Shown here piece by piece: positions 1 to 64,000 of a stretch of 64,000 nt of DNA; positions within the stretch are counted from its first letter, which is position 1; the number at the start of each line of letters is the position of its first letter. The notes under the pieces were generated by a model. It was not told the origin of the DNA. It was given only the letters and a program-made list of their open reading frames with translations, and did not search any database. Source of the DNA: Janibacter sp. Soil728 (lineage in GTDB: Bacteria > Actinomycetota > Actinomycetes > Actinomycetales > Dermatophilaceae); assembly GCF_001428305.1 (NCBI RefSeq), contig NZ_LMRZ01000006.1, positions 248,001 through 312,000 of the forward strand. The letters run 5' to 3'. The position numbers and the translations under genes were made by a program.

Positions 1-247
1 CCCGGTCGCCGACCGACAGACCGCTGCCCTCGGGGGCGGCGGAGACGATGCCGGCGACCTCGGCCCCCGGGACGAAGGGGAGGTCCGGCTTCACCTGGTA
101 GAGCCCCCGGGTCTGCAGCAGCTCGGGGAAGGCGACCCCGGCGGCCTTGACGTCGATCGTCACCAGCCGGTCGTCGGAGGGGTCGGAGATCTCGACGACC
201 TCCACGGCCTCGGGGCCGTCGAGGGAGGAGATGTGGATGGCACGCAT
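1..247 (-). CDS. NADPH:quinone oxidoreductase-like MDR protein (N-terminal part, cut by window edge)
   Basis: Only the first 82 residues lie in the window; the rest is beyond position 1. The start is the ATG at 247 and the protein begins MRAIHISSLDGPEAVEVVEI. This matches the N-terminal GroES-like fold of zinc-independent medium-chain dehydrogenases of the quinone oxidoreductase type, with a PFVPGAEVAG stretch. It lies 20 nt downstream of the reductase at 268-1269 and is probably co-transcribed with it. That places it under the divergent promoter with TTGAA-type operators near 1330. A role in reducing enoyl or enone intermediates is inferred from the family and neighbours; the substrate is unknown. 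Confidence 0.75.
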   Translation of the reverse strand, partial: MRAIHISSLDGPEAVEVVEISDPSDDRLVTIDVKAAGVAFPELLQTRGLYQVKPDLPFVPGAEVAGIVSAAPEGSGLSVGDR

Positions 248-267
248 GGTGGTTCCCTTCGAGATAC

Positions 268-1269
268 TCACAGCTGGAGGAGGAGCTTGCCGGTGTTGAC
301 CCCGTCGAAGAGGCCGAGCAGGGCGTCGGGGAAGGCGGCGATGCCGCCCTCGAGGATGGTCTCGGTGGCCTCGAAGCGGCCCTCGCCGATCAGCTCGGAG
401 ATACCGGTGATGGCCTCGGGGTACCGGTCGGCGTAGTCCATGACGACGAAGCCTTGCATGCTGGCGCGGAAGACGAGCAGGGCCATGTAGCGGCGCGGGC
501 CCTCGGCCAGGGTCTCGTCGTTGTAGGTCGAGATGGCACCGCAGATGACGACCCGGGCGCCCTGCGCGAGGTTGGCCAGGGCGGCATCGAGCAGCTCGCC
601 GCCGACGTTGTCGAAGTACACGTCGACCCCGTCGGGCGCGGCCTTGCGCACCTGGCGCAGCAGGTCGCCCTCGCGGCGGTCGATCACCTCGTCGAGGCCG
701 AGCTCGCGCAACCAGGCGACCTTGTCCGGACCGCCTGCGACGCCGATGACCCGGCAGCCCTTGGCCTTGGCCAGCTGGGCGACGGTGCTGCCGACGGCAC
801 CGGCCGCGGCCGAGACGAGCACGGTGTCGCCGGGCTTGGCCCGACCGACGTCCTCGAGGCCGAACCACGCGGTCATGCCCGGCATGCCGAGGGCACCGAG
901 CCAGGTGCTCATCGGGGCGACGTCGAGGTCGAGGTGCGCCACCCCCTTCCCGCTGGAGATGGCGTACTCACACACTCCGAAGGTCCCGCTCACGACGTCA
1001 CCGACGGCGAAGTCGTCGTGCTGCGAGGCGATGACCGTGCCGGCACCGAAGGCCCGCATGACGGCGCCGATCTTCACCGGCGGGAGGTAGGAGCGCACGT
1101 CGTTGAGCCAGCCGCGCATGGCCGGGTCGAGGGAGACCTGCTGCATCTCGACGAGGAACTCGCCCGGACCGGGGTCGGGCACCTCCGTCGTGGCGAGCTC
1201 CCAGGTGCTGGCGTCGGGGCGGCCCTGGGGGCGGGCGGCGAGGCGGATCTCCTGCGAGGTCCGGGTCAT
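268..1269 (-). CDS. NADP-dependent MDR oxidoreductase (CurA / prostaglandin-reductase type)
   Basis: 333 residues starting MTRTSQEIRLAARPQGRPDA. The reading frame stays open to 1317, but the upstream part is unlike the family and would overlap the promoter, so the ATG at 1269 is chosen. The leukotriene B4 dehydrogenase / CurA signature is visible: LDPAMRGWLND near residue 47, a nucleotide-binding stretch VSAAAGAVGSTVAQLAK near residue 150, and FDNVGGELLDAAL near 220. Enzymes of this family reduce the double bond of alpha,beta-unsaturated ketones or aldehydes with NADPH in the cytoplasm. It is the first gene of a leftward pair and divergent to the SDR at 1403, with shared operators between them. 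Confidence 0.85.
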   Translation of the reverse strand: MTRTSQEIRLAARPQGRPDASTWELATTEVPDPGPGEFLVEMQQVSLDPAMRGWLNDVRSYLPPVKIGAVMRAFGAGTVIASQHDDFAVGDVVSGTFGVCEYAISSGKGVAHLDLDVAPMSTWLGALGMPGMTAWFGLEDVGRAKPGDTVLVSAAAGAVGSTVAQLAKAKGCRVIGVAGGPDKVAWLRELGLDEVIDRREGDLLRQVRKAAPDGVDVYFDNVGGELLDAALANLAQGARVVICGAISTYNDETLAEGPRRYMALLVFRASMQGFVVMDYADRYPEAITGISELIGEGRFEATETILEGGIAAFPDALLGLFDGVNTGKLLLQL

Positions 1270-1307
1270 GGGGTGCTCCTGATGCTCGGGTCGGCGCTGA
1301 CGTGGCC

Positions 1308-1371
1308 ACCATCCCACAACGTGAATCAGGGTTCAACTACTCTTGAACCCTGATTCAAGTGCGGCTACGGT
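1308..1371. promoter_or_regulatory. Divergent promoters with a doubled TTGAA-N6-TTCAA operator
   Basis: A perfect inverted repeat with 15-nt arms (1322-1336 and 1343-1357) and a 6-nt spacer lies between the leftward reductase and the rightward SDR. Each arm region reads as a TTGAA-N6-TTCAA site (1321-1336 with one mismatch, 1343-1358 perfect). The -35 of each divergent promoter is built into it. Rightward: TTGAAC 1343-1348, 17-nt spacer, TACGGT 1366-1371. Leftward: TTGAAC (complement of 1331-1336), 17-nt spacer, GATGGT (complement of 1308-1313). A repressor bound here would block both -35 boxes. The likely ligand-responsive regulator is the TetR protein at 2271-2960. Confidence 0.75.
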
Positions 1372-1402
1372 CAGGGGAACACACACCGAGCGAAGGACCA
1401 CC

Positions 1403-2188
1403 ATGGACATCCCTGCCCTCTTCTCCCTCGACGGACGCGTCGCCCTCGTGACCGGCGGCTCCCGCGGCATCGGCCGGATGATCACCGAGGGCCTGCTCAG
1501 CCAGGGCGCGACGGTCTACATCACCGCCCGCAAGGAGGAGGCCTGCCGCGCGACGGCCACCGAGCTGTCCGAGCAGTTCGGCGAAGGGCGTTGTGTCGCA
1601 CTGCCCGGCGACGTCTCGACGACCGCCGGCATCGCCTCCCTGCTCGAGGCCTTCGGCGAGCACGAGAGCCACCTCGACATCCTCGTCAACAACGCGGGCG
1701 CGGCCTGGGGCGAGTCCTTCGACACCTTCCCCGAGAGCGGGTGGGACAAGGTCATGGACCTCAACGTCAAGGCGCCGTTCTTCCTCACCCAGGCCGCCAA
1801 GGGACTGCTGCTCGCCGGCCGTGAGCGCGGTGGCCACCTCGCCAAGGTCATCAACATCGCGTCGATCGACGGGCTCTCGCTCAACCCGATGGAGACGTAC
1901 TCGTACCACGCGAGCAAGGCGGGCGTCGTGCACCTCACCAAGCGGATGGCGGTCACGCTCGCGCCCGAGGGCATCATCGTCAGCGCGATCGCTCCCGGTG
2001 CCTTCGCCTCCAGCATGAACAAGGAGGCACGCGACCACGCCGACGAGATCTCCGGCGACATCCCCTCCGGACGCGTCGGCCGCCCCGAGGACATGGCCGC
2101 CGCTGCGATCTACCTCGCCTCCGACGCCGGCGACTACGTCGTCGGCAGCACCCTCACCGTCGACGGCGGGGTCACCATCGCAAGGTGA
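1403..2188 (+). CDS. SDR family oxidoreductase (RhlG/FabG-like)
   Basis: 261 residues from ATG 1403; the longer frame from 1343 would start inside the operator. Classical short-chain dehydrogenase: cofactor motif TGGSRGIG near residue 17, NNAG near 97, catalytic Ser in NIASIDG, Tyr and Lys in YSYHASKAG, and a C-terminal VDGG. The opening [18 protein letters not shown] resembles RhlG-type 3-oxoacyl reductases, and the family also includes LvaD-like ketoacyl-CoA reductases. It probably interconverts a hydroxyl and a keto group on an acyl chain with NAD(P)H in the cytoplasm. It is driven by the operator-bearing promoter just upstream and ends at a strong hairpin. Confidence 0.85.
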
Positions 2189-2209
2189 CGCTCCCGGGTG
2201 TCAGGTGGC

Positions 2210-2245
2210 GGGCGAAGGGAGGGGGCCGACCCCCTCCCTTCGCCC
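2210..2245. terminator. Bidirectional terminator hairpin (SDR / TetR convergent junction)
   Basis: Perfect inverted repeat with 16-nt arms (2210-2225 and 2230-2245) and a CCGA loop, between the converging SDR and TetR genes. There is no long U tract, as is usual in GC-rich actinobacteria. The arm contains the oligomer GCGAAGGG, which recurs through the window. Confidence 0.85.
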
Positions 2246-2270
2246 GTCTGGCTGCCGCTCTCGAGGAGGC

Positions 2271-2960
2271 TCAGTCCGCCCGCAGCTCGGGCGTGGTGAG
2301 CCCGAGCGCGTTGGTCCACAGCCGGGTCGCGCCGTCGACGAGGTCGTCGACCGGGACGAGGAGGAATTCGTTGACGAAGGCGTCCTGGGCCAGTCGCGAG
2401 ACCATGCCGGAGAGCGCCATGGCGGCGGTCAGCGCGTCGATGCCGCGGTCCGCGAGGCCGCGGGACTGCAGGTCGGCGATGGCCCGGCTGTTGCGGACGA
2501 CGAAGGCGTGGGCGCGGGCCTGCCGCAGCTCGCGGAAGCGCGGGTCGACCGCCGCGACCTGGAGGAGCAGCTGGTTGAGCCGGGCATTGCGCCGGTAGGC
2601 CTCGAAGTAGGCCCGGTTGCTCGCGGCGATGATCTCGATGGGGTCGTCAGTGCGCTCCATCGAGGTGGTGCCCGGGTGCAGCATGTCGCTCTGCGCCTCG
2701 TGGAGGACGGCCGCGAAGACCTCGTCCTTGCTGTCGAACCACGTGTAGAAGCTGCCGATCGAGCACTTGGCCTCGGCCGCGATGTCGACGAGGCGGGAGT
2801 CGACGTAGCCGTCCCGCTCGAAGACGGTGCGCGCCGCGGTGATGAGCGCGTCACGGGTGCGCTGGCCACGCGCGGTCTGCGGCTGGGTGCCGAGCTTGGC
2901 ACCGTCGACGAGGTCGGGTACCTCGCTCGTGGTCTCGCTGTCGCTGGGCATGGCCGCCAT
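2271..2960 (-). CDS. TetR family transcriptional regulator
   Basis: 229 residues from ATG 2960 (an alternative ATG is at 2951). The frame is open far upstream, but that part is the shadow of the kinase gene. The N-terminal TetR DNA-binding domain is clear at about residues 27-80: RDALITAARTVFERDGY, then a recognition helix around CSIGSFYTWFDSKDEVFAAV. The C-terminal ligand domain is all-helical. It begins 1 nt after the stop of the kinase gene and is the last gene of the HAD - ACAD - APH - TetR operon. Being autoregulated with a beta-oxidation-like operon suggests it senses an acyl-CoA or related ligand. The shared operators at 1321-1358 and 5952-5973 are its probable targets (inference). Confidence 0.9.
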   Translation of the reverse strand: MAAMPSDSETTSEVPDLVDGAKLGTQPQTARGQRTRDALITAARTVFERDGYVDSRLVDIAAEAKCSIGSFYTWFDSKDEVFAAVLHEAQSDMLHPGTTSMERTDDPIEIIAASNRAYFEAYRRNARLNQLLLQVAAVDPRFRELRQARAHAFVVRNSRAIADLQSRGLADRGIDALTAAMALSGMVSRLAQDAFVNEFLLVPVDDLVDGATRLWTNALGLTTPELRAD

Positions 2961-2961
2961 G

Positions 2962-3990
2962 CTAAACCGCTTCGTCCAGAACGACGTGCGCCGCGGCCAC
3001 GAGCTGGTCGACCGCGTCGGCCGGGATCGAGCCCATGGCGGTGAGGTTGCGCGGGTCGTCGAGCTGACGGCGACGGACGCCCTCGAGGATGATCGCGAGC
3101 TTCCACAGCCCCAGGCCGTGCCAGAAGGGGACGGCGGAGACGTCCCTGCCGGACACCTCGGCGTAGTGCTGGACGAGCTCGGTCCGGGTGGCGAAGCCCG
3201 CCACCGTCGAGGCGTCGAAGCGCATCGTCGGCGGGTCGCCGGCCTGGGGCCAGTAGGCGAGCGCGGTCCCGAGGTCGGCGAGCGGGTCGCCGAGCGTGGC
3301 CAGCTCCCAGTCGAGGATCGCCCGCACCTGCGCGTCGTCGGGGTCGATGATGACATTGCGCAGGTGGCAGTCCCCGTGGACGAGGGTGACCTCGCCGGCC
3401 TCGGGCTCACGCTCGTGGAGCCGCCCGGTGAGGCGGTCGAGGTCGGCGAGGTCGCGGGTGCGCGACAGCTCCCACTGGCCCGACCAGCGCTTGAGCTGTC
3501 GGGCCGCGTAGGGCTTGTGGCTCGCGAGGTCGGCGAGCCCCACCCGGTCCAGGTCGACCGCGTGGATGCGGGCGAGGGTGTCGACCAGGGAGAGGCCGAC
3601 CGCGTGCCGGGCAGCCGGCGCCAGACCCTCCGCGTCGCTGCGCTCGTCGAGGACGAGCCCGTCGACGAAGGAGACGACGAGCACCGGCCGGTCGGCGACC
3701 GCCGGGTCCTCGCACAGGCCGTGCACGACGGGGAGGGGGACATCGCTGCCCTGCAGCCCGGAGAGGATCCGGTGCTCCCGCGCCACGTCGTGGGCCGAGG
3801 CGAGCAGCTCGCCCATCGGGGGGCGCCGCAGGACCAGGCGGGCCCCCTTCGCGTCGGTGACGAGGTAGGTGAGGTTGGACTGACCCAACCCCACCCGCTC
3901 GTAGGCCAGCGGTGGCTCGACGTCGACCCGCCCGCGGGTCCACGCCGTCATCGCGGCCGTGTCGAGACCCTCGATCACTTCTTGCCCCAC
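2962..3990 (-). CDS. APH-fold phosphotransferase (ACAD10/11- and LvaA-like)
   Basis: 342 residues. The kinase core is visible: a glycine-containing loop [11 protein letters not shown] near residue 34, the catalytic Brenner motif HGDCHLRN at about 205-212, and DWE at about 227-229 for metal binding. The family is annotated as aminoglycoside phosphotransferase. This sub-branch, next to acyl-CoA dehydrogenases, includes the kinase domains of ACAD10/ACAD11 and LvaA, which phosphorylate a 4-hydroxyacyl-CoA so that the dehydrogenase-like partner can remove the phosphate. The gene overlaps the end of the ACAD gene by 16 nt, so the two are probably translationally coupled. An antibiotic-resistance role is unlikely here. 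Confidence 0.88.
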
Positions 3991-5195
3991 TCCGGGCTAC
4001 GACGGCGGTACTCGCGGCGGGCGATGGTCATCTTGTGCACCTCGTCGGGGCCGTCCGCCAGACGAAGGGTGCGCATGTGGGCGTACCACATGGCCAGGGG
4101 GAAGTCGTCGCTCACGCCACCGCCGCCGTGCACCTGGATGGCCCGGTCGATGATCTTCAGCGCCATCTGCGGGGCGGCGACCTTGATCGCCGCGATCTCG
4201 GTGCGCGCGACCTTGTTGCCCACGGTGTCCATCATGTGCGCGGTCTTGAGGGTCAGCAGACGCACCATCTCGATCTCGATGCGGGCCTCGGCGACCCAGT
4301 CCATGATGTTGGACCGGTTGGCCACCGGCTCGCCGAAGGTCACCCGGGACTGCGCCCGGTCGATCATCAGGTCGAGTGCGCGCTCGGCGACACCGATGGC
4401 GCGCATGCAGTGGTGGATCCGGCCCGGCCCGAGGCGGGCCTGGCTGATCATGAAGCCGTCGCCCTCACCGGCGAGGAGCGCGTCGACGGGCACCCGCACG
4501 TCGGTGAAGCTGACCTCGGCGTGGCCCTCGCGGTCCATGTAGCCGAAGACCGGGAGGCCACGCTCGACCGTGACGCCCGGGGCGTCGATCGGGACGACCA
4601 TCATCGACTGCTGGCGGTGGGTCGGGGCGTCCGGGTCGGTCTTGCCCATGACGATGAGGACCTTGCAGTTCTTGTGCAGGGCGTTGGACGTCCACCACTT
4701 GCGGCCGTTGATGACGTACTCGTCGCCGTCTCGCTCCATGCGCGTCTCGACATTGGTCGCGTCGGAGCTGGCGACCGCCGGCTCGGTCATGGCGAAGGCC
4801 GAGGCCATCTCGCCCGCGAGCAGCGGCTTCAGGTACTTCTCCTTGTGCTCGTCGGTGCCGAAGAGCGTGAGCACCTCCATGTTGCCGGTGTCCGGGGCGT
4901 TGCAGTTGATGGCCTCGGGGGCGATCTCGATGCTGCGCCCGGTGATCTCCGCGAGGTGGGCGTACTCGAGGTTGGTCAGCCCCGGCCCCCACTCGGGGTG
5001 CGGGTGGAAGAGGTTCCACAGGCCCTGGCTGCGCGCCTCGGCCTTGAGGTCCTCGAGGACCTGCGGGTGGTGGTTGGGGTTGCCGGAGTCCCGCATCTGC
5101 TGGCGGTAGACGCTCTCCGCGGGGTAGACGTGCTCGTCCATGAAGGTGAGCAGGCGGTCGCGGTAGTCCTGGCCGCGTTCACTGAGTTCGAACAT
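3975..5195 (-). CDS. Acyl-CoA dehydrogenase family protein (ACAD10/11-like)
   Basis: 406 residues from ATG 5195, normal ACAD length. Seen in the sequence: [15 protein letters not shown] near residue 136, the FAD/substrate region [11 protein letters not shown] near 168, [10 protein letters not shown] near 198, and a C-terminal [19 protein letters not shown]. These are typical of the flavin-dependent acyl-CoA dehydrogenase fold. In the ACAD11/LvaC subgroup the enzyme works with an APH-type kinase to convert a 4-hydroxyacyl-CoA to an enoyl-CoA. The coupled kinase gene supports this role here, but ordinary acyl-CoA dehydrogenation is also possible. It is the second gene of the leftward operon, 39 nt after the HAD gene. 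Confidence 0.88.
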
Positions 5196-5234
5196 CGTGG
5201 TGATCCTTTGGCTCGTGGTGTGGTCGAACGACCG

Positions 5235-5912
5235 TCAGCGGGTGGCGCCGGTCGGGGTGGGAAGGGAGAGTGCCTCGCGGATGCGGGGCAGGGACTCGGC
5301 AGCGGTGCGGTGGAGGATGCCGCGGATCCCGAGGCGCGCGGCGCCGACGAGGTTGTGCTCGAGGTCGTCGACGAGCACGCACTGCCTCGGGTCGACGCCC
5401 AGCCGGTCGCAGGCGATGCGGTAGATCTGCCGAGAGGGCTTGCGTACGCCGACCTGCGCGGAGATGACCGTGACGTCGAAGAGCTCGTCGAGGTCGATGC
5501 GCGCGTAGCAGTCGCGGCCCAGCGAGTTGGAGACGAGCGCGACGGGGACACCGGCGGCCCGGGCCTGACGGACCAGCTCGATCATCGGCTCGTCGAGGTC
5601 CATGTGCGTGGCGAGCCCGGCGAGGAGGCCCCGGGGGGCGATGTCACCACCGGCCTCGACGAGCGCACCGGCGAAGGCGTCCTCGAAGCCCTCGTCGTCG
5701 AGTCGACCCTCCTCGTGCGCGACGAGCGCGGCACGCGCGCCCTCGTGGGTGGCGAGCACGCGCAGGGCCTCCTGCGGCTCGAGTCCCGCGTCGGCGCCGA
5801 GCGCCCCGAAGGCGGCGCCGATCGGGGCCGTGAGCACTCCCCCGAAGTCGATGAGCAGCGCCTGCGCCGGCCGCGCGTCGAGCGGGGTCGGATCGGGTGA
5901 CGTCGTCGTCAT
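5235..5912 (-). CDS. HAD-IA hydrolase (like the N-terminal domain of ACAD10)
   Basis: 225 residues from ATG 5912, preceded by an AAGGAG ribosome-binding site. All four HAD motifs are present: I, LIDFGGVLT with Asp22 as nucleophile; II, ALVSNSLG near residue 125; III, Lys158 in RKPSRQIY; IV, VLVDDLEHN near 179. The DFGG form of motif I is shared with soluble epoxide hydrolase N-domains and ACAD10. It probably acts as a phosphatase on a small phosphorylated metabolite. As first gene of the HAD-ACAD-APH-TetR operon it sits directly behind the TTGAA operator promoter. The three enzymes together correspond to the parts of eukaryotic ACAD10. Confidence 0.85.
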   Translation of the reverse strand: MTTTSPDPTPLDARPAQALLIDFGGVLTAPIGAAFGALGADAGLEPQEALRVLATHEGARAALVAHEEGRLDDEGFEDAFAGALVEAGGDIAPRGLLAGLATHMDLDEPMIELVRQARAAGVPVALVSNSLGRDCYARIDLDELFDVTVISAQVGVRKPSRQIYRIACDRLGVDPRQCVLVDDLEHNLVGAARLGIRGILHRTAAESLPRIREALSLPTPTGATR

Positions 5913-5944
5913 GGTGACTCCTTGTGGTCTTCGGCCTCGCCATA

Positions 5945-5974
5945 GGTATACTTGAACTTAGATTCAGATTCAAG
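5945..5974. promoter_or_regulatory. Promoter and TTGAA-type operator between HAD operon and MFS gene
   Basis: Leftward promoter for the HAD operon: -35 TTGAAT (complement of 5968-5973), 17-nt spacer, -10 TATACC (complement of 5945-5950). The spacer holds overlapping operator copies: TTGAA-N6-TTCAG at 5952-5967 and a weaker offset copy at 5958-5973. These are the same kind of site as the doubled operator at 1321-1358. For the rightward MFS gene, TATACT at 5947-5952 is a possible -10, with only a poorly spaced TTGTGG (5922-5927) as -35. Binding between -35 and -10 fits repression by the local TetR regulator. Confidence 0.65.
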
Positions 5975-6018
5975 TCTGTGACGACGAAGTCCGAGGAGCG
6001 CCCATCTCCACCGCCGCC

Positions 6019-7362
6019 GTGCTGCCCCCACCCCACCGCGGGGCACTCGCGAGCGCCATCGCCGTGCTCTTCGGCGTCACCGGCCTGGGGAGCGCAGCGG
6101 TCGCCGTCGCTCTGCCTGCTCTTGCCCAGGACCTCGAGCTGACCACCGGCCGGGCCGCGCTCGTCGTCAGCTGCTACTCCCTCGCGCTCGCGGTCGGCAG
6201 TGCGGTCTTCGGCCGCCTCGGTGACATGTTCGGCATCCGCCTGCCCCTGCTCATCGGCATGTCCGTCATGGTCACCGCAGCCTGCGCGGGCGCGCTCGTG
6301 GACTCCCTTCCCGCACTCATCGTCACGCGGACCCTGCAGGGCCTGGGGGCAGCGGCGGTTCCGGCCCTGACGATCGCCGCCATCCAGGCCCTCTTCGCCG
6401 GTGACAGTCGAGCCCGGGCCATGGCGACGTACTCCGGTGTCGGGGCCACGATCAATGCTCTGGGCCCCGTCGCAGGGGCCCTGCTCGTCGACCCCTTCGG
6501 GTGGCGACCCGTCGTGGCCATCCCGGTCTTCACCCTCCTCGTGGTCCCCCTCGTCTGGCGTGACCTGCCGACCCACCGCCAGCCCGGAGCGACACTCGAT
6601 CCCGTCGGCGCCCTGCTCGTGGCAGGCGCCGCCATCGGCGCCGTGCTGTCCCTGCAGGCGGCGACGCTGGGCGGCACCACGGCGCTCGTCGGCCTCGTCG
6701 TGCTGCTGGCGAGCGCTCCGGCGGCCGTGCTGCGCTCACGCCGTCGTCCGCACGGTGTCGTCCCGGCCGCTCTCGTGCGCGATCGCGCCGCCCGGCTCAG
6801 CCTGCTGACCGCGGCGAGCCTGCCGTCCGCCTGGTTCGGGATGCTCGTGGCCGTGCCCACCGTCCTCATCGCCCATGGCTGGTCCGGCACCCAGGTGGGG
6901 CTGCTGCTCCTGCCGTGCGCCGCCCTGGGGGTCATCGCGCCCCGCATCACGGGCCCGGCGCTCATCCGCTTCGGCGCGGCCCGCAGCCAGCTGCTCGCCA
7001 CCGCGGGAGTCACCGCAGCGGTGGTCCTCGCCGCACTCGGCTCCGCGCTCGTGAACCCCCTCGCACTCATCGCCGCGACGCTGCTGCTCATGCTCTCCTT
7101 CGGCCTCGGGCAGCCAGCGATGACGGCTCTCGTCGCCGACTCCGTCGCCGTGCACACCCGCGGTGGAGCGCTCGGCCTGCTCACCCTCGTCTTCCTGCTC
7201 GGGGCCAGTCTCGGAGCCGCCACCGTCGGGGGCCTCGGAGACGTCATCGGGTTCCCTCGCGCCCTGCTCGTCCTGGCCGCCCTGCCGGCAGTGGCGGCAC
7301 TCGCCTTCGCCCGTCCGATCTCGACCCACCGCCCCGACCCCCGACCCCAGGAGATCTCGTGA
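6019..7362 (+). CDS. MFS transporter (multidrug / DHA2-like)
   Basis: 447 residues with about 12-14 hydrophobic segments along the whole length and a basic loop near residue 237 (RSRRRPH). The opening ALPALAQDLEL followed by a long helix and GRLGDMFGIR near residue 72 are typical of drug:proton antiporter MFS proteins. It lies divergently from the HAD operon and overlaps the enoyl-CoA hydratase gene by 4 nt (GTGA). It probably exports the compound or by-product handled by the neighbouring regulon. The start is uncertain. GTG 6019 is the first standard start in frame, but the best GGAG ribosome-binding site (5995-5998) is 20 nt away and only 5 nt from an in-frame ATC at 6004. Confidence 0.8.
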   Translation: MLPPPHRGALASAIAVLFGVTGLGSAAVAVALPALAQDLELTTGRAALVVSCYSLALAVGSAVFGRLGDMFGIRLPLLIGMSVMVTAACAGALVDSLPALIVTRTLQGLGAAAVPALTIAAIQALFAGDSRARAMATYSGVGATINALGPVAGALLVDPFGWRPVVAIPVFTLLVVPLVWRDLPTHRQPGATLDPVGALLVAGAAIGAVLSLQAATLGGTTALVGLVVLLASAPAAVLRSRRRPHGVVPAALVRDRAARLSLLTAASLPSAWFGMLVAVPTVLIAHGWSGTQVGLLLLPCAALGVIAPRITGPALIRFGAARSQLLATAGVTAAVVLAALGSALVNPLALIAATLLLMLSFGLGQPAMTALVADSVAVHTRGGALGLLTLVFLLGASLGAATVGGLGDVIGFPRALLVLAALPAVAALAFARPISTHRPDPRPQEIS

Positions 7363-8168
7363 CCGACACCGACCACGTCCTGTACGACCTCACCGATGGC
7401 ATCGCCACCATCACCCTCAACCGACCCGACCGGCGAAATGCGATGTCGGTCCCGATGATCGAGCGGCTCGGCGAGCTCTTCGCCCAGACCGACGAGGACC
7501 CGGCGGTGCGTGCCCTGGTGCTCACCGGCGCCGGTCGCGCCTTCTGCGCCGGTGGCGATGTCCAGCAGTTCGACGAGGACGGCGGCGAAGGGGGTGGCGC
7601 CACCGAGGTCGACCCGGCTGCGGTCGCCGAGCAGCTGCGCCACCAGGAGCTGACCGTCGGCCGCCTGCACACCTTCACCAAGCCGACGATCGCCGCGCTC
7701 CCCGGAGCAGCCGCCGGAGCAGGTCTGGGACTCGCCCTCGCGACCGACCTGCGCATCGGCACCCCGCGCACCGTCGTCGCGACGGCCTTTGCCACGGTCG
7801 CCCTGTCCGGCGACTTCGGCGTGGCCTGGTTGCTCGACCGGCTCGTCGGACCGGCGCGCGCCCGTGAGCTGATGCTCCTCAGCCCGCGGCTCGACGGGGA
7901 GGCCTGTCTGGACCTCGGCCTGCTCACGCGGCTCGTGCCCGAGGACGAGCTCGAGGAGAGCACCCGCGCGCTGGCCGCCCGGCTCGCCGACGGCTCCGCC
8001 CTGACGCTGGCCCACATCAAGCGCAACCTCCTCGAGGCGCCCCACCAGACGCTGTCGGAGTCGATGGCCGCAGAGGTGCCTCGCCACAAGGCCTGCGGCC
8101 TGACCGCTGACCACGTCGAGGCCGCGCGCGCCTTCGTCGAGAAGCGACCTCCGGTCTTCGCGCGCTGA
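7359..8168 (+). CDS. Enoyl-CoA hydratase/isomerase family protein
   Basis: 269 residues from GTG 7359, inside the GTGA overlap with the MFS stop; the longer frame from 6915 is a shadow of that gene. Crotonase signature: TITLNRPDRRNAMS near residue 16, the oxyanion-hole loop GAGRAFCAGGDVQ near 57, GAAAGAGLGLALATDLRIG near 116, and a C-terminal EAARAFVEKRPPVF. The second active-site segment (SGDFGVAWLL) has Asp-Phe where many hydratases carry Glu, so isomerase or another crotonase activity is possible. It would act on enoyl-CoA made by the ACAD. Co-transcription with the MFS gene is likely. Confidence 0.88.
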   Translation: MTDTDHVLYDLTDGIATITLNRPDRRNAMSVPMIERLGELFAQTDEDPAVRALVLTGAGRAFCAGGDVQQFDEDGGEGGGATEVDPAAVAEQLRHQELTVGRLHTFTKPTIAALPGAAAGAGLGLALATDLRIGTPRTVVATAFATVALSGDFGVAWLLDRLVGPARARELMLLSPRLDGEACLDLGLLTRLVPEDELEESTRALAARLADGSALTLAHIKRNLLEAPHQTLSESMAAEVPRHKACGLTADHVEAARAFVEKRPPVFAR

Positions 8169-8188
8169 CGGCTGTCGGTGCGCGAGCC

Positions 8189-8194
8189 TAGGCT
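8189..8194 (+). promoter_or_regulatory. Probable -10 box of a leaderless promoter
   Basis: TAGGCT lies 6 nt upstream of the ATG at 8201. Initiation 6-7 nt after a -10 box would start the mRNA at or next to the start codon. No ribosome-binding site lies in the usual position. Confidence 0.5.
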
Positions 8195-8200
8195 GAGGAC

Positions 8201-8791
8201 ATGGCCCAGGTACTCCTCTTCCCCTCCGTCCTCGGCGTCCGTCGGGGCGTCACCGATCTCGCCGACGCGCTGACCGGCGCCGGGCACACCGTGACCGTCG
8301 TCGACCACCTCGCCGGCACGACCTACGACGACTACGAGCCGGCGGGGGCCCGGTCCCAGGAGATCGGCTTCCCTGCCCAGATGGCCTTTGCCCTCGAGGC
8401 GGCCAAGGGGGTCCCCGGCCCCTTCGTGGCCGTGGGCTTCTCCAACGGTGCCGGGATGGCTCAGTGGATTGCGGCCCAGCGCCCCGACGACGCCCGAGGG
8501 GTCGTGATGATCGGCGGCGGCCTGCCGATGCGCTTCCTCGAGGCCACCTGGCCGACAGGCGTCCCCGGTCAGGTGCACGTCACCTCGGAGGATCCCTTCC
8601 ACGAGGAGGACAAGCAGTTCGACGACGAGGTCCAGGACGACGTGGAGCACGCCGGGGGCGAGTTCACCTTCGTCGAGTACCAGGGCGCGGGTCACCTCTT
8701 CAACGACCCGACCCTTCCGGCGGAGTACCAGCCCGAGGAGGCGCGCATCCTCACCCGCCGCATCCTGGAGTTCGTCGACGCGGTCGGCTGA
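8201..8791 (+). CDS. Dienelactone hydrolase family alpha/beta hydrolase
   Basis: 196 residues, short and compact as usual for this family. The nucleophile elbow GFSNGAG (residues about 80-86) carries Ser instead of the Cys of classical dienelactone hydrolase. The acid is likely in TSEDPF and the His in GAGHLF (about 165-170). It probably hydrolyses a small ester or lactone in the cytoplasm. Translation looks leaderless: the ATG follows TAGGCT by 6 nt. It runs toward the PTE-like lactonase gene, and the two gene ends share a tandem repeat. The true substrate cannot be told from sequence. Confidence 0.8.
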   Translation: MAQVLLFPSVLGVRRGVTDLADALTGAGHTVTVVDHLAGTTYDDYEPAGARSQEIGFPAQMAFALEAAKGVPGPFVAVGFSNGAGMAQWIAAQRPDDARGVVMIGGGLPMRFLEATWPTGVPGQVHVTSEDPFHEEDKQFDDEVQDDVEHAGGEFTFVEYQGAGHLFNDPTLPAEYQPEEARILTRRILEFVDAVG

Positions 8792-8821
8792 CCCACCGCT
8801 CGACGGCTGACTACCGCTCGA
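8785..8821. repeat. Tandem repeat (2 x 18-19 bp) spanning both stop codons at a convergent junction
   Basis: Unit 1 (8785-8803) and unit 2 (8804-8821) are the same sequence apart from one indel/substitution at their centre: both start CGGCTGAC and end ACCGCTCGA. Unit 1 contains the TGA of the dienelactone hydrolase gene (8789-8791). Unit 2 contains the complement of the lactonase stop (8811-8813) and its last codons. Confidence 0.8.
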
Positions 8822-9773
8822 AGTACGTGCGCGGGTTCTTCACGAGCATGGTGTCGATGTCGTCCTGCGTGGCACCACCCTCGAGGAGCGCCGGGATGAC
8901 GTCCTCGCTGATGTGCCGGTAGTTCCACCGCGGCACGATCTGGCGCTTGGCCTCGGGGTCGAACCAGTCGATGAAGCACGCGGCGTCGTGGGCGAGCACC
9001 ATCTTCTCGGCGTAGCCGCGGCGCAGCAGCTCGAGGACGGTCGCGACCCGGTCCTCGAAGGGCAGGAGCACGTCCAGCCCGAAGCGGTCCATGCCCAGGT
9101 AGGAGCCGGCGTCGGCGACCTTGCACAGGTAGTCGACATCCGTCGAGTCACCGCTGTGCCCGATGACCACCTTGGTCAGATCGGCCCCCTCCTCCGCGAG
9201 GACTCGCTGCGCCACGAGTCCCGAGCCGGTGTGCGGGTTGGTGTGCACCGTGATCGGCGCGCCGCTCTGGGCGCTGGCCGCGCCGACCGCGCGCATCGCT
9301 CGCTCGACCCCGGGGGTCAGGCCCTGTTCCTCGATGGCGCACTTGAGGAACCCTGCGCGCACACCGGTGTCGGCGATGCCCTCGGTGAGGTCCTTGAGGA
9401 AGAGCTCGGTGAGCGGCTCGGGCACGTCGAAGAGCAGACCGGGTCCGCTGTAGTGGAACTGGAAGGGGATCTCGTTGTAGGTGTACAAGCCCGTCGCGAC
9501 GACGATGTTGACGTCGACCTGCTCGGCGACGCGCTGGACACGCGGGAGGTAGCGCCCCAGGCCGAGGACCGTCGGGTCGAGGATCGTGTCGATCCCCAGC
9601 CCCGGGAGCTGGGCCAGCTCCGCCACGGCCTCGGCGACCTTGGTGTCCTCGTCCCAGTCGCCCTGGTAGTTGTTCCGGAACTCCTCGCCCAGGACGAAGA
9701 TGTGCTCGTGGGCCAGCACACGGCCCAGATCGGCGGAGTCGATGCTCCCGGTCACGGTCGGTACAGCCACCAC
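8811..9773 (-). CDS. Phosphotriesterase-family protein, probable lactonase
   Basis: 320 residues from GTG 9773, preceded by AAGGAGA. Amidohydrolase-superfamily PTE fold with all expected metal ligands: His22 and His24 (AHEHIF), carboxylated Lys144 (FLKCA), His177 (VHTNP), His206 (IGHSGD) and Asp263 (AHDAAC). PTE-like lactonases hydrolyse gamma- and delta-lactones or acyl-homoserine lactones; phosphotriester hydrolysis is usually a side activity. Opening a gamma-lactone gives a 4-hydroxy acid, the presumed substrate type of the neighbouring kinase/ACAD pair, so a link is plausible but inferred. Monocistronic and converging on the dienelactone hydrolase gene. Confidence 0.85.
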   Translation of the reverse strand: MVAVPTVTGSIDSADLGRVLAHEHIFVLGEEFRNNYQGDWDEDTKVAEAVAELAQLPGLGIDTILDPTVLGLGRYLPRVQRVAEQVDVNIVVATGLYTYNEIPFQFHYSGPGLLFDVPEPLTELFLKDLTEGIADTGVRAGFLKCAIEEQGLTPGVERAMRAVGAASAQSGAPITVHTNPHTGSGLVAQRVLAEEGADLTKVVIGHSGDSTDVDYLCKVADAGSYLGMDRFGLDVLLPFEDRVATVLELLRRGYAEKMVLAHDAACFIDWFDPEAKRQIVPRWNYRHISEDVIPALLEGGATQDDIDTMLVKNPRTYFER

Positions 9774-9833
9774 GGCGCACTCTCCTTCGAGTCGGTTCCT
9801 GCGACCCTAGACCCACGTGCCCGAGTTGAAGTG

Positions 9834-10433
9834 TCAGTCGAGCCGCTCGCGCGCTGCCGGTGCGCCTGCTGCCTCCAGCCCCAGCAGCCAACGCTTGGCC
9901 TGGAGGCCACCTCGGTAGCCTCCGGCGCTGCCGTCGCTACGCACCACCCGGTGGCAGGGCAGCAGCAGCGGCACGGGGTTGTTGGCGCAGGCGCTGCCGA
10001 CGGCGCGCACCGCACGCGGCCGACCGGTCATCCCGGCCATCTCGGTGTAGGTCGCGGTGTGCCCGTAGGCGATTCGCGGCAGGGCCTCGACGACTTCACG
10101 CCGGTAGCCCGCGAGCAGCCGCAGGTCGATCGGGACGTCGAGTGACCGGCTGCGGCCGCCGAGATAGTCCTCGATCCTGCGTGCGGTCTCGTCGAGACGA
10201 CGCGGCGCCCGCAGGATGCGCGGGCTGACCCGCTCGGCGAGGTCGGCGAGCACCGCGTCGTGGCCCTCCTCCTCGAAGGCCAGACGCACCGCCCCCTGCT
10301 CCGTGGCGACGAGCAGCAGCGCCCCCAGGGGCGAGTCGACGGCCCGGTAGGCGAGGTCGATCAGGCCCACCTCACCGGCGCGCGCCACCAGGCGGTCGTG
10401 GAGACGAGCCAGGTCATCAGTCTCTGCAGTCAT
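9834..10433 (-). CDS. ogt: Methylated-DNA--protein-cysteine methyltransferase (second copy)
   Basis: 199 residues. The active site LLLPCHRVV has the acceptor Cys at residue 160, preceded by GSACANNPVP with the conserved Asn, and the DNA-binding segment ends with RAVGSA. The protein transfers alkyl groups from O6-alkylguanine onto its own Cys, a suicide repair reaction. The N-terminal part (about 1-100) is longer than in the paralogue at 10908-11432. It overlaps the sigma factor stop by 4 nt, so its synthesis is probably coupled to that gene. It is the last gene of a three-gene leftward operon. Confidence 0.9.
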   Translation of the reverse strand: MTAETDDLARLHDRLVARAGEVGLIDLAYRAVDSPLGALLLVATEQGAVRLAFEEEGHDAVLADLAERVSPRILRAPRRLDETARRIEDYLGGRSRSLDVPIDLRLLAGYRREVVEALPRIAYGHTATYTEMAGMTGRPRAVRAVGSACANNPVPLLLPCHRVVRSDGSAGGYRGGLQAKRWLLGLEAAGAPAARERLD

Positions 10434-10921
10434 CGGATCTCCTTGTCTCGCAACGATCTGAGGCCGTCACTCGCCGCCCGGCGGGCGGCGGCCTCGCTCC
10501 CGCCGACGAGGTCGACGATCCGGGCATAGGGCAGCCCCCCGAGGTAGCGATAGGTGATGACCTGCCGCTGCTTGTCCGGCAGGGCGGCGACGTGACGCCA
10601 CACCCCTTCGTCGTCGGTCTCGGCTCCCGGCGCCACGACCTCGGGCAGGTCGGCGACCGGGTCGGTGCGCCGGCGAGCCCGTGACCGGTGGATGTCGGTG
10701 CACTTCCGCTTGGCCACGGTCACCAGCCAGGCGGTCACGTCGAGGTCCCCCGGCAGGTCCGGCCACGCCGACAGCGCCGCGAGGAAGGTCTCGCTCCACG
10801 CGTCGTCGACATCGGCGGACGCGACGCGAGCCCGACACACCGCCAGCACTCGTCGACCGTGCTCCTCCACCACCTGCTCGAAGGGAGGCAGGCTCCGGGG
10901 AGTCTCCTCAGAAGAGGGCAC
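10430..10921 (-). CDS. ECF-type RNA polymerase sigma factor
   Basis: 163 residues with sigma region 2 at about 13-84 (VDDAWSETFLAAL; AWLVTVAKRKCTDIHRSRAR) and region 4 at about 106-160 (LPDKQRQVITYRYLGGLPY, then a helix-turn-helix). It has no C-terminal extension and no anti-sigma gene beside it. It overlaps the upstream alkyltransferase by 14 nt and the downstream one by 4 nt, so all three are likely translated as a unit. A role in directing transcription of an alkylation or DNA-damage response is inferred only from this linkage. Its target promoters cannot be assigned from the window. Confidence 0.85.
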   Translation of the reverse strand: MPSSEETPRSLPPFEQVVEEHGRRVLAVCRARVASADVDDAWSETFLAALSAWPDLPGDLDVTAWLVTVAKRKCTDIHRSRARRRTDPVADLPEVVAPGAETDDEGVWRHVAALPDKQRQVITYRYLGGLPYARIVDLVGGSEAAARRAASDGLRSLRDKEIR

Positions 10922-11432
10922 CGCGGTCCTCGGCGTCCGGCTCCTCGAGGGCGAGCAGCGCCCGCTTGCGGTCGAGACCGCCGCCGTACCCGGTGATCGA
11001 CCCGTCGGCCCCGATCACGCGATGGCACGGGACGATGATCGAGACCGGGTTGGCCCCGACCGCCCGGCCCACGGCCTGCGCCGCCCCTCCGGTCTCTCGG
11101 GCGAGGTCGCCGTAGCTGACCGTCTGCCCGTACGGGATCCGCTCGAGCAGCTCCCAGATGCGTCGGTGGTGCTCGCCCCCGCGCAGCTCGTAGGGGAGGT
11201 CGAAGTCCGTCCTCGTCCCGTCGAGGTACTCCTGGAGCTGGTGCGCCACCGCGGCGAGGACGGGCTCGGCCGCGACCTCGACCTCGAGTCCGTGGTCGGC
11301 CCCGTCGGGGAGGGTCCAGTGACCGGGGAAGTACAGACCGATCAGGACGCTCCCCTCGCCGGACTGCGCCTCGTCGAGCACAGCGACAAGGTCACCGAGT
11401 CGGGTCGGGAGCAGAGCGTGGCGGGTCGTCAT
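10908..11432 (-). CDS. ogt: Methylated-DNA--protein-cysteine methyltransferase (first copy)
   Basis: 174 residues from ATG 11432 (alternative ATG 11444). Motif IIVPCHRVIG with acceptor Cys136; upstream RIPYGQTVSYGDLA and AVGRAVGANPV form the winged-helix DNA-binding part with the Arg finger, as in Ogt/AGT proteins. It removes alkyl groups from O6-alkylguanine and O4-alkylthymine by irreversible self-alkylation. First gene of the Ogt-sigma-Ogt operon and divergent to the quinone reductase at 11497, with a 64-nt gap. Both paralogues keep the active Cys, so they are not redundant by decay. They share little N-terminal sequence, so they are not a recent duplication. Confidence 0.9.
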   Translation of the reverse strand: MTTRHALLPTRLGDLVAVLDEAQSGEGSVLIGLYFPGHWTLPDGADHGLEVEVAAEPVLAAVAHQLQEYLDGTRTDFDLPYELRGGEHHRRIWELLERIPYGQTVSYGDLARETGGAAQAVGRAVGANPVSIIVPCHRVIGADGSITGYGGGLDRKRALLALEEPDAEDRGALF

Positions 11433-11496
11433 GATGTCGATCATGTCCCATAGACGCATCGGGACCCGGATGTGTGAGATCGGTACTGTCCCGCTC

Positions 11497-12507
11497 ATGA
11501 GCATCCGCGCATGGCAGGTCCAGCAGCTCGGTGAAGCCGCCGACGTCCTCACCCTCGTCGACACCGAGGCCCCGCCGCCCGGCCCGGGTCAGGTGCGGGT
11601 ACGGGTGCGCGCGACCGGGGTCAACTTCGCCGACACCCTCATGTGCCGCGGGGAGTACCAGGTGCGGCCGCAACCCCCCTTCGTCCCGGGGTTGGAGGTC
11701 TGCGGTGACGTCCTCGAGGTCGGCGTCGACGTCACCCACGTCGCCGTCGGCGACCGCGTCCTCGGTGGGACCGCCGTCCCGCACGGCGGCTACGCGAGCG
11801 AGTGCCTCATGGACGGGGCGAGCACCTTCCCCGCACCCGACGGGCTGGACGACGCCGCCTGCGCGGCGCTGATGATCAGCTACCAGACGGGATGGTTCGG
11901 CCTGCACCGACGAGCGGCCCTGCGCGAAGGGGAGCACCTCCTCGTCCACGCGGCCTCCGGTGGCGTCGGGTCGGCTGCCGTCCAGCTCGGCAAGGCGGCC
12001 GGTGCGCACGTCATCGGCGTCGTCGGAGGCGCGGACAAGGTCGACATCGCCCGCAGCCTCGGGTGCGATGTCGTCATCGACCGCCGTGAGCAGGACATCA
12101 TCGAGACGGTCAAGGAGGTCACCGGCGGTCACGGCGCCGATGTCGTCTACGACCCGGTGGGCGGGCCGTCGTACGCGGCGAGCACCAAGTGCATCGCCTT
12201 CGAGGGGCGGATCATCGTCGTCGGCTTCGCCAGCGGCCGCGTCCCCGAGCCACGGCTCAACCACGCGATGGTCAAGAACTACTCGATCCTCGGCCTGCAC
12301 TGGGGCCTGTATCAGCAGCACGACCCGGCCGCGGTCGTCGCGGCCCACGCCGACCTGGTCCGCCTCGCCGATGCCGGCCACGTCGCGCCGCTCGTCGCGG
12401 AGACCTTTCCCTTCGAGGAGACACCGGCCGCGCTCGCCCGCCTCGCGGGCGGGTCGAGCACGGGCCGGATCGTCGTCACTGCATCTGGCTCATCCGCACG
12501 ACCTTGA
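11497..12507 (+). CDS. NADPH:quinone oxidoreductase-like MDR protein
   Basis: 336 residues from ATG 11497. TACTGT at 11484-11489 lies 7 nt upstream, so the mRNA may be leaderless. Zinc-free MDR features: GVNFADTLMCRGEYQV near residue 44, PFVPGLEVCGDV near 63, the nucleotide-binding motif HAASGGVGSAAVQLGKAAG near 149, and ADVVYDPVGG near 213. It reduces quinones or enones with NADPH in the cytoplasm. It ends in a short tandem repeat containing its own TGA and converges on pepN. It is probably a single-gene unit. Confidence 0.85.
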   Translation: MSIRAWQVQQLGEAADVLTLVDTEAPPPGPGQVRVRVRATGVNFADTLMCRGEYQVRPQPPFVPGLEVCGDVLEVGVDVTHVAVGDRVLGGTAVPHGGYASECLMDGASTFPAPDGLDDAACAALMISYQTGWFGLHRRAALREGEHLLVHAASGGVGSAAVQLGKAAGAHVIGVVGGADKVDIARSLGCDVVIDRREQDIIETVKEVTGGHGADVVYDPVGGPSYAASTKCIAFEGRIIVVGFASGRVPEPRLNHAMVKNYSILGLHWGLYQQHDPAAVVAAHADLVRLADAGHVAPLVAETFPFEETPAALARLAGGSSTGRIVVTASGSSARP

Positions 12508-12546
12508 GGAGATGCACCCTGGGTGCGCACGACCTTGAGGAGATGC
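12495..12546. repeat. Tandem repeat (21 bp, period 31) over the stop codon of the quinone reductase gene
   Basis: The 21-bp sequence at 12495-12515, which includes the CCTTGA end of the upstream gene, recurs exactly at 12526-12546. Between them GCACCC-T-GGGTGC (12514-12526) forms a small palindrome. The repeat ends 14 nt from the pepN stop at a convergent junction. Confidence 0.8.
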
Positions 12547-12559
12547 GGGCGAAGGGGGG

Positions 12560-15028
<2,469 letters not shown>

Positions 15029-15132
15029 CCCCGCATCCTGTCACCGTCAGTCCGTGAGCCGCGACGGGACGGGTCGCCTCGGGGTCCTAGACTGACTGGC
15101 TGCGACGAAGACGACGTGAAGGACGGAGCGGG

Positions 15133-16377
15133 ATGAGCCGAGGAGCGGGCGACCTGCCCACTCGCGAACCCGGGCTGTTGGCCCAGCTGCTGGTTCGCGC
15201 CCGCGCCCAGCGGGTGGAGCCGATCACGCGACGACTCGTCGCCTCCATCTCGCGGGAGAACAATGCCTACGACGCCACCGGCGTCGTGCCCGACGACGAC
15301 CTGTGGCGTTCCTGCCACGACAACGTCGAGCGCGTGCTCGAGATGCTCGTCCTGTCGGTTCAGCCTGACGGCAGCCTCTCCCCGGTCGACGACCTCGACC
15401 AGCTTCTCGACGCGGCCCGCGCGACCGGCGGACGTCGCGCCGAGCAGGGCCTGCCCCTCGACGACGTCCTGCGTTCGTACCGCATCGGTGGCCGGCTCAT
15501 CTGGGAGGACCTCGTCACCCGATCAGATCCACCGCTCGACCCGGAGAGCTTCCTCAACCTCGGCGTCTGGCTGTGGTCCAGCGTCGACACGTCGTCCGCC
15601 GAGGTCGCGCGCGCCTATCGGCGCACCGAGCAACGACTCCTGCGCGCCGACACCCAGCGGATGGCGGCGTTGTGGGAGGGCCTGCTCGGCGGTCGGGCAC
15701 GAGAGGAGGCCTTCGCCCAAGAGGCCTCCCGGTCGATGGACCTGCCGGCCCACGCACCACTGCTGCTCGTGCTGCTGCGCTGCACGACTCCCGAGGACGC
15801 TGCTGATGCCCTGGCCGACGTCGTCGAGGAGCACCACCTCCTCACCGCATGGCAGACCCGCGCCGACGGTGACGTCGTCGGCGTCCTCGCCCTTCCCGAC
15901 GAAGCCGGCCACCATCGGGTGGTCGCCGCGCTCGTCGACGCGGCAGAGAGCACCGGGCTGCGTGGCGGCGTCTCGGGGCGCTGCGGTGGGCTCGCCGAGG
16001 TGGACGAGGCCTTCGAGCAGGCACGGATGGCGGCGGCCGGTCTCGACGGCGCGGGCCTGCGCTCGCACGACGACCGGCTCGTCCCGGCCCTGCTCCTCAG
16101 CTCTCCCCAGATCTCTCGACAGCTTGTCGACCACTGGCTCGGCCCCCTCCTCGCCCTGCCCGAGGCCGAGTCCGCGGAGCTGCTCGACACGCTCTTCGCA
16201 TGGGTGGCCGCCGGCGGCTCGACCAGCCGTGCCGCCACGGTGATCCCGTGCCACCGCAACACGGTCCTCAACCGACTGGTCCGGGTCTCGACGATCACCC
16301 AGCAGCACCTGCTGGACGGGCCACCGCCGACAGGTCTGGCTCTTGCGCTGCAGGCGTACGCGGCCGGCCTGCGCTGA
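15133..16377 (+). CDS. PucR/CdaR-type transcriptional regulator
   Basis: 414 residues from ATG 15133, with GGAGCGGG upstream and a possible -10 TAGACT near 15088. The N-terminal half is a helical sensor-like region with DDVLRSYRIGGRLIWEDL near residue 110. The middle is a GGDEF-like fold remnant, and the last 60 residues carry the PucR C-terminal helix-turn-helix (TSRAATVIPCHRNTVLNRLVRV). PucR-type regulators often control nearby catabolic or purine/xanthine-oxidase-like genes. The next genes encode an aldehyde-oxidase-family enzyme 146 nt downstream on the same strand, so this is the likely target (inference). Confidence 0.85.
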   Translation: MSRGAGDLPTREPGLLAQLLVRARAQRVEPITRRLVASISRENNAYDATGVVPDDDLWRSCHDNVERVLEMLVLSVQPDGSLSPVDDLDQLLDAARATGGRRAEQGLPLDDVLRSYRIGGRLIWEDLVTRSDPPLDPESFLNLGVWLWSSVDTSSAEVARAYRRTEQRLLRADTQRMAALWEGLLGGRAREEAFAQEASRSMDLPAHAPLLLVLLRCTTPEDAADALADVVEEHHLLTAWQTRADGDVVGVLALPDEAGHHRVVAALVDAAESTGLRGGVSGRCGGLAEVDEAFEQARMAAAGLDGAGLRSHDDRLVPALLLSSPQISRQLVDHWLGPLLALPEAESAELLDTLFAWVAAGGSTSRAATVIPCHRNTVLNRLVRVSTITQQHLLDGPPPTGLALALQAYAAGLR

Positions 16378-16522
16378 GGCACCCGACCGACACCCGACAC
16401 ACCTCCTGTGCGTGCTGCACAACCGCGCGTACCGGAGCGTGGGCAGGCTCGCATTGCGCGGGAGGTCGGCTGGACGGTCCAATGTACGAGTCCTGACAAC
16501 GCCGTCGACCCCGGAGCTGACG

Positions 16523-18844
16523 ATGACTGATCCGCCCCCCACAGAGCACCTCGACTCCCGCTCTGGCCCGAGTCGACGGAGCTTCATGGGCTACGTCATC
16601 GCCGGTGCCACCCTCGCGACCGGTGCGGAGATGACCCTCGGCAGCGAGCCTGCCGAGGCGGTCATCCCGACGGCGCCGGGTCCGGCAGAGATCCTCGACC
16701 TCAACGACCTGCTCACCCTGGCCGCCGCGCCCACCGCCAGCCTGATCACCGTGAAGATCGGCACCGACGGCCGCGCCTCCTTCGCCCTCCCCCGCGCCGA
16801 GGTGGGGCAGGGCATCATCACCTCGTCGACGATGATGATCGCCGAAGAGCTCGACCTGCCGCTGGACAAGATCGACGTCACCCTGGCCAAGGCCCGCCCC
16901 GAGCTGATGTTCAACCAGCTGACCGGCGGCTCCAACACCACGATCTCGACCTACACCCCGATCCGGGTCGCGGCCGCGCTCGCCAAGCAGCAGCTCCTGA
17001 GGGCAGCTGCCGTCGTGCTCGGCGACACCGTGGACGCGCTCGTCGCCAAGAGCGGCGTCATCACCGGTCCGTCCGGCCAGATCAGCTACGGCGATCTCGC
17101 CGTCAAGGCGTCCGTGACCGACACCGTGCGCGCAGAGGTCACCCTCAAGACCCGCGCGCAGCACACCGTCATCGGCACGCCGCAGGGCCGCACCGACGCA
17201 CGCGACGCCGTCACGGGCAAGAAGAAGTTCGCCATGGACCTCGACGTGGCCGACGCCCTGCCGACGATGGTCGCCCGCCCGCCGACCCACAACGGCGCGC
17301 CGGTCCGGCTGAGGAACGAGGCCGCGGTGCTCGACCTGCCCGGTGTCACCCACGTCGCCCAGGTCCCGACCGGCATCGCGGTACGGGCCAAGACCTTCGG
17401 TCAGTGCATCGACGCCATCAGGGAGATGGACATCGAGTGGGAAGGGGGCGAGCTCGCCGGCGAGTCCGATGCCAGCATCCTCGCCAAGGTCAAGCAGGCC
17501 CAGCTGCCCATGGTCGTGCCCAAGGTGCCGGTGCTGACCCAGCGCGTCGATGCCGAGTTCACCTTCCGCTTCCGCAGCAACTCCTCCCTCGAGCCCAACT
17601 GCGCCATCGCCGACGTGCGTGCCGGCTCCGCCGAGATCTGGGCCTCCCTGAAGTCTCCGGTCGTGGCCCAGGAGGAGATCGCCGGCGAGCTCGGTCTGCC
17701 GGTCTCCGAGGTCACCGTCAACGTGGCCCAGGGCGGCGGGTCCTTCGGCCGCAAGCTCTTCCACGACGCCGCGCTGGAGGGCGCCCGGATCTCCAAGGCC
17801 ATGGGCAAGCCGGTGCGGCTCATGTGGCACCGGGTCGACGAGCCCCGCCAGGGGCGGCTGCACCCCATGGCCACCTCACGGGTGCGAGCCACCCACCTGC
17901 TGGGCGAGGTGCTCTCCTTCGAGCAACGGCACACCAGCGTCCAGACCGACTTCGGCCACGGCCTGGGCGACATCATCACCAACCACGCAGCGAAGCTCCC
18001 GGTGGGAGGCAACCTCTCTTTCGCGCAGACGATCTTCACGCTGACCCAGGAGGTGCCGTACAACTTCGGCGCCGTCACCCAGCTGCTCAACGAGACCGAT
18101 GACCGCTTCAACACCGGCAGCATGCGCAACATCTACTCCCCCGACGTGCGCACGGCCAATGAGCTGGTCGTCGACGAGCTCGCCCGCAAGATGCGCAAGG
18201 ACCCGGTGGCCTTCCGCCGCAAGTTCCTGCGCAGCAGCGCGGCCAAGGCCGCCCTCGACAAGGTCGCCGCGATGGGCGACTGGGGACGCACGCTTCCCGA
18301 CGGTGTGACCCAGGGCGTGGCGATCCACAAGGAGTACAAGGGCGTCACCGCCTGCCTCGTCGAGCTCGACACCCGCCCCGCGACGGTGAACCGCGACGTG
18401 CGCAACGGCGTCACCGGGCCACGCGTGACCAAGGCCTTCTTCGCCGTCGATGCCGGTCTGGTCATCAACCCCACGGGGCTGGAGGCGCAGATGCTCGGGG
18501 GGGTCATGGACGGCATCGCGCTCGCGCTGACCTCGAGCTGCCACTTCGAGGACGGACACTTCCTCGAGGCGAGCTGGGACAACTACTTCTACACCCGCCA
18601 GTGGAATGTCCCACCGGAGATCACCGTCGAGATCATGCCCTCGGACGCCGGTCAGCCCGGTGGCGCCGGTGAGGCAGGCGTCGCCGCGAGCTTCGCCGCG
18701 ATCGCCTGCGCCTATGCGCGAGCCACCGGGAAGATGCCCACCGAGTTCCCGATCAACCACGCCGACGAGCTCGCCTTCGAGCCCAAGCCCTTCACCCCTT
18801 CGGTGGTCCAGTCGCCGACCGACGGCCTAGACCACACCTACTGA
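16523..18844 (+). CDS. Tat-exported molybdopterin-binding hydroxylase large subunit (IorB-like)
   Basis: 773 residues from ATG 16523. The twin-arginine signal is RRSFMGYVIAGATLATG with Arg18-Arg19, so the folded enzyme should cross the membrane via Tat. Aldehyde oxidase/xanthine dehydrogenase molybdopterin-domain features are visible: SFALPRAEVGQGI near residue 90, NLEPNC-like SLEPNCAIADVRAG near 355, GGSFGRKLFHDAALEGA near 405, and a C-terminal GEAGVAA. Isoquinoline 1-oxidoreductase beta subunits share this layout. It hydroxylates N-heterocycles or aldehydes using Mo-cofactor. It pairs with the 2Fe-2S subunit 10 nt downstream. No cytochrome c subunit or cofactor-insertion (XdhC) gene is nearby. 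Confidence 0.85.
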   Translation: MTDPPPTEHLDSRSGPSRRSFMGYVIAGATLATGAEMTLGSEPAEAVIPTAPGPAEILDLNDLLTLAAAPTASLITVKIGTDGRASFALPRAEVGQGIITSSTMMIAEELDLPLDKIDVTLAKARPELMFNQLTGGSNTTISTYTPIRVAAALAKQQLLRAAAVVLGDTVDALVAKSGVITGPSGQISYGDLAVKASVTDTVRAEVTLKTRAQHTVIGTPQGRTDARDAVTGKKKFAMDLDVADALPTMVARPPTHNGAPVRLRNEAAVLDLPGVTHVAQVPTGIAVRAKTFGQCIDAIREMDIEWEGGELAGESDASILAKVKQAQLPMVVPKVPVLTQRVDAEFTFRFRSNSSLEPNCAIADVRAGSAEIWASLKSPVVAQEEIAGELGLPVSEVTVNVAQGGGSFGRKLFHDAALEGARISKAMGKPVRLMWHRVDEPRQGRLHPMATSRVRATHLLGEVLSFEQRHTSVQTDFGHGLGDIITNHAAKLPVGGNLSFAQTIFTLTQEVPYNFGAVTQLLNETDDRFNTGSMRNIYSPDVRTANELVVDELARKMRKDPVAFRRKFLRSSAAKAALDKVAAMGDWGRTLPDGVTQGVAIHKEYKGVTACLVELDTRPATVNRDVRNGVTGPRVTKAFFAVDAGLVINPTGLEAQMLGGVMDGIALALTSSCHFEDGHFLEASWDNYFYTRQWNVPPEITVEIMPSDAGQPGGAGEAGVAASFAAIACAYARATGKMPTEFPINHADELAFEPKPFTPSVVQSPTDGLDHTY

Positions 18845-18854
18845 GGAGCACGCC

Positions 18855-19331
18855 ATGTCCAGTCACACCTTTGTCCTCAATGGCGAGAAGGTCACCGTCG
18901 ACGTCGAGCCCGGCGTGCGCATCCTGTGGGTGCTGCGTGACGTCCTCGGCGTCACCGGCCCCAAGTACGGGTGCGGGATCAACGTCTGCAAGGCCTGCAC
19001 GTCGCACATCAACGGCAAGGCCTTCAACCCTTGCTCCGTACCGGTGAGCGAGCTGTCCGCCGACGACGAGATCACCACGATCGAAGGCCTCGCCGACACC
19101 GTCGACACCGACCTGCACCCGATGCAGGACGCCTGGATCGAGCACGACGTCGCGCAGTGCGGCTACTGCCAGCCCGGTCAGATCATGGCCGCCGTCGCCC
19201 TGGTCAACAAGGTCAAGGCGGAGGGGCGCGCCATCGCCGAGTCCGACCTCGACGGCATCCGCAACCTGTGCCGGTGCGGGACCTACCCGCGTATCCGGCA
19301 GGCGATCCGTACGGGCGAGCAGCACATGTGA
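18855..19331 (+). CDS. 2Fe-2S subunit of molybdenum hydroxylase (IorA-like)
   Basis: 158 residues. Two [2Fe-2S] clusters are encoded: a plant-type ferredoxin N-domain with GCGINVCKACTSHING (near residue 38) and a further Cys near 57, and a C-terminal helical domain with CGYCQPGQI (near 98) and CRCGTYPRIRQAI (near 141). It passes electrons from the Mo centre to an external acceptor. It has no signal peptide of its own, so it probably travels through Tat bound to the large subunit. It follows that gene by 10 nt with GAGGAG as ribosome-binding site and ends at a strong hairpin. Confidence 0.9.
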   Translation: MSSHTFVLNGEKVTVDVEPGVRILWVLRDVLGVTGPKYGCGINVCKACTSHINGKAFNPCSVPVSELSADDEITTIEGLADTVDTDLHPMQDAWIEHDVAQCGYCQPGQIMAAVALVNKVKAEGRAIAESDLDGIRNLCRCGTYPRIRQAIRTGEQHM

Positions 19332-19351
19332 CACGCGCCCGAGCACGAGCG

Positions 19352-19384
19352 AAGGGCCCGACACCACAGCGGTGTCGGGCCCTT
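19352..19384. terminator. Bidirectional terminator hairpin (iorA / htpX convergent junction)
   Basis: Perfect inverted repeat with 14-nt arms (19352-19365 and 19371-19384) and an ACAGC loop, flanked by AA/TT, placed between converging genes. Confidence 0.9.
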
Positions 19385-19403
19385 GGTGCGTCGCGAGGTG
19401 GCC

Positions 19404-20255
19404 TCAGTGCAGGCGCGGGCCCCCGGCCATCCCCTCCAGGCGCGCGATGCGCTCGGCCATCGGCGGGTGGGTGGAGAAGAACTTGGAGACGTCGCGGGCG
19501 CTGAAGGGGTTGGCGATCATCATGTGGCTGGCGTTCTGCAGCTCCGGCGTGGGCTGGAGCGGAGCATTCTGCACACCCGACTCGAGCTTGCGCAGCGCAG
19601 AGGCGAGGGCCAGCGGGTCACCGGTGAGCGATGCCCCGTCCTCGTCGGCGTCGTACTCCCGCGTCCGCGAGATCGCCATCTGGATGACCATCGCGGCGAC
19701 GGGGGCCAGGAGCGCCACCGCGATGGCGGCGATGGGGTTGCGGTCGCGTCCGCCGAACCACAGCGCGATCGACGCCACCGACGAGATGATGCCGGCGATG
19801 GCGCCGGCGACGGACCCGGTGAGGATGTCGCGGTTGTAGACGTGCATGAGCTCGTGGCCGAGCACGCCGCGCAGCTCGCGCTCGTCGAGCAGCTGGAGGA
19901 TGCCCTCGGTGCAGCAGACGGCCGCGTTCTCAGGGTTGCGACCCGTGGCGAAGGCATTGGGGGCCGCCGTCGGGGAGACGAAGAGCCTGGGCATCGGCTG
20001 GCCCGCCCGCTGGCTCAGCTCCTGCACGATCCGGTGCATCTGCGGGAACTGCTGCGGGTCGGCCGGCACGGCGCGCATCGCCTTGATCGCCAGCTTGTCC
20101 GAGTTCCAGTACCCGTAGGCGGTCATGGCCACGCCGGCGAGGCCGAAGAGCCACAGGTAGGTGCTCCCGCCGATGGCGTAGCCGACAAGGAGCAGCAGGG
20201 TGAAGATCGCGCCGAAGAGCGCCGCGGTCTTCAGCCCGTTGAAATGGTTGTGCAT
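19404..20255 (-). CDS. htpX: Membrane zinc metalloprotease HtpX (M48)
   Basis: 283 residues from ATG 20255. Two N-terminal hydrophobic helices (about 10-50), the zinc motif HELMH (near residue 132), two further helices, and the third ligand region EYDADEDGASLTGDP (near 215). HtpX degrades misfolded membrane proteins; the active site faces the cytoplasm. It follows nuoN2 by 23 nt on the same strand and is likely part of the second nuo transcript. Placement behind a nuo2 cluster is, from memory, also seen in Streptomyces, so the association may be functional, for instance quality control of membrane subunits. Confidence 0.92.
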   Translation of the reverse strand: MHNHFNGLKTAALFGAIFTLLLLVGYAIGGSTYLWLFGLAGVAMTAYGYWNSDKLAIKAMRAVPADPQQFPQMHRIVQELSQRAGQPMPRLFVSPTAAPNAFATGRNPENAAVCCTEGILQLLDERELRGVLGHELMHVYNRDILTGSVAGAIAGIISSVASIALWFGGRDRNPIAAIAVALLAPVAAMVIQMAISRTREYDADEDGASLTGDPLALASALRKLESGVQNAPLQPTPELQNASHMMIANPFSARDVSKFFSTHPPMAERIARLEGMAGGPRLH

Positions 20256-20278
20256 GTCTCGTCCAACGCCGCGAGGGC

Positions 20279-21787
20279 TCAGGTCGTTCCCGTGCCGAGG
20301 AGGATGACCGGCACGACGGTGACGCTGAGGAGCACGAGGCCGACCACCACGGCCACCCGCGTGGCGGTCGGGTCGACCGCCTCGGGCGTGCGGTCGTCGG
20401 GGGCGGGCAGGAGCAGCAGCGCCACCCAGCGCAGGTAGGCGGCCAGACCGATGACGACTGCGACGACGGCCGGCAGTGCCACCCACCACAGACCCTGCGC
20501 CGCGAGGGGGCGCAGCACGACGAACTTGGCGAGCAGACCGGCGACCCCGGGAGGGAGCCCGGCGAAGGTCAGCAGGGCCAGCCCGAGGACGGCCGCGTGG
20601 AGGGGGCGACGACGCAGCAACCCACGATCGTCCTCGAGGCGGCGCGGCCCGTCGACCGAGAGCGCCGCCACGACGGACAGTGCCGCGACGACCGCGACGA
20701 CGTAGACGGCGAGGTAGCCGACGGCGGCATCGACGTCGCCGGCGACGAGCGGGGCGAGCACCCAGCCGCCCTGGGTGACGCCGGACCACGCGATGAGGCG
20801 AAGGGGGTCCTGTGCCCGGAGGGCGAGGACGGCGCCGACCACCATGGACACGGCGGCGAGGACCGAGAGCGCGGGCTGGATCGCGGGGTGGACGCTGACC
20901 GACCCGCGGACGACGGCGACCATGCCCCCGAGCGCGGCCACCGTCGACACGCTCGCCAGGAGCATGGCGACCTCGGCGCCGGCGCGCGGATAGGTCGTCG
21001 GCGCCCACGCGTGGAAGGGGATGAGTGAGAGCTTGAAGGCGACCGAAGCGACGAGCAGCACGATCCCGAGCGTGAGGACAGCACGCATCGACGCATCCTG
21101 GCCGGCGGCCCACGAGGCGACACCGCCGAGCCGCAGGCTGCCGGTCGCGGTGACCCACAGCCCGGCACCGACCACGGCGATCGCGAAGGAGGTGACGGAG
21201 GTGGTGATGAGGTTGAGGGCACCGCTGTCGCGAGGGGCTCCGCGCATGACGGCGAGCGCCACGACGGGCAGCGTGGCCAGCTCGAGACCGACGAGCCAGG
21301 TACCGAGATCATGGGCCACGGCGACGACGGCGGCTCCGGAGACGGTGGCCAGGACCAGGGCGACCTCGACGCCGGGGTCGGCGACCGGCCGGCCGGCCCG
21401 CGAGTCCGGGCTCTCGGGCGGGCTGCCACGGTGGCGCGCGAGGAGGAACAGCGTCGCCAGGCCGGCAGCCGCGGCGAGGGCCTGGAGCAGGGCGCCGGAC
21501 GCGGTGACCCGCAGGAGGCAGTCGCTGGCGACCATGCCCGGAGCGTCGGTGACGGCCAGCGCCGGGTCGCCCGTCAGGCAGAGCGTGGACACCTCGCCGC
21601 CCCCGTGGGCGCGCAGCCGCAGGACGACCGCGCACACCACAGCGAGCGTGAGTGCCACGGCACCGACGACGGGAGCGGGCAGCCGTCGTCTGGGGGCGAT
21701 GGCGTCGACCGCCAGCGCGGCGACCGCACCGAGCGCGGGAGCAAGGACGGGGGCCGCGACGAGCACGTCGATCGTGGGCGCGCTCAT
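20279..21787 (-). CDS. nuoN2: NADH-quinone oxidoreductase subunit N, second copy
   Basis: 502 residues from ATG 21787, overlapping nuoM2 by 4 nt. About 14 transmembrane helices; the antiporter-like core contains a Lys-bearing helix (VASVAFKLSLIPFHAWAPTTY near residue 255) and conserved LAKFVVL near 420. It is a membrane-arm proton channel of complex I. It is shorter and diverged from NuoN of the main operon (43652-45217). It is last of the second nuo cluster before htpX. There is no frameshift or stop, so the gene looks intact. Confidence 0.88.
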   Translation of the reverse strand: MSAPTIDVLVAAPVLAPALGAVAALAVDAIAPRRRLPAPVVGAVALTLAVVCAVVLRLRAHGGGEVSTLCLTGDPALAVTDAPGMVASDCLLRVTASGALLQALAAAAGLATLFLLARHRGSPPESPDSRAGRPVADPGVEVALVLATVSGAAVVAVAHDLGTWLVGLELATLPVVALAVMRGAPRDSGALNLITTSVTSFAIAVVGAGLWVTATGSLRLGGVASWAAGQDASMRAVLTLGIVLLVASVAFKLSLIPFHAWAPTTYPRAGAEVAMLLASVSTVAALGGMVAVVRGSVSVHPAIQPALSVLAAVSMVVGAVLALRAQDPLRLIAWSGVTQGGWVLAPLVAGDVDAAVGYLAVYVVAVVAALSVVAALSVDGPRRLEDDRGLLRRRPLHAAVLGLALLTFAGLPPGVAGLLAKFVVLRPLAAQGLWWVALPAVVAVVIGLAAYLRWVALLLLPAPDDRTPEAVDPTATRVAVVVGLVLLSVTVVPVILLGTGTT

Positions 21788-23262
21788 CGGGTCACCACCT
21801 CCACCAGTGCAGGGTCGGTGACGGCCAGCAGGAGCCCGGGGAGGACGCCGAGCACCAGGACTGCGAGGGCGAGCAGACCCCCCGCGAGCAGGTTCGTACG
21901 CGGTAGCTCTGCGGCTGGCGCGTCCTCGTCGGCCGAGTGCCCCTCCCCCAACCAGACGAGTCGGGCGACGCGAAGGGAGTACGCCGCAGCGAGCGCAGCC
22001 CCCACGGCCGCGACGACCGCGCAGCAGACGAAGAGGAGGTCCGGTCGGTCTGCCGCCGGGGAGAGCGCAGCGATGACAGCGGCGAACTCGCCCCAGAAGC
22101 CGGCGAGCCCGGGCAGCCCCAGTCCAGCGGCGAGGCCGACGAGCAGGAGCAGCCCGGTGACCGGAGCCCCCTCGCGCAGGGCGGCGCGGGGGGTCCTCAG
22201 GTCGTCGTCGCCCCACTGGTGCTTCAGCCCGCCGACGACGAGGAAGAGCAGCGCCGAGATGACGCCGTGGGCGATGTTGGCGTAGAGCGCGGCGGCCACG
22301 CCGGTGTCCGACCCGGTGGCCAGGGCCAGGGCGACGAACCCCATGTGCGCGATCGACGACCAGGCGATCAGGCGCTTGAGGTCACGCTCGACGAGGCAGA
22401 CCAGACCACCCCAGATGATGCCGACGGTGCCGCACACGGCGAGCACCGGGGCGATCGTGGCGAAGCCGTCGGGCACGGTCGCCAGTGGCAGCCGGACGAG
22501 GCCGTAGGTGCCCATCTTGAGCAGGACAGCGGCCAAGAGCATCGAGCCAGCGGTCGGCGCGGTGGTGTGGGCCAGTGGCAGCCACGAGTGCAGGGGCCAC
22601 ACGGGCACCTTGACCGCGAGGCCGAGCGTCAGCAGGACGGCGATGGTCACCTGGGTCGCGGTGCCGAGCCCGTCACCGCGGGCGGCGCCGAGTGCCCGGA
22701 GGTCAGCGGTCCCCGCGCTGCTGACGAGCAGGAGCACGCCGAGGAGCATCAGGGTCGACCCGAAGCCGGTGTAGAGGACGAAGCGGGCGCCGGCCTCCCT
22801 TCGCGCCTGTGGGTCGCGCTCGTCACCGAAGCGGGTGATGAGCACCCACATCGGCACGAGCACGAGCTCGAAGGCCACGACGAAGAGCAGTGCGTCGCGC
22901 GCGGCGAAGGTCGCGACGGCGCCCGCGAGGGTGATCAGCAGGCAGCCGACGAAGGTGGCCCGGCTCCCGCCCCGCGGACGCTCCCCCCACGTGGTCAGGC
23001 AGGCCGCTGCGGTGACGGCAGCAGCGAGCACGGCGAGCGGGCCGCTGATGCCGTCGAGACCGAGGTGGATGCGCAGACCGAGGGCCGGTAGCCATGGGAC
23101 GTCGACGACGGCGTGCGTCGACCAGGCGATCACCAGCAGGACGAGTGTGGCCAGGGCGCCGACCACGCCCGCTCGGGTCGCGGTCCTGCCGGACAGCTCG
23201 GTGCCACCGCCGAGCAGGACGGTGCCGACGAGGAGTGGCAGGACGCAGGCGAGGCCGATCAC
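21784..23262 (-). CDS. nuoM2: NADH-quinone oxidoreductase subunit M, second copy
   Basis: 492 residues. Antiporter-type subunit with about 14 helices. The conserved Glu lies in the FELVLVPMWVLITRFGDE region (near residue 131), the Lys in VKVPVWPLHSWLPLAHTTAP (near 217), and the following RDLKRLIAWSSIAHMGF (near 290) is characteristic of NuoM/MrpD. It translocates protons in the membrane arm. It overlaps nuoL2 and nuoN2 by 4 nt each, so the genes are translationally coupled. At 492 residues it is shorter than the 557-residue NuoM of the main operon, which has a hydrophilic insertion. Confidence 0.9.
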   Translation of the reverse strand: MIGLACVLPLLVGTVLLGGGTELSGRTATRAGVVGALATLVLLVIAWSTHAVVDVPWLPALGLRIHLGLDGISGPLAVLAAAVTAAACLTTWGERPRGGSRATFVGCLLITLAGAVATFAARDALLFVVAFELVLVPMWVLITRFGDERDPQARREAGARFVLYTGFGSTLMLLGVLLLVSSAGTADLRALGAARGDGLGTATQVTIAVLLTLGLAVKVPVWPLHSWLPLAHTTAPTAGSMLLAAVLLKMGTYGLVRLPLATVPDGFATIAPVLAVCGTVGIIWGGLVCLVERDLKRLIAWSSIAHMGFVALALATGSDTGVAAALYANIAHGVISALLFLVVGGLKHQWGDDDLRTPRAALREGAPVTGLLLLVGLAAGLGLPGLAGFWGEFAAVIAALSPAADRPDLLFVCCAVVAAVGAALAAAYSLRVARLVWLGEGHSADEDAPAAELPRTNLLAGGLLALAVLVLGVLPGLLLAVTDPALVEVVTR

Positions 23263-25103
23263 GAGGCCCCCACGAGGACGATGGCGGTGATGACGGCGAT
23301 GGCCAGCAGGCCACCACCGAGGAGTGCGAGGCCGGAGGCCGGCCGTGAGCGTCGGTGCGCGGTGGTGCCGGCGTCACCGGCCCCGAGCACGCCCCAGGCG
23401 GCGGCGCGCACATAGGTGTCGATGACCTCGCGGTCGAGGAAGGCCACGAGCCGGGCCAGCGCCGTCACGGGTCGCACGACGACGAGATGCTGCAGGGTCC
23501 CCACTCCCAGCCCGGCGCCGACAGCTCGTCCGGCGCGACCGTCGACGAGTCGCTGCTGCACCCCGAGGTGGCTCAGTGCGTACCCGACGGCGACGCCGAG
23601 CAGGACCAGGGCGAGCACGAGCACGAAGAGTCCGAGTGGCACGTGGCCGGCATCGGGCAGCCGCCCGCCCAGTGCGAGGCCGCCCACGATGCTGGCCACT
23701 GCGAGCACGACGAGGATCCCGCTGACCGCGGCCGGCATGACGGCCCGGGCACGGACCCGCTGCTCGCCGCCGAGGACGACGACGATCAGCGCACGGGTGG
23801 CATAGGCCGCGGTGAGCACCACCGTGACGAGCAGCGACCCGAGGACGAGGTGCGCCACGAGCCCGCGAGCGCCGACGTCCTCCCCGACCGCGGCGATGAC
23901 GTGCTCCTTGGTCAGTCCCCCGAGGACGAGTGGGATCCCGGCGAGGGAGACCAGGCCGGCTGCCCAGGCGAGCAGCGCCACCGGGTGTGAGCGCCCGCTC
24001 CCGACGAGGGCACCGGCAGCAGTGGACCCGCGGGTCACGGCGAGCCATCCGATGGTGAGGAAGAGCAGCGCCTTGAAGATCGCGTGCCCGTACAGGTGGC
24101 CGAGGGCCGCTCCTGCGGTGGGGCCGGTCCCGGCGGCGGCGAGCGGCGCCAGCATGACGCCGACCTGGCTGATGGTCGACCAGGCGAGCAGTCGCTTCAG
24201 GTCGGGCTCGACGAGGGCGCAGATCGCGGCGAGCACCATCGTGGCGGCGACGGACAGCCCGAGCAGGGCCCGCGCGGGCTCGGCGCGCAGCAGCAGCGGC
24301 AGGAGCTGCGCGAGCACGACGGTGCCTGCGGCGACCATCGTCGCAGCGTGGATGAGCGCAGAGGCGGGAGTCGGCCCCTCCATGGCGTCGAGGAGCCAGT
24401 CGTGGAAGGGCAGCTGCGCCGACTTGCCGAGCACGCCGATGACGACGAGCACGAGCGCGACCGAGCGTGTGCCCGGGTCGGCGGCCGCCGAGGTCCAGTG
24501 CTCGATGACCTCGGCCCGACCGCTGGTGCCCGCCCCGGCGATGAGCACGCTGACGCCCAGGAGCAGCCCGATGTCGGCGATGCGGGTGACGATGAAGGCG
24601 GTGTGCCCGGCGCGCCGAGGGGCCTCCCGACGCGACCAGTGCCCGATGAGCAGGTAGGAGCACCAGCCCATCACCTCCCACCCGACGACCGTGAGGACCA
24701 GGTCCGCGGACAGGACCACCATCAGCATCGCCGCAGCGAAGAGCGCGATGCTCGCGTGGAAGACACCACGTCGGTCGTCGTCGGCGAGGTACCAGGCCGA
24801 GTAGGTCTGCACCAGGAGGGTGACGAGCACGACGACGAGGACGAGGAAGGCACTGGTCGTCGAGAGCGACAGCTGCAGTGTCAGGTCGATCCCTCCGAGG
24901 GTGGAGCCGGGCCCACTGCCCTGCCCCTCGGCGAAGGGAGCCCCCCGCGCCCCGGTCGGCGCACCGGCGAGTGCGACGACGGACAGGACCAGGGTGGTCG
25001 CGCTGCCCAGCACGGCGACGAGGGCCGCGAGCGAACCCCGGCGCGCGAGGCCGAAGGCCAGGGCTGCCGTCAGGCACGGCAGCGCGAGGAGCATCCAGGC
25101 CAT
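23259..25103 (-). CDS. nuoL2: NADH-quinone oxidoreductase subunit L, second copy
   Basis: 614 residues, normal NuoL length including the lateral-helix C-terminus. Seen: DLVLTVVGWEVMGWCSYLLIGHW near residue 130, the Lys/His region [29 protein letters not shown] near 235 (NuoL hallmark), and a KEHVIAAVGE segment near 405. It is the distal proton-pumping subunit. It starts 1 nt inside the nuoK2 stop and overlaps nuoM2 by 4 nt. It is similar in plan to NuoL of the main operon but clearly diverged from it, as expected for an old paralogue. Confidence 0.92.
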   Translation of the reverse strand: MAWMLLALPCLTAALAFGLARRGSLAALVAVLGSATTLVLSVVALAGAPTGARGAPFAEGQGSGPGSTLGGIDLTLQLSLSTTSAFLVLVVVLVTLLVQTYSAWYLADDDRRGVFHASIALFAAAMLMVVLSADLVLTVVGWEVMGWCSYLLIGHWSRREAPRRAGHTAFIVTRIADIGLLLGVSVLIAGAGTSGRAEVIEHWTSAAADPGTRSVALVLVVIGVLGKSAQLPFHDWLLDAMEGPTPASALIHAATMVAAGTVVLAQLLPLLLRAEPARALLGLSVAATMVLAAICALVEPDLKRLLAWSTISQVGVMLAPLAAAGTGPTAGAALGHLYGHAIFKALLFLTIGWLAVTRGSTAAGALVGSGRSHPVALLAWAAGLVSLAGIPLVLGGLTKEHVIAAVGEDVGARGLVAHLVLGSLLVTVVLTAAYATRALIVVVLGGEQRVRARAVMPAAVSGILVVLAVASIVGGLALGGRLPDAGHVPLGLFVLVLALVLLGVAVGYALSHLGVQQRLVDGRAGRAVGAGLGVGTLQHLVVVRPVTALARLVAFLDREVIDTYVRAAAWGVLGAGDAGTTAHRRSRPASGLALLGGGLLAIAVITAIVLVGAS

Positions 25104-25402
25104 CAGCCGGCGTCCTGGGCGAGGTCGATGTGTCCACGGCGGCGGTAGGCCGCGACGATCACGGCGAGGGCGATGACGACCTCAGCGGCCGCGATGGTGA
25201 TCACGAAGAGGGTGAGCACCTGTCCCGACCACGACGGGTCGCGACCGACGGCACCGGCCGTGACGAGCAGCAGCCCGCCGCCGGCGAGGACCAGCTCGGC
25301 GCCCACGAGCATGAGCACGGCATTGCGGCGAGCGAGGATCCCGTAGAGCCCGAGGGCGACGAGCAGGCTGGCCAGGAGGTACGGGCCGGCGGTGTGGATC
25401 AT
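25103..25402 (-). CDS. nuoK2: NADH-quinone oxidoreductase subunit K, second copy
   Basis: 99 residues with three transmembrane helices. Conserved acidic residues sit in the second and third helices (LMLVGAELVLAGGGLLLV; FVITIAAAEVVIALAVIV). NuoK is the small MrpC-like membrane subunit of the proton path. Its length equals that of the main-operon copy (48783-49082). It overlaps nuoJ2 by 4 nt upstream and nuoL2 by 1 nt downstream. Confidence 0.92.
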   Translation of the reverse strand: MIHTAGPYLLASLLVALGLYGILARRNAVLMLVGAELVLAGGGLLLVTAGAVGRDPSWSGQVLTLFVITIAAAEVVIALAVIVAAYRRRGHIDLAQDAG

Positions 25403-25917
25403 CGGGTGCCCTCCCCCGAGGCGTCAGAGGTCGTCAGACCGGAGACGGCGAAGGCCCCGACCAGTGCGGCGAGCAGCAGCAGCGAGAGCAGCTCGAAGGG
25501 CCACACCCAGGTGGAGAAGATCTGCCGGGCCAGCTCCTCGCTGCCGGCGGGACGCACCTGTGCGCGGGTCGCGGTCGGCAGGAGCACTGCTGCCACCAGT
25601 CCACCGGTGCCGGCGCCGACGCACGCGGCGAGCACCCGGTGGGCGGGGCCGGTGGAGTGCTCGGCCCGCGGTCCGATGGGAGCCCGGGTCAGCATGAGCG
25701 CGACGATGATGAGCACCACGACGGCCCCGACGTAGACGAGCAGCTGGACCAGCGCGACGAGCTCGGCCCCGAGCACGAGGTAGCAGCCCGCGAGGCCGAG
25801 CAGCGCGACGACGAGCCAGAGCGCGGAGTGCACGACCTGCCGCGTGGTGACCGCGAGCGCGGCGGCGGCCGCCGTGACCAGTCCCGTCGCGGCGAAGGCG
25901 AGGTCGAGTCCCGTCAT
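25399..25917 (-). CDS. nuoJ2: NADH-quinone oxidoreductase subunit J, second copy
   Basis: 172 residues from ATG 25917, the A of an ATGA overlap with nuoI2; a longer open frame upstream is the shadow of nuoI2. Five hydrophobic helices; the conserved segment [23 protein letters not shown] near residue 55 is the NuoJ hallmark. It lacks the roughly 80-residue hydrophilic tail of the main-operon NuoJ (255 residues). It is a membrane-arm subunit near the quinone channel. Confidence 0.88.
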
Positions 25918-26447
25918 CGCGCTCCCCCGGCGCGTCCACCCCTGGCTGGCTTGTTGGCCGCCGTCACCTCGGGCGCCTCGGCGGCCGCGGGGTCGAGCTC
26001 CGGCGGCGCGGGGACGTCGGCGACCCACTGGCCGAGGCGGTCCTTCTCGTGGAGGAGGTCGCGGATGTCGGTCTCGGCGTACTCGAACTGCGGGCTCCAG
26101 AAGAGCGCGTCGAAGGGGCAGACCTCGACGCAGATGCCGCAGTACATGCACAGCGAGTAGTCGATGGCGAAGCGGTCGAGGACATTGCGCTGCCGGGCAC
26201 GGCCCCCTTCCTTGGCCGGGGGGACCTCCTCCTTGTGCGAGTCGATGTGGATGCACCAGTCGGGGCACTCGCGGGCACAGAGCATGCACGAGGTGCAGTT
26301 GCTCTCGACGAGGGCGATGACGCCGCGTGAGCGGGCGGGCAGCTCCGGCGCGACATCGGGGTACTCGGCCGTGTGCGGCGGGCTCATCATCTGGCGGGCC
26401 GTCGTCGCCATGCCCTTGACCAGTCCGGGGATGAAGTCCTTGCTCAT
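25914..26447 (-). CDS. nuoI2: NADH-quinone oxidoreductase subunit I, second copy
   Basis: 177 residues from ATG 26447. Two complete [4Fe-4S] motifs, [12 protein letters not shown] (near residue 50) and [12 protein letters not shown] (near 98), carry clusters N6a/N6b that feed N2 in NuoB. The intact clusters argue against decay. The C-terminal 30 residues are low complexity. It overlaps nuoH2 and nuoJ2 by 4 nt each. It could accept electrons from a ferredoxin or another module, since no E2/F2/G2 genes are present. Confidence 0.92.
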
Positions 26448-27400
26448 GCTGTCATCACCACTCCTCCTGCGGTGAGCGCCAGCTGGGCCAGCGCGAGGGG
26501 CACGAGGACGGTCCAGGCCAGGCGCTGCAGCTGGTCCTCGCGCATCCGTGGCCACGAGACCCGGATCCAGATGATGAGCAGCACGATCAGCGCCCCCTTG
26601 AGCAGGGTCCACAGCCAGCCGAGCTGGTCGGCGAAGGGCCCCTGCCAGCCACCCAACCAGAGGATGCCGAAGAGCAGGCCCATGACGACCATGCCCGCGT
26701 ACTCGGCGAGCATGAAGAAGGCGAAACGCAGGCCGGTGTACTCGGTCCACGGGCCCATGACGACCTCGCTGTCGGCGATCGGGGCGTCGAAGGGGACCCG
26801 CTGCAGCTCCGCGGTCGCGGCCACGAGGAAGACGAGGGCACCGGGCAGCTGCCAGAGGAGCCACCAGGGAGACCACGCCTCGACGACGCCGGCGAGAGAG
26901 AGCGTGCCGGCCGCCATGGCGACCGACGCCACCGAGAGCACGAGCGGCAGCTCGTAGGCGAGCAGCTGCGCGGCAGAGCGCATCCCACCGACCAGCGCGT
27001 ACTTGTTGGCGCTCGCCCACCCGGCCATGAGCGTGCCGAGCACCCCGACACCGATGACGGCCAGGACGAGCAGCACGCTGCCCGGCACCTCGGCGGCGGA
27101 CAACCCGGGGTGGATCGGCAGCAGCGCGATGGCGATGACGTACGGGATCAAGGCGACGGCCGGTGCGATGCGGAAGACGGACCGGTCCGCGGCAGCGGGG
27201 GTGATGTCCTCCTTCTGCACGAACTTCACCCCGTCGGCGACGAGCTGGGCCCAGCCGTGGAAGCCCCCGGCGTACATCGGGCCGAGCCGCCCCTGCATGT
27301 GGGCCATCACCTTGTGCTCGGCCTGCCCGGCGACGAGCGGCAGCACGAGCACCGCCGCGAGGGCTGCGAGGGAGCGAAGGGAGATCTCGAGCAGGCTCAT
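26444..27400 (-). CDS. nuoH2: NADH-quinone oxidoreductase subunit H, second copy
   Basis: 318 residues from ATG 27400, eight or nine helices. Family segments seen: [13 protein letters not shown] near residue 33 in place of the usual [26 protein letters not shown] near 130, and [21 protein letters not shown] near 190, where the main copy has an EGEGEIVGG acidic loop. NuoH forms the quinone access channel with NuoB and NuoD. Its start overlaps the stop of the AAA ATPase gene by 4 nt. The same ATGA spacing is used elsewhere in this operon. Confidence 0.9.
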
Positions 27401-28554
27401 CCGTCGGCCTCCCCGAGATCTGCGTACTCACGCAGGAAACCACGAAAGCCCGGGACGGTGAAGCTCAGCAAGCCGTGCCCTGCGACCTCGATCAGCCCCT
27501 TGTCCATCAAGGATCGGCGCGCCATCCCCAACGCCTCGGTCGGGACGCCGAGCGCGGCGGCGATGTCACCGCGGCGCACGCTGCCGCCGTCACTGCCCGC
27601 CATGGCCGAGAGGAAGCGCTGCTCGGACGGCGAGGCCTTGGCCCAACGACTGCGGTAGAGGGCCTCCAAGTCGTCGTGGACGCCGTCGCGCGCCTGCTGG
27701 ACGTGGGCGCGGGTCAGCCTGCCGCCCGGGTCCGGTCGACCCGCAGCGCGCCACACCGCGTCCCCGTGCACCTGCACGAAGTACGGATAGCCCTGCGCGT
27801 TGTCGACGACCTCGGACAAGGCGTCCATGTCCCAACCCACTCCGAGCGCCGTGGCCGGCGCCGAGAGCGCCTCACGGGTGGCTGCCTCGGTCAGGGCACC
27901 GACCGGTCGGTAGGCGAACCTCTCGGCGAAGCTCGCTGCGTCGGTCACGACGTCCTCGGTGTGGCCCAGACCGGCGCAGACGAGCGCGAGGGGCAGCCCG
28001 TCGGGCGTTGCCTGCAGGTGCTGCCAGGCATAGGCCAGCGCGCGGAGGCCGTCCCGGTCACCAGCCTGCAGCTCGTCGATGAAGAGGACCGTCCCGACCC
28101 GCGAGTCCTCGACTGCCTCTGCGGCGGCCGCTCGCAGCACGGTCTCCAGACGGCGCACGACCGTGGGGTCGGGGGCCCGGTCGAAGGTGGCCTCCACGCG
28201 CGCCCCCGGGACGCCGACGCTCATCCCCATCTCACGCAGTCGTGCCCCCAGGGCCTCCGGCCGCCACTTGAGCGGACCGAGACCGATGGACTCCACGAGC
28301 GAGGCGACCAGCCCACCGTGTCCGGCGGTGACGAAGACGCTGGCGTGCCCGGCATCCTCGGCCTGACGCTGCATCTCCCGCAGGAGCGAGGTCTTGCCGA
28401 CGCCCCTCGGGCCGACGAAGACGTGGACGCGACCGGCGAGACGACGCCGGGTGGACATGACGGCCAGGAGGTCGGCCACCCTGTCGAGGTGGTCGGCACG
28501 GCCCGGCACGTCATGGGCGATCTCGCCGGGCGTGTACGGACTCGGCTGGCTCAT
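27397..28554 (-). CDS. AAA+ ATPase with C-terminal winged helix, inserted in the nuo2 operon
   Basis: 385 residues. Walker [10 protein letters not shown] (about 48-56), Walker B VLFIDE (about 156-161), and a C-terminal winged-helix-like part ending [17 protein letters not shown]. The domain plan resembles ORC/Cdc6- or STAND-like AAA ATPases common in actinobacteria, whose function is mostly unknown. It has no transmembrane segment and no link to complex I that I know. It lies between nuoC2 and nuoH2, where nuoD2 would be expected, and its stop overlaps nuoH2 by 4 nt. A perfect 37-bp palindrome lies 12 nt upstream of its start, so it may be autoregulated. Its function here is unknown. Confidence 0.85.
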
Positions 28555-28566
28555 GGCGCGACTCTT

Positions 28567-28603
28567 ACAGGTCTTTACAGTTCGGGCAACTGTAAAGACC
28601 TGT
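28567..28603. promoter_or_regulatory. Perfect 16-bp-arm palindrome upstream of the AAA ATPase gene
   Basis: Arms 28567-28582 and 28588-28603 are exact inverted copies around a CGGGC loop. It is much less GC-rich than its surroundings. Leftward, TTGACA (complement of 28601-28606) overlaps the far arm and could be a -35; no convincing -10 follows at normal spacing. The nuoC2 stop codon (28575-28577) lies inside the palindrome. It could be an operator or an intra-operon attenuator. No second copy exists at the other end of the ATPase gene. Confidence 0.75.
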
Positions 28604-29144
28604 CAATCCCTTCACTCGGCTCTCGTGGCCCCCACTCGGGCCCGGGCACCCCGGGTGCGGCCACGCGGCGACGGCTCGGCGACTTGCTCGAGTGCCCCTC
28701 GCCGGGCTCCTTGCCGCCGGGCCAGGGCCGGGTCGCGCGGGCGGCCAGGACGAAGGACTTGCGCAGCGGCGTCCCCTCGAAGCCGTCGGGCAGCAGGAGG
28801 GGGCGCAGCCCGAGACCGGTGCCGTCGACGAAGCCCTCGAAGTCCTGACCGAACATCTCGTGCGTCTCACGCTCGTGCCACGCGGCGCCGGCGAAGACGC
28901 CGGTGATGCTCTGCAGGCTCTCCCCCAAGGGGACTCGCGTACGCATGAGCAGCGTGCGCTGGTCGCGCTCCGGGGTCGGGACGGGGTCGACCAGGTGGCA
29001 GACGATGTCGAGACCCGGCACGTCCTCGCGGTCGCTCTCGTCGACGGCGCTCAACCAGTCGAAGTAGGTGAAGCCGTCCTCGTGGGCGTCGCGCACCGCG
29101 CGCAGCCACTCCGGCGGAGTGACCGTGAGGTCCTGCTGGGACAT
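28575..29144 (-). CDS. nuoC2: NADH-quinone oxidoreductase subunit C, second copy
   Basis: 189 residues from ATG 29144, shorter than the main-operon NuoC (276) because the N-terminal extension is missing. The family signature WHERETHEMFGQDFEG (near residue 91) and PLRKSFVL (near 127) are present. NuoC sits in the peripheral arm next to NuoD. The last dozen residues (SEGIDRSLQLPEL) are encoded by DNA that runs into the palindrome in front of the AAA gene, so the original C-terminus may have been replaced by a junction. Start lies 1 nt after the nuoB2 stop. Confidence 0.88.
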   Translation of the reverse strand: MSQQDLTVTPPEWLRAVRDAHEDGFTYFDWLSAVDESDREDVPGLDIVCHLVDPVPTPERDQRTLLMRTRVPLGESLQSITGVFAGAAWHERETHEMFGQDFEGFVDGTGLGLRPLLLPDGFEGTPLRKSFVLAARATRPWPGGKEPGEGHSSKSPSRRRVAAPGVPGPEWGPREPSEGIDRSLQLPEL

Positions 29145-29145
29145 G

Positions 29146-29727
29146 TCACGCCCCCTTCGTCGGGCGTCGCAGGAGGCCGCGGCGCACCTCGCCCGCGTCG
29201 GCGGTCCGGTGACCCGCATAGCGCGTCCTCAGGGTCTCGGTCGAGAGCGACTCGGCGGCGATGTGGTCCTGCAGGGTGAGGATCCCGTGCAGGAGCGCCT
29301 CGGGGCGCGGCGGGCATCCCGGCACGTAGACGTCGACCGGGACGAGCTGGTCGACGCCCTTGGTGACGGAGTAGCTGTCCCAGTAGGGACCGCCGGAGTT
29401 GGAGCAGGCACCGAAGGAGATGACGTACTTGGGCTCGGGCATCTGGTCGTAGAGCCGGCGGATCGCGGGCGCCATCTTGTCGGTCACCGTGCCCGAGACG
29501 ACCATGAGGTCCGCCTGGCGCGGGCCGGGGGCGAAGGGGATGACCCCGAGCCGGATGAAGTCGTGCCTGGCCATCGACGCAGCGATGAACTCGATGGCGC
29601 AGCAGGCCAGCCCGAAGTTGAAGACCCACAGCGAGTAGCGGCGGCCCCAGTTGAGGACGATCTTCATCGGCTGGGGTGCGTGGGCTGCGACGGGCCCCAC
29701 GCGCGGCATCGGCAGGTCGGTGGTCAT
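29146..29727 (-). CDS. nuoB2: NADH-quinone oxidoreductase subunit B, second copy
   Basis: 193 residues. Ligands of cluster N2 are all present: tandem Cys in [10 protein letters not shown] (near residue 38), Cys in [11 protein letters not shown] (near 104) and [12 protein letters not shown] (near 134). N2 delivers electrons to quinone. Its N-terminus ([18 protein letters not shown]) differs from the main copy. It has a 13-nt gap to nuoA2. With intact ligands it may be functional, but its natural partner NuoD2 is absent from this cluster. Confidence 0.92.
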
Positions 29728-29740
29728 CGCCTCACCTCCA

Positions 29741-30097
29741 TCAGGTCCACCGCAGCAGACCGCGTCGCAGGGCGTGGACGAGCCCGAGCAGGACGACCCC
29801 GATGAAGATCGCGACCTCGAGCAGGCTCACCGGGCCCAGGTCCGTGCGCAGCACGAGGGCCCAGGGGAAGAGGTAGACCGCGTCCACGGCGAAGATGACG
29901 TAGAGGAAGGCGTAGGCGAGGTAGCGCACCCGGGTCTGCGCCCAGTCGCGCCCGACCGGGTCGACCCCGGACTCGTAGGTCGTCAGCTTGGCGTGGGTAG
30001 GCGCAGCCGGCGCGAGCAGCCGCCGGGCGGTGTAGGCGGCCACGACGAGGAGCACGCCCACGACGAGCGTGCCGGCGACGACGAGGTAACCATCCAC
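29741..30097 (-). CDS. nuoA2: NADH-quinone oxidoreductase subunit A, second copy
   Basis: 118 residues with three transmembrane helices and the conserved loop YESGVDPVG (near residue 41), in place of YECG in the main-operon copy, followed by [16 protein letters not shown]-like sequence with conserved acidic residues. First gene of the second nuo cluster, divergent to the secreted peptidase at 30226 with a 128-nt shared promoter region. A TAGGGT hexamer 10 nt upstream of the ATG is a possible -10. Confidence 0.9.
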
Positions 30098-30225
30098 GTC
30101 CGCACCCTATCCGCGCCGTCCGTCGACAGGTCGGTGTGTAAAGCCCCGAACCCTGCGTGGAGCCCCTAGGTTCTCTCTCACACCGGCGGGCAACGGCGCC
30201 CGCCGGCCTACCGGAGGAATGCATC

Positions 30226-31731
30226 GTGCGATCACGTACCGCAGCCGCTACCGCGGCCGCCGCTACCGCGGCCCTGGCACTCACCACCCTCGCCAGTGGG
30301 CCCGCCCAAGCAGACAACCCCAACAACTCGAAGAAGATGACGCAGGCCGTCACCGTGGAAAATGTCCACGCGCACCTGCAGGCACTGCAGGACGTCGCGG
30401 ACGCCAACGACGGCAACCGCGGTGCCGGCACCTCCGGCTACGAGGCCAGCGCGCAGTATGTCGAGAGGACGCTGCGCGACGCCGGCTACACGACGCAGCG
30501 GCAGGACTTCTCCTTCATCTACGAGGAGATCCACGAGTCCAGCCTCACCGAGGTCTCCCCCGATGCCCGCACGGTCGACGGCACCCCGATGTCGTACAGC
30601 CAGCCCACCCCGGCCGAGGGCGTCACCGCCGAGCTGGCCGCCCCGACGACGGCCATCGGCTGCGTCGCCGGTGACTACGCCGGCGCCGACGTCGCCGGGA
30701 AGATCGCGCTCGTCAGCCGCGGCGACTGCTCCTTCGCCCAGAAGGCCGTGACCGCCAAGGCCGCCGGGGCCGACGCCGTGATCATCTACAACAACACGAC
30801 CGGCGCCCTCAACGGCACGCTCGGTGGCGTCGAGCCCGACAGCGCCCCCGCCACCGGCGTCACCCAGGACGAGGGCAAGGCACTGCTCGCCAAGATGGCC
30901 ACCGGCCCGGTGACGATGAAGCTCGTCCTCACCAAGACCCTGGAGGAGCGCCAGACCTTCAACGTCATCGCCGAGACCGACTCCGGGCGCGACGACAACG
31001 TCGTCATGCTCGGTGCCCACCTCGACAGCGTCGGCGACGGCGCGGGCATCAACGACAACGGCTCCGGCACCGCCGGGATCCTCGAGACGGCCGTCCAGCT
31101 GGGCAAGGTCAACAAGCTCAACAACAAGGTCCGCTTCGCCTTCTGGGGCGCCGAGGAGCTCGGCCTGCTCGGCTCCGACCACTACGTCGCCGACCTGCAG
31201 GAGAACGACCCGGAAGCGCTGGCCGACATCGCGACCTACATGAACTTCGACATGATCGGCTCGCCCAACCACATCATCGGTGTGTACGACGCGGACGAGT
31301 CGACCTACGAGGCACCCGTCGAGGTCCCGGCGGGCTCCGCCGAGACCGAGGACGTCTTCACCGACTACTTCGACGGCATCGACCAGCCGTGGGTGGACAC
31401 GGAGTTCTCCGGCCGCAGCGACTACTCGGCCTTCATCAACGCGGGTGTCCCGGCGTCCGGTCTCTTCACCGGCGCCGACGGGACCAAGACCCCCGAGGAG
31501 GCCGAGATGTTCGGCGGTACCGCGGGGATCATCTACGACCCGAACTACCACACCCCCGCTGACGACATCAGCAACATCAACATGGACGCGCTCGACATCA
31601 TGAGCGACGCGATCGCCCACTCGACGATCACGCTCGCCCAGTCGACGAAGGCGATCAACGGCAAGTCCAGCCGTGGCAAGAGTGGCCAGCCCGCACCGAC
31701 CGTCCTGCCGGACGGCCTCGAGGCAGCCTGA
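30226..31731 (+). CDS. Secreted M28 zinc aminopeptidase with PA domain
   Basis: 501 residues from GTG 30226, chosen for the GGAGGA site 8 nt upstream; the frame is open to 30157. An Ala-rich signal peptide ends near residue 29 (GPAQA). A protease-associated domain spans about 130-220, followed by the M28 peptidase domain with zinc ligands in AHLDSVGDG, NDNGSG, GAEELG, NFDMIG and YHTPADD. It resembles Streptomyces griseus aminopeptidase. It cleaves N-terminal residues from peptides outside the cell. It has no LPXTG-type anchor. A -10-like TAGGTT lies near 30169. The gene is followed by two identical palindromes and two hairpins. Confidence 0.92.
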   Translation: MRSRTAAATAAAATAALALTTLASGPAQADNPNNSKKMTQAVTVENVHAHLQALQDVADANDGNRGAGTSGYEASAQYVERTLRDAGYTTQRQDFSFIYEEIHESSLTEVSPDARTVDGTPMSYSQPTPAEGVTAELAAPTTAIGCVAGDYAGADVAGKIALVSRGDCSFAQKAVTAKAAGADAVIIYNNTTGALNGTLGGVEPDSAPATGVTQDEGKALLAKMATGPVTMKLVLTKTLEERQTFNVIAETDSGRDDNVVMLGAHLDSVGDGAGINDNGSGTAGILETAVQLGKVNKLNNKVRFAFWGAEELGLLGSDHYVADLQENDPEALADIATYMNFDMIGSPNHIIGVYDADESTYEAPVEVPAGSAETEDVFTDYFDGIDQPWVDTEFSGRSDYSAFINAGVPASGLFTGADGTKTPEEAEMFGGTAGIIYDPNYHTPADDISNINMDALDIMSDAIAHSTITLAQSTKAINGKSSRGKSGQPAPTVLPDGLEAA

Positions 31732-31736
31732 CCATC

Positions 31737-31800
31737 TGCATTGCCCTAGGGCAATGCACGCAACGAGCACACCTGAATCCGCATTGCCCTAGGGCAATGC
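31737..31800. repeat. Two copies of palindrome GCATTGCCCTAGGGCAATGC
   Basis: Identical 20-bp perfect palindromes at 31738-31757 (extendable to 22 bp) and 31781-31800, 43 bp apart, starting 6 nt after the M28 peptidase stop. Closely related copies occur at 36026-36108. Each could form a hairpin or bind a dimeric protein. Confidence 0.85.
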
Positions 31801-31822
31801 AGTCCGGAGCACCGGTACCGGT

Positions 31823-31890
31823 GAGGGGGACGTCCTGCGGGACGTCCCCCTCGTCGTGCCCACGGCCGAAGGGGGGATGTCCCCCCTTCG
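31823..31890 (+). terminator. Two hairpins downstream of the M28 peptidase gene
   Basis: Hairpin 1: 13-nt arms 31823-31835 and 31840-31852, TGCG loop. Hairpin 2: CGAAGGGGGG (31867-31876) pairing with 31881-31890, ATGT loop. Both are perfect. With the palindromes before them they probably end peptidase transcription and insulate the next gene. Confidence 0.75.
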
Positions 31891-31962
31891 ACCCGGAGGC
31901 GGCCCGGATTGGCTCGCCGCCGTCGAACGGGCAGAGTCGTGCTGAGACCACAGGAGGAACCC

Positions 31963-32460
31963 ATGAGCGAGCACCCACAGCTCCCGCACCAGTCCCAGCA
32001 GCCACCGCCCCAGCAGCCCTCGGCCCAGACCCACGGCCAGGCCCACGGGCAGACGCCGCCGCAGCAGTTGCCACCGGGAGCCGGGCTGCCGCCCGGCTAC
32101 ACGCCGACGGCGCTGTCCCCGACGGAGGAGCGCAACCTCGGGATGGTGGCCCACCTCGTGCCGGCCGTCCTGCTGCCGCTCAGCGCCGGGACCCTGGGCT
32201 TCGTCGGGTCGCTGGTCATTTACCTCATGTACAAGGACCGCGGGCCCTTCGTGCGCCAGCACGCGGCCAACAGCCTCAACGTCCAGATCATCACCGCGAT
32301 CCTGCTGCTGATCTCGAGCGTGCTGATGCTCGTGCTCATCGGCTTCCTCGCCTACCCGCTCGTCATCGTGGTCGCGACGATCATCCACATCCTCGGTGCG
32401 GTCAAGGCCAACAACGGTGAGTGGTGGCAGCCGCCGATGACCCCGCAGCTCGTCCGGTGA
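31963..32460 (+). CDS. DUF4870 domain membrane protein
   Basis: 165 residues from ATG 31963, with a strong AGGAGGA site 6 nt upstream. The first 45 residues are rich in Gln, Pro and His (cytoplasmic low complexity). The DUF4870 region then begins at TEERNLGMVAHLVPA and has three hydrophobic helices and the family motif RQHAANSLNVQI (near residue 101). The function of DUF4870 proteins is not established. The stop overlaps the next gene by 4 nt (GTGA), so the two are probably co-translated. Confidence 0.85.
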   Translation: MSEHPQLPHQSQQPPPQQPSAQTHGQAHGQTPPQQLPPGAGLPPGYTPTALSPTEERNLGMVAHLVPAVLLPLSAGTLGFVGSLVIYLMYKDRGPFVRQHAANSLNVQIITAILLLISSVLMLVLIGFLAYPLVIVVATIIHILGAVKANNGEWWQPPMTPQLVR

Positions 32461-32903
32461 CCACGACGGCGAAGGGGGTCGTCGTCGCCGGCCACGGGGT
32501 CGCCTCCGGGAGGGCGAGCGACTCCCCCTTCGCCGCCGGGACGATCGAGCTGCAGGCCCCGCACTTCGCGGCCCGCGGACTGGACCTGGCCCCCTTCGTC
32601 ATGGCGACGGTCAATCTCGACGTCGCTCCGCTGACTCTCGTGCTGCGCCGGCCGCGGTGGACCTTCGCCGACGTGCGGTGGACGGATGTGCACGGCCCGG
32701 AGACCTTTTCCTTCGTCGAGTGCACGGTCCGGCGGGGTGAGGAGGAGTACGCGGGGCTGGTCTACCTCCCCCACCCGGAGACCAAGCCGATGCACCACCA
32801 GCCGTCGACGGTGCTCGAGCTGCTGCTGCCGCGTCTGGCGGGTCTCGTCGCGGGTGACGAGCTGTCCGTGGGGCTCGATCCCGAGCAGGGTGACTTCACA
32901 TAA
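32457..32903 (+). CDS. Conserved-looking hypothetical protein
   Basis: 148 residues from GTG 32457 in a GTGA overlap with the DUF4870 gene. I do not recognise the family. The protein is soluble, with alternating hydrophobic segments suggesting a beta-rich fold (TIELQAPHF, LAPFVMATVNLDVAPLTLVL, FSFVECTVRRGEEEY), no signal peptide, no cysteine cluster and one Cys near residue 93. The paired motifs LVYLPHPETKPMHHQPSTVLELLLP near residue 101 are rich in His and could be functional. The TAA stop (32901-32903) lies inside the inverted repeat ahead of korA. Likely a partner of the membrane protein it is coupled to. Confidence 0.7.
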   Translation: MTTTAKGVVVAGHGVASGRASDSPFAAGTIELQAPHFAARGLDLAPFVMATVNLDVAPLTLVLRRPRWTFADVRWTDVHGPETFSFVECTVRRGEEEYAGLVYLPHPETKPMHHQPSTVLELLLPRLAGLVAGDELSVGLDPEQGDFT

Positions 32904-32930
32904 CGTGGCGTTATCCGTCTCATAACGTGA
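32899..32930 (+). promoter_or_regulatory. Operator-like repeats of CATAACGTG ahead of korAB
   Basis: ATAACG-TGG-CGTTAT (32900-32914) is a perfect palindrome, and the half-site CATAACGTGA recurs at 32921-32930, 22 bp on, the spacing expected for binding on one DNA face. TAACAT at 32960-32965 is a possible -10 for korA, so the sites would lie near -50 to -65, suggesting activation. The regulator is unknown. Confidence 0.5.
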
Positions 32931-33026
32931 CCGACTGGATTCGTGGGATCAGGGCGACCTAACATGGAAGGACGTCACGGGGACTCCCGCGGCACGACCG
33001 ATCTGCGAGGGGCACGACCACCCACC

Positions 33027-34904
33027 ATGAGCAGCACAGCGACGACCCAGGCCAAGGATCGCGTCATCATCCGCTTCGCCGGCGACTCCGGCGACGGCAT
33101 GCAGATGACCGGCGACCGGTTCACCGCCGACAGCGCGGCCCTGGGCAATGACCTGTCCACGCTGCCCAACTTCCCCGCGGAGATCCGCGCACCCCAGGGC
33201 ACGATGGCCGGCGTCAGCTCCTTCCAGCTGCACTTCGCCAGCTGGGACATCCTCACCCCCGGCGATGCCCCCGACGTGCTCGTCGCGATGAACCCCGCAG
33301 CGCTGAAGGCCAACCTGAGCGATGTGCCGCGCGGCGCGACGATCATCGTCAACACCGACGAGTTCACCACCCGCAGCCTCAAGAAGGTCGGGTGGAGCAG
33401 CAACCCGGTCGAGGACGACACCCTCGAGTCGTGGCACGTGCACGCCGTGCCGCTGACCTCGATCACGGTCGCGGCCCTGGCGGAGTTCACCTCCTTGACG
33501 CGCAAGGAGAAGGAGCGGGCGAAGAACATGTTCGCCCTCGGCCTGCTGTCCTGGATGTACTCGCGCTCGACGACGTCCACGGAGGACTTCCTCACGTCGA
33601 AGTTCGGCGCCAAGCCCGACATCCTCGCGGCCAACCTCGCCGCGCTGCGGGCTGGCTGGAACTACGGGGAGACCACCGAGGACTTCGCCGTCCCCTTCAC
33701 CGTCGCCGCCGCCAAGACCCCTCCGGGCACCTACCGCAACATCACCGGCAGCGCGGCCCTGGCCCTGGGTCTGGTCGCCGGCGCCCACCGCGCCACCCGC
33801 CCGCTGGTCCTCGGTTCGTACCCGATCACCCCGGCCAGCGACATCCTGCACGCCCTGTCCAACTACAAGCGGCACGGCGTGACGACCGTGCAGGCCGAGG
33901 ACGAGATCGCCGCCATCGGTGTCGCGCTCGGCGCCTCCTTCGGTGGGTCGGTCGGCGTGACCACGACCTCCGGGCCCGGCGTCGCTCTGAAGTCGGAGAC
34001 CATCGGCCTGGCCGTCAGCCTCGAGCTGCCGCTGGTCATCGTCGACGTCCAGCGAGGCGGGCCGTCCACCGGCCTGCCGACCAAGACCGAGCAGTCCGAC
34101 CTGCTGCAGGCGATGTTCGGCCGCAACGGCGAGTCCCCCGTGCCGATCATCGCGCCGCAGACCTCGGCCGACTGCTTCGACGCGGCCATGGAGGCCGTGC
34201 GGATCGCCACGACCTACCGCACACCCGTCTTCCTGCTCTCCGACGGCTACCTGGCCAACGGCTCCGAGCCCTGGCAGGTCCCGGCCGTCGCCGACCTGCC
34301 GTCCTTCCCCGTGCAGCTGGCCACCGAGCCCAACGGCGTCGACGCCAAGGGGAACCCCGTCTTCCACCCCTACGTGCGCGACGAGGAGACCCTCGCCCGC
34401 CCGTGGGCCGTCCCCGGCACCCCCGGCCTGGAGCACCGCGTCGGCGGCATCGAGAAGGACGCGGTCACCGGCAACATCTCCTACGACCCGGACAACCACG
34501 ACCACATGGTCCGCACCCGCCAGGCAAAGATCGACGGGATCGCGGCCACGATCGGTGACCTGCAGGTCGACGACCCCAGCGGCGACGCCAAGGTCCTCGT
34601 CCTGGGGTGGGGCTCGACCTACGGACCCAACCTCGCGGCGGTCCGACGCCTGCGGGCAGACGGCCAGTCCGTCGCCCACGCGCACCTGCGCCACGTCAAC
34701 CCCTTCCCGAGCAACACCGGTGAGGTCCTGCGCCGCTACGACCGCGTCATCGTCCCCGAGATGAACCTCGGACAGCTGGCGATGCTGCTGCGCGCGAAGT
34801 ACCTCGTCGACGTCCGCTCCCACACCTCGGTGCGCGGTCTGCCCTTCAAGGTCGCCGACCTCGCCGAGGTCATCGACACGGCCCTCCAGGAGGTCTCGGC
34901 ATGA
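33027..34904 (+). CDS. korA: 2-oxoglutarate ferredoxin oxidoreductase, alpha (gamma-alpha fusion) subunit
   Basis: 625 residues from ATG 33027. The N-terminal gamma domain has AGDSGDGMQMTGDRF near residue 16 and the transketolase-type alpha domain begins at about 235 with GSYPITPASDILHAL (near 264), AEDEIAAIGVALGASFGG (near 291) and QRGGPSTGLPTKTEQ (near 343). Cytoplasmic KorAB oxidatively decarboxylates 2-oxoglutarate to succinyl-CoA with ferredoxin as acceptor, giving actinobacteria an alternative to the NAD-linked dehydrogenase; the oxygen-tolerant enzyme is known in Mycobacterium. It overlaps korB by 4 nt. Substrate assignment rests on the two-gene architecture. Confidence 0.92.
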   Translation: MSSTATTQAKDRVIIRFAGDSGDGMQMTGDRFTADSAALGNDLSTLPNFPAEIRAPQGTMAGVSSFQLHFASWDILTPGDAPDVLVAMNPAALKANLSDVPRGATIIVNTDEFTTRSLKKVGWSSNPVEDDTLESWHVHAVPLTSITVAALAEFTSLTRKEKERAKNMFALGLLSWMYSRSTTSTEDFLTSKFGAKPDILAANLAALRAGWNYGETTEDFAVPFTVAAAKTPPGTYRNITGSAALALGLVAGAHRATRPLVLGSYPITPASDILHALSNYKRHGVTTVQAEDEIAAIGVALGASFGGSVGVTTTSGPGVALKSETIGLAVSLELPLVIVDVQRGGPSTGLPTKTEQSDLLQAMFGRNGESPVPIIAPQTSADCFDAAMEAVRIATTYRTPVFLLSDGYLANGSEPWQVPAVADLPSFPVQLATEPNGVDAKGNPVFHPYVRDEETLARPWAVPGTPGLEHRVGGIEKDAVTGNISYDPDNHDHMVRTRQAKIDGIAATIGDLQVDDPSGDAKVLVLGWGSTYGPNLAAVRRLRADGQSVAHAHLRHVNPFPSNTGEVLRRYDRVIVPEMNLGQLAMLLRAKYLVDVRSHTSVRGLPFKVADLAEVIDTALQEVSA

Positions 34905-36004
34905 GCATCGATCTCGGCATCCCCACGGTCGCCTCCGGCACCGACGGTGTCCCCACCCTCCCCGAGGGTGAGAAGCACAACCGCAAGGACTTCACGTCCG
35001 ACCAGGAGGTGCGCTGGTGCCCCGGGTGCGGTGACTACGCGATCCTCGCCGCGGTCCAGGGCTTCCTGCCCGAGCTGGGGCTGCGCAAGGAGAACATCAC
35101 CTTCATCTCCGGCATCGGGTGCTCCTCACGCTTCCCGTACTACCTCGACACCTACGGCATGCACTCGATCCACGGGCGCGCCCCGGCGATCGCGACCGGC
35201 TTGGCCACCAGCCGCCCGGACCTGTCGGTGTGGGTCGTCACCGGCGACGGCGACGCCCTGTCGATCGGCGGCAACCACCTCATCCACGCGATGCGCCGCA
35301 ACGTCAACATGACGATCCTGCTCTTCAACAACCGGATCTACGGCCTGACCAAGGGCCAGTACAGCCCCACGTCGCAGCCCGGCCTGGTCACCAAGTCCTC
35401 GCCGATGGGCAGCGTCGATGCCGCCTTCAACCCCATCTCGCTGGCGCTCGGCGCCGAGGGCACCTTCGTCGCACGCACGATGGACTCCGACCGCAAGCAC
35501 CTCACCGAGGTGCTCAAGGCCGCTGCGGCACACCGTGGCACCTCGATCGTCGAGATCTACCAGAACTGCCCGATCTTCAACGACGGTGCCTTCGAGCTGA
35601 TCAAGGACGTCGAGCAGAAGAAGGCCCGCCTGGTCCACCTCAACGATGGCGAGCCCATCACCATCGGTGAGGACGACGAGCGTGAGGTCCTCGTCCGCGG
35701 CGAAGGGGGCTCCGTCCGGTTCGTCCGCGAGGGCGAGGTCTCCGCGCAGGGCCTGGCCGACCAGGTCGTCGTCCACGACGTCACGCTCACCGACCCCAGC
35801 CAGGCCTTCTCGATCAGCCGCCTGGACTCCGAGTCGATGACCCACGTGCCGATGGGCATCTTCCGTGCCGTCGACCGCCCCACCTACGACGACCAGACCC
35901 GCGCCCAGGTCGACGCCGCGGTCGAGCTCGCCGGCGGCCCCGCCAACGACGACGACCTGCAGTCGCTCCTCTACGGCAAGGACACCTGGACCGTCGAGGG
36001 CTGA
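34901..36004 (+). CDS. korB: 2-oxoglutarate ferredoxin oxidoreductase, beta subunit
   Basis: 367 residues from ATG 34901 in the ATGA overlap with korA. Thiamine-diphosphate/4Fe-4S subunit: WCPGCGDYAIL (near residue 38) with the first cluster Cys pair, GIGCSSRFPYY (near 70), the ThDP motif GDGDALSIGGNHLIHAMRRN (near 113) and NNRIYGLTKGQYSPTS near 142. The C-terminal 90 residues extend beyond the catalytic core, as in mycobacterial KorB. It receives electrons from the 2-oxoacid and passes them to ferredoxin. The gene is followed by three tandem palindromic units and converges on the sugar-lactone oxidase gene. Confidence 0.93.
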   Translation: MSIDLGIPTVASGTDGVPTLPEGEKHNRKDFTSDQEVRWCPGCGDYAILAAVQGFLPELGLRKENITFISGIGCSSRFPYYLDTYGMHSIHGRAPAIATGLATSRPDLSVWVVTGDGDALSIGGNHLIHAMRRNVNMTILLFNNRIYGLTKGQYSPTSQPGLVTKSSPMGSVDAAFNPISLALGAEGTFVARTMDSDRKHLTEVLKAAAAHRGTSIVEIYQNCPIFNDGAFELIKDVEQKKARLVHLNDGEPITIGEDDEREVLVRGEGGSVRFVREGEVSAQGLADQVVVHDVTLTDPSQAFSISRLDSESMTHVPMGIFRAVDRPTYDDQTRAQVDAAVELAGGPANDDDLQSLLYGKDTWTVEG

Positions 36005-36025
36005 CCGGCCCCCTCCCTTCGCCCC

Positions 36026-36115
36026 GCATTGCCATAGGGCAATGCAAGGTCGGAGTGCATCTGCCATAGGGCAATGCAAGTTCGGGGTGCATTGCCATAG
36101 GGCAATGCGTGGTCA
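36026..36115. repeat. Three tandem palindromic units (period 31-32) at the korB / oxidase junction
   Basis: Units begin at 36026, 36057 and 36089. Each holds the near-palindrome GCATTGCCATAGGGCAATGC (the second has one extra base) followed by a spacer of the form rnGKTCrGgG. In the third unit the spacer TCA (36113-36115) is the stop codon of the convergent oxidase gene. The core differs by one base from the palindromes at 31738-31800, so all five form one family. Confidence 0.85.
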
Positions 36116-37420
36116 GGGGCCGAGGACTCGGGCGAGGTAGTCGTTGGTCAGGACCCGGTCGGGGTCCAGCCGGTCGCGCAGGGCGACGAAGTCCGCGTGC
36201 CGCGGGTACAGCTGCGCGAGCTGCTCGGCTCCGAGCGTGTGCATCTTGCCCCAGTGGGGTCGGCCGGCGTGCGCGGCGACGATCTCCTCGAAGGCCGCGA
36301 AGTAGGCCCGGTGGTCCCCGCGGTGGTACTGGTGCACGGCGATGTAGGCATTGGCGCGCTCGTACCCCGTCGACAGCCACATGTCGTCAGGGGCAGCGAC
36401 CCGCACCTCGACGGGGAAGGAGATCGGCTCGCGGTGCCGCTCCACCCACGCGACGAGGTCGGTGAGCACATCCGCGACCGCCTCCCGGGGCACCGCGTAC
36501 TCCGACTCGACGAAGCGCACGGTGCGCGGCGTCACGAAGACCTCGTGGGAGGCCGCCGTGTAGGACCGCCCGGTCAGCGCCCGCGCCGCGATCGCGTTGA
36601 AGGACAACACTGCTCGCGGCGCCTTGGTGAGCATCCGGTTGGCGGCACCGAAGACCGTGTTGGACAGCAGCTCGTCGTCCAGCCGGCGGCGCCAAGGAGC
36701 CAGCGGCTCCTGCACGTCGTCGGCGACGAGGTCGTTGGCCTTGGTCTGCACGCGGCGGGTCCCGGGGAACCAGTACATCTCGAAGTGCCGGTGGGCATCG
36801 AAGTACTCCTGGATCCGCGGCAGCACCGCGTCCAGCGAGTCCGGTCGCTCGACGGCCCTCAGGCGGTAGGCGGGCAGGCACTGCAGCTCGATCTCGGTGA
36901 TGACACCGAGCGCACCGAGGCCCACGCGGGCCGCTCCGAAGAGGTCCGGGTCGCCCTCGTCGACCCACCGGTCGCTGCCGTCGGCCGTGACGAGCCGCAG
37001 CCCGACGACGCCGGCGGACAGGCCAGCCAGAGCGGCTCCGGTGCCGTGGGTCCCGGTGGACGTGGCACCGGCGACCGTCTGGGCATCGATGTCGCCGAGG
37101 TTGGGCATGGCCAGACCGAGCAGGTCGAGGGCGGTGTTGAGGACACGAAGGGGGGTCCCCGCCAGCACGCGCACGCGGCCCGTCCCCCGGTCGGCGGAGA
37201 CGATCCCGCTCAGCTGCGCCAGGTCCAGCCGCAGGTCGTCCGCCTGTGCGATCGCCGTGAAGGAGTGGCCGCTGCCGACGGGGCGGATGCGCCGGCCCTC
37301 GTCAGCCGCCGAGCGGATCTGCTCGGCCACCTCCTCGGGGGTGCGGGGCCGCAGCACCGTCGCGTCGTCCGTGACATTGCCGGCCCAGTTGGACCACGCA
37401 GTCGTCGAGCCGTGGCTCAT
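36113..37420 (-). CDS. FAD-linked sugar-lactone oxidase (D-arabinono-1,4-lactone oxidase family)
   Basis: 435 residues. The N-terminal FAD-binding PCMH domain shows RPVGSGHSFTAIAQ (near residue 45), where the His is the usual covalent FAD site in aldonolactone oxidases, and GATSTGTHGTG (near 117). The C-terminal ALO domain contains the characteristic HWGKMHTL (near 387). Such enzymes oxidise aldono-lactones or alditols with O2 or another acceptor. The gene overlaps the upstream aldolase-like gene by 4 nt. This pairing is recurrent in actinobacteria as far as I recall, but its physiological substrate is not known to me. Confidence 0.88.
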   Translation of the reverse strand: MSHGSTTAWSNWAGNVTDDATVLRPRTPEEVAEQIRSAADEGRRIRPVGSGHSFTAIAQADDLRLDLAQLSGIVSADRGTGRVRVLAGTPLRVLNTALDLLGLAMPNLGDIDAQTVAGATSTGTHGTGAALAGLSAGVVGLRLVTADGSDRWVDEGDPDLFGAARVGLGALGVITEIELQCLPAYRLRAVERPDSLDAVLPRIQEYFDAHRHFEMYWFPGTRRVQTKANDLVADDVQEPLAPWRRRLDDELLSNTVFGAANRMLTKAPRAVLSFNAIAARALTGRSYTAASHEVFVTPRTVRFVESEYAVPREAVADVLTDLVAWVERHREPISFPVEVRVAAPDDMWLSTGYERANAYIAVHQYHRGDHRAYFAAFEEIVAAHAGRPHWGKMHTLGAEQLAQLYPRHADFVALRDRLDPDRVLTNDYLARVLGP

Positions 37421-38583
37421 CCGAAGTTCTTCCCCTCGCCCCGGTAGGTCGGCACGACGTCGACCACCTCGTCGCCGCTGATGACGACGTACTCGTCGAA
37501 GCGCTCGGCGGGCTCACCGGCCTTGGCGTGGCGGAACCACACCCGGTCGCCGATGGCCAGATCGCGAGCGGCCTTGCCGCGCAGGGGGGTCTGCACCTCG
37601 CCCGCTCCTTCGGTGCCGATCATCCGAAGCCCGGCCGGGTGGTGCACCGAAGGCGCGCGCGAGTCCCCGACCGGCCCGGAGGCGATGTAGCCCCCGGAGA
37701 AGCAGGTGACGACGTCCTTGGCCGGACGCCTCACGACGGGCAGCGCGAAGGCGACGGCCGGCTGCGGGGTGAAGTCGTCGTACCCGTCGAAGAGGGTCGG
37801 TCCGATGAGTCCCGACCCGGCCGCGAGCTCGGTGAGGGAGTCGTCCTGGCCGGTGAGGTGCAAGGACCCGGTCCCGCCGCCGTTGACGATCTCGAGCGGT
37901 CCGACGACGTCCTCGACCGCCGACCGCACGGCCGAGCGACGGCGCCGCAGCGAGGCATCGCTGCGGGACTTGACCAGCCGGATGGCCGGCGAGCTGTCCG
38001 GCAGCCCGGCGATCTGCGCGTCGTAGAACATCAGGCCGACGACCCGCAGGCCCGCGTCGCGAGCGGCCCTGGCAACACTCGCTGCTCGTCGCGGTGAACG
38101 TGTGGGGCTGCGGCGCACACCCAAATGCGCCGGCCCGATGCGCAGGGAGGCGTCGACGTCGACGACGACGCGCACGGGGGTGCCCGCGGTCAGCCACTGC
38201 CGCAGGGTGTCGACGTGCTCGACCGAGTCCACGGCGATGCTCACCTGCTCCAGCGCGATCTCGTCGTGGGCGAGGGCGGCGAGCGCCTCGCGGTCAGTCG
38301 TCGGGTAGGCGACGAAGACGTCGCGCACTCCCTGCCCGACGAGCCAGAGCGCCTCGGGCAGCGAGTAGGCCATCACGCCCGCACAGCCCTCGTGCGCCAG
38401 GGCCCGCTCGAGCAGGTGCCGCACCCGGACGGACTTGCTGGCCACCCGGATCGGAAGTCCCCCAGCCCTCCTCACGAGGTCCGTGGCATTGGCGTCAAAG
38501 GCATCAAGGTCCACCACGGCGAAGGGGGCGGACCTCCCCTTCGTCGCTCGGTCCCACACATCCGCTCTGCTCACGCCGCCCAC
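37417..38583 (-). CDS. PLP-dependent amino acid aldolase/deaminase (D-threonine aldolase-like)
   Basis: 388 residues from GTG 38583 (another GTG is 9 nt later). Fold type III (alanine-racemase N-domain): FAVVDLDAFDANA near residue 21, then the PLP lysine in RVASKSVRVR (near 46), GLMFYDAQIAG near 183, GGGTGSLHL near 240, and a metal-site-like C-terminal domain with FRHAKAGEPAERF. D-threonine aldolases cleave beta-hydroxy-D-amino acids to glycine and an aldehyde. It is first of a two-gene operon with the lactone oxidase. 150 nt separates it from the divergent phoX gene. Confidence 0.85.
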   Translation of the reverse strand: MGGVSRADVWDRATKGRSAPFAVVDLDAFDANATDLVRRAGGLPIRVASKSVRVRHLLERALAHEGCAGVMAYSLPEALWLVGQGVRDVFVAYPTTDREALAALAHDEIALEQVSIAVDSVEHVDTLRQWLTAGTPVRVVVDVDASLRIGPAHLGVRRSPTRSPRRAASVARAARDAGLRVVGLMFYDAQIAGLPDSSPAIRLVKSRSDASLRRRRSAVRSAVEDVVGPLEIVNGGGTGSLHLTGQDDSLTELAAGSGLIGPTLFDGYDDFTPQPAVAFALPVVRRPAKDVVTCFSGGYIASGPVGDSRAPSVHHPAGLRMIGTEGAGEVQTPLRGKAARDLAIGDRVWFRHAKAGEPAERFDEYVVISGDEVVDVVPTYRGEGKNFG

Positions 38584-38735
38584 GCTACTCGCGGGTCACC
38601 ACGAGGTGCGACGTTCTGCCGAGCGTCACCTCCAGGACACCTCGCCGCCGCCCCGCAGGACCCTCCCCTCCCTAGGTTGCGAAGGTCCCTTGCGCCACCC
38701 CGCCCGCACGATGGGCCCCTCGGAGGAAGAACGAC

Positions 38736-40796
38736 ATGACCCCACCCCGCAACGACCGCACCCTGCTCCCGCTGGCCACGGGCCACCGCGACGGTGGCCG
38801 CTCGGCCGCAACGTGCACCTGGAAGTGCAACGACGCCTGCAGCAAGCCGGTGCCCAACACCTCCGACAACGAGTACTTCGGCGACGTGGTCGCCACCTCC
38901 CGTCGCTCGGTCCTCAAGGCCGGTGGCGCCGCCGCGGCCCTCGCCGGTCTGACGACCGCCGCCGGTGCCGCGCTCGCCGAGCCCGCCGTCGCCGCCCCCG
39001 GGCCGGGCAAGAAGGCCCCCTTCGGCTTCACCGGCATCGACCCCGTCACGGCCGGGACGGACGAGGTCGTCGTGCCCGAGGGCTTCCAGTGGGCTCCGGT
39101 CATCGCCTGGGGAGACCCGATCCTCGCGGGCGCACCTGCCTTCGACTTCGACCGCCAGACCGCAGCCGCGCAGGCCGGCCAGATGGGCTACAACTGCGAC
39201 TACGTCGGCGTCCTGCGCAACGGCAGCGCCAACCAGGCCGTGCTCGTCGTCAACAACGAGTACACCAACAACGAGCTGATGTTCCACGGCTACACCGATG
39301 CCGCGTCCATGACCGACGACCAGGTGCAGCTGACGATGAATGCCCACGGCATGACGGTCGTGGAGATGACGCGCAAGAACCCCAACAGCAAGTGGGTCTA
39401 CACCAAGGCCGCTCCGCTGAACCGCCGGATCACGGCCGAGACCCCCTTCGAGCTCGTCGGCCCGGTCCGCGGCCACGACCTCGTCAAGACCTCCGCCGAC
39501 CCCGCCGGCACGACCCCGCTCGGCACCTTCGGCAACTGCGCCGGTGGCACCACCCCCTGGGGCACCATCCTCTCCGGCGAGGAGAACTTCAACGGCTACT
39601 TCACGCAGCCGGCCGCTCCGAGCGACGACATGGCGGGCGCCGCCGCGGCGCGCTACGGCCTCGCCGGTGGCAGCTCGGCCCAGCACGACTGGGACCGTCT
39701 CGACGAGCGCTTCGACCTGACCGAGGAGCCCAACGAGGCCCACCGTCACGGCTGGATCGTCGAGGTCAACCCCTTCGAGCCCGACGCCGCCCCGCGCAAG
39801 CTCTCCGCGCTCGGCCGCTTCAAGCACGAGGGCGCCAACGTCGTCGTCGCCGCTGACGGCCGGGTCGTCGCCTACATGGGTGACGACGAGCGCTTCGACT
39901 ACATGTACAAGTTCGTCTCCTCGGGTACGTACATCGAGGGCAACCTCGACAACAACCGCACGCTGCTCGACGAGGGTGACCTGTACGTCGCCAAGTTCAC
40001 CGGCAACGGCTCGACCGACGGCCTGCACGACGGCACCGGCGAGTGGCTGCCGCTCGTCGTCGACGGGCAGTCCACGGTCGACGGCATGACCCTCGAGGAG
40101 GTCCTCGTCTTCACCCGTCTGGCCGCCGACACGGTCGGCCCGACCAAGATGGACCGTCCCGAGGACGTCGAGGTCAACCTGGTCAACGGTCGCGTCTACA
40201 CCGCGCTGACCAACAACTCCAAGCGCACGCCGGCCCAGCTCGACGAGGTCAACCCGCGCGCGAACAACAAGCACGGCCAGGTCCTCGAGATCACGCCGCG
40301 CGCCGGCGACCACACGGTCACGGGCTTCGACTGGACGCTCGTGCTCATCTGCGGCGACCCCGACGACCCGGAGACCTACTTCAACGGGTACGACAAGTCG
40401 CAGGTCAGCCCGATCTCCTGCCCGGACAATGTCGCCTTCGACAAGGCCGGCAACCTGTGGATCTCCACCGACGGCAACGCCCTCGGTCACTGCGACGGCA
40501 TGTACCTCATGCCGCTCGAGGGTGAGCACAAGGGCCACCTGCAGCAGTTCCTGTCGGTCCCCGCCTTCGGCGAGTGCTGCGGCCCGCTCATCGAGTGGGA
40601 CGAGCGCGTCGTCTTCGCCGCGGTCCAGCACCCCGGGGAGGACGACGGCGCGAGCACGACCAATGTCAAGAGCACCTTCCCGTACACCGGCAACAGGCAG
40701 CCACGCCCGGCCGTCATCATGATCTGGCCCGAGGCGAAGGGCGGCCACGGCAAGAACGCGAGCAAGGGCAAGGGCAAGACCACGACCGGTCACTGA
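38736..40796 (+). CDS. phoX: PhoX-family alkaline phosphatase (Tat-exported)
   Basis: 686 residues. The Tat motif SRRSVLKAGG lies unusually far in, at about 55-64, after a conserved-looking N-region containing CTWKCNDAC; both are typical of actinobacterial PhoX (DUF839) proteins. The core shows WGTILSGEENFNGYF near residue 270 and many acidic Ca/Fe ligands, including YMGDDERFDYMYKFV near 376. PhoX hydrolyses phosphate monoesters outside the cell using Fe and Ca. I saw no convincing PHO box in the 150-nt upstream region. The gene ends at a 13-bp-arm hairpin. Confidence 0.9.
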   Translation: MTPPRNDRTLLPLATGHRDGGRSAATCTWKCNDACSKPVPNTSDNEYFGDVVATSRRSVLKAGGAAAALAGLTTAAGAALAEPAVAAPGPGKKAPFGFTGIDPVTAGTDEVVVPEGFQWAPVIAWGDPILAGAPAFDFDRQTAAAQAGQMGYNCDYVGVLRNGSANQAVLVVNNEYTNNELMFHGYTDAASMTDDQVQLTMNAHGMTVVEMTRKNPNSKWVYTKAAPLNRRITAETPFELVGPVRGHDLVKTSADPAGTTPLGTFGNCAGGTTPWGTILSGEENFNGYFTQPAAPSDDMAGAAAARYGLAGGSSAQHDWDRLDERFDLTEEPNEAHRHGWIVEVNPFEPDAAPRKLSALGRFKHEGANVVVAADGRVVAYMGDDERFDYMYKFVSSGTYIEGNLDNNRTLLDEGDLYVAKFTGNGSTDGLHDGTGEWLPLVVDGQSTVDGMTLEEVLVFTRLAADTVGPTKMDRPEDVEVNLVNGRVYTALTNNSKRTPAQLDEVNPRANNKHGQVLEITPRAGDHTVTGFDWTLVLICGDPDDPETYFNGYDKSQVSPISCPDNVAFDKAGNLWISTDGNALGHCDGMYLMPLEGEHKGHLQQFLSVPAFGECCGPLIEWDERVVFAAVQHPGEDDGASTTNVKSTFPYTGNRQPRPAVIMIWPEAKGGHGKNASKGKGKTTTGH

Positions 40797-40815
40797 CCGC
40801 TCCGAGGCAGCAACC

Positions 40816-40853
40816 GGTGGGCCGTCCGTCGGATCTCTCGCGGACGGCCCACC
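40816..40853 (+). terminator. Terminator hairpin after phoX
   Basis: Perfect 13-nt arms at 40816-40828 and 40841-40853 with a 12-nt loop, 20 nt after the phoX stop and just before the sortase gene. Confidence 0.8.
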
Positions 40854-40874
40854 ACTCGTGACAAGGTGACGGAC

Positions 40875-41603
40875 ATGCCCCTCCCCCGCCGGTCAGGCAG
40901 CAGCCTCGCGATGAGCGCGCTCGTCCTGGCCCTCGCCGCGTGCGGGTCCGGTGAGCCCACGACCCCGGGAGGGGCCTCCCCTTCGTCCTCGGGGTCGACG
41001 ACCAGCGCGGCCACCTCGTCTGCCTCCTCGACGACGTCGGCATCGCCCAGCAGCTCGACCCACCAGCCTGACCCCACGGTCTCGATCATGCCTGCCAAGG
41101 ACGTCCCCCAGTCGTCCGCGGACCGCGCCGCAGGCATCGCCGCAGCCGACGCCAGGACCGCCGCGAGCACTCTGAGCATCCCGGCCGTCGGGCTCTCCAG
41201 CACGCTTGATGCCCAGGGCCTTCGGGGCGGCAAGGTCAACCCGGCGCCGGGCCAGGTCATCTGGTTCACCGGGTACGAGCGGGTGCGGCCCGGAGCGACG
41301 GGGACGAGCGTCATCGCCGGTCACGTGATCTCGGGTGGCACGGCCGACTCCTTCGCCTCCCTCGAGCAGCTGACGAAGGGGGACGGTGTGCTCCTGCGCT
41401 ACCCCGGCGGGGCCACCCTGCGCTTCGAGGTGACGAGCACCGAGATCGTCGACAAGGACGAGCTGACCACCAGCAAGGAGGTCTGGGGGGCCAACACCGA
41501 CGACCGCCGGGTCGTCCTGGTGACCTGCGACGACGAGCTGGGCTTTCGCACCGACGGTCACCGCAAGGCCAACTTCGTCGCGGTTGCGGAACTGCCCTCC
41601 TGA
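40875..41603 (+). CDS. Class F sortase with a lipobox-like signal
   Basis: 242 residues from ATG 40875, chosen because AAGGTG (40863-40868) is at good spacing; a GTG at 40866 is possible. The N-terminus has basic residues, a hydrophobic stretch and ALAACGSG, a good lipobox, so the mature protein may be lipid-anchored. A Ser/Thr/Ala-rich linker covers about 30-70. The sortase domain has catalytic His in VIAGHVI (near 147), Cys in VLVTCDD (near 220) and Arg in the last 20 residues. Class F sortases join surface proteins or act as accessory transpeptidases; no LPXTG substrate is visible in this window. Confidence 0.85.
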   Translation: MPLPRRSGSSLAMSALVLALAACGSGEPTTPGGASPSSSGSTTSAATSSASSTTSASPSSSTHQPDPTVSIMPAKDVPQSSADRAAGIAAADARTAASTLSIPAVGLSSTLDAQGLRGGKVNPAPGQVIWFTGYERVRPGATGTSVIAGHVISGGTADSFASLEQLTKGDGVLLRYPGGATLRFEVTSTEIVDKDELTTSKEVWGANTDDRRVVLVTCDDELGFRTDGHRKANFVAVAELPS

Positions 41604-41621
41604 GCCGACCACCGCCCGGAG

Positions 41622-41627
41622 TAGCCT
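41622..41627 (+). promoter_or_regulatory. Probable -10 box of a leaderless promoter for rarD
   Basis: TAGCCT ends 6 nt before the GTG start at 41634 and there is no ribosome-binding site, which fits a leaderless mRNA. Confidence 0.5.
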
Positions 41628-41633
41628 CGCGGC

Positions 41634-42572
41634 GTGACCCCTCAACGTGACGCCCGTGGCGTCCTCGCCGCTTGGTTCGCCTACGGCATCTGGGGGCTCT
41701 TCCCCTTGTACTTCCACGCCCTTCGCCCTGCGGGGGCGCTGGAGATCCTGGCCCACCGGGTCGTCTGGACCTTCGTCCTGTGCGTCATCGTGCTGCTGCT
41801 GCGCACGGAGCTCATGGCGCTCCTTAGGCAGCTGCGGGGGCGGCTGGCGCTGGGCGTCGGCATCGCCGCCTACCTGATCGGCATCAACTGGTTCGTCTAC
41901 GTCTACGCCGTGGGTATCGGGCGGACCAACGAGGCGGCGCTCGGCTACTTCCTCAACCCGATCGTCACCGTCGCGCTGGGCGTGCTCGTCCTCGGCGAGC
42001 GGCTGCGCACCCTGCAGTGGGTCGCCGTCGCGATCGGTGCGCTCGCGGCCGTCTACCTCACGCTCGCCGGCGGGGGGCTGCCGTGGATCTCGCTCGTCCT
42101 CGCGATGAGCTTCGGCGGCTACGGCCTGACCAAGAAGAAGCTCGGCGCGACCCTCCCGGCCCTGCACTCCCTGTCGGCGGAGACGATCTTCCTCCTGCCG
42201 CCAGCCGTGGGACTGGTCTGGTGGCTGACGGCCCAGGGCGACTCGACCTTCACCACGGATGCCCCGTGGCACCCGCTGCTGCTCGTGTCAGCAGGGGTGA
42301 TCACCGCGGTCCCGCTGCTCTTCTTCGCCGAGGCCGCTCGCCGCATCCCGCTGGTGACGATCGGGCTCATCCAGTTCATCACCCCGGTGATCCAGCTCGT
42401 CGTCAGCGTCACCCTCCTCGGCGAGCACATCGACACCGCCCGATGGCTCGGCTTCGGGATCGTGTGGATCGCCCTCGTCTGCCTGACGGTGGACTCGCTG
42501 CGCACGGCGCGGCGGCGCCGTCGGCCCAGCCCGGACGAGTGTGAGTCGCTGGAGCCGGTCGAACCGGTCTGA
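41634..42572 (+). CDS. rarD: EamA/RarD family permease
   Basis: 312 residues from GTG 41634. Ten transmembrane helices; the RarD signature lies at the start (AYGIWGLFPLYFHALRPAGALEILAHRVVWT) and NWFVYVYAVGIGRTNEAALGYFLNPIVTV near residue 84. Members are drug/metabolite transporters of the EamA superfamily; the RarD substrate is not firmly known. The last codons (EPVEPV) and the TGA are part of the first unit of a 25-bp tandem repeat that continues to the end of the convergent prenyl-transferase gene. Confidence 0.88.
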   Translation: MTPQRDARGVLAAWFAYGIWGLFPLYFHALRPAGALEILAHRVVWTFVLCVIVLLLRTELMALLRQLRGRLALGVGIAAYLIGINWFVYVYAVGIGRTNEAALGYFLNPIVTVALGVLVLGERLRTLQWVAVAIGALAAVYLTLAGGGLPWISLVLAMSFGGYGLTKKKLGATLPALHSLSAETIFLLPPAVGLVWWLTAQGDSTFTTDAPWHPLLLVSAGVITAVPLLFFAEAARRIPLVTIGLIQFITPVIQLVVSVTLLGEHIDTARWLGFGIVWIALVCLTVDSLRTARRRRRPSPDECESLEPVEPV

Positions 42573-42640
42573 GGCGCAGCCGGTCGAACCGGCCTGAGGC
42601 ACAGCCGGTCGGACCGGCCTGAGGGGCAGAACAGCCGGTG
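42555..42640. repeat. Tandem repeat (3 x 25 bp) across the rarD stop codon
   Basis: Units at 42555-42579, 42580-42604 and 42605-42629, then a partial CAGCCGGT. Each carries CCGGTCGAACCGG or a one-base variant, an inverted repeat, followed by a CTGAGG segment. In unit 1 that TGA is the rarD stop. The array ends at the stop of the convergent polyprenyl diphosphate synthase gene (42643). Confidence 0.85.
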
Positions 42641-42642
42641 TC

Positions 42643-43647
42643 TCAGCCCACGCGGTGGACGACGCCCTCCATGAGGGCGATGAGCGCGGTCTTGGCATCG
42701 CTGTCGGGCAGCGAGCCCAGCGAGTCGACGGCCTGCCGGCCCACGGCGAGGGTCTCCTCGCGGGCGTCGGCCATGGCCTGGTGCGGCCGCAGCAGCTCCA
42801 GCGTGCGCTCGACCCGCTCGGGCTCCTTGAGCTCGGAGCGCAGCAGCTCCTGCAGCTCGGCGTCGGCCGGGTCGGTCGAGGCCAGTGCATTGAGCACCGG
42901 CAGGGTCCGCTTGCCCTCGCGCAGGTCCGTCCCGGGCGTCTTGCCGGTCTCGTCGGACTCGCTCGAGATGTCGATGAGGTCGTCGGCGAGCTGGAAGGCG
43001 ACACCGAGGTGCTCGCCGTACTCCGTGGCCATGGTGATGACCTCGGGGCTGCAGCCGCCGTACATCGCGCCGTACCGGGCCGCCGTGGCCACGAGAACAC
43101 CCGTCTTGTCGGCCAGCACCCCGCGGTAGTACTCGCGCGCGTCCTGACCCTGCGGGCAGGGCCGGTCGTCGCGGATCTGGCCGGAGCACAGTCGGATGAA
43201 GGTCTGCGCCTGGATCTTGACCGCGTCGGCACCCAGGTCGGCGATGATGTCCGACGCCGTGCCGAAGAGCAGGTCTCCCACGAGGATCGCCGTCGAGTTG
43301 TCGTACAGGGCGTTGGCGCTCGGAGCACCTCGGCGCAGGTCCGCCTCGTCCATGACGTCGTCGTGGTAGAGGCTCGCCAGGTGGGTCAGCTCGACACCGG
43401 CAGCGGCCGCCACGACCTGCTCGTTGATCCCCTCGCCCAGCTCGGCGACGAGCATCGTGAGCATCGGCCGAAACCGCTTGCCCCCGGCCTTGGCCAGATG
43501 GAGGCTGGCTTCGGTGATGAAGCCGTCCTCGCTGCGGGTGCGCTCGATGATCAGCGCCTCCACCTGCTCGAGACCGGCAGCCAGGCGCGAGGTCAGGTCC
43601 TCGCTCGCCTGGGGCAGGGCGAGGACCGGCGGGGTCGAGCTGGTCAA
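42643..43647 (-). CDS. Long-chain all-trans polyprenyl diphosphate synthase (menaquinone side chain)
   Basis: 334 residues from TTG 43647, preceded by GAGGTG; this start fits because the gene then begins 4 nt after the nuoN stop. Two Asp-rich motifs for Mg-diphosphate binding are intact: DDVMDE (near residue 95) and DDLIDI (near 225), with GGKRFRP (near 48). Ala and Ser at the -5 and -4 positions before the first motif are small, as in enzymes making long chains (C40 or so). It would supply the isoprenoid tail of menaquinone, matching the men genes at the other end of this cluster. Confidence 0.9.
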   Translation of the reverse strand: MTSSTPPVLALPQASEDLTSRLAAGLEQVEALIIERTRSEDGFITEASLHLAKAGGKRFRPMLTMLVAELGEGINEQVVAAAAGVELTHLASLYHDDVMDEADLRRGAPSANALYDNSTAILVGDLLFGTASDIIADLGADAVKIQAQTFIRLCSGQIRDDRPCPQGQDAREYYRGVLADKTGVLVATAARYGAMYGGCSPEVITMATEYGEHLGVAFQLADDLIDISSESDETGKTPGTDLREGKRTLPVLNALASTDPADAELQELLRSELKEPERVERTLELLRPHQAMADAREETLAVGRQAVDSLGSLPDSDAKTALIALMEGVVHRVG

Positions 43648-43651
43648 GAGG

Positions 43652-45217
43652 TCACCTCGTGATGAAGACGCTGGACTGCTCGGCGAGGTCGAGCAGCGGG
43701 CCCGGGAAGACACCGAGAGCGATCGTAACGAGGACTCCCACGGCAATCACAGTCAGGGACAGCGTGGCGGGCGTCGCGGCGGTGACCTCGCCGGTCGGCT
43801 CGGTGAAGAACATCAGGACGATCAGGCGGACGTAGACGAAGGCGGTGATGGCCGACATCAGGACCGCGATCACCACGAGGACGACGCCCGAGCGGCCACC
43901 GTGCTCCAGGGCCGGCATGAAGGCCGCGACCTTGGCGGTGAAGCCCGACGTGAGCGGGATCCCCGCGAAGGCCAGCATCAGCAGCGCGAAGGAACCGGCC
44001 AGCCACGGGTGCTTGCGCCCCAGCCCCGCCCACTGGGACAGGTGGGTCGCCTCGGCGTCGCGCTCACGCACGAGGTTGACGATGGCGAAGGCAGCGATCG
44101 TGGAGATGCCGTAGGCGGTGACGTAGAAGAGGACGCCGACGACGCCACTGCGGTCGAAGCTGATCAACGCGACGAGGACGAAGCCCGCGTGGGCGATCGC
44201 GCTGTACGCCAGCAGACGCTTGATGTCGGTCTGGGTGACCGACAGGACCGAGCCGATGACCATCGTCAGGGCGGCGATGACGACGACGCCCATGTGCCAC
44301 TCCCACCGCGTGGTCTCCAGCCCGACATAGGCCAGGCGCAGCAGCGCACCGAAGGCGGCTGCCTTGGTGCACGCGGCCATGAAGCCGGTGACCGGGGTCG
44401 GAGCGCCCTGGTAGACGTCCGGGGTCCAGGAGTGGAAGGGGACGGCGCCGACCTTGAAGAGCAGGCCGACGAGGACCATGACGACGCCGGGGAGCAGGAG
44501 CCCCTCGAACTCACCCGTCGAGGTGGTCGCCGCGGCAGCGATCTCGGGCAGGCCGATCGATCCGGCGTAGCCGTAGAGCAGGGCCGCGCCGAAGAGGAAG
44601 AAGCCGGACGAGAAGGCGCCGAGGAGGAAGTACTTCAGGGCGGCCTCTTGGGAGAGCAGGCGACGACGACGGGCCAGACCCGACATGAGGTACAGCGGCA
44701 GCGAGAGCAGCTCGAGCGCCACGAACATCGTCAGCAGGTCGTTGGACGCCGGGAAGAGCAGCATGCCGGCGAGGGCGAACAGCGCCAGGGGGAAGGCCTC
44801 GGTCGTCGACCATCCCTTGCGCGCGGCCTGGGCCTCGAGCTCGGACCCCGGGCTGGCAGCACCCATCGGGGTGAGCGCATCAGCGGTGTCACCACCGAGG
44901 CGGTCGGCCATGACGAGCAGGCTCAGCAGACCGAAGACGAGCAGGGTGCCCTGCATGAACCGGGTCGGTCCGTCGACGGCGATCGTGCCGCCCACGGTGA
45001 CACCGACCTCGTCGGCGGTCATGAAGACCAGCGCGGCCAGCGAGATGACGATGGAGCCGACAGCGACGACGACCTGGGTGAGGTGCCTCGTCCCGCGCGG
45101 GGCGAAGGCCTCGACGAGGACCCCGACGAAGGCGCCCACGAGGAGCACGATCATCGGCGAGAGCGCCCAGTAGCTGATGTCGACGGCCTCGAAGGCCGCG
45201 GGGACGGTGGGGGGCAT
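43652..45217 (-). CDS. nuoN: NADH-quinone oxidoreductase subunit N
   Basis: 521 residues, 14 transmembrane helices. The antiporter core has FALVAFV-like FFLFGAALLYGYAGSIGLP near residue 195, the Lys helix LLFKVGAVPFHSWTPDVYQGAP near 250, and a second conserved stretch LLAYSAIAHAGFVLVALISF near 330. It is a proton-channel subunit of the membrane arm. Last of the nuoA-N operon; it overlaps nuoM by 1 nt. Confidence 0.95.
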   Translation of the reverse strand: MPPTVPAAFEAVDISYWALSPMIVLLVGAFVGVLVEAFAPRGTRHLTQVVVAVGSIVISLAALVFMTADEVGVTVGGTIAVDGPTRFMQGTLLVFGLLSLLVMADRLGGDTADALTPMGAASPGSELEAQAARKGWSTTEAFPLALFALAGMLLFPASNDLLTMFVALELLSLPLYLMSGLARRRRLLSQEAALKYFLLGAFSSGFFLFGAALLYGYAGSIGLPEIAAAATTSTGEFEGLLLPGVVMVLVGLLFKVGAVPFHSWTPDVYQGAPTPVTGFMAACTKAAAFGALLRLAYVGLETTRWEWHMGVVVIAALTMVIGSVLSVTQTDIKRLLAYSAIAHAGFVLVALISFDRSGVVGVLFYVTAYGISTIAAFAIVNLVRERDAEATHLSQWAGLGRKHPWLAGSFALLMLAFAGIPLTSGFTAKVAAFMPALEHGGRSGVVLVVIAVLMSAITAFVYVRLIVLMFFTEPTGEVTAATPATLSLTVIAVGVLVTIALGVFPGPLLDLAEQSSVFITR

Positions 45218-46890
45218 CAGTGGTCACTCCCTGAGGTCGAGCCCGCGTCAGCCGGGACCGACGGGGTCGTGTCGGTGGCGCCGACGATCTGGAGGGTGCG
45301 CTCGACCGCGGGGTTGAGCGTCTCCAGCACGGGCTGGGGGAAGAAGCCGAGGCCGATGAGGATCGCGAGGATCGGCGCGACGACGAGCTTTTCGCGCAGG
45401 CCCAGGTCACGCAGCGGCGCGGTGAGGCGAAGGGGGCGACGCTCCTCGTCGAGGTCGGCGCTGAGGTAGTCCCGGTCCGTGTCCGACGACACCATGACCG
45501 ACGACTCCATGTCCGACGACAGGGCGGGGCCTCCCCCTTCGTCCGTCTCGAGGATGGGCGGCGGTCCGGTGAAGATCCGCTTGTACATCAGCAGGATGTA
45601 GATCGCGGCGAGCACGACGCCCCATACGGCGAAGGCCGTCGCGACGGGATAGCGCGACCAGGTGCCGGCGATGACGAGGAACTCGGAGACGAAGGTCGAC
45701 AGGCCGGGCAGCGACAGGGTCGCCAGGCCGGCGACGAGGAAGCTGCCGGCGAGCACCGGGGTCGCCCGCTGCCAGCCGCCGTAGTCGTCGATCCGCTTGC
45801 TCCCTCGGCGGGCGACGAGCATGCCCGCGATGAGGAAGAGCGCGGCCGTCGCGAACCCGTGGTTGACCATGTAGAGGTTGCTGCCGGCCTGGGAGACCGA
45901 GGTGAAGGCGAAGATGCCCATGACGATGAAGCCGAAGTGGCTGATCGAGGTGAAGGCGATCAGGCGCATCATGTCCCGCTGGCCGATGGCCAGGATCGCG
46001 CCGTAGAGGACCGAGATCACGGCGAGGGTGATGACGACCGGCGTCGCCCACCGGCTCGCCTCGGGGAAGAGCTGCAGGCAGAAGCGGATCATCCCGAAGG
46101 TGCCGACCTTGTCGAGCACGCCGACGAGCAGCGTCGCGACCGCGGGGCGGGCAGCCGTCGCAGCGTCGGGCAGCCACGTGTGGACCGGCCACATCGGTGC
46201 CTTGATCGCGAAGGCGATGAAGAAGGCGACGAAGAGCCAGCGCTCGGTGCTGCCGCCGATGTCGAGGCCGGTGAGGCGCTCGAGGAGGAATCCGTCGGAG
46301 CCACCCGGACCCTGCAGGTACAACGCGATGACGCCGACGAGCATGATGAGCCCGCCCGCGAGGCTGAAGAGCAGGAACTTCACGGCCGCCGCCTGGCGAC
46401 GCTCGCCGCCGTACATCCCGATGAGGAAGTACACCGGGATGAGCATGGCCTCGAAGAAGACGTAGAAGAGGAAGACATCGGTCGCGGCGAAGACACCGAC
46501 CATGAAGGGCAGGAGCAGCAGGAGCAGGGCGAAGTAGCCCTTCTCGCGGCCGCCGCCCTCCGGCACGTCGTCCCACGCCGCCAGGAGGCAGATCGGCATG
46601 AGGACGAGCGCCATGAGGATGAGCGAGAGCGCGATGCCGTCGACGCCGAGCGAGTAGCTGACCCCGAGCTGCGGGATCCACTCGTGCTGCTCGACCATCT
46701 GGAACTGCTGGTCGCTGCCGCGGGTGAAGCTCGTCGCCGCGGCGACGACACCGATCACGAGGGTGAGCAGCGCGACGCCGAGAGCGACGGGCCGGGCGAG
46801 GGCGGAGCTGCGCGAAGGGAGCGCCGCCACCGCGATCGAGCCGGCCAGCGGCACGACCATGAGCAGAGTGAGCCAGGGCATGTTGTCCAT
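45217..46890 (-). CDS. nuoM: NADH-quinone oxidoreductase subunit M
   Basis: 557 residues from ATG 46890; a much longer open frame runs upstream into nuoL but is only its shadow. Antiporter-type subunit with Glu in FFEAMLIPVYFLIG (near residue 125), Lys in FAIKAPMWPVHTWLPDA (near 214) and ISHFGFIVMG (near 290). A hydrophilic insertion at about 446-498 is rich in Asp and Ser with repeated SSD (GPALSSDMESSVMVSSD), absent from nuoM2. It is predicted to lie in a loop before the last helices. It overlaps nuoL by 1 nt. Confidence 0.95.
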   Translation of the reverse strand: MDNMPWLTLLMVVPLAGSIAVAALPSRSSALARPVALGVALLTLVIGVVAAATSFTRGSDQQFQMVEQHEWIPQLGVSYSLGVDGIALSLILMALVLMPICLLAAWDDVPEGGGREKGYFALLLLLLPFMVGVFAATDVFLFYVFFEAMLIPVYFLIGMYGGERRQAAAVKFLLFSLAGGLIMLVGVIALYLQGPGGSDGFLLERLTGLDIGGSTERWLFVAFFIAFAIKAPMWPVHTWLPDAATAARPAVATLLVGVLDKVGTFGMIRFCLQLFPEASRWATPVVITLAVISVLYGAILAIGQRDMMRLIAFTSISHFGFIVMGIFAFTSVSQAGSNLYMVNHGFATAALFLIAGMLVARRGSKRIDDYGGWQRATPVLAGSFLVAGLATLSLPGLSTFVSEFLVIAGTWSRYPVATAFAVWGVVLAAIYILLMYKRIFTGPPPILETDEGGGPALSSDMESSVMVSSDTDRDYLSADLDEERRPLRLTAPLRDLGLREKLVVAPILAILIGLGFFPQPVLETLNPAVERTLQIVGATDTTPSVPADAGSTSGSDH

Positions 46891-48773
46891 CAGTTGATCA
46901 CCCACAGGGCTGCGAGGAAGACGACGACGCCGGAGAGCATCGTCAGGGCGTAGGTGCGCGCGTAGCCGTTCTGGGCGCCGCGCAGCCAGGAGGAGGAGCG
47001 CTCGGTCCAGCGGGCGAGCCCACCGACCCCGGCACCGTCGATGCCGTCGGCGTCGACGGAGACCAGCCCGCGCGTGAGGGCCAGGCCCGGCCACTGCAGG
47101 AGGGTCGCGTTGAGCTCGTCCTGGTAGAGGTCGCGGCGGGCCGCGCGAGTGAGCGCCGAGCCTTCCGGCGCCACCACGGGGACCTCGTCGCGGCCGTAGG
47201 TCAGCCAGGCCCAGACGCCGCCGATGGCGACCACGATCAGCGTGGCGGCCATGAGCACCGGCACCGGCAGCACCGGCTCGTGGTGCTCGACATGACCGAA
47301 GACCGGCTCGAGCCAGGTCCCGATCGGTGCGACGGTCGCGAGGACCAGGCCGAGGAAGGCCGAGCCGACGGCCAGCACCATCATCGGGATGGTCATCGTC
47401 AGCGGCGACTCGTGCGGGTGGACATCCTCGGTCCAACGCTTCTTGCCGTGGAAGGTCATGAAGAACAGACGCGACATGTAGAAGGCGGTGATCCCGGCGC
47501 CGATGAGGGCGGTCAGGCCGAAGACCCACGGGCGCCAGCCCTCGCCGACGAAGGCGGCCTCGATGATCTTGTCCTTGCTCCAGAAGCCGGAGAAGGGGGG
47601 AACCCCCAGGATCGCCAGCCAGCCCAGGCCGAAGGTCACCCAGGTGATCTTCATGGCCGTGGACAGGCCACCGAAGCGGCGCATGTCGACCTGGTTGTCC
47701 ATGCCGTGCATCACCGAGCCGGCGCCGAGGAACATCCCGGCCTTGAAGAAGCCGTGGGTGATGAGGTGGAAGATCGCGAAGGCGTAGCCGACCGGGCCGA
47801 GCCCCGCGGCGAGCATCATGTAGCCGATCTGGCTCATGGTCGACGCGGCCAGCGCCTTCTTCATGTCGTCCTTGGCGCAACCGACGATCGCCCCGTAGAC
47901 GAGGGTGATGGCACCGACGATGACCACGGCGAGCTGGGCATTGGGTGCTCCCTCGAAGATGGCGTGGCTGCGCACGACGAGGTAGATGCCGGCGGTGACC
48001 ATCGTCGCGGCGTGGATGAGCGCCGAGACGGGGGTCGGGCCGGCCATGGCGTCACCGAGCCAGGACTGCAGCGGGAACTGTGCCGACTTGCCGCAGGCGG
48101 CCAGCAGGAGCAGCAGGCCGATGGCCGTGAGCGTGCCCTCGCCAGCGCCGGCGACGCCGCCGTCGACCGCGGCGAAGTCCAGCGTGCCGAAGGTCGCCAG
48201 CATGATCGACATCGCGAGCAGCAGGCCGACGTCGCCGATCCGGTTGACGATGAAGGCCTTGTTGGCCGCGGTCGCGTAGGCCGGGTTGTGGTTCCAGAAG
48301 CCGATGAGGAGCCAGGAGGCGAGGCCCACGCCCTCCCAGCCGACGAAGAGCAGCAGGTAGGAGTCGGCGAGGACGAGCAGGAGCATCGACGCGACGAAGA
48401 GGTTGAGGTAGGCGAAGAAGCGCCGCTTGTCGGGGTCGTGCTCCATGTACCCGAGCGAGTACACGTGGATGAGCGACCCGACGAAGGTGACGAGCAGGAC
48501 GAAGGCCATCGACAACGGGTCGACGAGCAACCCGGCCATGACATCGATGCTGCCTGCCGGGACCCAGTTCCACAGCTCGATCGAGGACGCGCGCTCCCCC
48601 GGGTCGGAGCCGAGCATCGAGACGAAGATGGCCGCGCCCACGAGGAAGGACCCCCAGGACAGGGCGGTGGCCAGCAGCGGGCCGAAGGAGTCGGTGAGGC
48701 GGCCGCCGAGGAGCAGCAGCGCAGCGCCGAGCAGGGGCAGGGCGACGAGCAGCCAAGCGAGATCCGTGAGCAA
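46890..48773 (-). CDS. nuoL: NADH-quinone oxidoreductase subunit L
   Basis: 627 residues, with about 16 transmembrane helices and the long C-terminal lateral helix. Hallmarks: [20 protein letters not shown] (near residue 145), [32 protein letters not shown] (near 235), and [20 protein letters not shown] (near 305). It is the distal proton pump of complex I. Start 9 nt after the nuoK stop, with AGGAGCC upstream. It is an intact full-length copy in addition to nuoL2. Confidence 0.95.
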
Positions 48774-48782
48774 GGTGGCTCC

Positions 48783-49082
48783 TTACAGCTTCAGGAGGTT
48801 GGCGTCGTCGACCGAGGCCGAGCGGCGGGCACGGAAGACGGCCATGATGATGGCCAGTCCGACGACGACCTCGGCGGCAGCGACGACCATGACGAACATG
48901 GCGATCACCTGCCCCTCGATCGATCCGTGCATGCGGGCGAAGGTCACGAAGGCGAGCGAGGCAGCGTTCAGCATGAGCTCCACACCCATGAAGACGACGA
49001 TCGCGTTGCGGCGGAGCAGGACGGTGGCGCTGCCGATCGTGAAGAGGATGATCGCGAGGTAGATGTAGTTCATCGGGCTCAT
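48783..49082 (-). CDS. nuoK: NADH-quinone oxidoreductase subunit K
   Basis: 99 residues, three transmembrane helices with Glu in [16 protein letters not shown] (near residue 34) and [17 protein letters not shown] (near 70). NuoK pairs with NuoJ and NuoH next to the quinone channel. It starts in a 4-nt overlap with nuoJ. Confidence 0.95.
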
Positions 49083-49846
49083 CGCTCCAGGCCCCCTTCG
49101 GTCGTGGTCTCGGCGTCCTCGAGCTGCGTGTACCGGGTCGGGGTGGTGACCTGGTCACGGGCCACGAGGACTCGGTTGAGGGAGAGCTCGGAGACGCTGC
49201 CGTCGGGCAGGAGCGCCGGGGTGTCGACCGCGTTGTGCCGGGCGTAGACGCCGGGGACGGGCAGGCCGGCGAGGTTCTTGCCGTCCCGGAAGCGCTTGGC
49301 CATCCACTCCTTCTGCGTCGGCTTGGCGATGATCCGCTCGCGGTGGGCGAAGACCATGGCGCCGAGCGCTGCGACCGTCAGCAGGGCGGCAGTGACCTCG
49401 AAGAGCCAGACGTACTTGCCGAAGGCGAGGTAGGCGATCGCCTCGACATTGCCGGGGTCGGCATTGACCTCCGCCAGTGACGGGTCACCGGTGTAGCTGA
49501 CCTTGCCGATGGCGCCGAAGAGCAAGACGATCGCAGCGAGCGAGAGCAGCACGGTCAGCAGTCGCTGACCCTTGAGCGGCTCGACGAGCGAGGAGGAGTG
49601 GTCGACGCCGACGAGCATGACGACGAAGAGGAAGAGCATCATCACGGCGCCGGTGTAGACGAAGATGTGCACGACACCGAGGAAGTCCGCCTCCTGCAGG
49701 AGGTAGAAGACACCGAGGATGATCATCGTCAGCACCATGCCGATGGCCGCGTGCACCGCCTTGCGGGCGAAGAGCAGGGCCAGCGCGCCCGGGACGGCGA
49801 TGCAGCTGAGGACCCAGAAGACTGCGGCCTCTCCGGTGCCCGTCAT
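49079..49846 (-). CDS. nuoJ: NADH-quinone oxidoreductase subunit J
   Basis: 255 residues from ATG 49846, the ATGA overlap with nuoI. Five helices; NuoJ motif [23 protein letters not shown] near residue 57. The hydrophilic C-terminus of about 80 residues (from the [12 protein letters not shown] region) is a cytoplasmic tail of a kind frequent in actinobacterial NuoJ and missing from nuoJ2. Confidence 0.93.
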
Positions 49847-50472
49847 CGGACCTCCTCCGTGGTGTCCGTCGGTGCGGCCTCGTCGCTCTTCGCCGCAGCG
49901 TGCTGGTCGACCCACTCGCGCTGGGCGTCGGTGGCCGTGGCGACCTTGCCCTGGTAGTAGTCGCGCTCCTGCATGCCCTCGACCATCGGGTGGGGCGCCG
50001 GGAGCATCCCCTCCTGCATCGGGGCGAGCAGCTGCTCCTTGGTGAAGATCAGGTCGGCGCGGTTGTTGTCCGCCAGCTCGTAGTCGTTGGTCATCGTCAG
50101 CGCTCGCGTCGGGCAGGCCTCGATGCACAGCCCGCAGAAGATGCAGCGCAGGTAGTTGATCTGGTAGATGTGCCCGTATCGCTCGCCGGGGCTGAAGCGC
50201 AGGCCGCGCTCGTCGTCGTTGTCGCCGCCCTGCACGAGGATCGCGTCGGCCGGGCAGGCCCACGCGCACAGCTCGCAGCCGATGCACTTCTCCAGCCCGT
50301 CGGGGTGACGGTTGAGCTGGTGCCGACCGTGGAAGCGTGGCTGGGTGGGCCACTTGACCTCGGGGTACTCCTGGGTGGCGACCTTGCGAAACATCGTCGC
50401 GAAGGTCACGCCGAACCCGGCTACGGGGGCGAAGAGGTCCGAGAAGAACCCTCCCTGGGAATCGTCAGCCAC
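49843..50472 (-). CDS. nuoI: NADH-quinone oxidoreductase subunit I
   Basis: 209 residues from GTG 50472, chosen because it begins just inside the nuoH end (8-nt overlap); the longer frame is a shadow. Two [4Fe-4S] motifs: [12 protein letters not shown] (near residue 63) and [12 protein letters not shown] (near 108), for clusters N6a and N6b. The C-terminal 60 residues are polar. It carries electrons from NuoG to NuoB. Confidence 0.95.
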
Positions 50473-51859
50473 GGTGCTGCTCCTCCTCACGGGTCGGCGC
50501 TGCCGCCCCGGTGGTCGCGGGCTTGGTGTCGATCGCGGTGGCGCCACGGCTCTCGACGAGACGCTGTCCGGGCATCGGCGGGACGGGGTACCCCTCGGCC
50601 CATGGGTCGATCTCGTCGGGCACGATCGATTCCTCTTCCTGGGCATGGGCCCTGGCCTCGACCTTGCTCTCCCAGATCCAGGTGGACCCCAGGACGAGGA
50701 CGGCGAGGACCGCGACGATGATCAGCGAGGAGACGGGGAAGTTCAGGCCGAAGATCCCGACGGTGCCGTCGCCGAAGAAGCCGGCGTCGGCGCCACGGAT
50801 GAAGGCCACCGCGATGACCCACGCCACGGTGACGGGGATGAGGAACTTCCAGCCGAAACGCATGAACTGGTCGTACCGGGTGCGCGGCAGCGTGCCGCGC
50901 AGCCAGACGAAGAAGTACATGAACATCCACAGCTTGACCGAGAACCACAGCAGGCCCCACCAGCCGGTGTTGAGCATGCCGTCGCCGATCGCGGCGATGC
51001 CGGGAGGTGCCTGCCAGCCGCCGAGGAAGAGCGTCGTGGCCAGCGCGGAGACGGTGAACATGTTGATGTACTCGCCGAGGAAGAACATGGCGAAGCGCAT
51101 GCCGGAGTACTCGGTGAAGTAGCCACCGACGATCTCGCCCTCGCCCTCGGCGAGGTCGAAGGGCAGGCGGTTGGTCTCGCCGACCATCGTGATGACGTAG
51201 ATGACGAAGGAGACGCAGGCCGGGATGATGTACCAGAGGTCGGCCTGGGCCGCGACGATCTCGCTCGTGCTCATCGAGCCCGAGTACATGAAGACCGCGA
51301 CCAGGGCCAGGCCCATCGCGATCTCGTAGGAGATCAGCTGGGCGGTGGCGCGCAGACCACCGAGCAGCGGGTAGGTGGAGCCGGCCGACCAACCGCCCAG
51401 GACGATGCCGTAGGCGGCGACACCGGCGACCGCGAGGACGAGAAGGGCGGCGACCGGCAGGTCGGTCAGCTGCAGCGGCGTGTGGTGACCGAACATCCAG
51501 ACCATCCCGCCGAGCGGCATGATCGAGAAGGCGACGAAGGCCATCGAGGCGAAGATCACCGGCGCGATCGTGAAGATCAGCGCGTCGGCCCCCTTCGGGC
51601 GCACGTCCTCCTTGAGCATCGACTTCATGCCGTCGGCGAGGGTCTGCAGCAGACCGAAGGGTCCGGTGCGGTTGGGCCCGGGCCGCTGCTGCATCCGGCC
51701 GATGACGCGGCGCTCGAACCAGATGACGAGCAGCACGGACACGAGCAGGTAGACGAAGAGGAAGAGCGCCTTGACCAGCGAGAGCCACAGCGGGGTGTCG
51801 CTGAAGTCAGCTGCCACCGGCTTGTCCGCAGCGGCGATCAGGAGTGACAGACCGGTCAT
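50465..51859 (-). CDS. nuoH: NADH-quinone oxidoreductase subunit H
   Basis: 464 residues from ATG 51859, starting in the ATGA overlap with nuoG. Core features: [20 protein letters not shown] near residue 49, [10 protein letters not shown] near 83, [15 protein letters not shown] near 170, and the acidic loop [20 protein letters not shown] near 225, all lining the quinone tunnel. A hydrophilic C-terminal tail of about 65 residues follows the last helix; nuoH2 lacks it. Confidence 0.95.
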
Positions 51860-54234
51860 GCCGCACCACCCTTCGTGACGGAGACGATGGCTCCGGCTCG
51901 GCCAGCGAGGCTGCGCAGATCGCAGCTGCTCGAGTTGGTCGGCAACCACACGACGTGGTCGACCATGTCCTGGATGACGACGGGGACGGTCACCCGCACG
52001 TCATCGCCCAGGACGGTGACGAGGTCACCCTCGGCGAGTCCGAAGGCCAGGGCGGTCGCCGGGGAGACGTGGGCGCGCGGCGCCTTGGCCGTCCCCGCGA
52101 GGAAGGGCTCGCCCTCCTGCATCGTCGCCTCGTCGAGCATGAGGCGCCAGGTGGCCAGGACCAGCTCACCGGTCCCGGGCTCGGGCACCGGGGCGCGCCG
52201 CACGCGCGGCGGGTAGCCCTTGGCGGCCGGGGGCGTGGTGGCCTCCAGCGAGCTGCGGGCCTCGGCGGCGGTGCGGGTCCCGAGGAACTCGCCCATCTCG
52301 TCGGCCAGCATGTGCAGCACCCGGTGGTCGGGCAGCGCATTGGTCGACAGGGCAGCCTCGAAGGGCCGCACGCGACCCTCCCAGTTGACGAAGGCACCTG
52401 CGCGTTCGGCGTGCGGGGCGACGGGGAGCACGACGTCGGCGTGCTCGGTGACGCTGCTGGGCCGGATCTCGAGGGAGACGACGAAGGAGCGCTCGAAGGC
52501 TTCGCTCGCTCCGGGGAGGCCGAGGTCGTGCGCGTCCACGCCACCGACGACGAGGGCACCGAGCTGGCCGGAGGCCGCGCCGGCAACGATGCCGGCAGTG
52601 TCGAGAGCACCCTCGCCGGGCAGACAGCCGGCCTCGACGGCACCGCGCTCCCCTGCACGACGCGGGATCCAGGCCAGACGTGCCCCGGTCGCCCGCGCGA
52701 GCTCGGCGGCGGCGGGCAGTGCGCCGGGCACGGTCGCCAGTCGCTCGCCGACGAGGATGATCGGCCGCTCGCCGCGCAGGGCGGCGTGGGCGGTGGTGAT
52801 CGGGTCAGTGTCCGAGCCGGGCCCGACCTCGCCGGTGAGCGCGGTCAGCACCTCGGTCTCGGTGCCGGGCGCGGACGGGATGAGCGTGCCGCCCAGCTTG
52901 TCGAGGCCACGGGTGGCCAGCGGGGCGATCGAGTGGATCGTCGTCTTGGCCTCGCGGTAGGCCTTGCGCAGTCGCAGGAAGAGGATCGGGCTCTCCTCCT
53001 CCGGCTCCAGGCCGACGAGCAGGACCGAGCCGGCTGCGCCGATCTCGTCGTAGGTCACGCCGGTCTCCGGCGTGGTCCCCGCGACGTGGCGCAGCAGGAA
53101 GTCGCGCTCGTCCGCGGAGTGCGGGCGGGCGCGGTGGTCGACGTGCTCCGTGCGCAGCACCGAGCGGGCGAAGGTGGCGTAGGCGTACGCGTCCTCGACG
53201 CTCACCCGCCCGCCGACGAGCACGCCGTGGCCCCGCGCGGCACGCAGACCCTCGGCGGCGGCGGTCAGCGCCTCCTGCCAGGAGACGACCCGCAGCTCTC
53301 CGCCGACATCGCGGACCATCGGGAACTCGAAGCGGTCACCGAGACTGGCGTGGTTGAAGGCCCAGCGACCCTTGTCGCAGTTCCACTCCTCGTTGACCTG
53401 CGGGTCGTTGCCGGCCATCCGGCGCAGGACGGTGCCGCGGCGGTGGTCGGTACGGATCGCGCAGCCGTCGGCGCAGTGCTCGCAGACGTCGGGGGTGGAG
53501 ACGAGGTCGAAGGGGCGAGAGCGGAAGCGGTAGGCGGCACCGGTCAGCGCGCCGACCGGGCAGATCTGCACGGTGTTGCCCGAGAAGTAGGACTCGAAGG
53601 GCTGGTCCTCGTAGATGCCGACCTGCTGGAGGGCGCCTCGCTCGACGAGCGCGATGAAGGGGTCGCCGGCGATCTGGTCGGAGAAGCGGGTGCAGCGTGC
53701 GCAGAGCACGCACCGGTCACGGTCGAGCAGGACCTGCGAGGAGATGTTGATCGGCTTGGGGTAGGTGCGCTTGATGTCGTCGAAGCGCGAGGTGGCCCGG
53801 CCGTGGCTCATCGACTGGTTCTGCAGGGGGCACTCGCCGCCCTTGTCGCAGACCGGGCAGTCGAGCGGGTGGTTGATGAGGAGCATCTCCATGATGCCCT
53901 GCTGCGCCTTGTCGGCGACCGGCGAGGAGTGCTGCGTGCGCACCTGCATGCCTTCGCTGACCGTCATGGTGCAGCTGGCCTGCGGCTTGGGCATCGGCTT
54001 GACATTGCCCTCGCGGTCGGGCGTCGCCACCTCGACGAGGCACTGGCGGCAGGCGCCGACGGGCTCCAGGAGCGGGTGGTCGCAGAAGCGCGGGATCTCG
54101 ATCCCCGCCTCCTCCGCGGCCCGGATGACCAGGGTGTTCTTGGGGACCGAGACGGCGATGCCGTCGATGGTCACGCCGATGAGGTCGGGCTTGACCTCGT
54201 TCGACGCCGGGTTCTTGTCGCTCGTGACGCTCAT
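51856..54234 (-). CDS. nuoG: NADH-quinone oxidoreductase subunit G
   Basis: 792 residues. N-terminal ferredoxin-type [2Fe-2S] domain ([21 protein letters not shown] near residue 50), then [12 protein letters not shown] (near 125), [16 protein letters not shown] (near 160) and [13 protein letters not shown] (near 237) for further Fe-S clusters, and a long molybdopterin-oxidoreductase-like domain from about 280. It relays electrons from NuoE/F to NuoI. It overlaps nuoF and nuoH by 4 nt each. Confidence 0.95.
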
Positions 54235-55553
54235 GCGGTCACCATCGTGTTCTGCTCCTTGGCGAAGAGCGTCGAGGCGGCGGGCGGGAAGAGCTCAGCG
54301 GCCGGGGTGTGGCACCCGGCCTCGAACTCCTCACGGAAGTACTTCACGGCAGAGGTGATCGGGCTGGTGGCACCGTCACCGAGGGCGCAGAAGGCCCGTC
54401 CGAGGATGTTGTCGCAGATGTCGACGAGCTTGTCGATGTCCTCGGGGGTCCCCTGACCGTGCTCGATCCGCTGCAGGATCTGCGCGAGCCACCACGTGCC
54501 CTCACGGCACGGGGTGCACTTGCCGCAGGACTCGTGCATGTAGAAGTCGGTCCAGCGGCTCACGGCGCGCACGACCGAGACGGTGTCGTCGAAGATCTGC
54601 AGCGCACGCGTGCCGAGCATCGAGCCGTTGGCAGCGACGGACTCGAAGTCCAGGGGCACGTCGAGGTGCTGGTCGGTGAACATCGGCGTCGACGAGCCAC
54701 CGGGGGTCCAGAACTTCAGCGGGTGACCCGGGTCGCGCATGCCACCGGCCATGTCGAGCAGCTCGCGCAGCGTGATGCCGAGCGGCGCCTCGTACTGGCC
54801 GGGGTGCTTCACGTGCCCGGAGAGGGAGAAGATGCCGAAGCCCTGCGACTTCTCGGTCCCCATGTCGGAGAACCACTCGGCACCCTGCTTGATGATCGCG
54901 GGGACCGACGCGATGGACTCGACGTTGTTGACGACCGTCGGGCGGGCGTACAGACCAGCGACGGCGGGGAAGGGGGGCTTGAGACGAGGCTGGCCCCGGC
55001 GACCCTCGAGGGAGTCCAGCAGAGCCGTCTCCTCGCCGCAGATGTAGGCACCCGCGCCGGCGTGGACGGTCACGTCCAGGTCGAAGCCCGTCCCGAGGAT
55101 GTCCTTGCCGAGGTAGCCGGCCGCGTAGGCCTCCTCGACCGCGCGCATGACGCGCCGGTAGACGTGGACGACCTCACCGCGCAGGTAGATGAAGGCGTGG
55201 TTGCAGCCGATCGCGAAGGAGGTGATCGCGATGCCCTCGATGAGGAAGTGCGGTGCCGCCATGAGCAGCGGGATGTCCTTGCAGGTGCCCGGCTCGGACT
55301 CGTCCGCGTTGACGACGAGGTAGCGCGGCCCGCCGTCCGGCGGAGGCAGGAAGCCCCACTTCATGCCGGTGGGGAACCCGGCGCCACCACGGCCGCGCAG
55401 GCCGGAGTCCTTGGTCGCCTGGATGAGGTCGGCCGGGTCGCTCTGCATCGCCTGACGAAGGGCGGTGTAGCCCTCGTTGTCCTCGTAGGTGGCCATGGTC
55501 CAGGACTGTGGGTGGTCCCAGAACTTCGTGAGGATCGGGGTCAACGTGGTCAC
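54231..55553 (-). CDS. nuoF: NADH-quinone oxidoreductase subunit F
   Basis: 440 residues from GTG 55553. NADH/FMN site: [17 protein letters not shown] near residue 49, [12 protein letters not shown] near 85, [18 protein letters not shown] near 166. The N3 cluster motif is [12 protein letters not shown] near 345. NuoF oxidises NADH and passes electrons to the Fe-S chain. It overlaps nuoE by 4 nt (GTGA). Confidence 0.96.
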
Positions 55554-56431
55554 TTGTCGTCCTCCTTCGCCTGCTCCTGGGCGTCCTGCCCACCGGGCCG
55601 CTCGTCGGGCTCGTTGGCCGGGGTGTCGACCGAGGTCCGCTGACCTGCGGCCAGCCCGCCGCCGGGTCCGTCCGCGGTCGCGGACGGCTGGGCGTCGACG
55701 GAGGCGGCCGACTCCTCGCCGGGAGCGGTCCACCCTTCGCGCTTGGCCAGCTCCACCCCGCGAAGGGAGGCGGGTCCGGCACCGATGCCCTCGTCGGCGA
55801 GGCCGTCGGTGAAGCCGGCGAGCACGCGCGAGACCTCCTTGAAGCTGCACACCCGGCTCGGGCCGCGGGTCGGGGCCACGGGGGCTCCGGAGCGCAGGTC
55901 GTCGACCAGCTGCACGGTCGAGTCCGGGGTCTGGTTGTCGAAGAACTCCCAGTTGGTCATGACGACCGGGGCGTAGTCGCACGCGGCATTGCACTCGACG
56001 CGCTCGAGGGTGATCTTGCCGTCCTCGGTCGTCTCGTCGTGACCGATGCCCAGGTGCTCGCTGACGGTCTCCCAGATCTGGTCGCCGCCCATGATCGCGC
56101 ACAGCGTGTTGGTGCAGACACCCACGGTGTACTCGCCGTTGGGGTGGCGCTTGTACTGGGTGTAGAAGGTCGCGACGCCCGAGACCTCGGCCGTCGTCAG
56201 GTCGAGGGTGCGGGCGCAGAAGTCGATGCCGCGGCCGGTGATGTACCCGTCCAGGCTCTGCACGAGGTGCAGCAGCGGCAGCAGCGCCGAGCGCGGCTGC
56301 GGGTAGCGGGCGATGACCTGCTCGGCCTCGAGCGAGAGCTGCTCGAGCACGTCGGTGGGGTATGGCTCCTTGCTCTCCGAGGGCACGTGCAGGTGCCCCG
56401 AGGCGGTCTGCCTTCCAAAGTTCACGGACAT
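55550..56431 (-). CDS. nuoE: NADH-quinone oxidoreductase subunit E
   Basis: 293 residues from ATG 56431, which overlaps the nuoD stop by 1 nt; a longer frame exists but is the nuoD shadow. Thioredoxin-like [2Fe-2S] domain with VCTNTLCAIMGG (near residue 104) and VECNAACDYAPVV (near 143). The last 75 or so residues are an unusual Gly/Ala/Asp-rich polar tail without recognisable domain. NuoE binds next to NuoF. Confidence 0.94.
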   Translation of the reverse strand: MSVNFGRQTASGHLHVPSESKEPYPTDVLEQLSLEAEQVIARYPQPRSALLPLLHLVQSLDGYITGRGIDFCARTLDLTTAEVSGVATFYTQYKRHPNGEYTVGVCTNTLCAIMGGDQIWETVSEHLGIGHDETTEDGKITLERVECNAACDYAPVVMTNWEFFDNQTPDSTVQLVDDLRSGAPVAPTRGPSRVCSFKEVSRVLAGFTDGLADEGIGAGPASLRGVELAKREGWTAPGEESAASVDAQPSATADGPGGGLAAGQRTSVDTPANEPDERPGGQDAQEQAKEDDK

Positions 56432-57786
56432 CAGCGGTCCACTCCTCCCATCACCGGGTCGATGGAGGCCACGGCGACGATGACGTCGGCGAGCATGCCC
56501 CCTTCGCACATGGCCGCGACGGCCTGCAGGTTGTTGAAGCTCGGGTCCCGGAAGTGGGCCCGGTAGGGGCGCGTGCCACCGTCGGCGACGACGTGGCAGC
56601 CCAGCTCGCCCTTGGGCGACTCGATCGCCACGTAGGCCTGGCCGGGCGGAACCCGGAAGCCTTCGGTGACGAGCTTGAAGTGGTGGATCAGGGACTCCAT
56701 CGAGGTGCCCATGATCTCGCGGATGTGGTCGAGGCTGTTGCCCTGGCCGTCCCCGCCGACGGCGAGCTTGGCCGGCCAGGCGATGCGCTTGTCCGCGACC
56801 ATCGTCTCGCCGGGGTTGCGCTGCAGCTCGTCGATGACCTGCTCGATGATCTTCAGGCTCTCGCGCATCTCCTCGATGCGGATGACCAGCCGGTCATAGG
56901 CGTCGGCCCCCGTGCGGGTGATGACGTCGAAGTCGTACTTCTCGTAGCCGCAGTAGGGCGACAGCTTGCGCAGGTCGTGCGGCAGGCCCGTCGAGCGCAG
57001 GACCGGGCCGGTGATGCCCAGCGCCGTGCAGCCGGTGAGGGACAGGACGCCGACGTTCTTGGTGCGGCCCTTGAGGATGGGGTTCTCGAGCAGCAGCTTG
57101 TCGAGCTCGAGGATGCCCTTGCGCACCTGGGGGATCATCTCGCGGATCTTGTCGATCGCGCCGTGCGGCAGGTCCTGGGCCACGCCGCCGGGGCGGACGT
57201 AGGCGTTGTTCATCCGCAGGCCGGTGATGTTCTCGATGACGGACAGGATGCGCTCGCGCTCGCGGAAGCCGATCGTCATGATCGTCGTCGCGCCCATCTC
57301 CATGCCGCCGGTGCCGAGGCAGATCAGGTGGCTGGAGACGCGGGTCAGCTCCATCATGAGCACCCGGATCGCGCTGGCGCGCTCGGGGATGTCCGCGGTG
57401 ATGCCCAGGACCTTCTCGATGGCCAGGCAGTAGGCCGTCTCCTGGAACATCGGGGTCAGGTAGTCCATCCGGGTGCAGAAGGTGACCCCCTGCGTCCAGG
57501 TCCGGAACTCCATGTTCTTCTCGATGCCGGTGTGCAGGTACCCGATGCCCGCGCGGGCCTCGGTGACCGTCTCGCCGTCGAGCTCGAGGATCAGTCGGAG
57601 CACGCCGTGCGTCGAGGGGTGCTGCGGACCCATGTTGAGGACGATGCGCTCCTCGGGGTTCATCCCGAGCTCGCCCATCTCCTGGTCCCAGTCACCGCCC
57701 TGGACGTTGACGACATGACCCTCGGCGAGGTCGTCGGCCCCGGGGGTGGAGTGCACCCCGGCCGTGTGCGTGTGCGTGCGAGCCAT
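56431..57786 (-). CDS. nuoD: NADH-quinone oxidoreductase subunit D
   Basis: 451 residues from ATG 57786. 49-kDa-type subunit with [21 protein letters not shown] near residue 52, the His/Tyr region shaping the quinone head site, and EIVGGY-like C-terminal [14 protein letters not shown] near 390. A 35-residue N-terminal extension with HTHTAG precedes the core. It is the only nuoD in the window, so if the second cluster makes a complete quinone site it must share this protein. Confidence 0.95.
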
Positions 57787-58616
57787 CAGTTGTACGACCT
57801 CCGCTGGTCGGGCGGCGGGACGGTGCCGCCCTTGTACTCCACCGGGATGCCACCCAGCGGATAGTCCTTGCGCTGCGGGTGCCCGGCCCAGTCGTCGGGC
57901 ATGAGGATGCGCGTCAACGACGGGTGACCGTCGAAGATGACCCCGAACATGTCCCAGGTCTCGCGCTCGTGCCAGTCCGCGGCCGGGTAGGTCGCGACGA
58001 CACTCGGGATGTGGGGGTCGCTGTCGGGGGCCGTGACCTCGACCCGCAGCCGGCGACCACCGTGGGTGATGGACAGCAGGTGGTACGCCACGTGCAGCTC
58101 GGCGCCCTCCTGCTGCGGGAAGTGCACGCCGGAGACGGACATGCACATCTCGAAGCGCAGGTCCGGTCGGTCGCGCAGCGCGCGCATGACGACGGGCAGG
58201 TCCTCGCGGCGCACGTGCAGCGTCAGCTCGTCGGCGTGGACGACGACCCGCTCGAGCAGGTCACCGCCGGTGGCCTCGGCCAGTCGGTCGACGACCTCGT
58301 CGTACCACCCGCCGTAGGGCCGCGGCGTGGCACCGGGGAAGGCGATCGACCGCTTGAGCCCGCCGTAGCCGGAGGTGTCCTGCCCCTCGCGCACGCCGAA
58401 CATGCCCCGACGCTCCTCGCGCACGACGGGCGCGTTCTCGGGGTCGACCTCGGCGGCCGGCTCCCCCTCGACATTGGAGTACTCGACCGGGCGGTTGCCA
58501 CCGGTCAGGCCCTGCGTGGACGGGAAGCCCTTGTTGGCCGTGCCGGCGAGGCCGGGTCCCTGCGGGTGCACACCCTCGGGGGTGGGGACGGCGATGTCCT
58601 TGGAGTCGTCGGTCAT
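57786..58616 (-). CDS. nuoC: NADH-quinone oxidoreductase subunit C
   Basis: 276 residues from ATG 58616. The 30-kDa-type domain starts near residue 100; the signature [21 protein letters not shown] is near 219 and [11 protein letters not shown] near 252. The first 95 residues are a polar extension not found in nuoC2. NuoC stabilises NuoD in the peripheral arm. It overlaps nuoB by 4 nt and nuoD by 1 nt. Confidence 0.95.
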
Positions 58617-59200
58617 GCCAGGAGGTTCCTTCCGAGCAGGCCCTCGTGATCGTGCGTGGGGGGCTGCAGCTCCGTCGGTGTGGCGCCCAGCGCGGCCTTC
58701 TCGGCGGCGCGGGCGGCGGCGACCCGGTTGACGCCCAGGGGCGTGCTCTGGATCTGCTCGTGCAGGGTGATGATCGCGTTGAGGAGCATCTCCGGCCGTG
58801 GCGGGCAGCCGGGCAGGTAGATGTCGACCGGGATGATGTGGTCGACGCCCTGGACGATCGCGTAGTTGTTGAACATGCCGCCGGAGCTGGCGCACACACC
58901 CATGGAGATGACCCACTTGGGGTTGGCCATCTGGTCGTAGACCTGGCGCACGACGGGCGCCATCTTGTTGCTCACCCGACCGGCGACGATCATCAGGTCG
59001 GCCTGGCGCGGCGTGGCAGCGAAGCGCTCCATGCCGAAGCGCGCGATGTCGTAGTGCGGCGTGCCGACGGCCATCATCTCGATGGCGCAGCAGGCCAGAC
59101 CGAAGGTGGCCGGCCAGATCGACGACTTGCGCATGTAGCCCGCAAGATTCTCGACCGTGGTGAGTGCGATGCCCGAAGGCAGCTTTTCCTCGATACCCAT
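58613..59200 (-). CDS. nuoB: NADH-quinone oxidoreductase subunit B
   Basis: 195 residues from ATG 59200. N2 cluster ligands: [11 protein letters not shown] (near residue 33), [12 protein letters not shown] (near 97) and [12 protein letters not shown] (near 128). It passes electrons to quinone. The 22-residue N-terminus differs from nuoB2, and its C-terminus is polar. It has a 16-nt gap to nuoA. Confidence 0.96.
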
Positions 59201-59216
59201 GTCAGATCCGTCCTCG

Positions 59217-59579
59217 TCAGTCCCACTCGAACCCACCGCGACGCCAGACATAGGCATCAGCGATGAAGAACGCGTTGAACAGGAAAAGCACCACGGCACC
59301 GAGCGTGAAGGCCCCGAGCTCGTCGAAGGCGACGGCGAAGGGGTAGAGGAAGAGCGCCTCGATGTCGAAGATGATGAACAGCATCGCGGTCAGGTAGTAC
59401 TTGACCGAGAAGCGGCCGCCCTCAGCGGCCTGCGGCGTCGGCTGGATGCCGCACTCGTAGGCCTGGGCCTTTGCCGCGTTGTAGCGGGCCGGGCCCACGA
59501 CCAGGCTCGTCCCGACGGAGACGAGCGCGAAGCCGAGGCCGAGCGCGAAGAGGATGAGCAGCGGGATGTACGGGTTCAT
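59217..59579 (-). CDS. nuoA: NADH-quinone oxidoreductase subunit A
   Basis: 120 residues, three transmembrane helices, with the conserved loop [22 protein letters not shown] near residue 41 and [10 protein letters not shown] near 72. First gene of the complete nuoA-N operon. Its 78-nt upstream gap to the menJ-like gene contains a plausible promoter, though read-through from that gene is also possible. Confidence 0.95.
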
Positions 59580-59621
59580 CGCTGCGCCTCGCTTTCTTGT
59601 GTGTGATGCACGCCATGCCCG

Positions 59622-59649
59622 ATCCTAGGGGTGACCTGAGGCGCGTCGA
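59622..59649 (-). promoter_or_regulatory. Probable nuo operon promoter
   Basis: TCGACG (complement of 59644-59649), 16-nt spacer, TAGGAT (complement of 59622-59627), 43 nt before the nuoA start. The -10 fits actinobacterial TANNNT; the -35 matches TTGACA at four positions. Confidence 0.5.
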
Positions 59650-59657
59650 CGCCGGGC

Positions 59658-60968
59658 TCATGCATTGGGCGCCACCCGGGTCATGAGCTGGACGAGACGG
59701 TCGTCGAGACCGCCCCCCTTCTCCTCCGGCAGGTTGGCCATGAGCTTGAGCATGAACTTCATCAGGGTCTGCCGCGGCAGCCCGTACTTCGTCGCCAGGC
59801 GCATGATCTCCGGCTTGCCGATGAGCTTGGCGAACTGGGCACCGAGGGTGAAGTAGCCGCCGTGCATGTCCTTCATCCGCGCGATGTAGGAGACGAGCAC
59901 GCGCTCGCGGTCGGCGGCGGTGGGTCGGGCGAGGGCCTGGACGATCGTCTCGGCGGCGGCGTGGCCGGCCTCGAGGGCGTAGTCGATGCCCTCGCCGTTG
60001 AAGGGGTTGACCATGCCACCGGAGTCACCCACGAGCATGAGCCCGTCGGCGTAGAGCGGCTGGCGGTTGAAGGCCATGGGCAGCGCAGCTGCGGTGATCT
60101 CGCCGGTGATCGTGCCCTCGTTGATGCCCCACTCGGACGGCATCGTCTCGACCCAGCGACGCATGACGTCCTTGTAGTCGGTCCGACCGAAGGCCTCAGA
60201 CGTGTTGAGCACCCCGAGCCCGATGTTGGAGCGGCCGTCGCCCAGACCGAAGAGCCAGCCGTAACCCGGCATGAGGATGCGCCCCCCGTCGGGCGTCGGG
60301 GACCACAGCTCGAGGTGGCTCTCGAGGTACTCGTCGTCGTGGCGGGGGGTCTCGTAGTAGGCGCGCACGGCCACGGCCATCGGCCGGTCCTCGCGCTTCT
60401 CGCGGCCCATCTTCACCGACAGTCGGGAGGAGACGCCGTCAGCGGCGACGACGACGGGCGCTCGGTAGCTCTCGCGCTCCCCCGTGGCGCGCCCGCGCTC
60501 GTCGACGACCTTGGCGACGACGCCGACGATGCGGCCGTCCTCGTCACGGATCGGCTCGGAGACATTGCGTCCCTCGAGGAGCTCGGCCCCGCAGGAGGCC
60601 GCGTGCCGGGCGAGGACCTCGTCGAGGTCCTCGCGGGCCCGGACCATGCCGTAGCCGGGGAAGGAGGTGACATCGGGCCAGTCCAGCTGCAGCCGCATGC
60701 CGCCGCCGATGATGCGCAGGCCCTTGTTGTGGGCCCACCCGTCGGTCTCTGACAGGGGGATGCCGAGGTTGATCAGCTGACGCACCGCACGCGGGGTCAG
60801 GCCGTCACCGCAGATCTTGTCCCGGGGGAAGCGCGACTTCTCCAGCAGGACGACGTCCTTGCCGGCCTTCGCCAACCACGCAGCGGTGGCGCTGCCACCG
60901 GGGCCGGCTCCGACGACGATGACGTCGACACTGCGGTCGCCGTCGGCCGCAGGCAGTGAACTGGTCAC
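59658..60968 (-). CDS. menJ: Geranylgeranyl-reductase-family FAD protein (MenJ-like menaquinone reductase)
   Basis: 436 residues from GTG 60968, with GAGGAA at good spacing; the open frame to 61034 would run through the promoter. FAD motif VIVVGAGPGGSATAAWLAK near residue 15, DKICGDGLTPRAV near 55, VGDSGGMVNPFNGEGIDYAL near 310. Family members hydrogenate isoprenoid double bonds. Next to men genes and a polyprenyl diphosphate synthase the likely role is saturating menaquinone isoprenes, as MenJ does in Mycobacterium. Lipid (archaeal-type) chain reduction is unlikely in this context. A Rex-like site and promoter lie just upstream. Confidence 0.87.
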   Translation of the reverse strand: MTSSLPAADGDRSVDVIVVGAGPGGSATAAWLAKAGKDVVLLEKSRFPRDKICGDGLTPRAVRQLINLGIPLSETDGWAHNKGLRIIGGGMRLQLDWPDVTSFPGYGMVRAREDLDEVLARHAASCGAELLEGRNVSEPIRDEDGRIVGVVAKVVDERGRATGERESYRAPVVVAADGVSSRLSVKMGREKREDRPMAVAVRAYYETPRHDDEYLESHLELWSPTPDGGRILMPGYGWLFGLGDGRSNIGLGVLNTSEAFGRTDYKDVMRRWVETMPSEWGINEGTITGEITAAALPMAFNRQPLYADGLMLVGDSGGMVNPFNGEGIDYALEAGHAAAETIVQALARPTAADRERVLVSYIARMKDMHGGYFTLGAQFAKLIGKPEIMRLATKYGLPRQTLMKFMLKLMANLPEEKGGGLDDRLVQLMTRVAPNA

Positions 60969-60987
60969 GAAAGGGTTCCTCAGCTGC

Positions 60988-61005
60988 TTGTGAAGTATTT
61001 CACGA
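60988..61005. promoter_or_regulatory. Rex-like operator TTGTGAA-N4-TTCACGA
   Basis: Sequence TTGTGAAGTATTTCACGA. It matches the known Rex consensus TTGTGAANNNNTTCACAA with one change in the outer arm. It lies downstream of the -10 box and upstream of the start codon of the menJ-like gene, a position for repression. No rex gene is in the window. Confidence 0.65.
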
Positions 61006-61014
61006 TCGGCCGGA

Positions 61015-61044
61015 AGCCTACTCGCTGGACACAACCTCGGTCAC
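61015..61044 (-). promoter_or_regulatory. Possible menJ-like gene promoter
   Basis: GTGACC (complement of 61039-61044), 18-nt spacer, TAGGCT (complement of 61015-61020). Transcription would start about 61008, just before the Rex-like site, 40 nt upstream of the GTG start. Confidence 0.4.
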
Positions 61045-61087
61045 ACAGGTTGGCCTAACTTGTGCCCCAGCCGAGGCGAAAGGGCGG

Positions 61088-61780
61088 CTAGGCCTTGGTG
61101 GCCCGGTGCATCGCCACGACCCCGCCGGTCAGGTTGTTCCACTCGACATCGCCCCACCCGGCCCCGGCCACCATCTGGGCCAGCGGCTCCTGCGCCGGCC
61201 AGGACTGGATCGACTCGGCGAGGTAGACGTAGGAGTCCGGGTTGGAGCTGAGGCGGCGAGCCACCGGCGGGAATGCCGCCATGAGGTACTCGGAGTAGAC
61301 GGTGCGGAAGACCTTGTTGACCGGCTGGCTGAACTCGCAGATGAGCAGCCGACCGCCGGGGCGGGTCACCCGCAGGAACTCGCGCAGCGCCACCTCCGGC
61401 TCGACGACATTGCGGAAGCCGAAGGACATCGTCACCACGTCGAAGGACTCGTCGGCGAAGGGCAGCCGCGTCGCGTCGGCTGCGGTGAAGTGCAGCTCGG
61501 GGCTCTGCTTGAGGCCCTGGCGCAGCATCCCGAGGGAGAAGTCGGCCGAGGCAACCTCGGCGCCCGCACGGCGCAGGGGGATGGAGGAGGAGCCGGGGCC
61601 GGCGGCGATGTCGAGGATGCGCTCGCCCGGCCGGGGGGCGATGGCGCGCAGCACGGCCCGACGCCACAGCCGCGTCTGACCCAGGGACATCACGTCATTC
61701 ATCAGGTCGTACTTCGCGGCGGTCTCGTCGAACATCGCGGCGACGTCCTTGGGGTCCTTCTGCAGGGTGGCGCGACTCAT
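61088..61780 (-). CDS. menG: Demethylmenaquinone methyltransferase
   Basis: 230 residues from ATG 61780. SAM-dependent methyltransferase of the UbiE/MenG type: [19 protein letters not shown] near residue 24, motif [13 protein letters not shown] near 55, [13 protein letters not shown] near 117, and FSQPVNK near 147. It methylates demethylmenaquinone to menaquinone, the last step of the pathway. It lies upstream of the menJ-like gene on the same strand, 119 nt apart, and is divergent to menF with a 41-nt gap. Confidence 0.92.
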
Positions 61781-61821
61781 GTGCTCATCTTCGCACCTAC
61801 GGTCGTAGGCTGTTGCCCGCC

Positions 61822-63123
61822 ATGACCTCACCATCGCCCGTCGACGTCCCCCACCCGCTCGGCTCCCCGCACCCGGCATTGGTCGTGCGCACCGTCGCCG
61901 TCCCGGTCACCCGCGTCGGCCACCTGCTGGCACTGCTCCCGGAGCCCGAGGACGCCGGCGACATCGTCTCCTGGGTACGCAAGGGCGAGGGCCTGGTCGG
62001 CTGGGGCCGCGTGGCCACCTTCCGCGCGACCGGGGCCGACCGCTTCGAACGGGCCCAGGCGTGGTGGCGTGATGTGACGGCCGAGGCGATCGTGCGCGAC
62101 GACGTCGACGAGCCCGGCACGGGGCCGATCGCCTTCGGGTCGATGGCCTACTCCCGTCGCTCCGAGACCGAGTCCGTGCTCGTCGTGCCCGAGGTCGTCG
62201 TCGGACGCCGCGGGGACCTCGCCTGGATCACGACGACCACCACCGACTCCACGGTCCCGCCGGCCGACGAGCCGCTCACCGCCCAGCCCGGGCCCCGCGA
62301 CCCGGGAGAGGTCACCTTCGTCGACCGCGACCTGAGCGCCGAGCGTTGGGCAGGTGCGGTCGACGAGGCCGTCGCCCGGATCAGCACCGGCGACCTCGAC
62401 AAGGTCGTCCTCGCCCGGGCCGTCCAGGCCACCGCCCAGCAGCGCATCGACCCCCGCTGGCTCCTCACCCGGCTGGTCGAGGACTACGACACGACCTGGG
62501 TCTTCGCCGTCGACGGGCTCGTGGGGGCCACCCCCGAGATGCTCGTCCGGCTCGAGCGTGGCCTGGTCACCTCGCGTGTGCTCGCCGGCACGATCCGCCG
62601 CACCGGCGACGACAGCCACGACCTGGCCCTCGCCGGGTCGCTGGCCCGCAGCAGCAAGGACCTCGAGGAGCACGAGTACGCGGTGCGCTCGGTGGCCGAC
62701 GCGCTGACGGCGCACACCTCGTCGATCAACGTGCCGGAGACCCCCTTCGTCCTGCACCTCAACAACGTCATGCACCTGGCGACCGATGTCGCGGGCGTCG
62801 TGCGTGACGGGTCGACCTCGCTGGCGCTGGCCGCGTCGCTGCACCCCTCGGCCGCCGTGTGCGGCACCCCGACGACGGACGCCGACGCCGTCATCGCCGA
62901 GCTGGAGCAGATGGACCGGGGCCGCTACGCCGGGCCGGTCGGCTGGATGGACGCCTCCGGCGACGGCGAGTGGGGCATCGCCCTGCGCTGCGGCTGGTAC
63001 GACAACCCGCAGTCCCTGCGCCTGTACGCCGGCTGCGGCATCGTGGCGGGATCGGTCGCCGAGGACGAGGTCGCCGAGTCGGTGGCCAAGCTGATGCCGA
63101 TGCGCTCCGCGCTGGGCGGCTGA
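61822..63123 (+). CDS. menF: Isochorismate synthase
   Basis: 433 residues from ATG 61822. TAGGCT at 61806-61811 ends 10 nt upstream, so the transcript has almost no leader, and I see no ribosome-binding site. Chorismate-binding enzyme: [13 protein letters not shown] near residue 194, [24 protein letters not shown] near 237, [14 protein letters not shown] near 340 and [18 protein letters not shown] near 370. It converts chorismate to isochorismate, the first committed step of menaquinone synthesis. No salicylate or siderophore genes are nearby, so MenF rather than EntC is preferred. Confidence 0.9.
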
Positions 63124-63134
63124 GCGCTCCCCCT

Positions 63135-63200
63135 CGTCAGCGCGAGAGCGCCGCTTCGTCAGCGCGAGAGCGCCGCTTCGTCAGCGCGAGAGCGCCGCGA
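63135..63200. repeat. Tandem repeat (3 x 22 bp) over the menD stop codon
   Basis: Units at 63135-63156, 63157-63178 and 63179-63200. Each contains CGTCAGCGCGAGAGCGCCGC. The third unit is the coding end of menD itself, including its TGA (63181-63183). Each unit holds GCGC-GAGA-GCGC, able to form a short hairpin. It lies between converging menF and menD. Confidence 0.88.
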
Positions 63201-64000
63201 TCACCACATCACGCGCCGCCTGACCGGCAGCCCGACGGGCCCCCGGGTCGACGGGGACCCGGACCACCCGGATGCCCGTGCTCGGACGGCTCACCAGATC
63301 AGCCAGCCCCTGGGCACCGCTCACTGTCGTGGCGGGCACCCCGTGGGCCGCGCAGAGCAGCTCGATGTCGGTGCCCGTCGGCGTGGTGAAGAGTCGGCGC
63401 ATCGGTCCCGCGAGCTCGTCGGCGCCGTACTCGAGGGTGCTGAAGATGCTTCCGCCGTCGTCGTCCACGACCACGATCGTCAGGTCCGGTCGGGGTTCGT
63501 CCGGACCGATGAGCAGGCCGTTGGCGTCGTGGAGGAAGGTCAGGTCGCCCAGCAGCGCGACGGTCGGGCCGCGCCGCGAGAGTGCCAGACCGACGGCGGT
63601 GGAGACGCACCCGTCGATCCCGGCCAGGCCACGACTGGTGACGATCTCCACGTCCTCACGCACCCGGGCGACGCCGTGCGCGATGTCGCGGGCGACGCTG
63701 CTGCTGCCGAGGAAGAGCGCGCTGCCCTCGGGGAGGGCGTCGTGGACGGCCGCTGCAGTGGCCGGCCCGTCGAGGGCGGTGCCTTCGGTGGCGAGTGCCT
63801 CGGCGATGCGCTCCCCTGCGGCCTGCCACCTGCGGGCGAAGGGGGTGGCTCCTCGCTCCTCGTCCGGGACCGCGAGCGCAGCGAAGGGGTGGACCGCCGC
63901 GGCGGTGTGCGTGGCGTCGGCCCAGCCGGCGGCTCCGGGCTCACCCGGGGTGACCACCTCGACCCGCAGCCCGGGGGCGCGGGTGAGCATGGGGACGGCC
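63181..64000 (-). CDS. menD: SEPHCHC synthase, C-terminal half (cut by window edge)
   Basis: About 273 C-terminal residues; the N-terminus lies beyond position 64000. The thiamine-diphosphate domain shows SRGLAGIDGCVSTAVGLAL and GDLTFLHDANGLL (metal/ThDP motif), then DDDGGSIFSTLEYG, all characteristic of MenD. It condenses isochorismate with 2-oxoglutarate to give SEPHCHC, the second step of menaquinone synthesis. It converges on menF. Its last codons are the template unit of a 22-bp tandem repeat. Confidence 0.92.
   Translation of the reverse strand, partial: AVPMLTRAPGLRVEVVTPGEPGAAGWADATHTAAAVHPFAALAVPDEERGATPFARRWQAAGERIAEALATEGTALDGPATAAAVHDALPEGSALFLGSSSVARDIAHGVARVREDVEIVTSRGLAGIDGCVSTAVGLALSRRGPTVALLGDLTFLHDANGLLIGPDEPRPDLTIVVVDDDGGSIFSTLEYGADELAGPMRRLFTTPTGTDIELLCAAHGVPATTVSGAQGLADLVSRPSTGIRVVRVPVDPGARRAAGQAARDVVIAALSR

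What the first reader, a model, noticed from the sequence alone, without database searches (positions are those of the whole stretch)
8785..63200. Short tandem repeats anchored on stop codons at five of seven convergent gene junctions
The arrays are at 8785-8821 (2 units), 12495-12546 (2), 36026-36115 (3), 42555-42640 (3) and 63135-63200 (3). Each has its own sequence and period (18-19, 31, 31-32, 25 and 22 bp). In each, one unit contains the end of a flanking gene including its stop codon, so the array looks like repeated duplication of a gene 3' end. The two remaining convergent junctions (2210-2245, 19352-19384) have long perfect hairpins instead. The arrays resemble mycobacterial MIRU loci in overlapping stop codons, but their sequences are unrelated to each other. 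They may be slippage products kept because they end transcription in both directions, and could vary between strains.
Basis: partly seen in the sequence, partly recalled or inferred. Interest (0 to 1): 0.78.

Follow-up and report, generated by a model that had tools for sequence, protein, structure and literature searches.

The report
Species-specific palindrome arrays at gene ends
In bacteria of the genus Janibacter, short mirror-image DNA repeats sit in evenly spaced rows where two genes end facing each other, and related species carry different versions, some swapped at the very same place; the five repeats first noticed are a mixture of these and of ordinary local duplications.

Summary
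All five arrays exist, and tandem arrays are enriched at convergent junctions: 15 of 169 convergent against 14 of 678 codirectional in this genome's sample outside the window, and 13 of 168 against 12 of 717 in samples of three congeners. But the five are two things. Those at 8785, 42553 and 63134 are local duplications of a gene 3' end; the last two are in 0 of 14 readable congeners each. Those at 12496 and 36026, plus a missed pair at 31738, belong to one dispersed 20-bp superfamily, GCA-NNN-SC-NNNN-GS-NNN-TGC, with about 146 places of one family in this genome and no excess in 77 loci from mostly other genera. The dominant NNN triplets differ between species. Neighbouring units stand 30-32 or 41-44 bp apart in 46 of 47 clusters. 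Against a near sister species, 7 of 8 occupied junctions are shared, 4 of them with the other family in place; with a more distant one sharing is low. It resembles REP/BIME elements but lacks their GTAG head and transposase. Ending transcription is plausible but untested.

The parts
8785..8821 (.). Local 2-copy duplication (18/19 bp) covering the stop codons of both convergent genes (8201-8791 + and 8811-9719 -)
   Evidence: same two copies in 2 of 10 readable congeners (G015, G010); G012 has a longer degenerate form; the other 7 have a 3-15 nt gap
12496..12515 (+). Superfamily unit, family B (GCACGACC/GCATCTCC half-sites); its core supplies the TGA stop (12505-12507) of the left gene
12527..12546 (+). 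Second family B unit, 31 bp downstream of the first
31738..31757 (+). Superfamily unit, family A, just after the stop of 30337-31731 (codirectional junction; not in the finding)
31781..31800 (+). Second family A unit, 43 bp from the first
36026..36045 (+). Superfamily unit, family A (GCATTGCC-ATAG-GGCAATGC)
36058..36077 (+). Diverged family A unit
36089..36108 (+). Third family A unit; the stop of the minus-strand gene follows at 36113-36115
42553..42629 (+). Local 3-copy, 25-bp duplication; copy 1 is the 3' end of gene 41706-42572; each copy has a small palindrome and a TGA
   Evidence: 3 places genome-wide, all here; this array in 0 of 14 readable congeners
63134..63198 (-). Local 3-copy perfect 22-bp duplication; copy 3 is the 3' end of the minus gene 63181-63990
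   Evidence: 3 forward places genome-wide, all here; the backwards-read control also had 3; 0 of 14 readable congeners
2210..2245 (.). Long perfect hairpin at a convergent junction without units
   Evidence: (z -5.2)
19352..19384 (.). Long perfect hairpin at a convergent junction without units
   Evidence: (z -5.4)

Best explanation
Two processes overlap at convergent junctions of this Janibacter genome. (1) Shown: a superfamily of dispersed 20-bp palindromic units (two half-sites GCA-NNN-S-C around a 4-bp core) sits just downstream of genes, with the highest share between convergent genes, as single units or clusters spaced 30-32 or 41-44 bp. The dominant version differs between species, and at some shared sites one version stands where a sister species has another. 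Inferred: the units behave like REP/BIME elements. Copies are dispersed as units or doublets, survive where they do least harm (after stop codons), grow by tandem duplication, and new copies preferentially enter or overwrite existing arrays; transcribed, they form 3'-end hairpins that mark the end of both transcripts. The machinery that moves them is unknown and is not the usual RAYT. (2) Shown: three arrays in the window are local duplications of a gene's 3' end, two of them not seen in any readable congener. Inferred: they arise by slippage and persist because the junction tolerates them.
For: Dispersal: the family A core matches 146 forward places in this genome at up to 3 mismatches, control 0; family B 24 forward and 13 reverse, control 2 and 3, and 161 forward plus 114 reverse in G012, control 4 and 1. 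Location, four-species samples: unit-bearing junctions are 41 of 344 convergent, 24 of 1440 codirectional and 1 of 341 divergent; 126 of 147 unit midpoints lie from -40 to +100 nt of a gene 3' end. Different versions per species. Replacement in place: among junctions paired with G012, 7 of 8 occupied here are occupied there, against 2 of 125 empty here (6 and 19 convergent, 2 and 106 codirectional; pooled p = 2e-9); 4 of the 7 carry family A here and family B there. Mobility: one junction (L195 against L029) differs by 58 bp, an inverted doublet read by eye, in closely matching flanks. Structure: the three A arrays and three G012 arrays that I folded have z -3.9 to -9.6; flank bases 1-3 pair beyond shuffles in this genome, and some flank positions in G009. 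Local arrays.
Against: No mobilising enzyme was found: Y1_Tnp (PF01797) in 0 of 16 Janibacter genomes. Pairing is not uniformly kept: inner positions 4-6 pair in only 9, 10 and 7 of 31 units in G012 and 10, 6 and 5 of 25 in G007; the own 12496 array and three of four G007 folds are not clearly better than shuffles. Sharing of sites is weak with more distant G009: outside the window 1 of 4 own-occupied convergent junctions is shared (1 of 5 counting one G012 pair), and five junctions are occupied only in the other species. At the 12507 junction G009 carries B-like units although AAA/AGA/GGA units dominate its sample, so arrays do not always follow the dominant version. Junctions with units do not significantly lack other hairpins (7 of 38 against 45 of 149, p = 0.16). 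The array excess over other genera is not significant (32 of 344 against 9 of 167, p = 0.16). No transcript data.
Confidence: 0.6

Rival explanations
1. The arrays are phased binding sites for a sequence-specific DNA-binding protein (nucleoid, topoisomerase-recruiting or termination factor) at convergent junctions; a change of the protein's specificity between species drives sites to the new version.
For: Spacing of about 3 or 4 helical turns in 46 of 47 clusters across four species although spacers mostly differ in sequence between loci (by eye); outer GCA/TGC and inner C/G positions shared with variable triplets; asymmetric half-site pairs frequent in the G012 and G007 samples; site kept while sequence switches.
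Against: No protein identified. Coordinated change of 100-300 sites by selection is hard, while dispersal of copies explains within-species sameness simply. Spacing can also reflect a duplicated doublet, and the periodicity test does not single out 10.5 bp. Sites are gained and lost.
Confidence: 0.2
2. They are ordinary rho-independent, bidirectional terminators, tandemly duplicated by slippage; dispersal is only convergence on good hairpins.
For: 3'-end location; strong folding of A arrays; two other junctions have long hairpins; stems of 8 bp or more at 72 of 187 convergent against 101 of 601 codirectional and 35 of 314 divergent junctions.
Against: The same 20-mer at about 146 places, control 0, is copying, not convergence. 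Asymmetric families break the stem. The 63134 array folds no better than shuffles and the 12496 array little better. Spacing register is unexplained.
Confidence: 0.15
3. Convergent junctions are simply permissive: any tandem duplication or insertion survives there because neither promoter nor coding sequence is hit.
For: Loci of mostly other actinobacterial genera show an excess too: 9 of 167 convergent, 18 of 931 codirectional, 3 of 146 divergent, not significantly lower than in Janibacter. The three local arrays fit this.
Against: Does not explain spacing register, differing versions, or replacement in place. Units are scarcer at codirectional junctions, which also have free 3' ends (24 of 1440).
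Confidence: 0.3

Closest known systems
REP / BIME elements (GTAG- and CGTC-tagged; PMC3733652, PMC2817692: passages seen)
   Same: 20-40 bp palindromes, over 100 copies per genome, downstream of genes, mostly between convergent and unidirectional genes, single or clustered with regular spacing, some families species-specific; CGTC family 1 also has an 8-bp stem and 4-bp loop
   Different: No GT[A/G]G head (0 of 136 flanks here), CGTC near only 15 of 136 flanks, Y1 transposase found in 0 of 16 genomes, asymmetric half-site pairs in some species, in-place replacement between sister species
REPINs (REP doublets; PMC3116915, search listing only; movement by RAYT recalled)
   Same: Doublets can form long hairpins; one presence/absence of a 58-bp inverted doublet
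   Different: No RAYT found; many clusters are not simple inverted doublets; tandem arrays of up to 9 units
Mycobacterial MIRU
   Same: Tandem arrays overlapping stop codons, variable copy number
   Different: Longer units and other sequence by recall; ours are 20-bp palindromes with about 11-bp spacers; no sequence comparison was made

Membership tests
REP/BIME | Short palindrome in over 100 extragenic copies | tested here: met
   146 forward places of family A here; 161 + 114 of family B in G012; excess over control in noncoding sequence of the samples
REP/BIME | Located downstream of genes, convergent and unidirectional, rarely divergent | tested here: met
   41 of 344 convergent, 24 of 1440 codirectional, 1 of 341 divergent junctions
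REP/BIME | GT[A/G]G (or CGTC) head beside the palindrome | tested here: not met
   GT[A/G]G within 8 nt in 0 of 136, 2 of 54, 0 of 44, 5 of 46 flanks; CGTC in 15 of 136, 5 of 54, 1 of 44, 0 of 46
REP/BIME | Associated REP-specific Y1 transposase (RAYT, PF01797) | tested here: not met
   0 of 16 Janibacter genomes; positive in 5 of 14 control genomes
REP/BIME | Regular spacing in clusters, alternating orientation | tested here: inconclusive
   Spacing met: 46 of 47 clusters at 30-32 or 41-44 bp. Orientation looked mixed by eye and was not counted
Intrinsic bidirectional terminator | Stable hairpin in RNA | tested here: inconclusive
   Strong for the A, G009 and G012 arrays folded; weak for 12496, 63134 and three of four G007 folds
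Intrinsic bidirectional terminator | Transcript ends at the element | not testable with these tools
   No transcriptome data held
MIRU | MIRU sequence and length | not tested

The most novel reading that the evidence does not exclude
A genus-wide system of helically phased, bipartite DNA sites at convergent gene ends whose recognition triplets change between species while many occupied sites stay put, implying an unidentified sequence-specific factor (binding protein or non-RAYT mobiliser) that rewrites existing arrays to its current target.
Probability: 0.25. Interest if true: 0.8.

Novelty: new variant of a known kind. Interest (0 to 1): 0.55.

Why it matters
REP elements with a GT[A/G]G head are linked to RAYT transposases (PMC2817692, passages). 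Here is an abundant REP-like superfamily in an actinobacterial genus in which that transposase was not found, with a fixed spacing register and switching of versions at shared sites between sister species. Sixteen genomes of the genus give a natural series in which to find what copies, reads and positions such repeats, and to test directly whether they end transcription or manage supercoiling between convergent genes.

Tried and rejected
Classic RAYT/REP: rejected as a membership claim (PF01797 in 0 of 16 genomes; head absent). Known RNA family: no Rfam match at gathering threshold in the window. All five arrays as one repeat class: rejected, since the 42553 and 63134 units were found only in their own arrays at up to 3 mismatches; the 8785 unit was compared with congeners only, not searched genome-wide. 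Purely local slippage: rejected for 12496 and 36026. Unit presence instead of other hairpins: not significant (p = 0.16). Gene flanked by units as a mobiliser: one such gene in the four samples, a DUF559 protein (Pfam E 1.6e-5), and its three relatives there have no units near them; not pursued. My 'dispersed/local' split of TRF arrays by shared 12-mers is unreliable in GC-rich DNA (it labels the 8785 and 42553 arrays dispersed), so I use only its totals. A strand pattern in the listing was not used because the listing is cut off. Periodicity scores do not single out 10.5 bp; the claim rests on the two spacing classes only.

Caveats: genes were called with my own codon-score script, not by an annotation pipeline. 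Unit consensus lists were chosen from the same data. Spacings exclude sites closer than 15 bp and gaps over 110 bp. Units inside one array are not independent in the flank test. Of the 8 junctions occupied here in the G012 comparison, 3 lie in the window and 4 more in stretches fetched because this genome has units there; only L026 came from the spaced samples. The 77 loci come from one gene neighbourhood each; one bears the name Janibacter (sp. HTCC2649, 75% identity to the query).

Literature: eight searches. PMC3733652, PMC2817692 and PMC1525189 were seen as passages only; all other papers as search listings. None of the listed papers was, by title and start of abstract, about such repeats in Janibacter.
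Full report
What the window is. It lies in a 3.64-Mb, 10-contig genome; the window has 70.6% GC. Its protein 34901-36004 is 95% identical to Janibacter limosus and 92% to J. hoylei and J. indicus, so I treat it as a Janibacter species. Gene calls give seven convergent junctions. The ten genes at the five array junctions match ordinary enzyme, transporter and peptidase families; one of them (63181-63990) only weakly, below its family's cut-off.

Checking the arrays. Four of the five are TRF rows with the stated periods; the fifth is two identical 20-mers 31 bp apart. Enrichment was tested on 1.22 Mb of this genome including the window. Arrays of period 15 or more and score 60 or more occur at 19 of 176 convergent, 14 of 723 codirectional and 2 of 172 divergent junctions; without the window 15 of 169, 14 of 678 and 2 of 165. 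In 400-kb samples of three other species together: 13 of 168, 12 of 717 and 2 of 169. In 77 loci of mostly other genera: 9 of 167, 18 of 931 and 3 of 146. So an excess at convergent junctions is seen outside the genus too. The Janibacter share (32 of 344) is higher in number but not significantly (p = 0.16).

Two classes of array. The units at 42553 and 63134 match three places each in the whole genome, all inside their own array. Among 14 readable congeners for each junction none has either array; G010 has a different short duplication at the 42572 stop codon, my reading. The 8785 duplication is shared with 2 of 10 readable congeners. These three fit duplication of a gene 3' end.

The 36026 unit is different: its 20-bp core matches 146 forward and 146 reverse places at up to 3 mismatches, control 0. 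As the core is nearly its own reverse complement, these are largely the same sites. The 12496 unit matches 24 forward and 13 reverse places, control 2 and 3. Both fit GCA-NNN-SC-NNNN-GS-NNN-TGC. In noncoding sequence (with the last 40 nt of genes) this pattern occurs 62, 22, 27 and 24 times in the samples of G000, G012, G009 and G007, reversed-pattern control 8, 3, 6 and 5. In the 77 other loci it occurs 4 times, control 6. The dominant triplets differ by species: TTG/TTG here, CGA/TCT in G012, AAA, AGA or GGA in G009, ACT/GGA in G007, TTT/TTT in J. hoylei. Family A is absent at this tolerance from 6 of 15 congeners and from 13 of 13 genomes of other genera. Family B is commonest in G012 (161 forward, 114 reverse), then G015 (41, 35) and this genome (22, 15). 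The ACT/GGA family is commonest in G007, G013 and G014 (114 + 99, 58 + 40, 22 + 29).

Anatomy. Neighbouring units are 30-32 bp (51), 41-44 bp (21) or 36-37 bp (4) apart, 76 spacings in all. By first spacing, 46 of 47 clusters fall in the two main classes, close to three and four helical turns; the periodicity scores themselves do not single out 10.5 bp. Spacers mostly differ in sequence between loci (by eye). 126 of 147 unit midpoints lie from 40 nt before to 100 nt after a gene 3' end. In 9 of 147 units a called stop codon falls inside the unit, in 9 of 9 in the core; 12505-12507 is such a case. That is one reason why arrays look anchored on stop codons. In this genome flank positions 1-3 are complementary in 46, 44 and 42 of 71 units against shuffle means of 34.6, 27.8 and 25.9. 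In G012 and G007 the inner triplets usually do not pair, but the self-complementary cores of neighbouring units can, and the three G012 arrays folded have z -4.6 to -7.5. Against a uniform hairpin role, the own 12496 array has z -0.5 and -1.8, and the two G007 arrays folded -1.6, -0.9, -3.1 and 0.0.

Same place, other version. At junction 12507/12560, 6 of 9 readable congeners carry units: 9 in G012, 4 in G004, 3 in G009 and G006, 2 in G014, 1 in G010. At 36004/36113, 5 of 13 do: G012 5, G004 3, G006 1, G014 2, G007 6 (counted by eye). Most use the version common in their own genome, where that is known; G009 at 12507 does not, carrying B-like units. At the other three array junctions only G008 at 42572 shows units. 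G012, one of the nearest congeners (93% protein identity; G015 and G010 are similarly near), was compared in more detail, using 23 stretches fetched before and 8 chosen because this genome has units there (3 of the 8 gave no paired site). 7 of 8 junctions occupied here are occupied there, against 2 of 125 empty here. At 4 of the 7 (36026, L035, L036, L043) this genome has family A and G012 family B, at two both have B, at one both have A. A reversed-consensus control hit 0 of 306 regions. With G009 sharing is low: outside the window 1 of 4. One junction differs by 58 bp, an inverted doublet present in G012 and absent here, in closely matching flanks.

Interpretation. The pattern of copy number, extragenic 3' location and species-specific stems is that of REP/BIME elements (PMC3733652, PMC2817692, passages). 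The GT[A/G]G head and the Y1 transposase were not found, so I call it REP-like, not REP. I commit to dispersal and tandem growth of palindromic units that preferentially renew existing arrays, with a 3'-end hairpin role inferred (0.6). The phased spacing and the switching of versions at fixed sites leave room for an unknown sequence-specific factor (0.25). PMC1525189 (passages) states that REPs bind DNA gyrase and IHF and often lie between convergent genes, where supercoiling is high; a similar role is possible here and untested.

Noticed in passing
window 31738-31800: A pair of family A units 43 bp apart at a codirectional junction, not in the finding; G012 has one diverged unit there.
   Followed up: yes
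L014:6605-8326 and 4872-6608 (minus strand): Units lie inside called ORFs of two adjacent ABC transporter genes; in one, four units at a 30-bp period fall between the membrane and ATPase domains, so they may be translated as a linker.
   Followed up: partly
L012:11074, L031:7935, L037:14700, L052:19172, L003:9419: A second dispersed hairpin motif around CTCCCTGAGGAG/CTCCTCAGGGAG builds other junction arrays.
   Followed up: no
genome sample, e.g. window 2210-2245 and near 36010: CCCCCTTCG/CGAAGGGGG is among the commonest intergenic 12-mers and forms or flanks hairpins at junctions.
   Followed up: no
L009:11752-11945; L168 junction: GTGGAGGTAAAC is repeated in intergenic DNA (13 copies in the sample), with a related repeat in congener G001.
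   Followed up: no
L014:18851-19798: A DUF559 protein gene has unit doublets on both sides; three relatives in the samples have none near.
   Followed up: partly
L166 junction (G013): A longer inverted-repeat-like stretch with GGTTGAGGAG...CTCGAAGCC at the 36004 orthologue, unlike the units.
   Followed up: no
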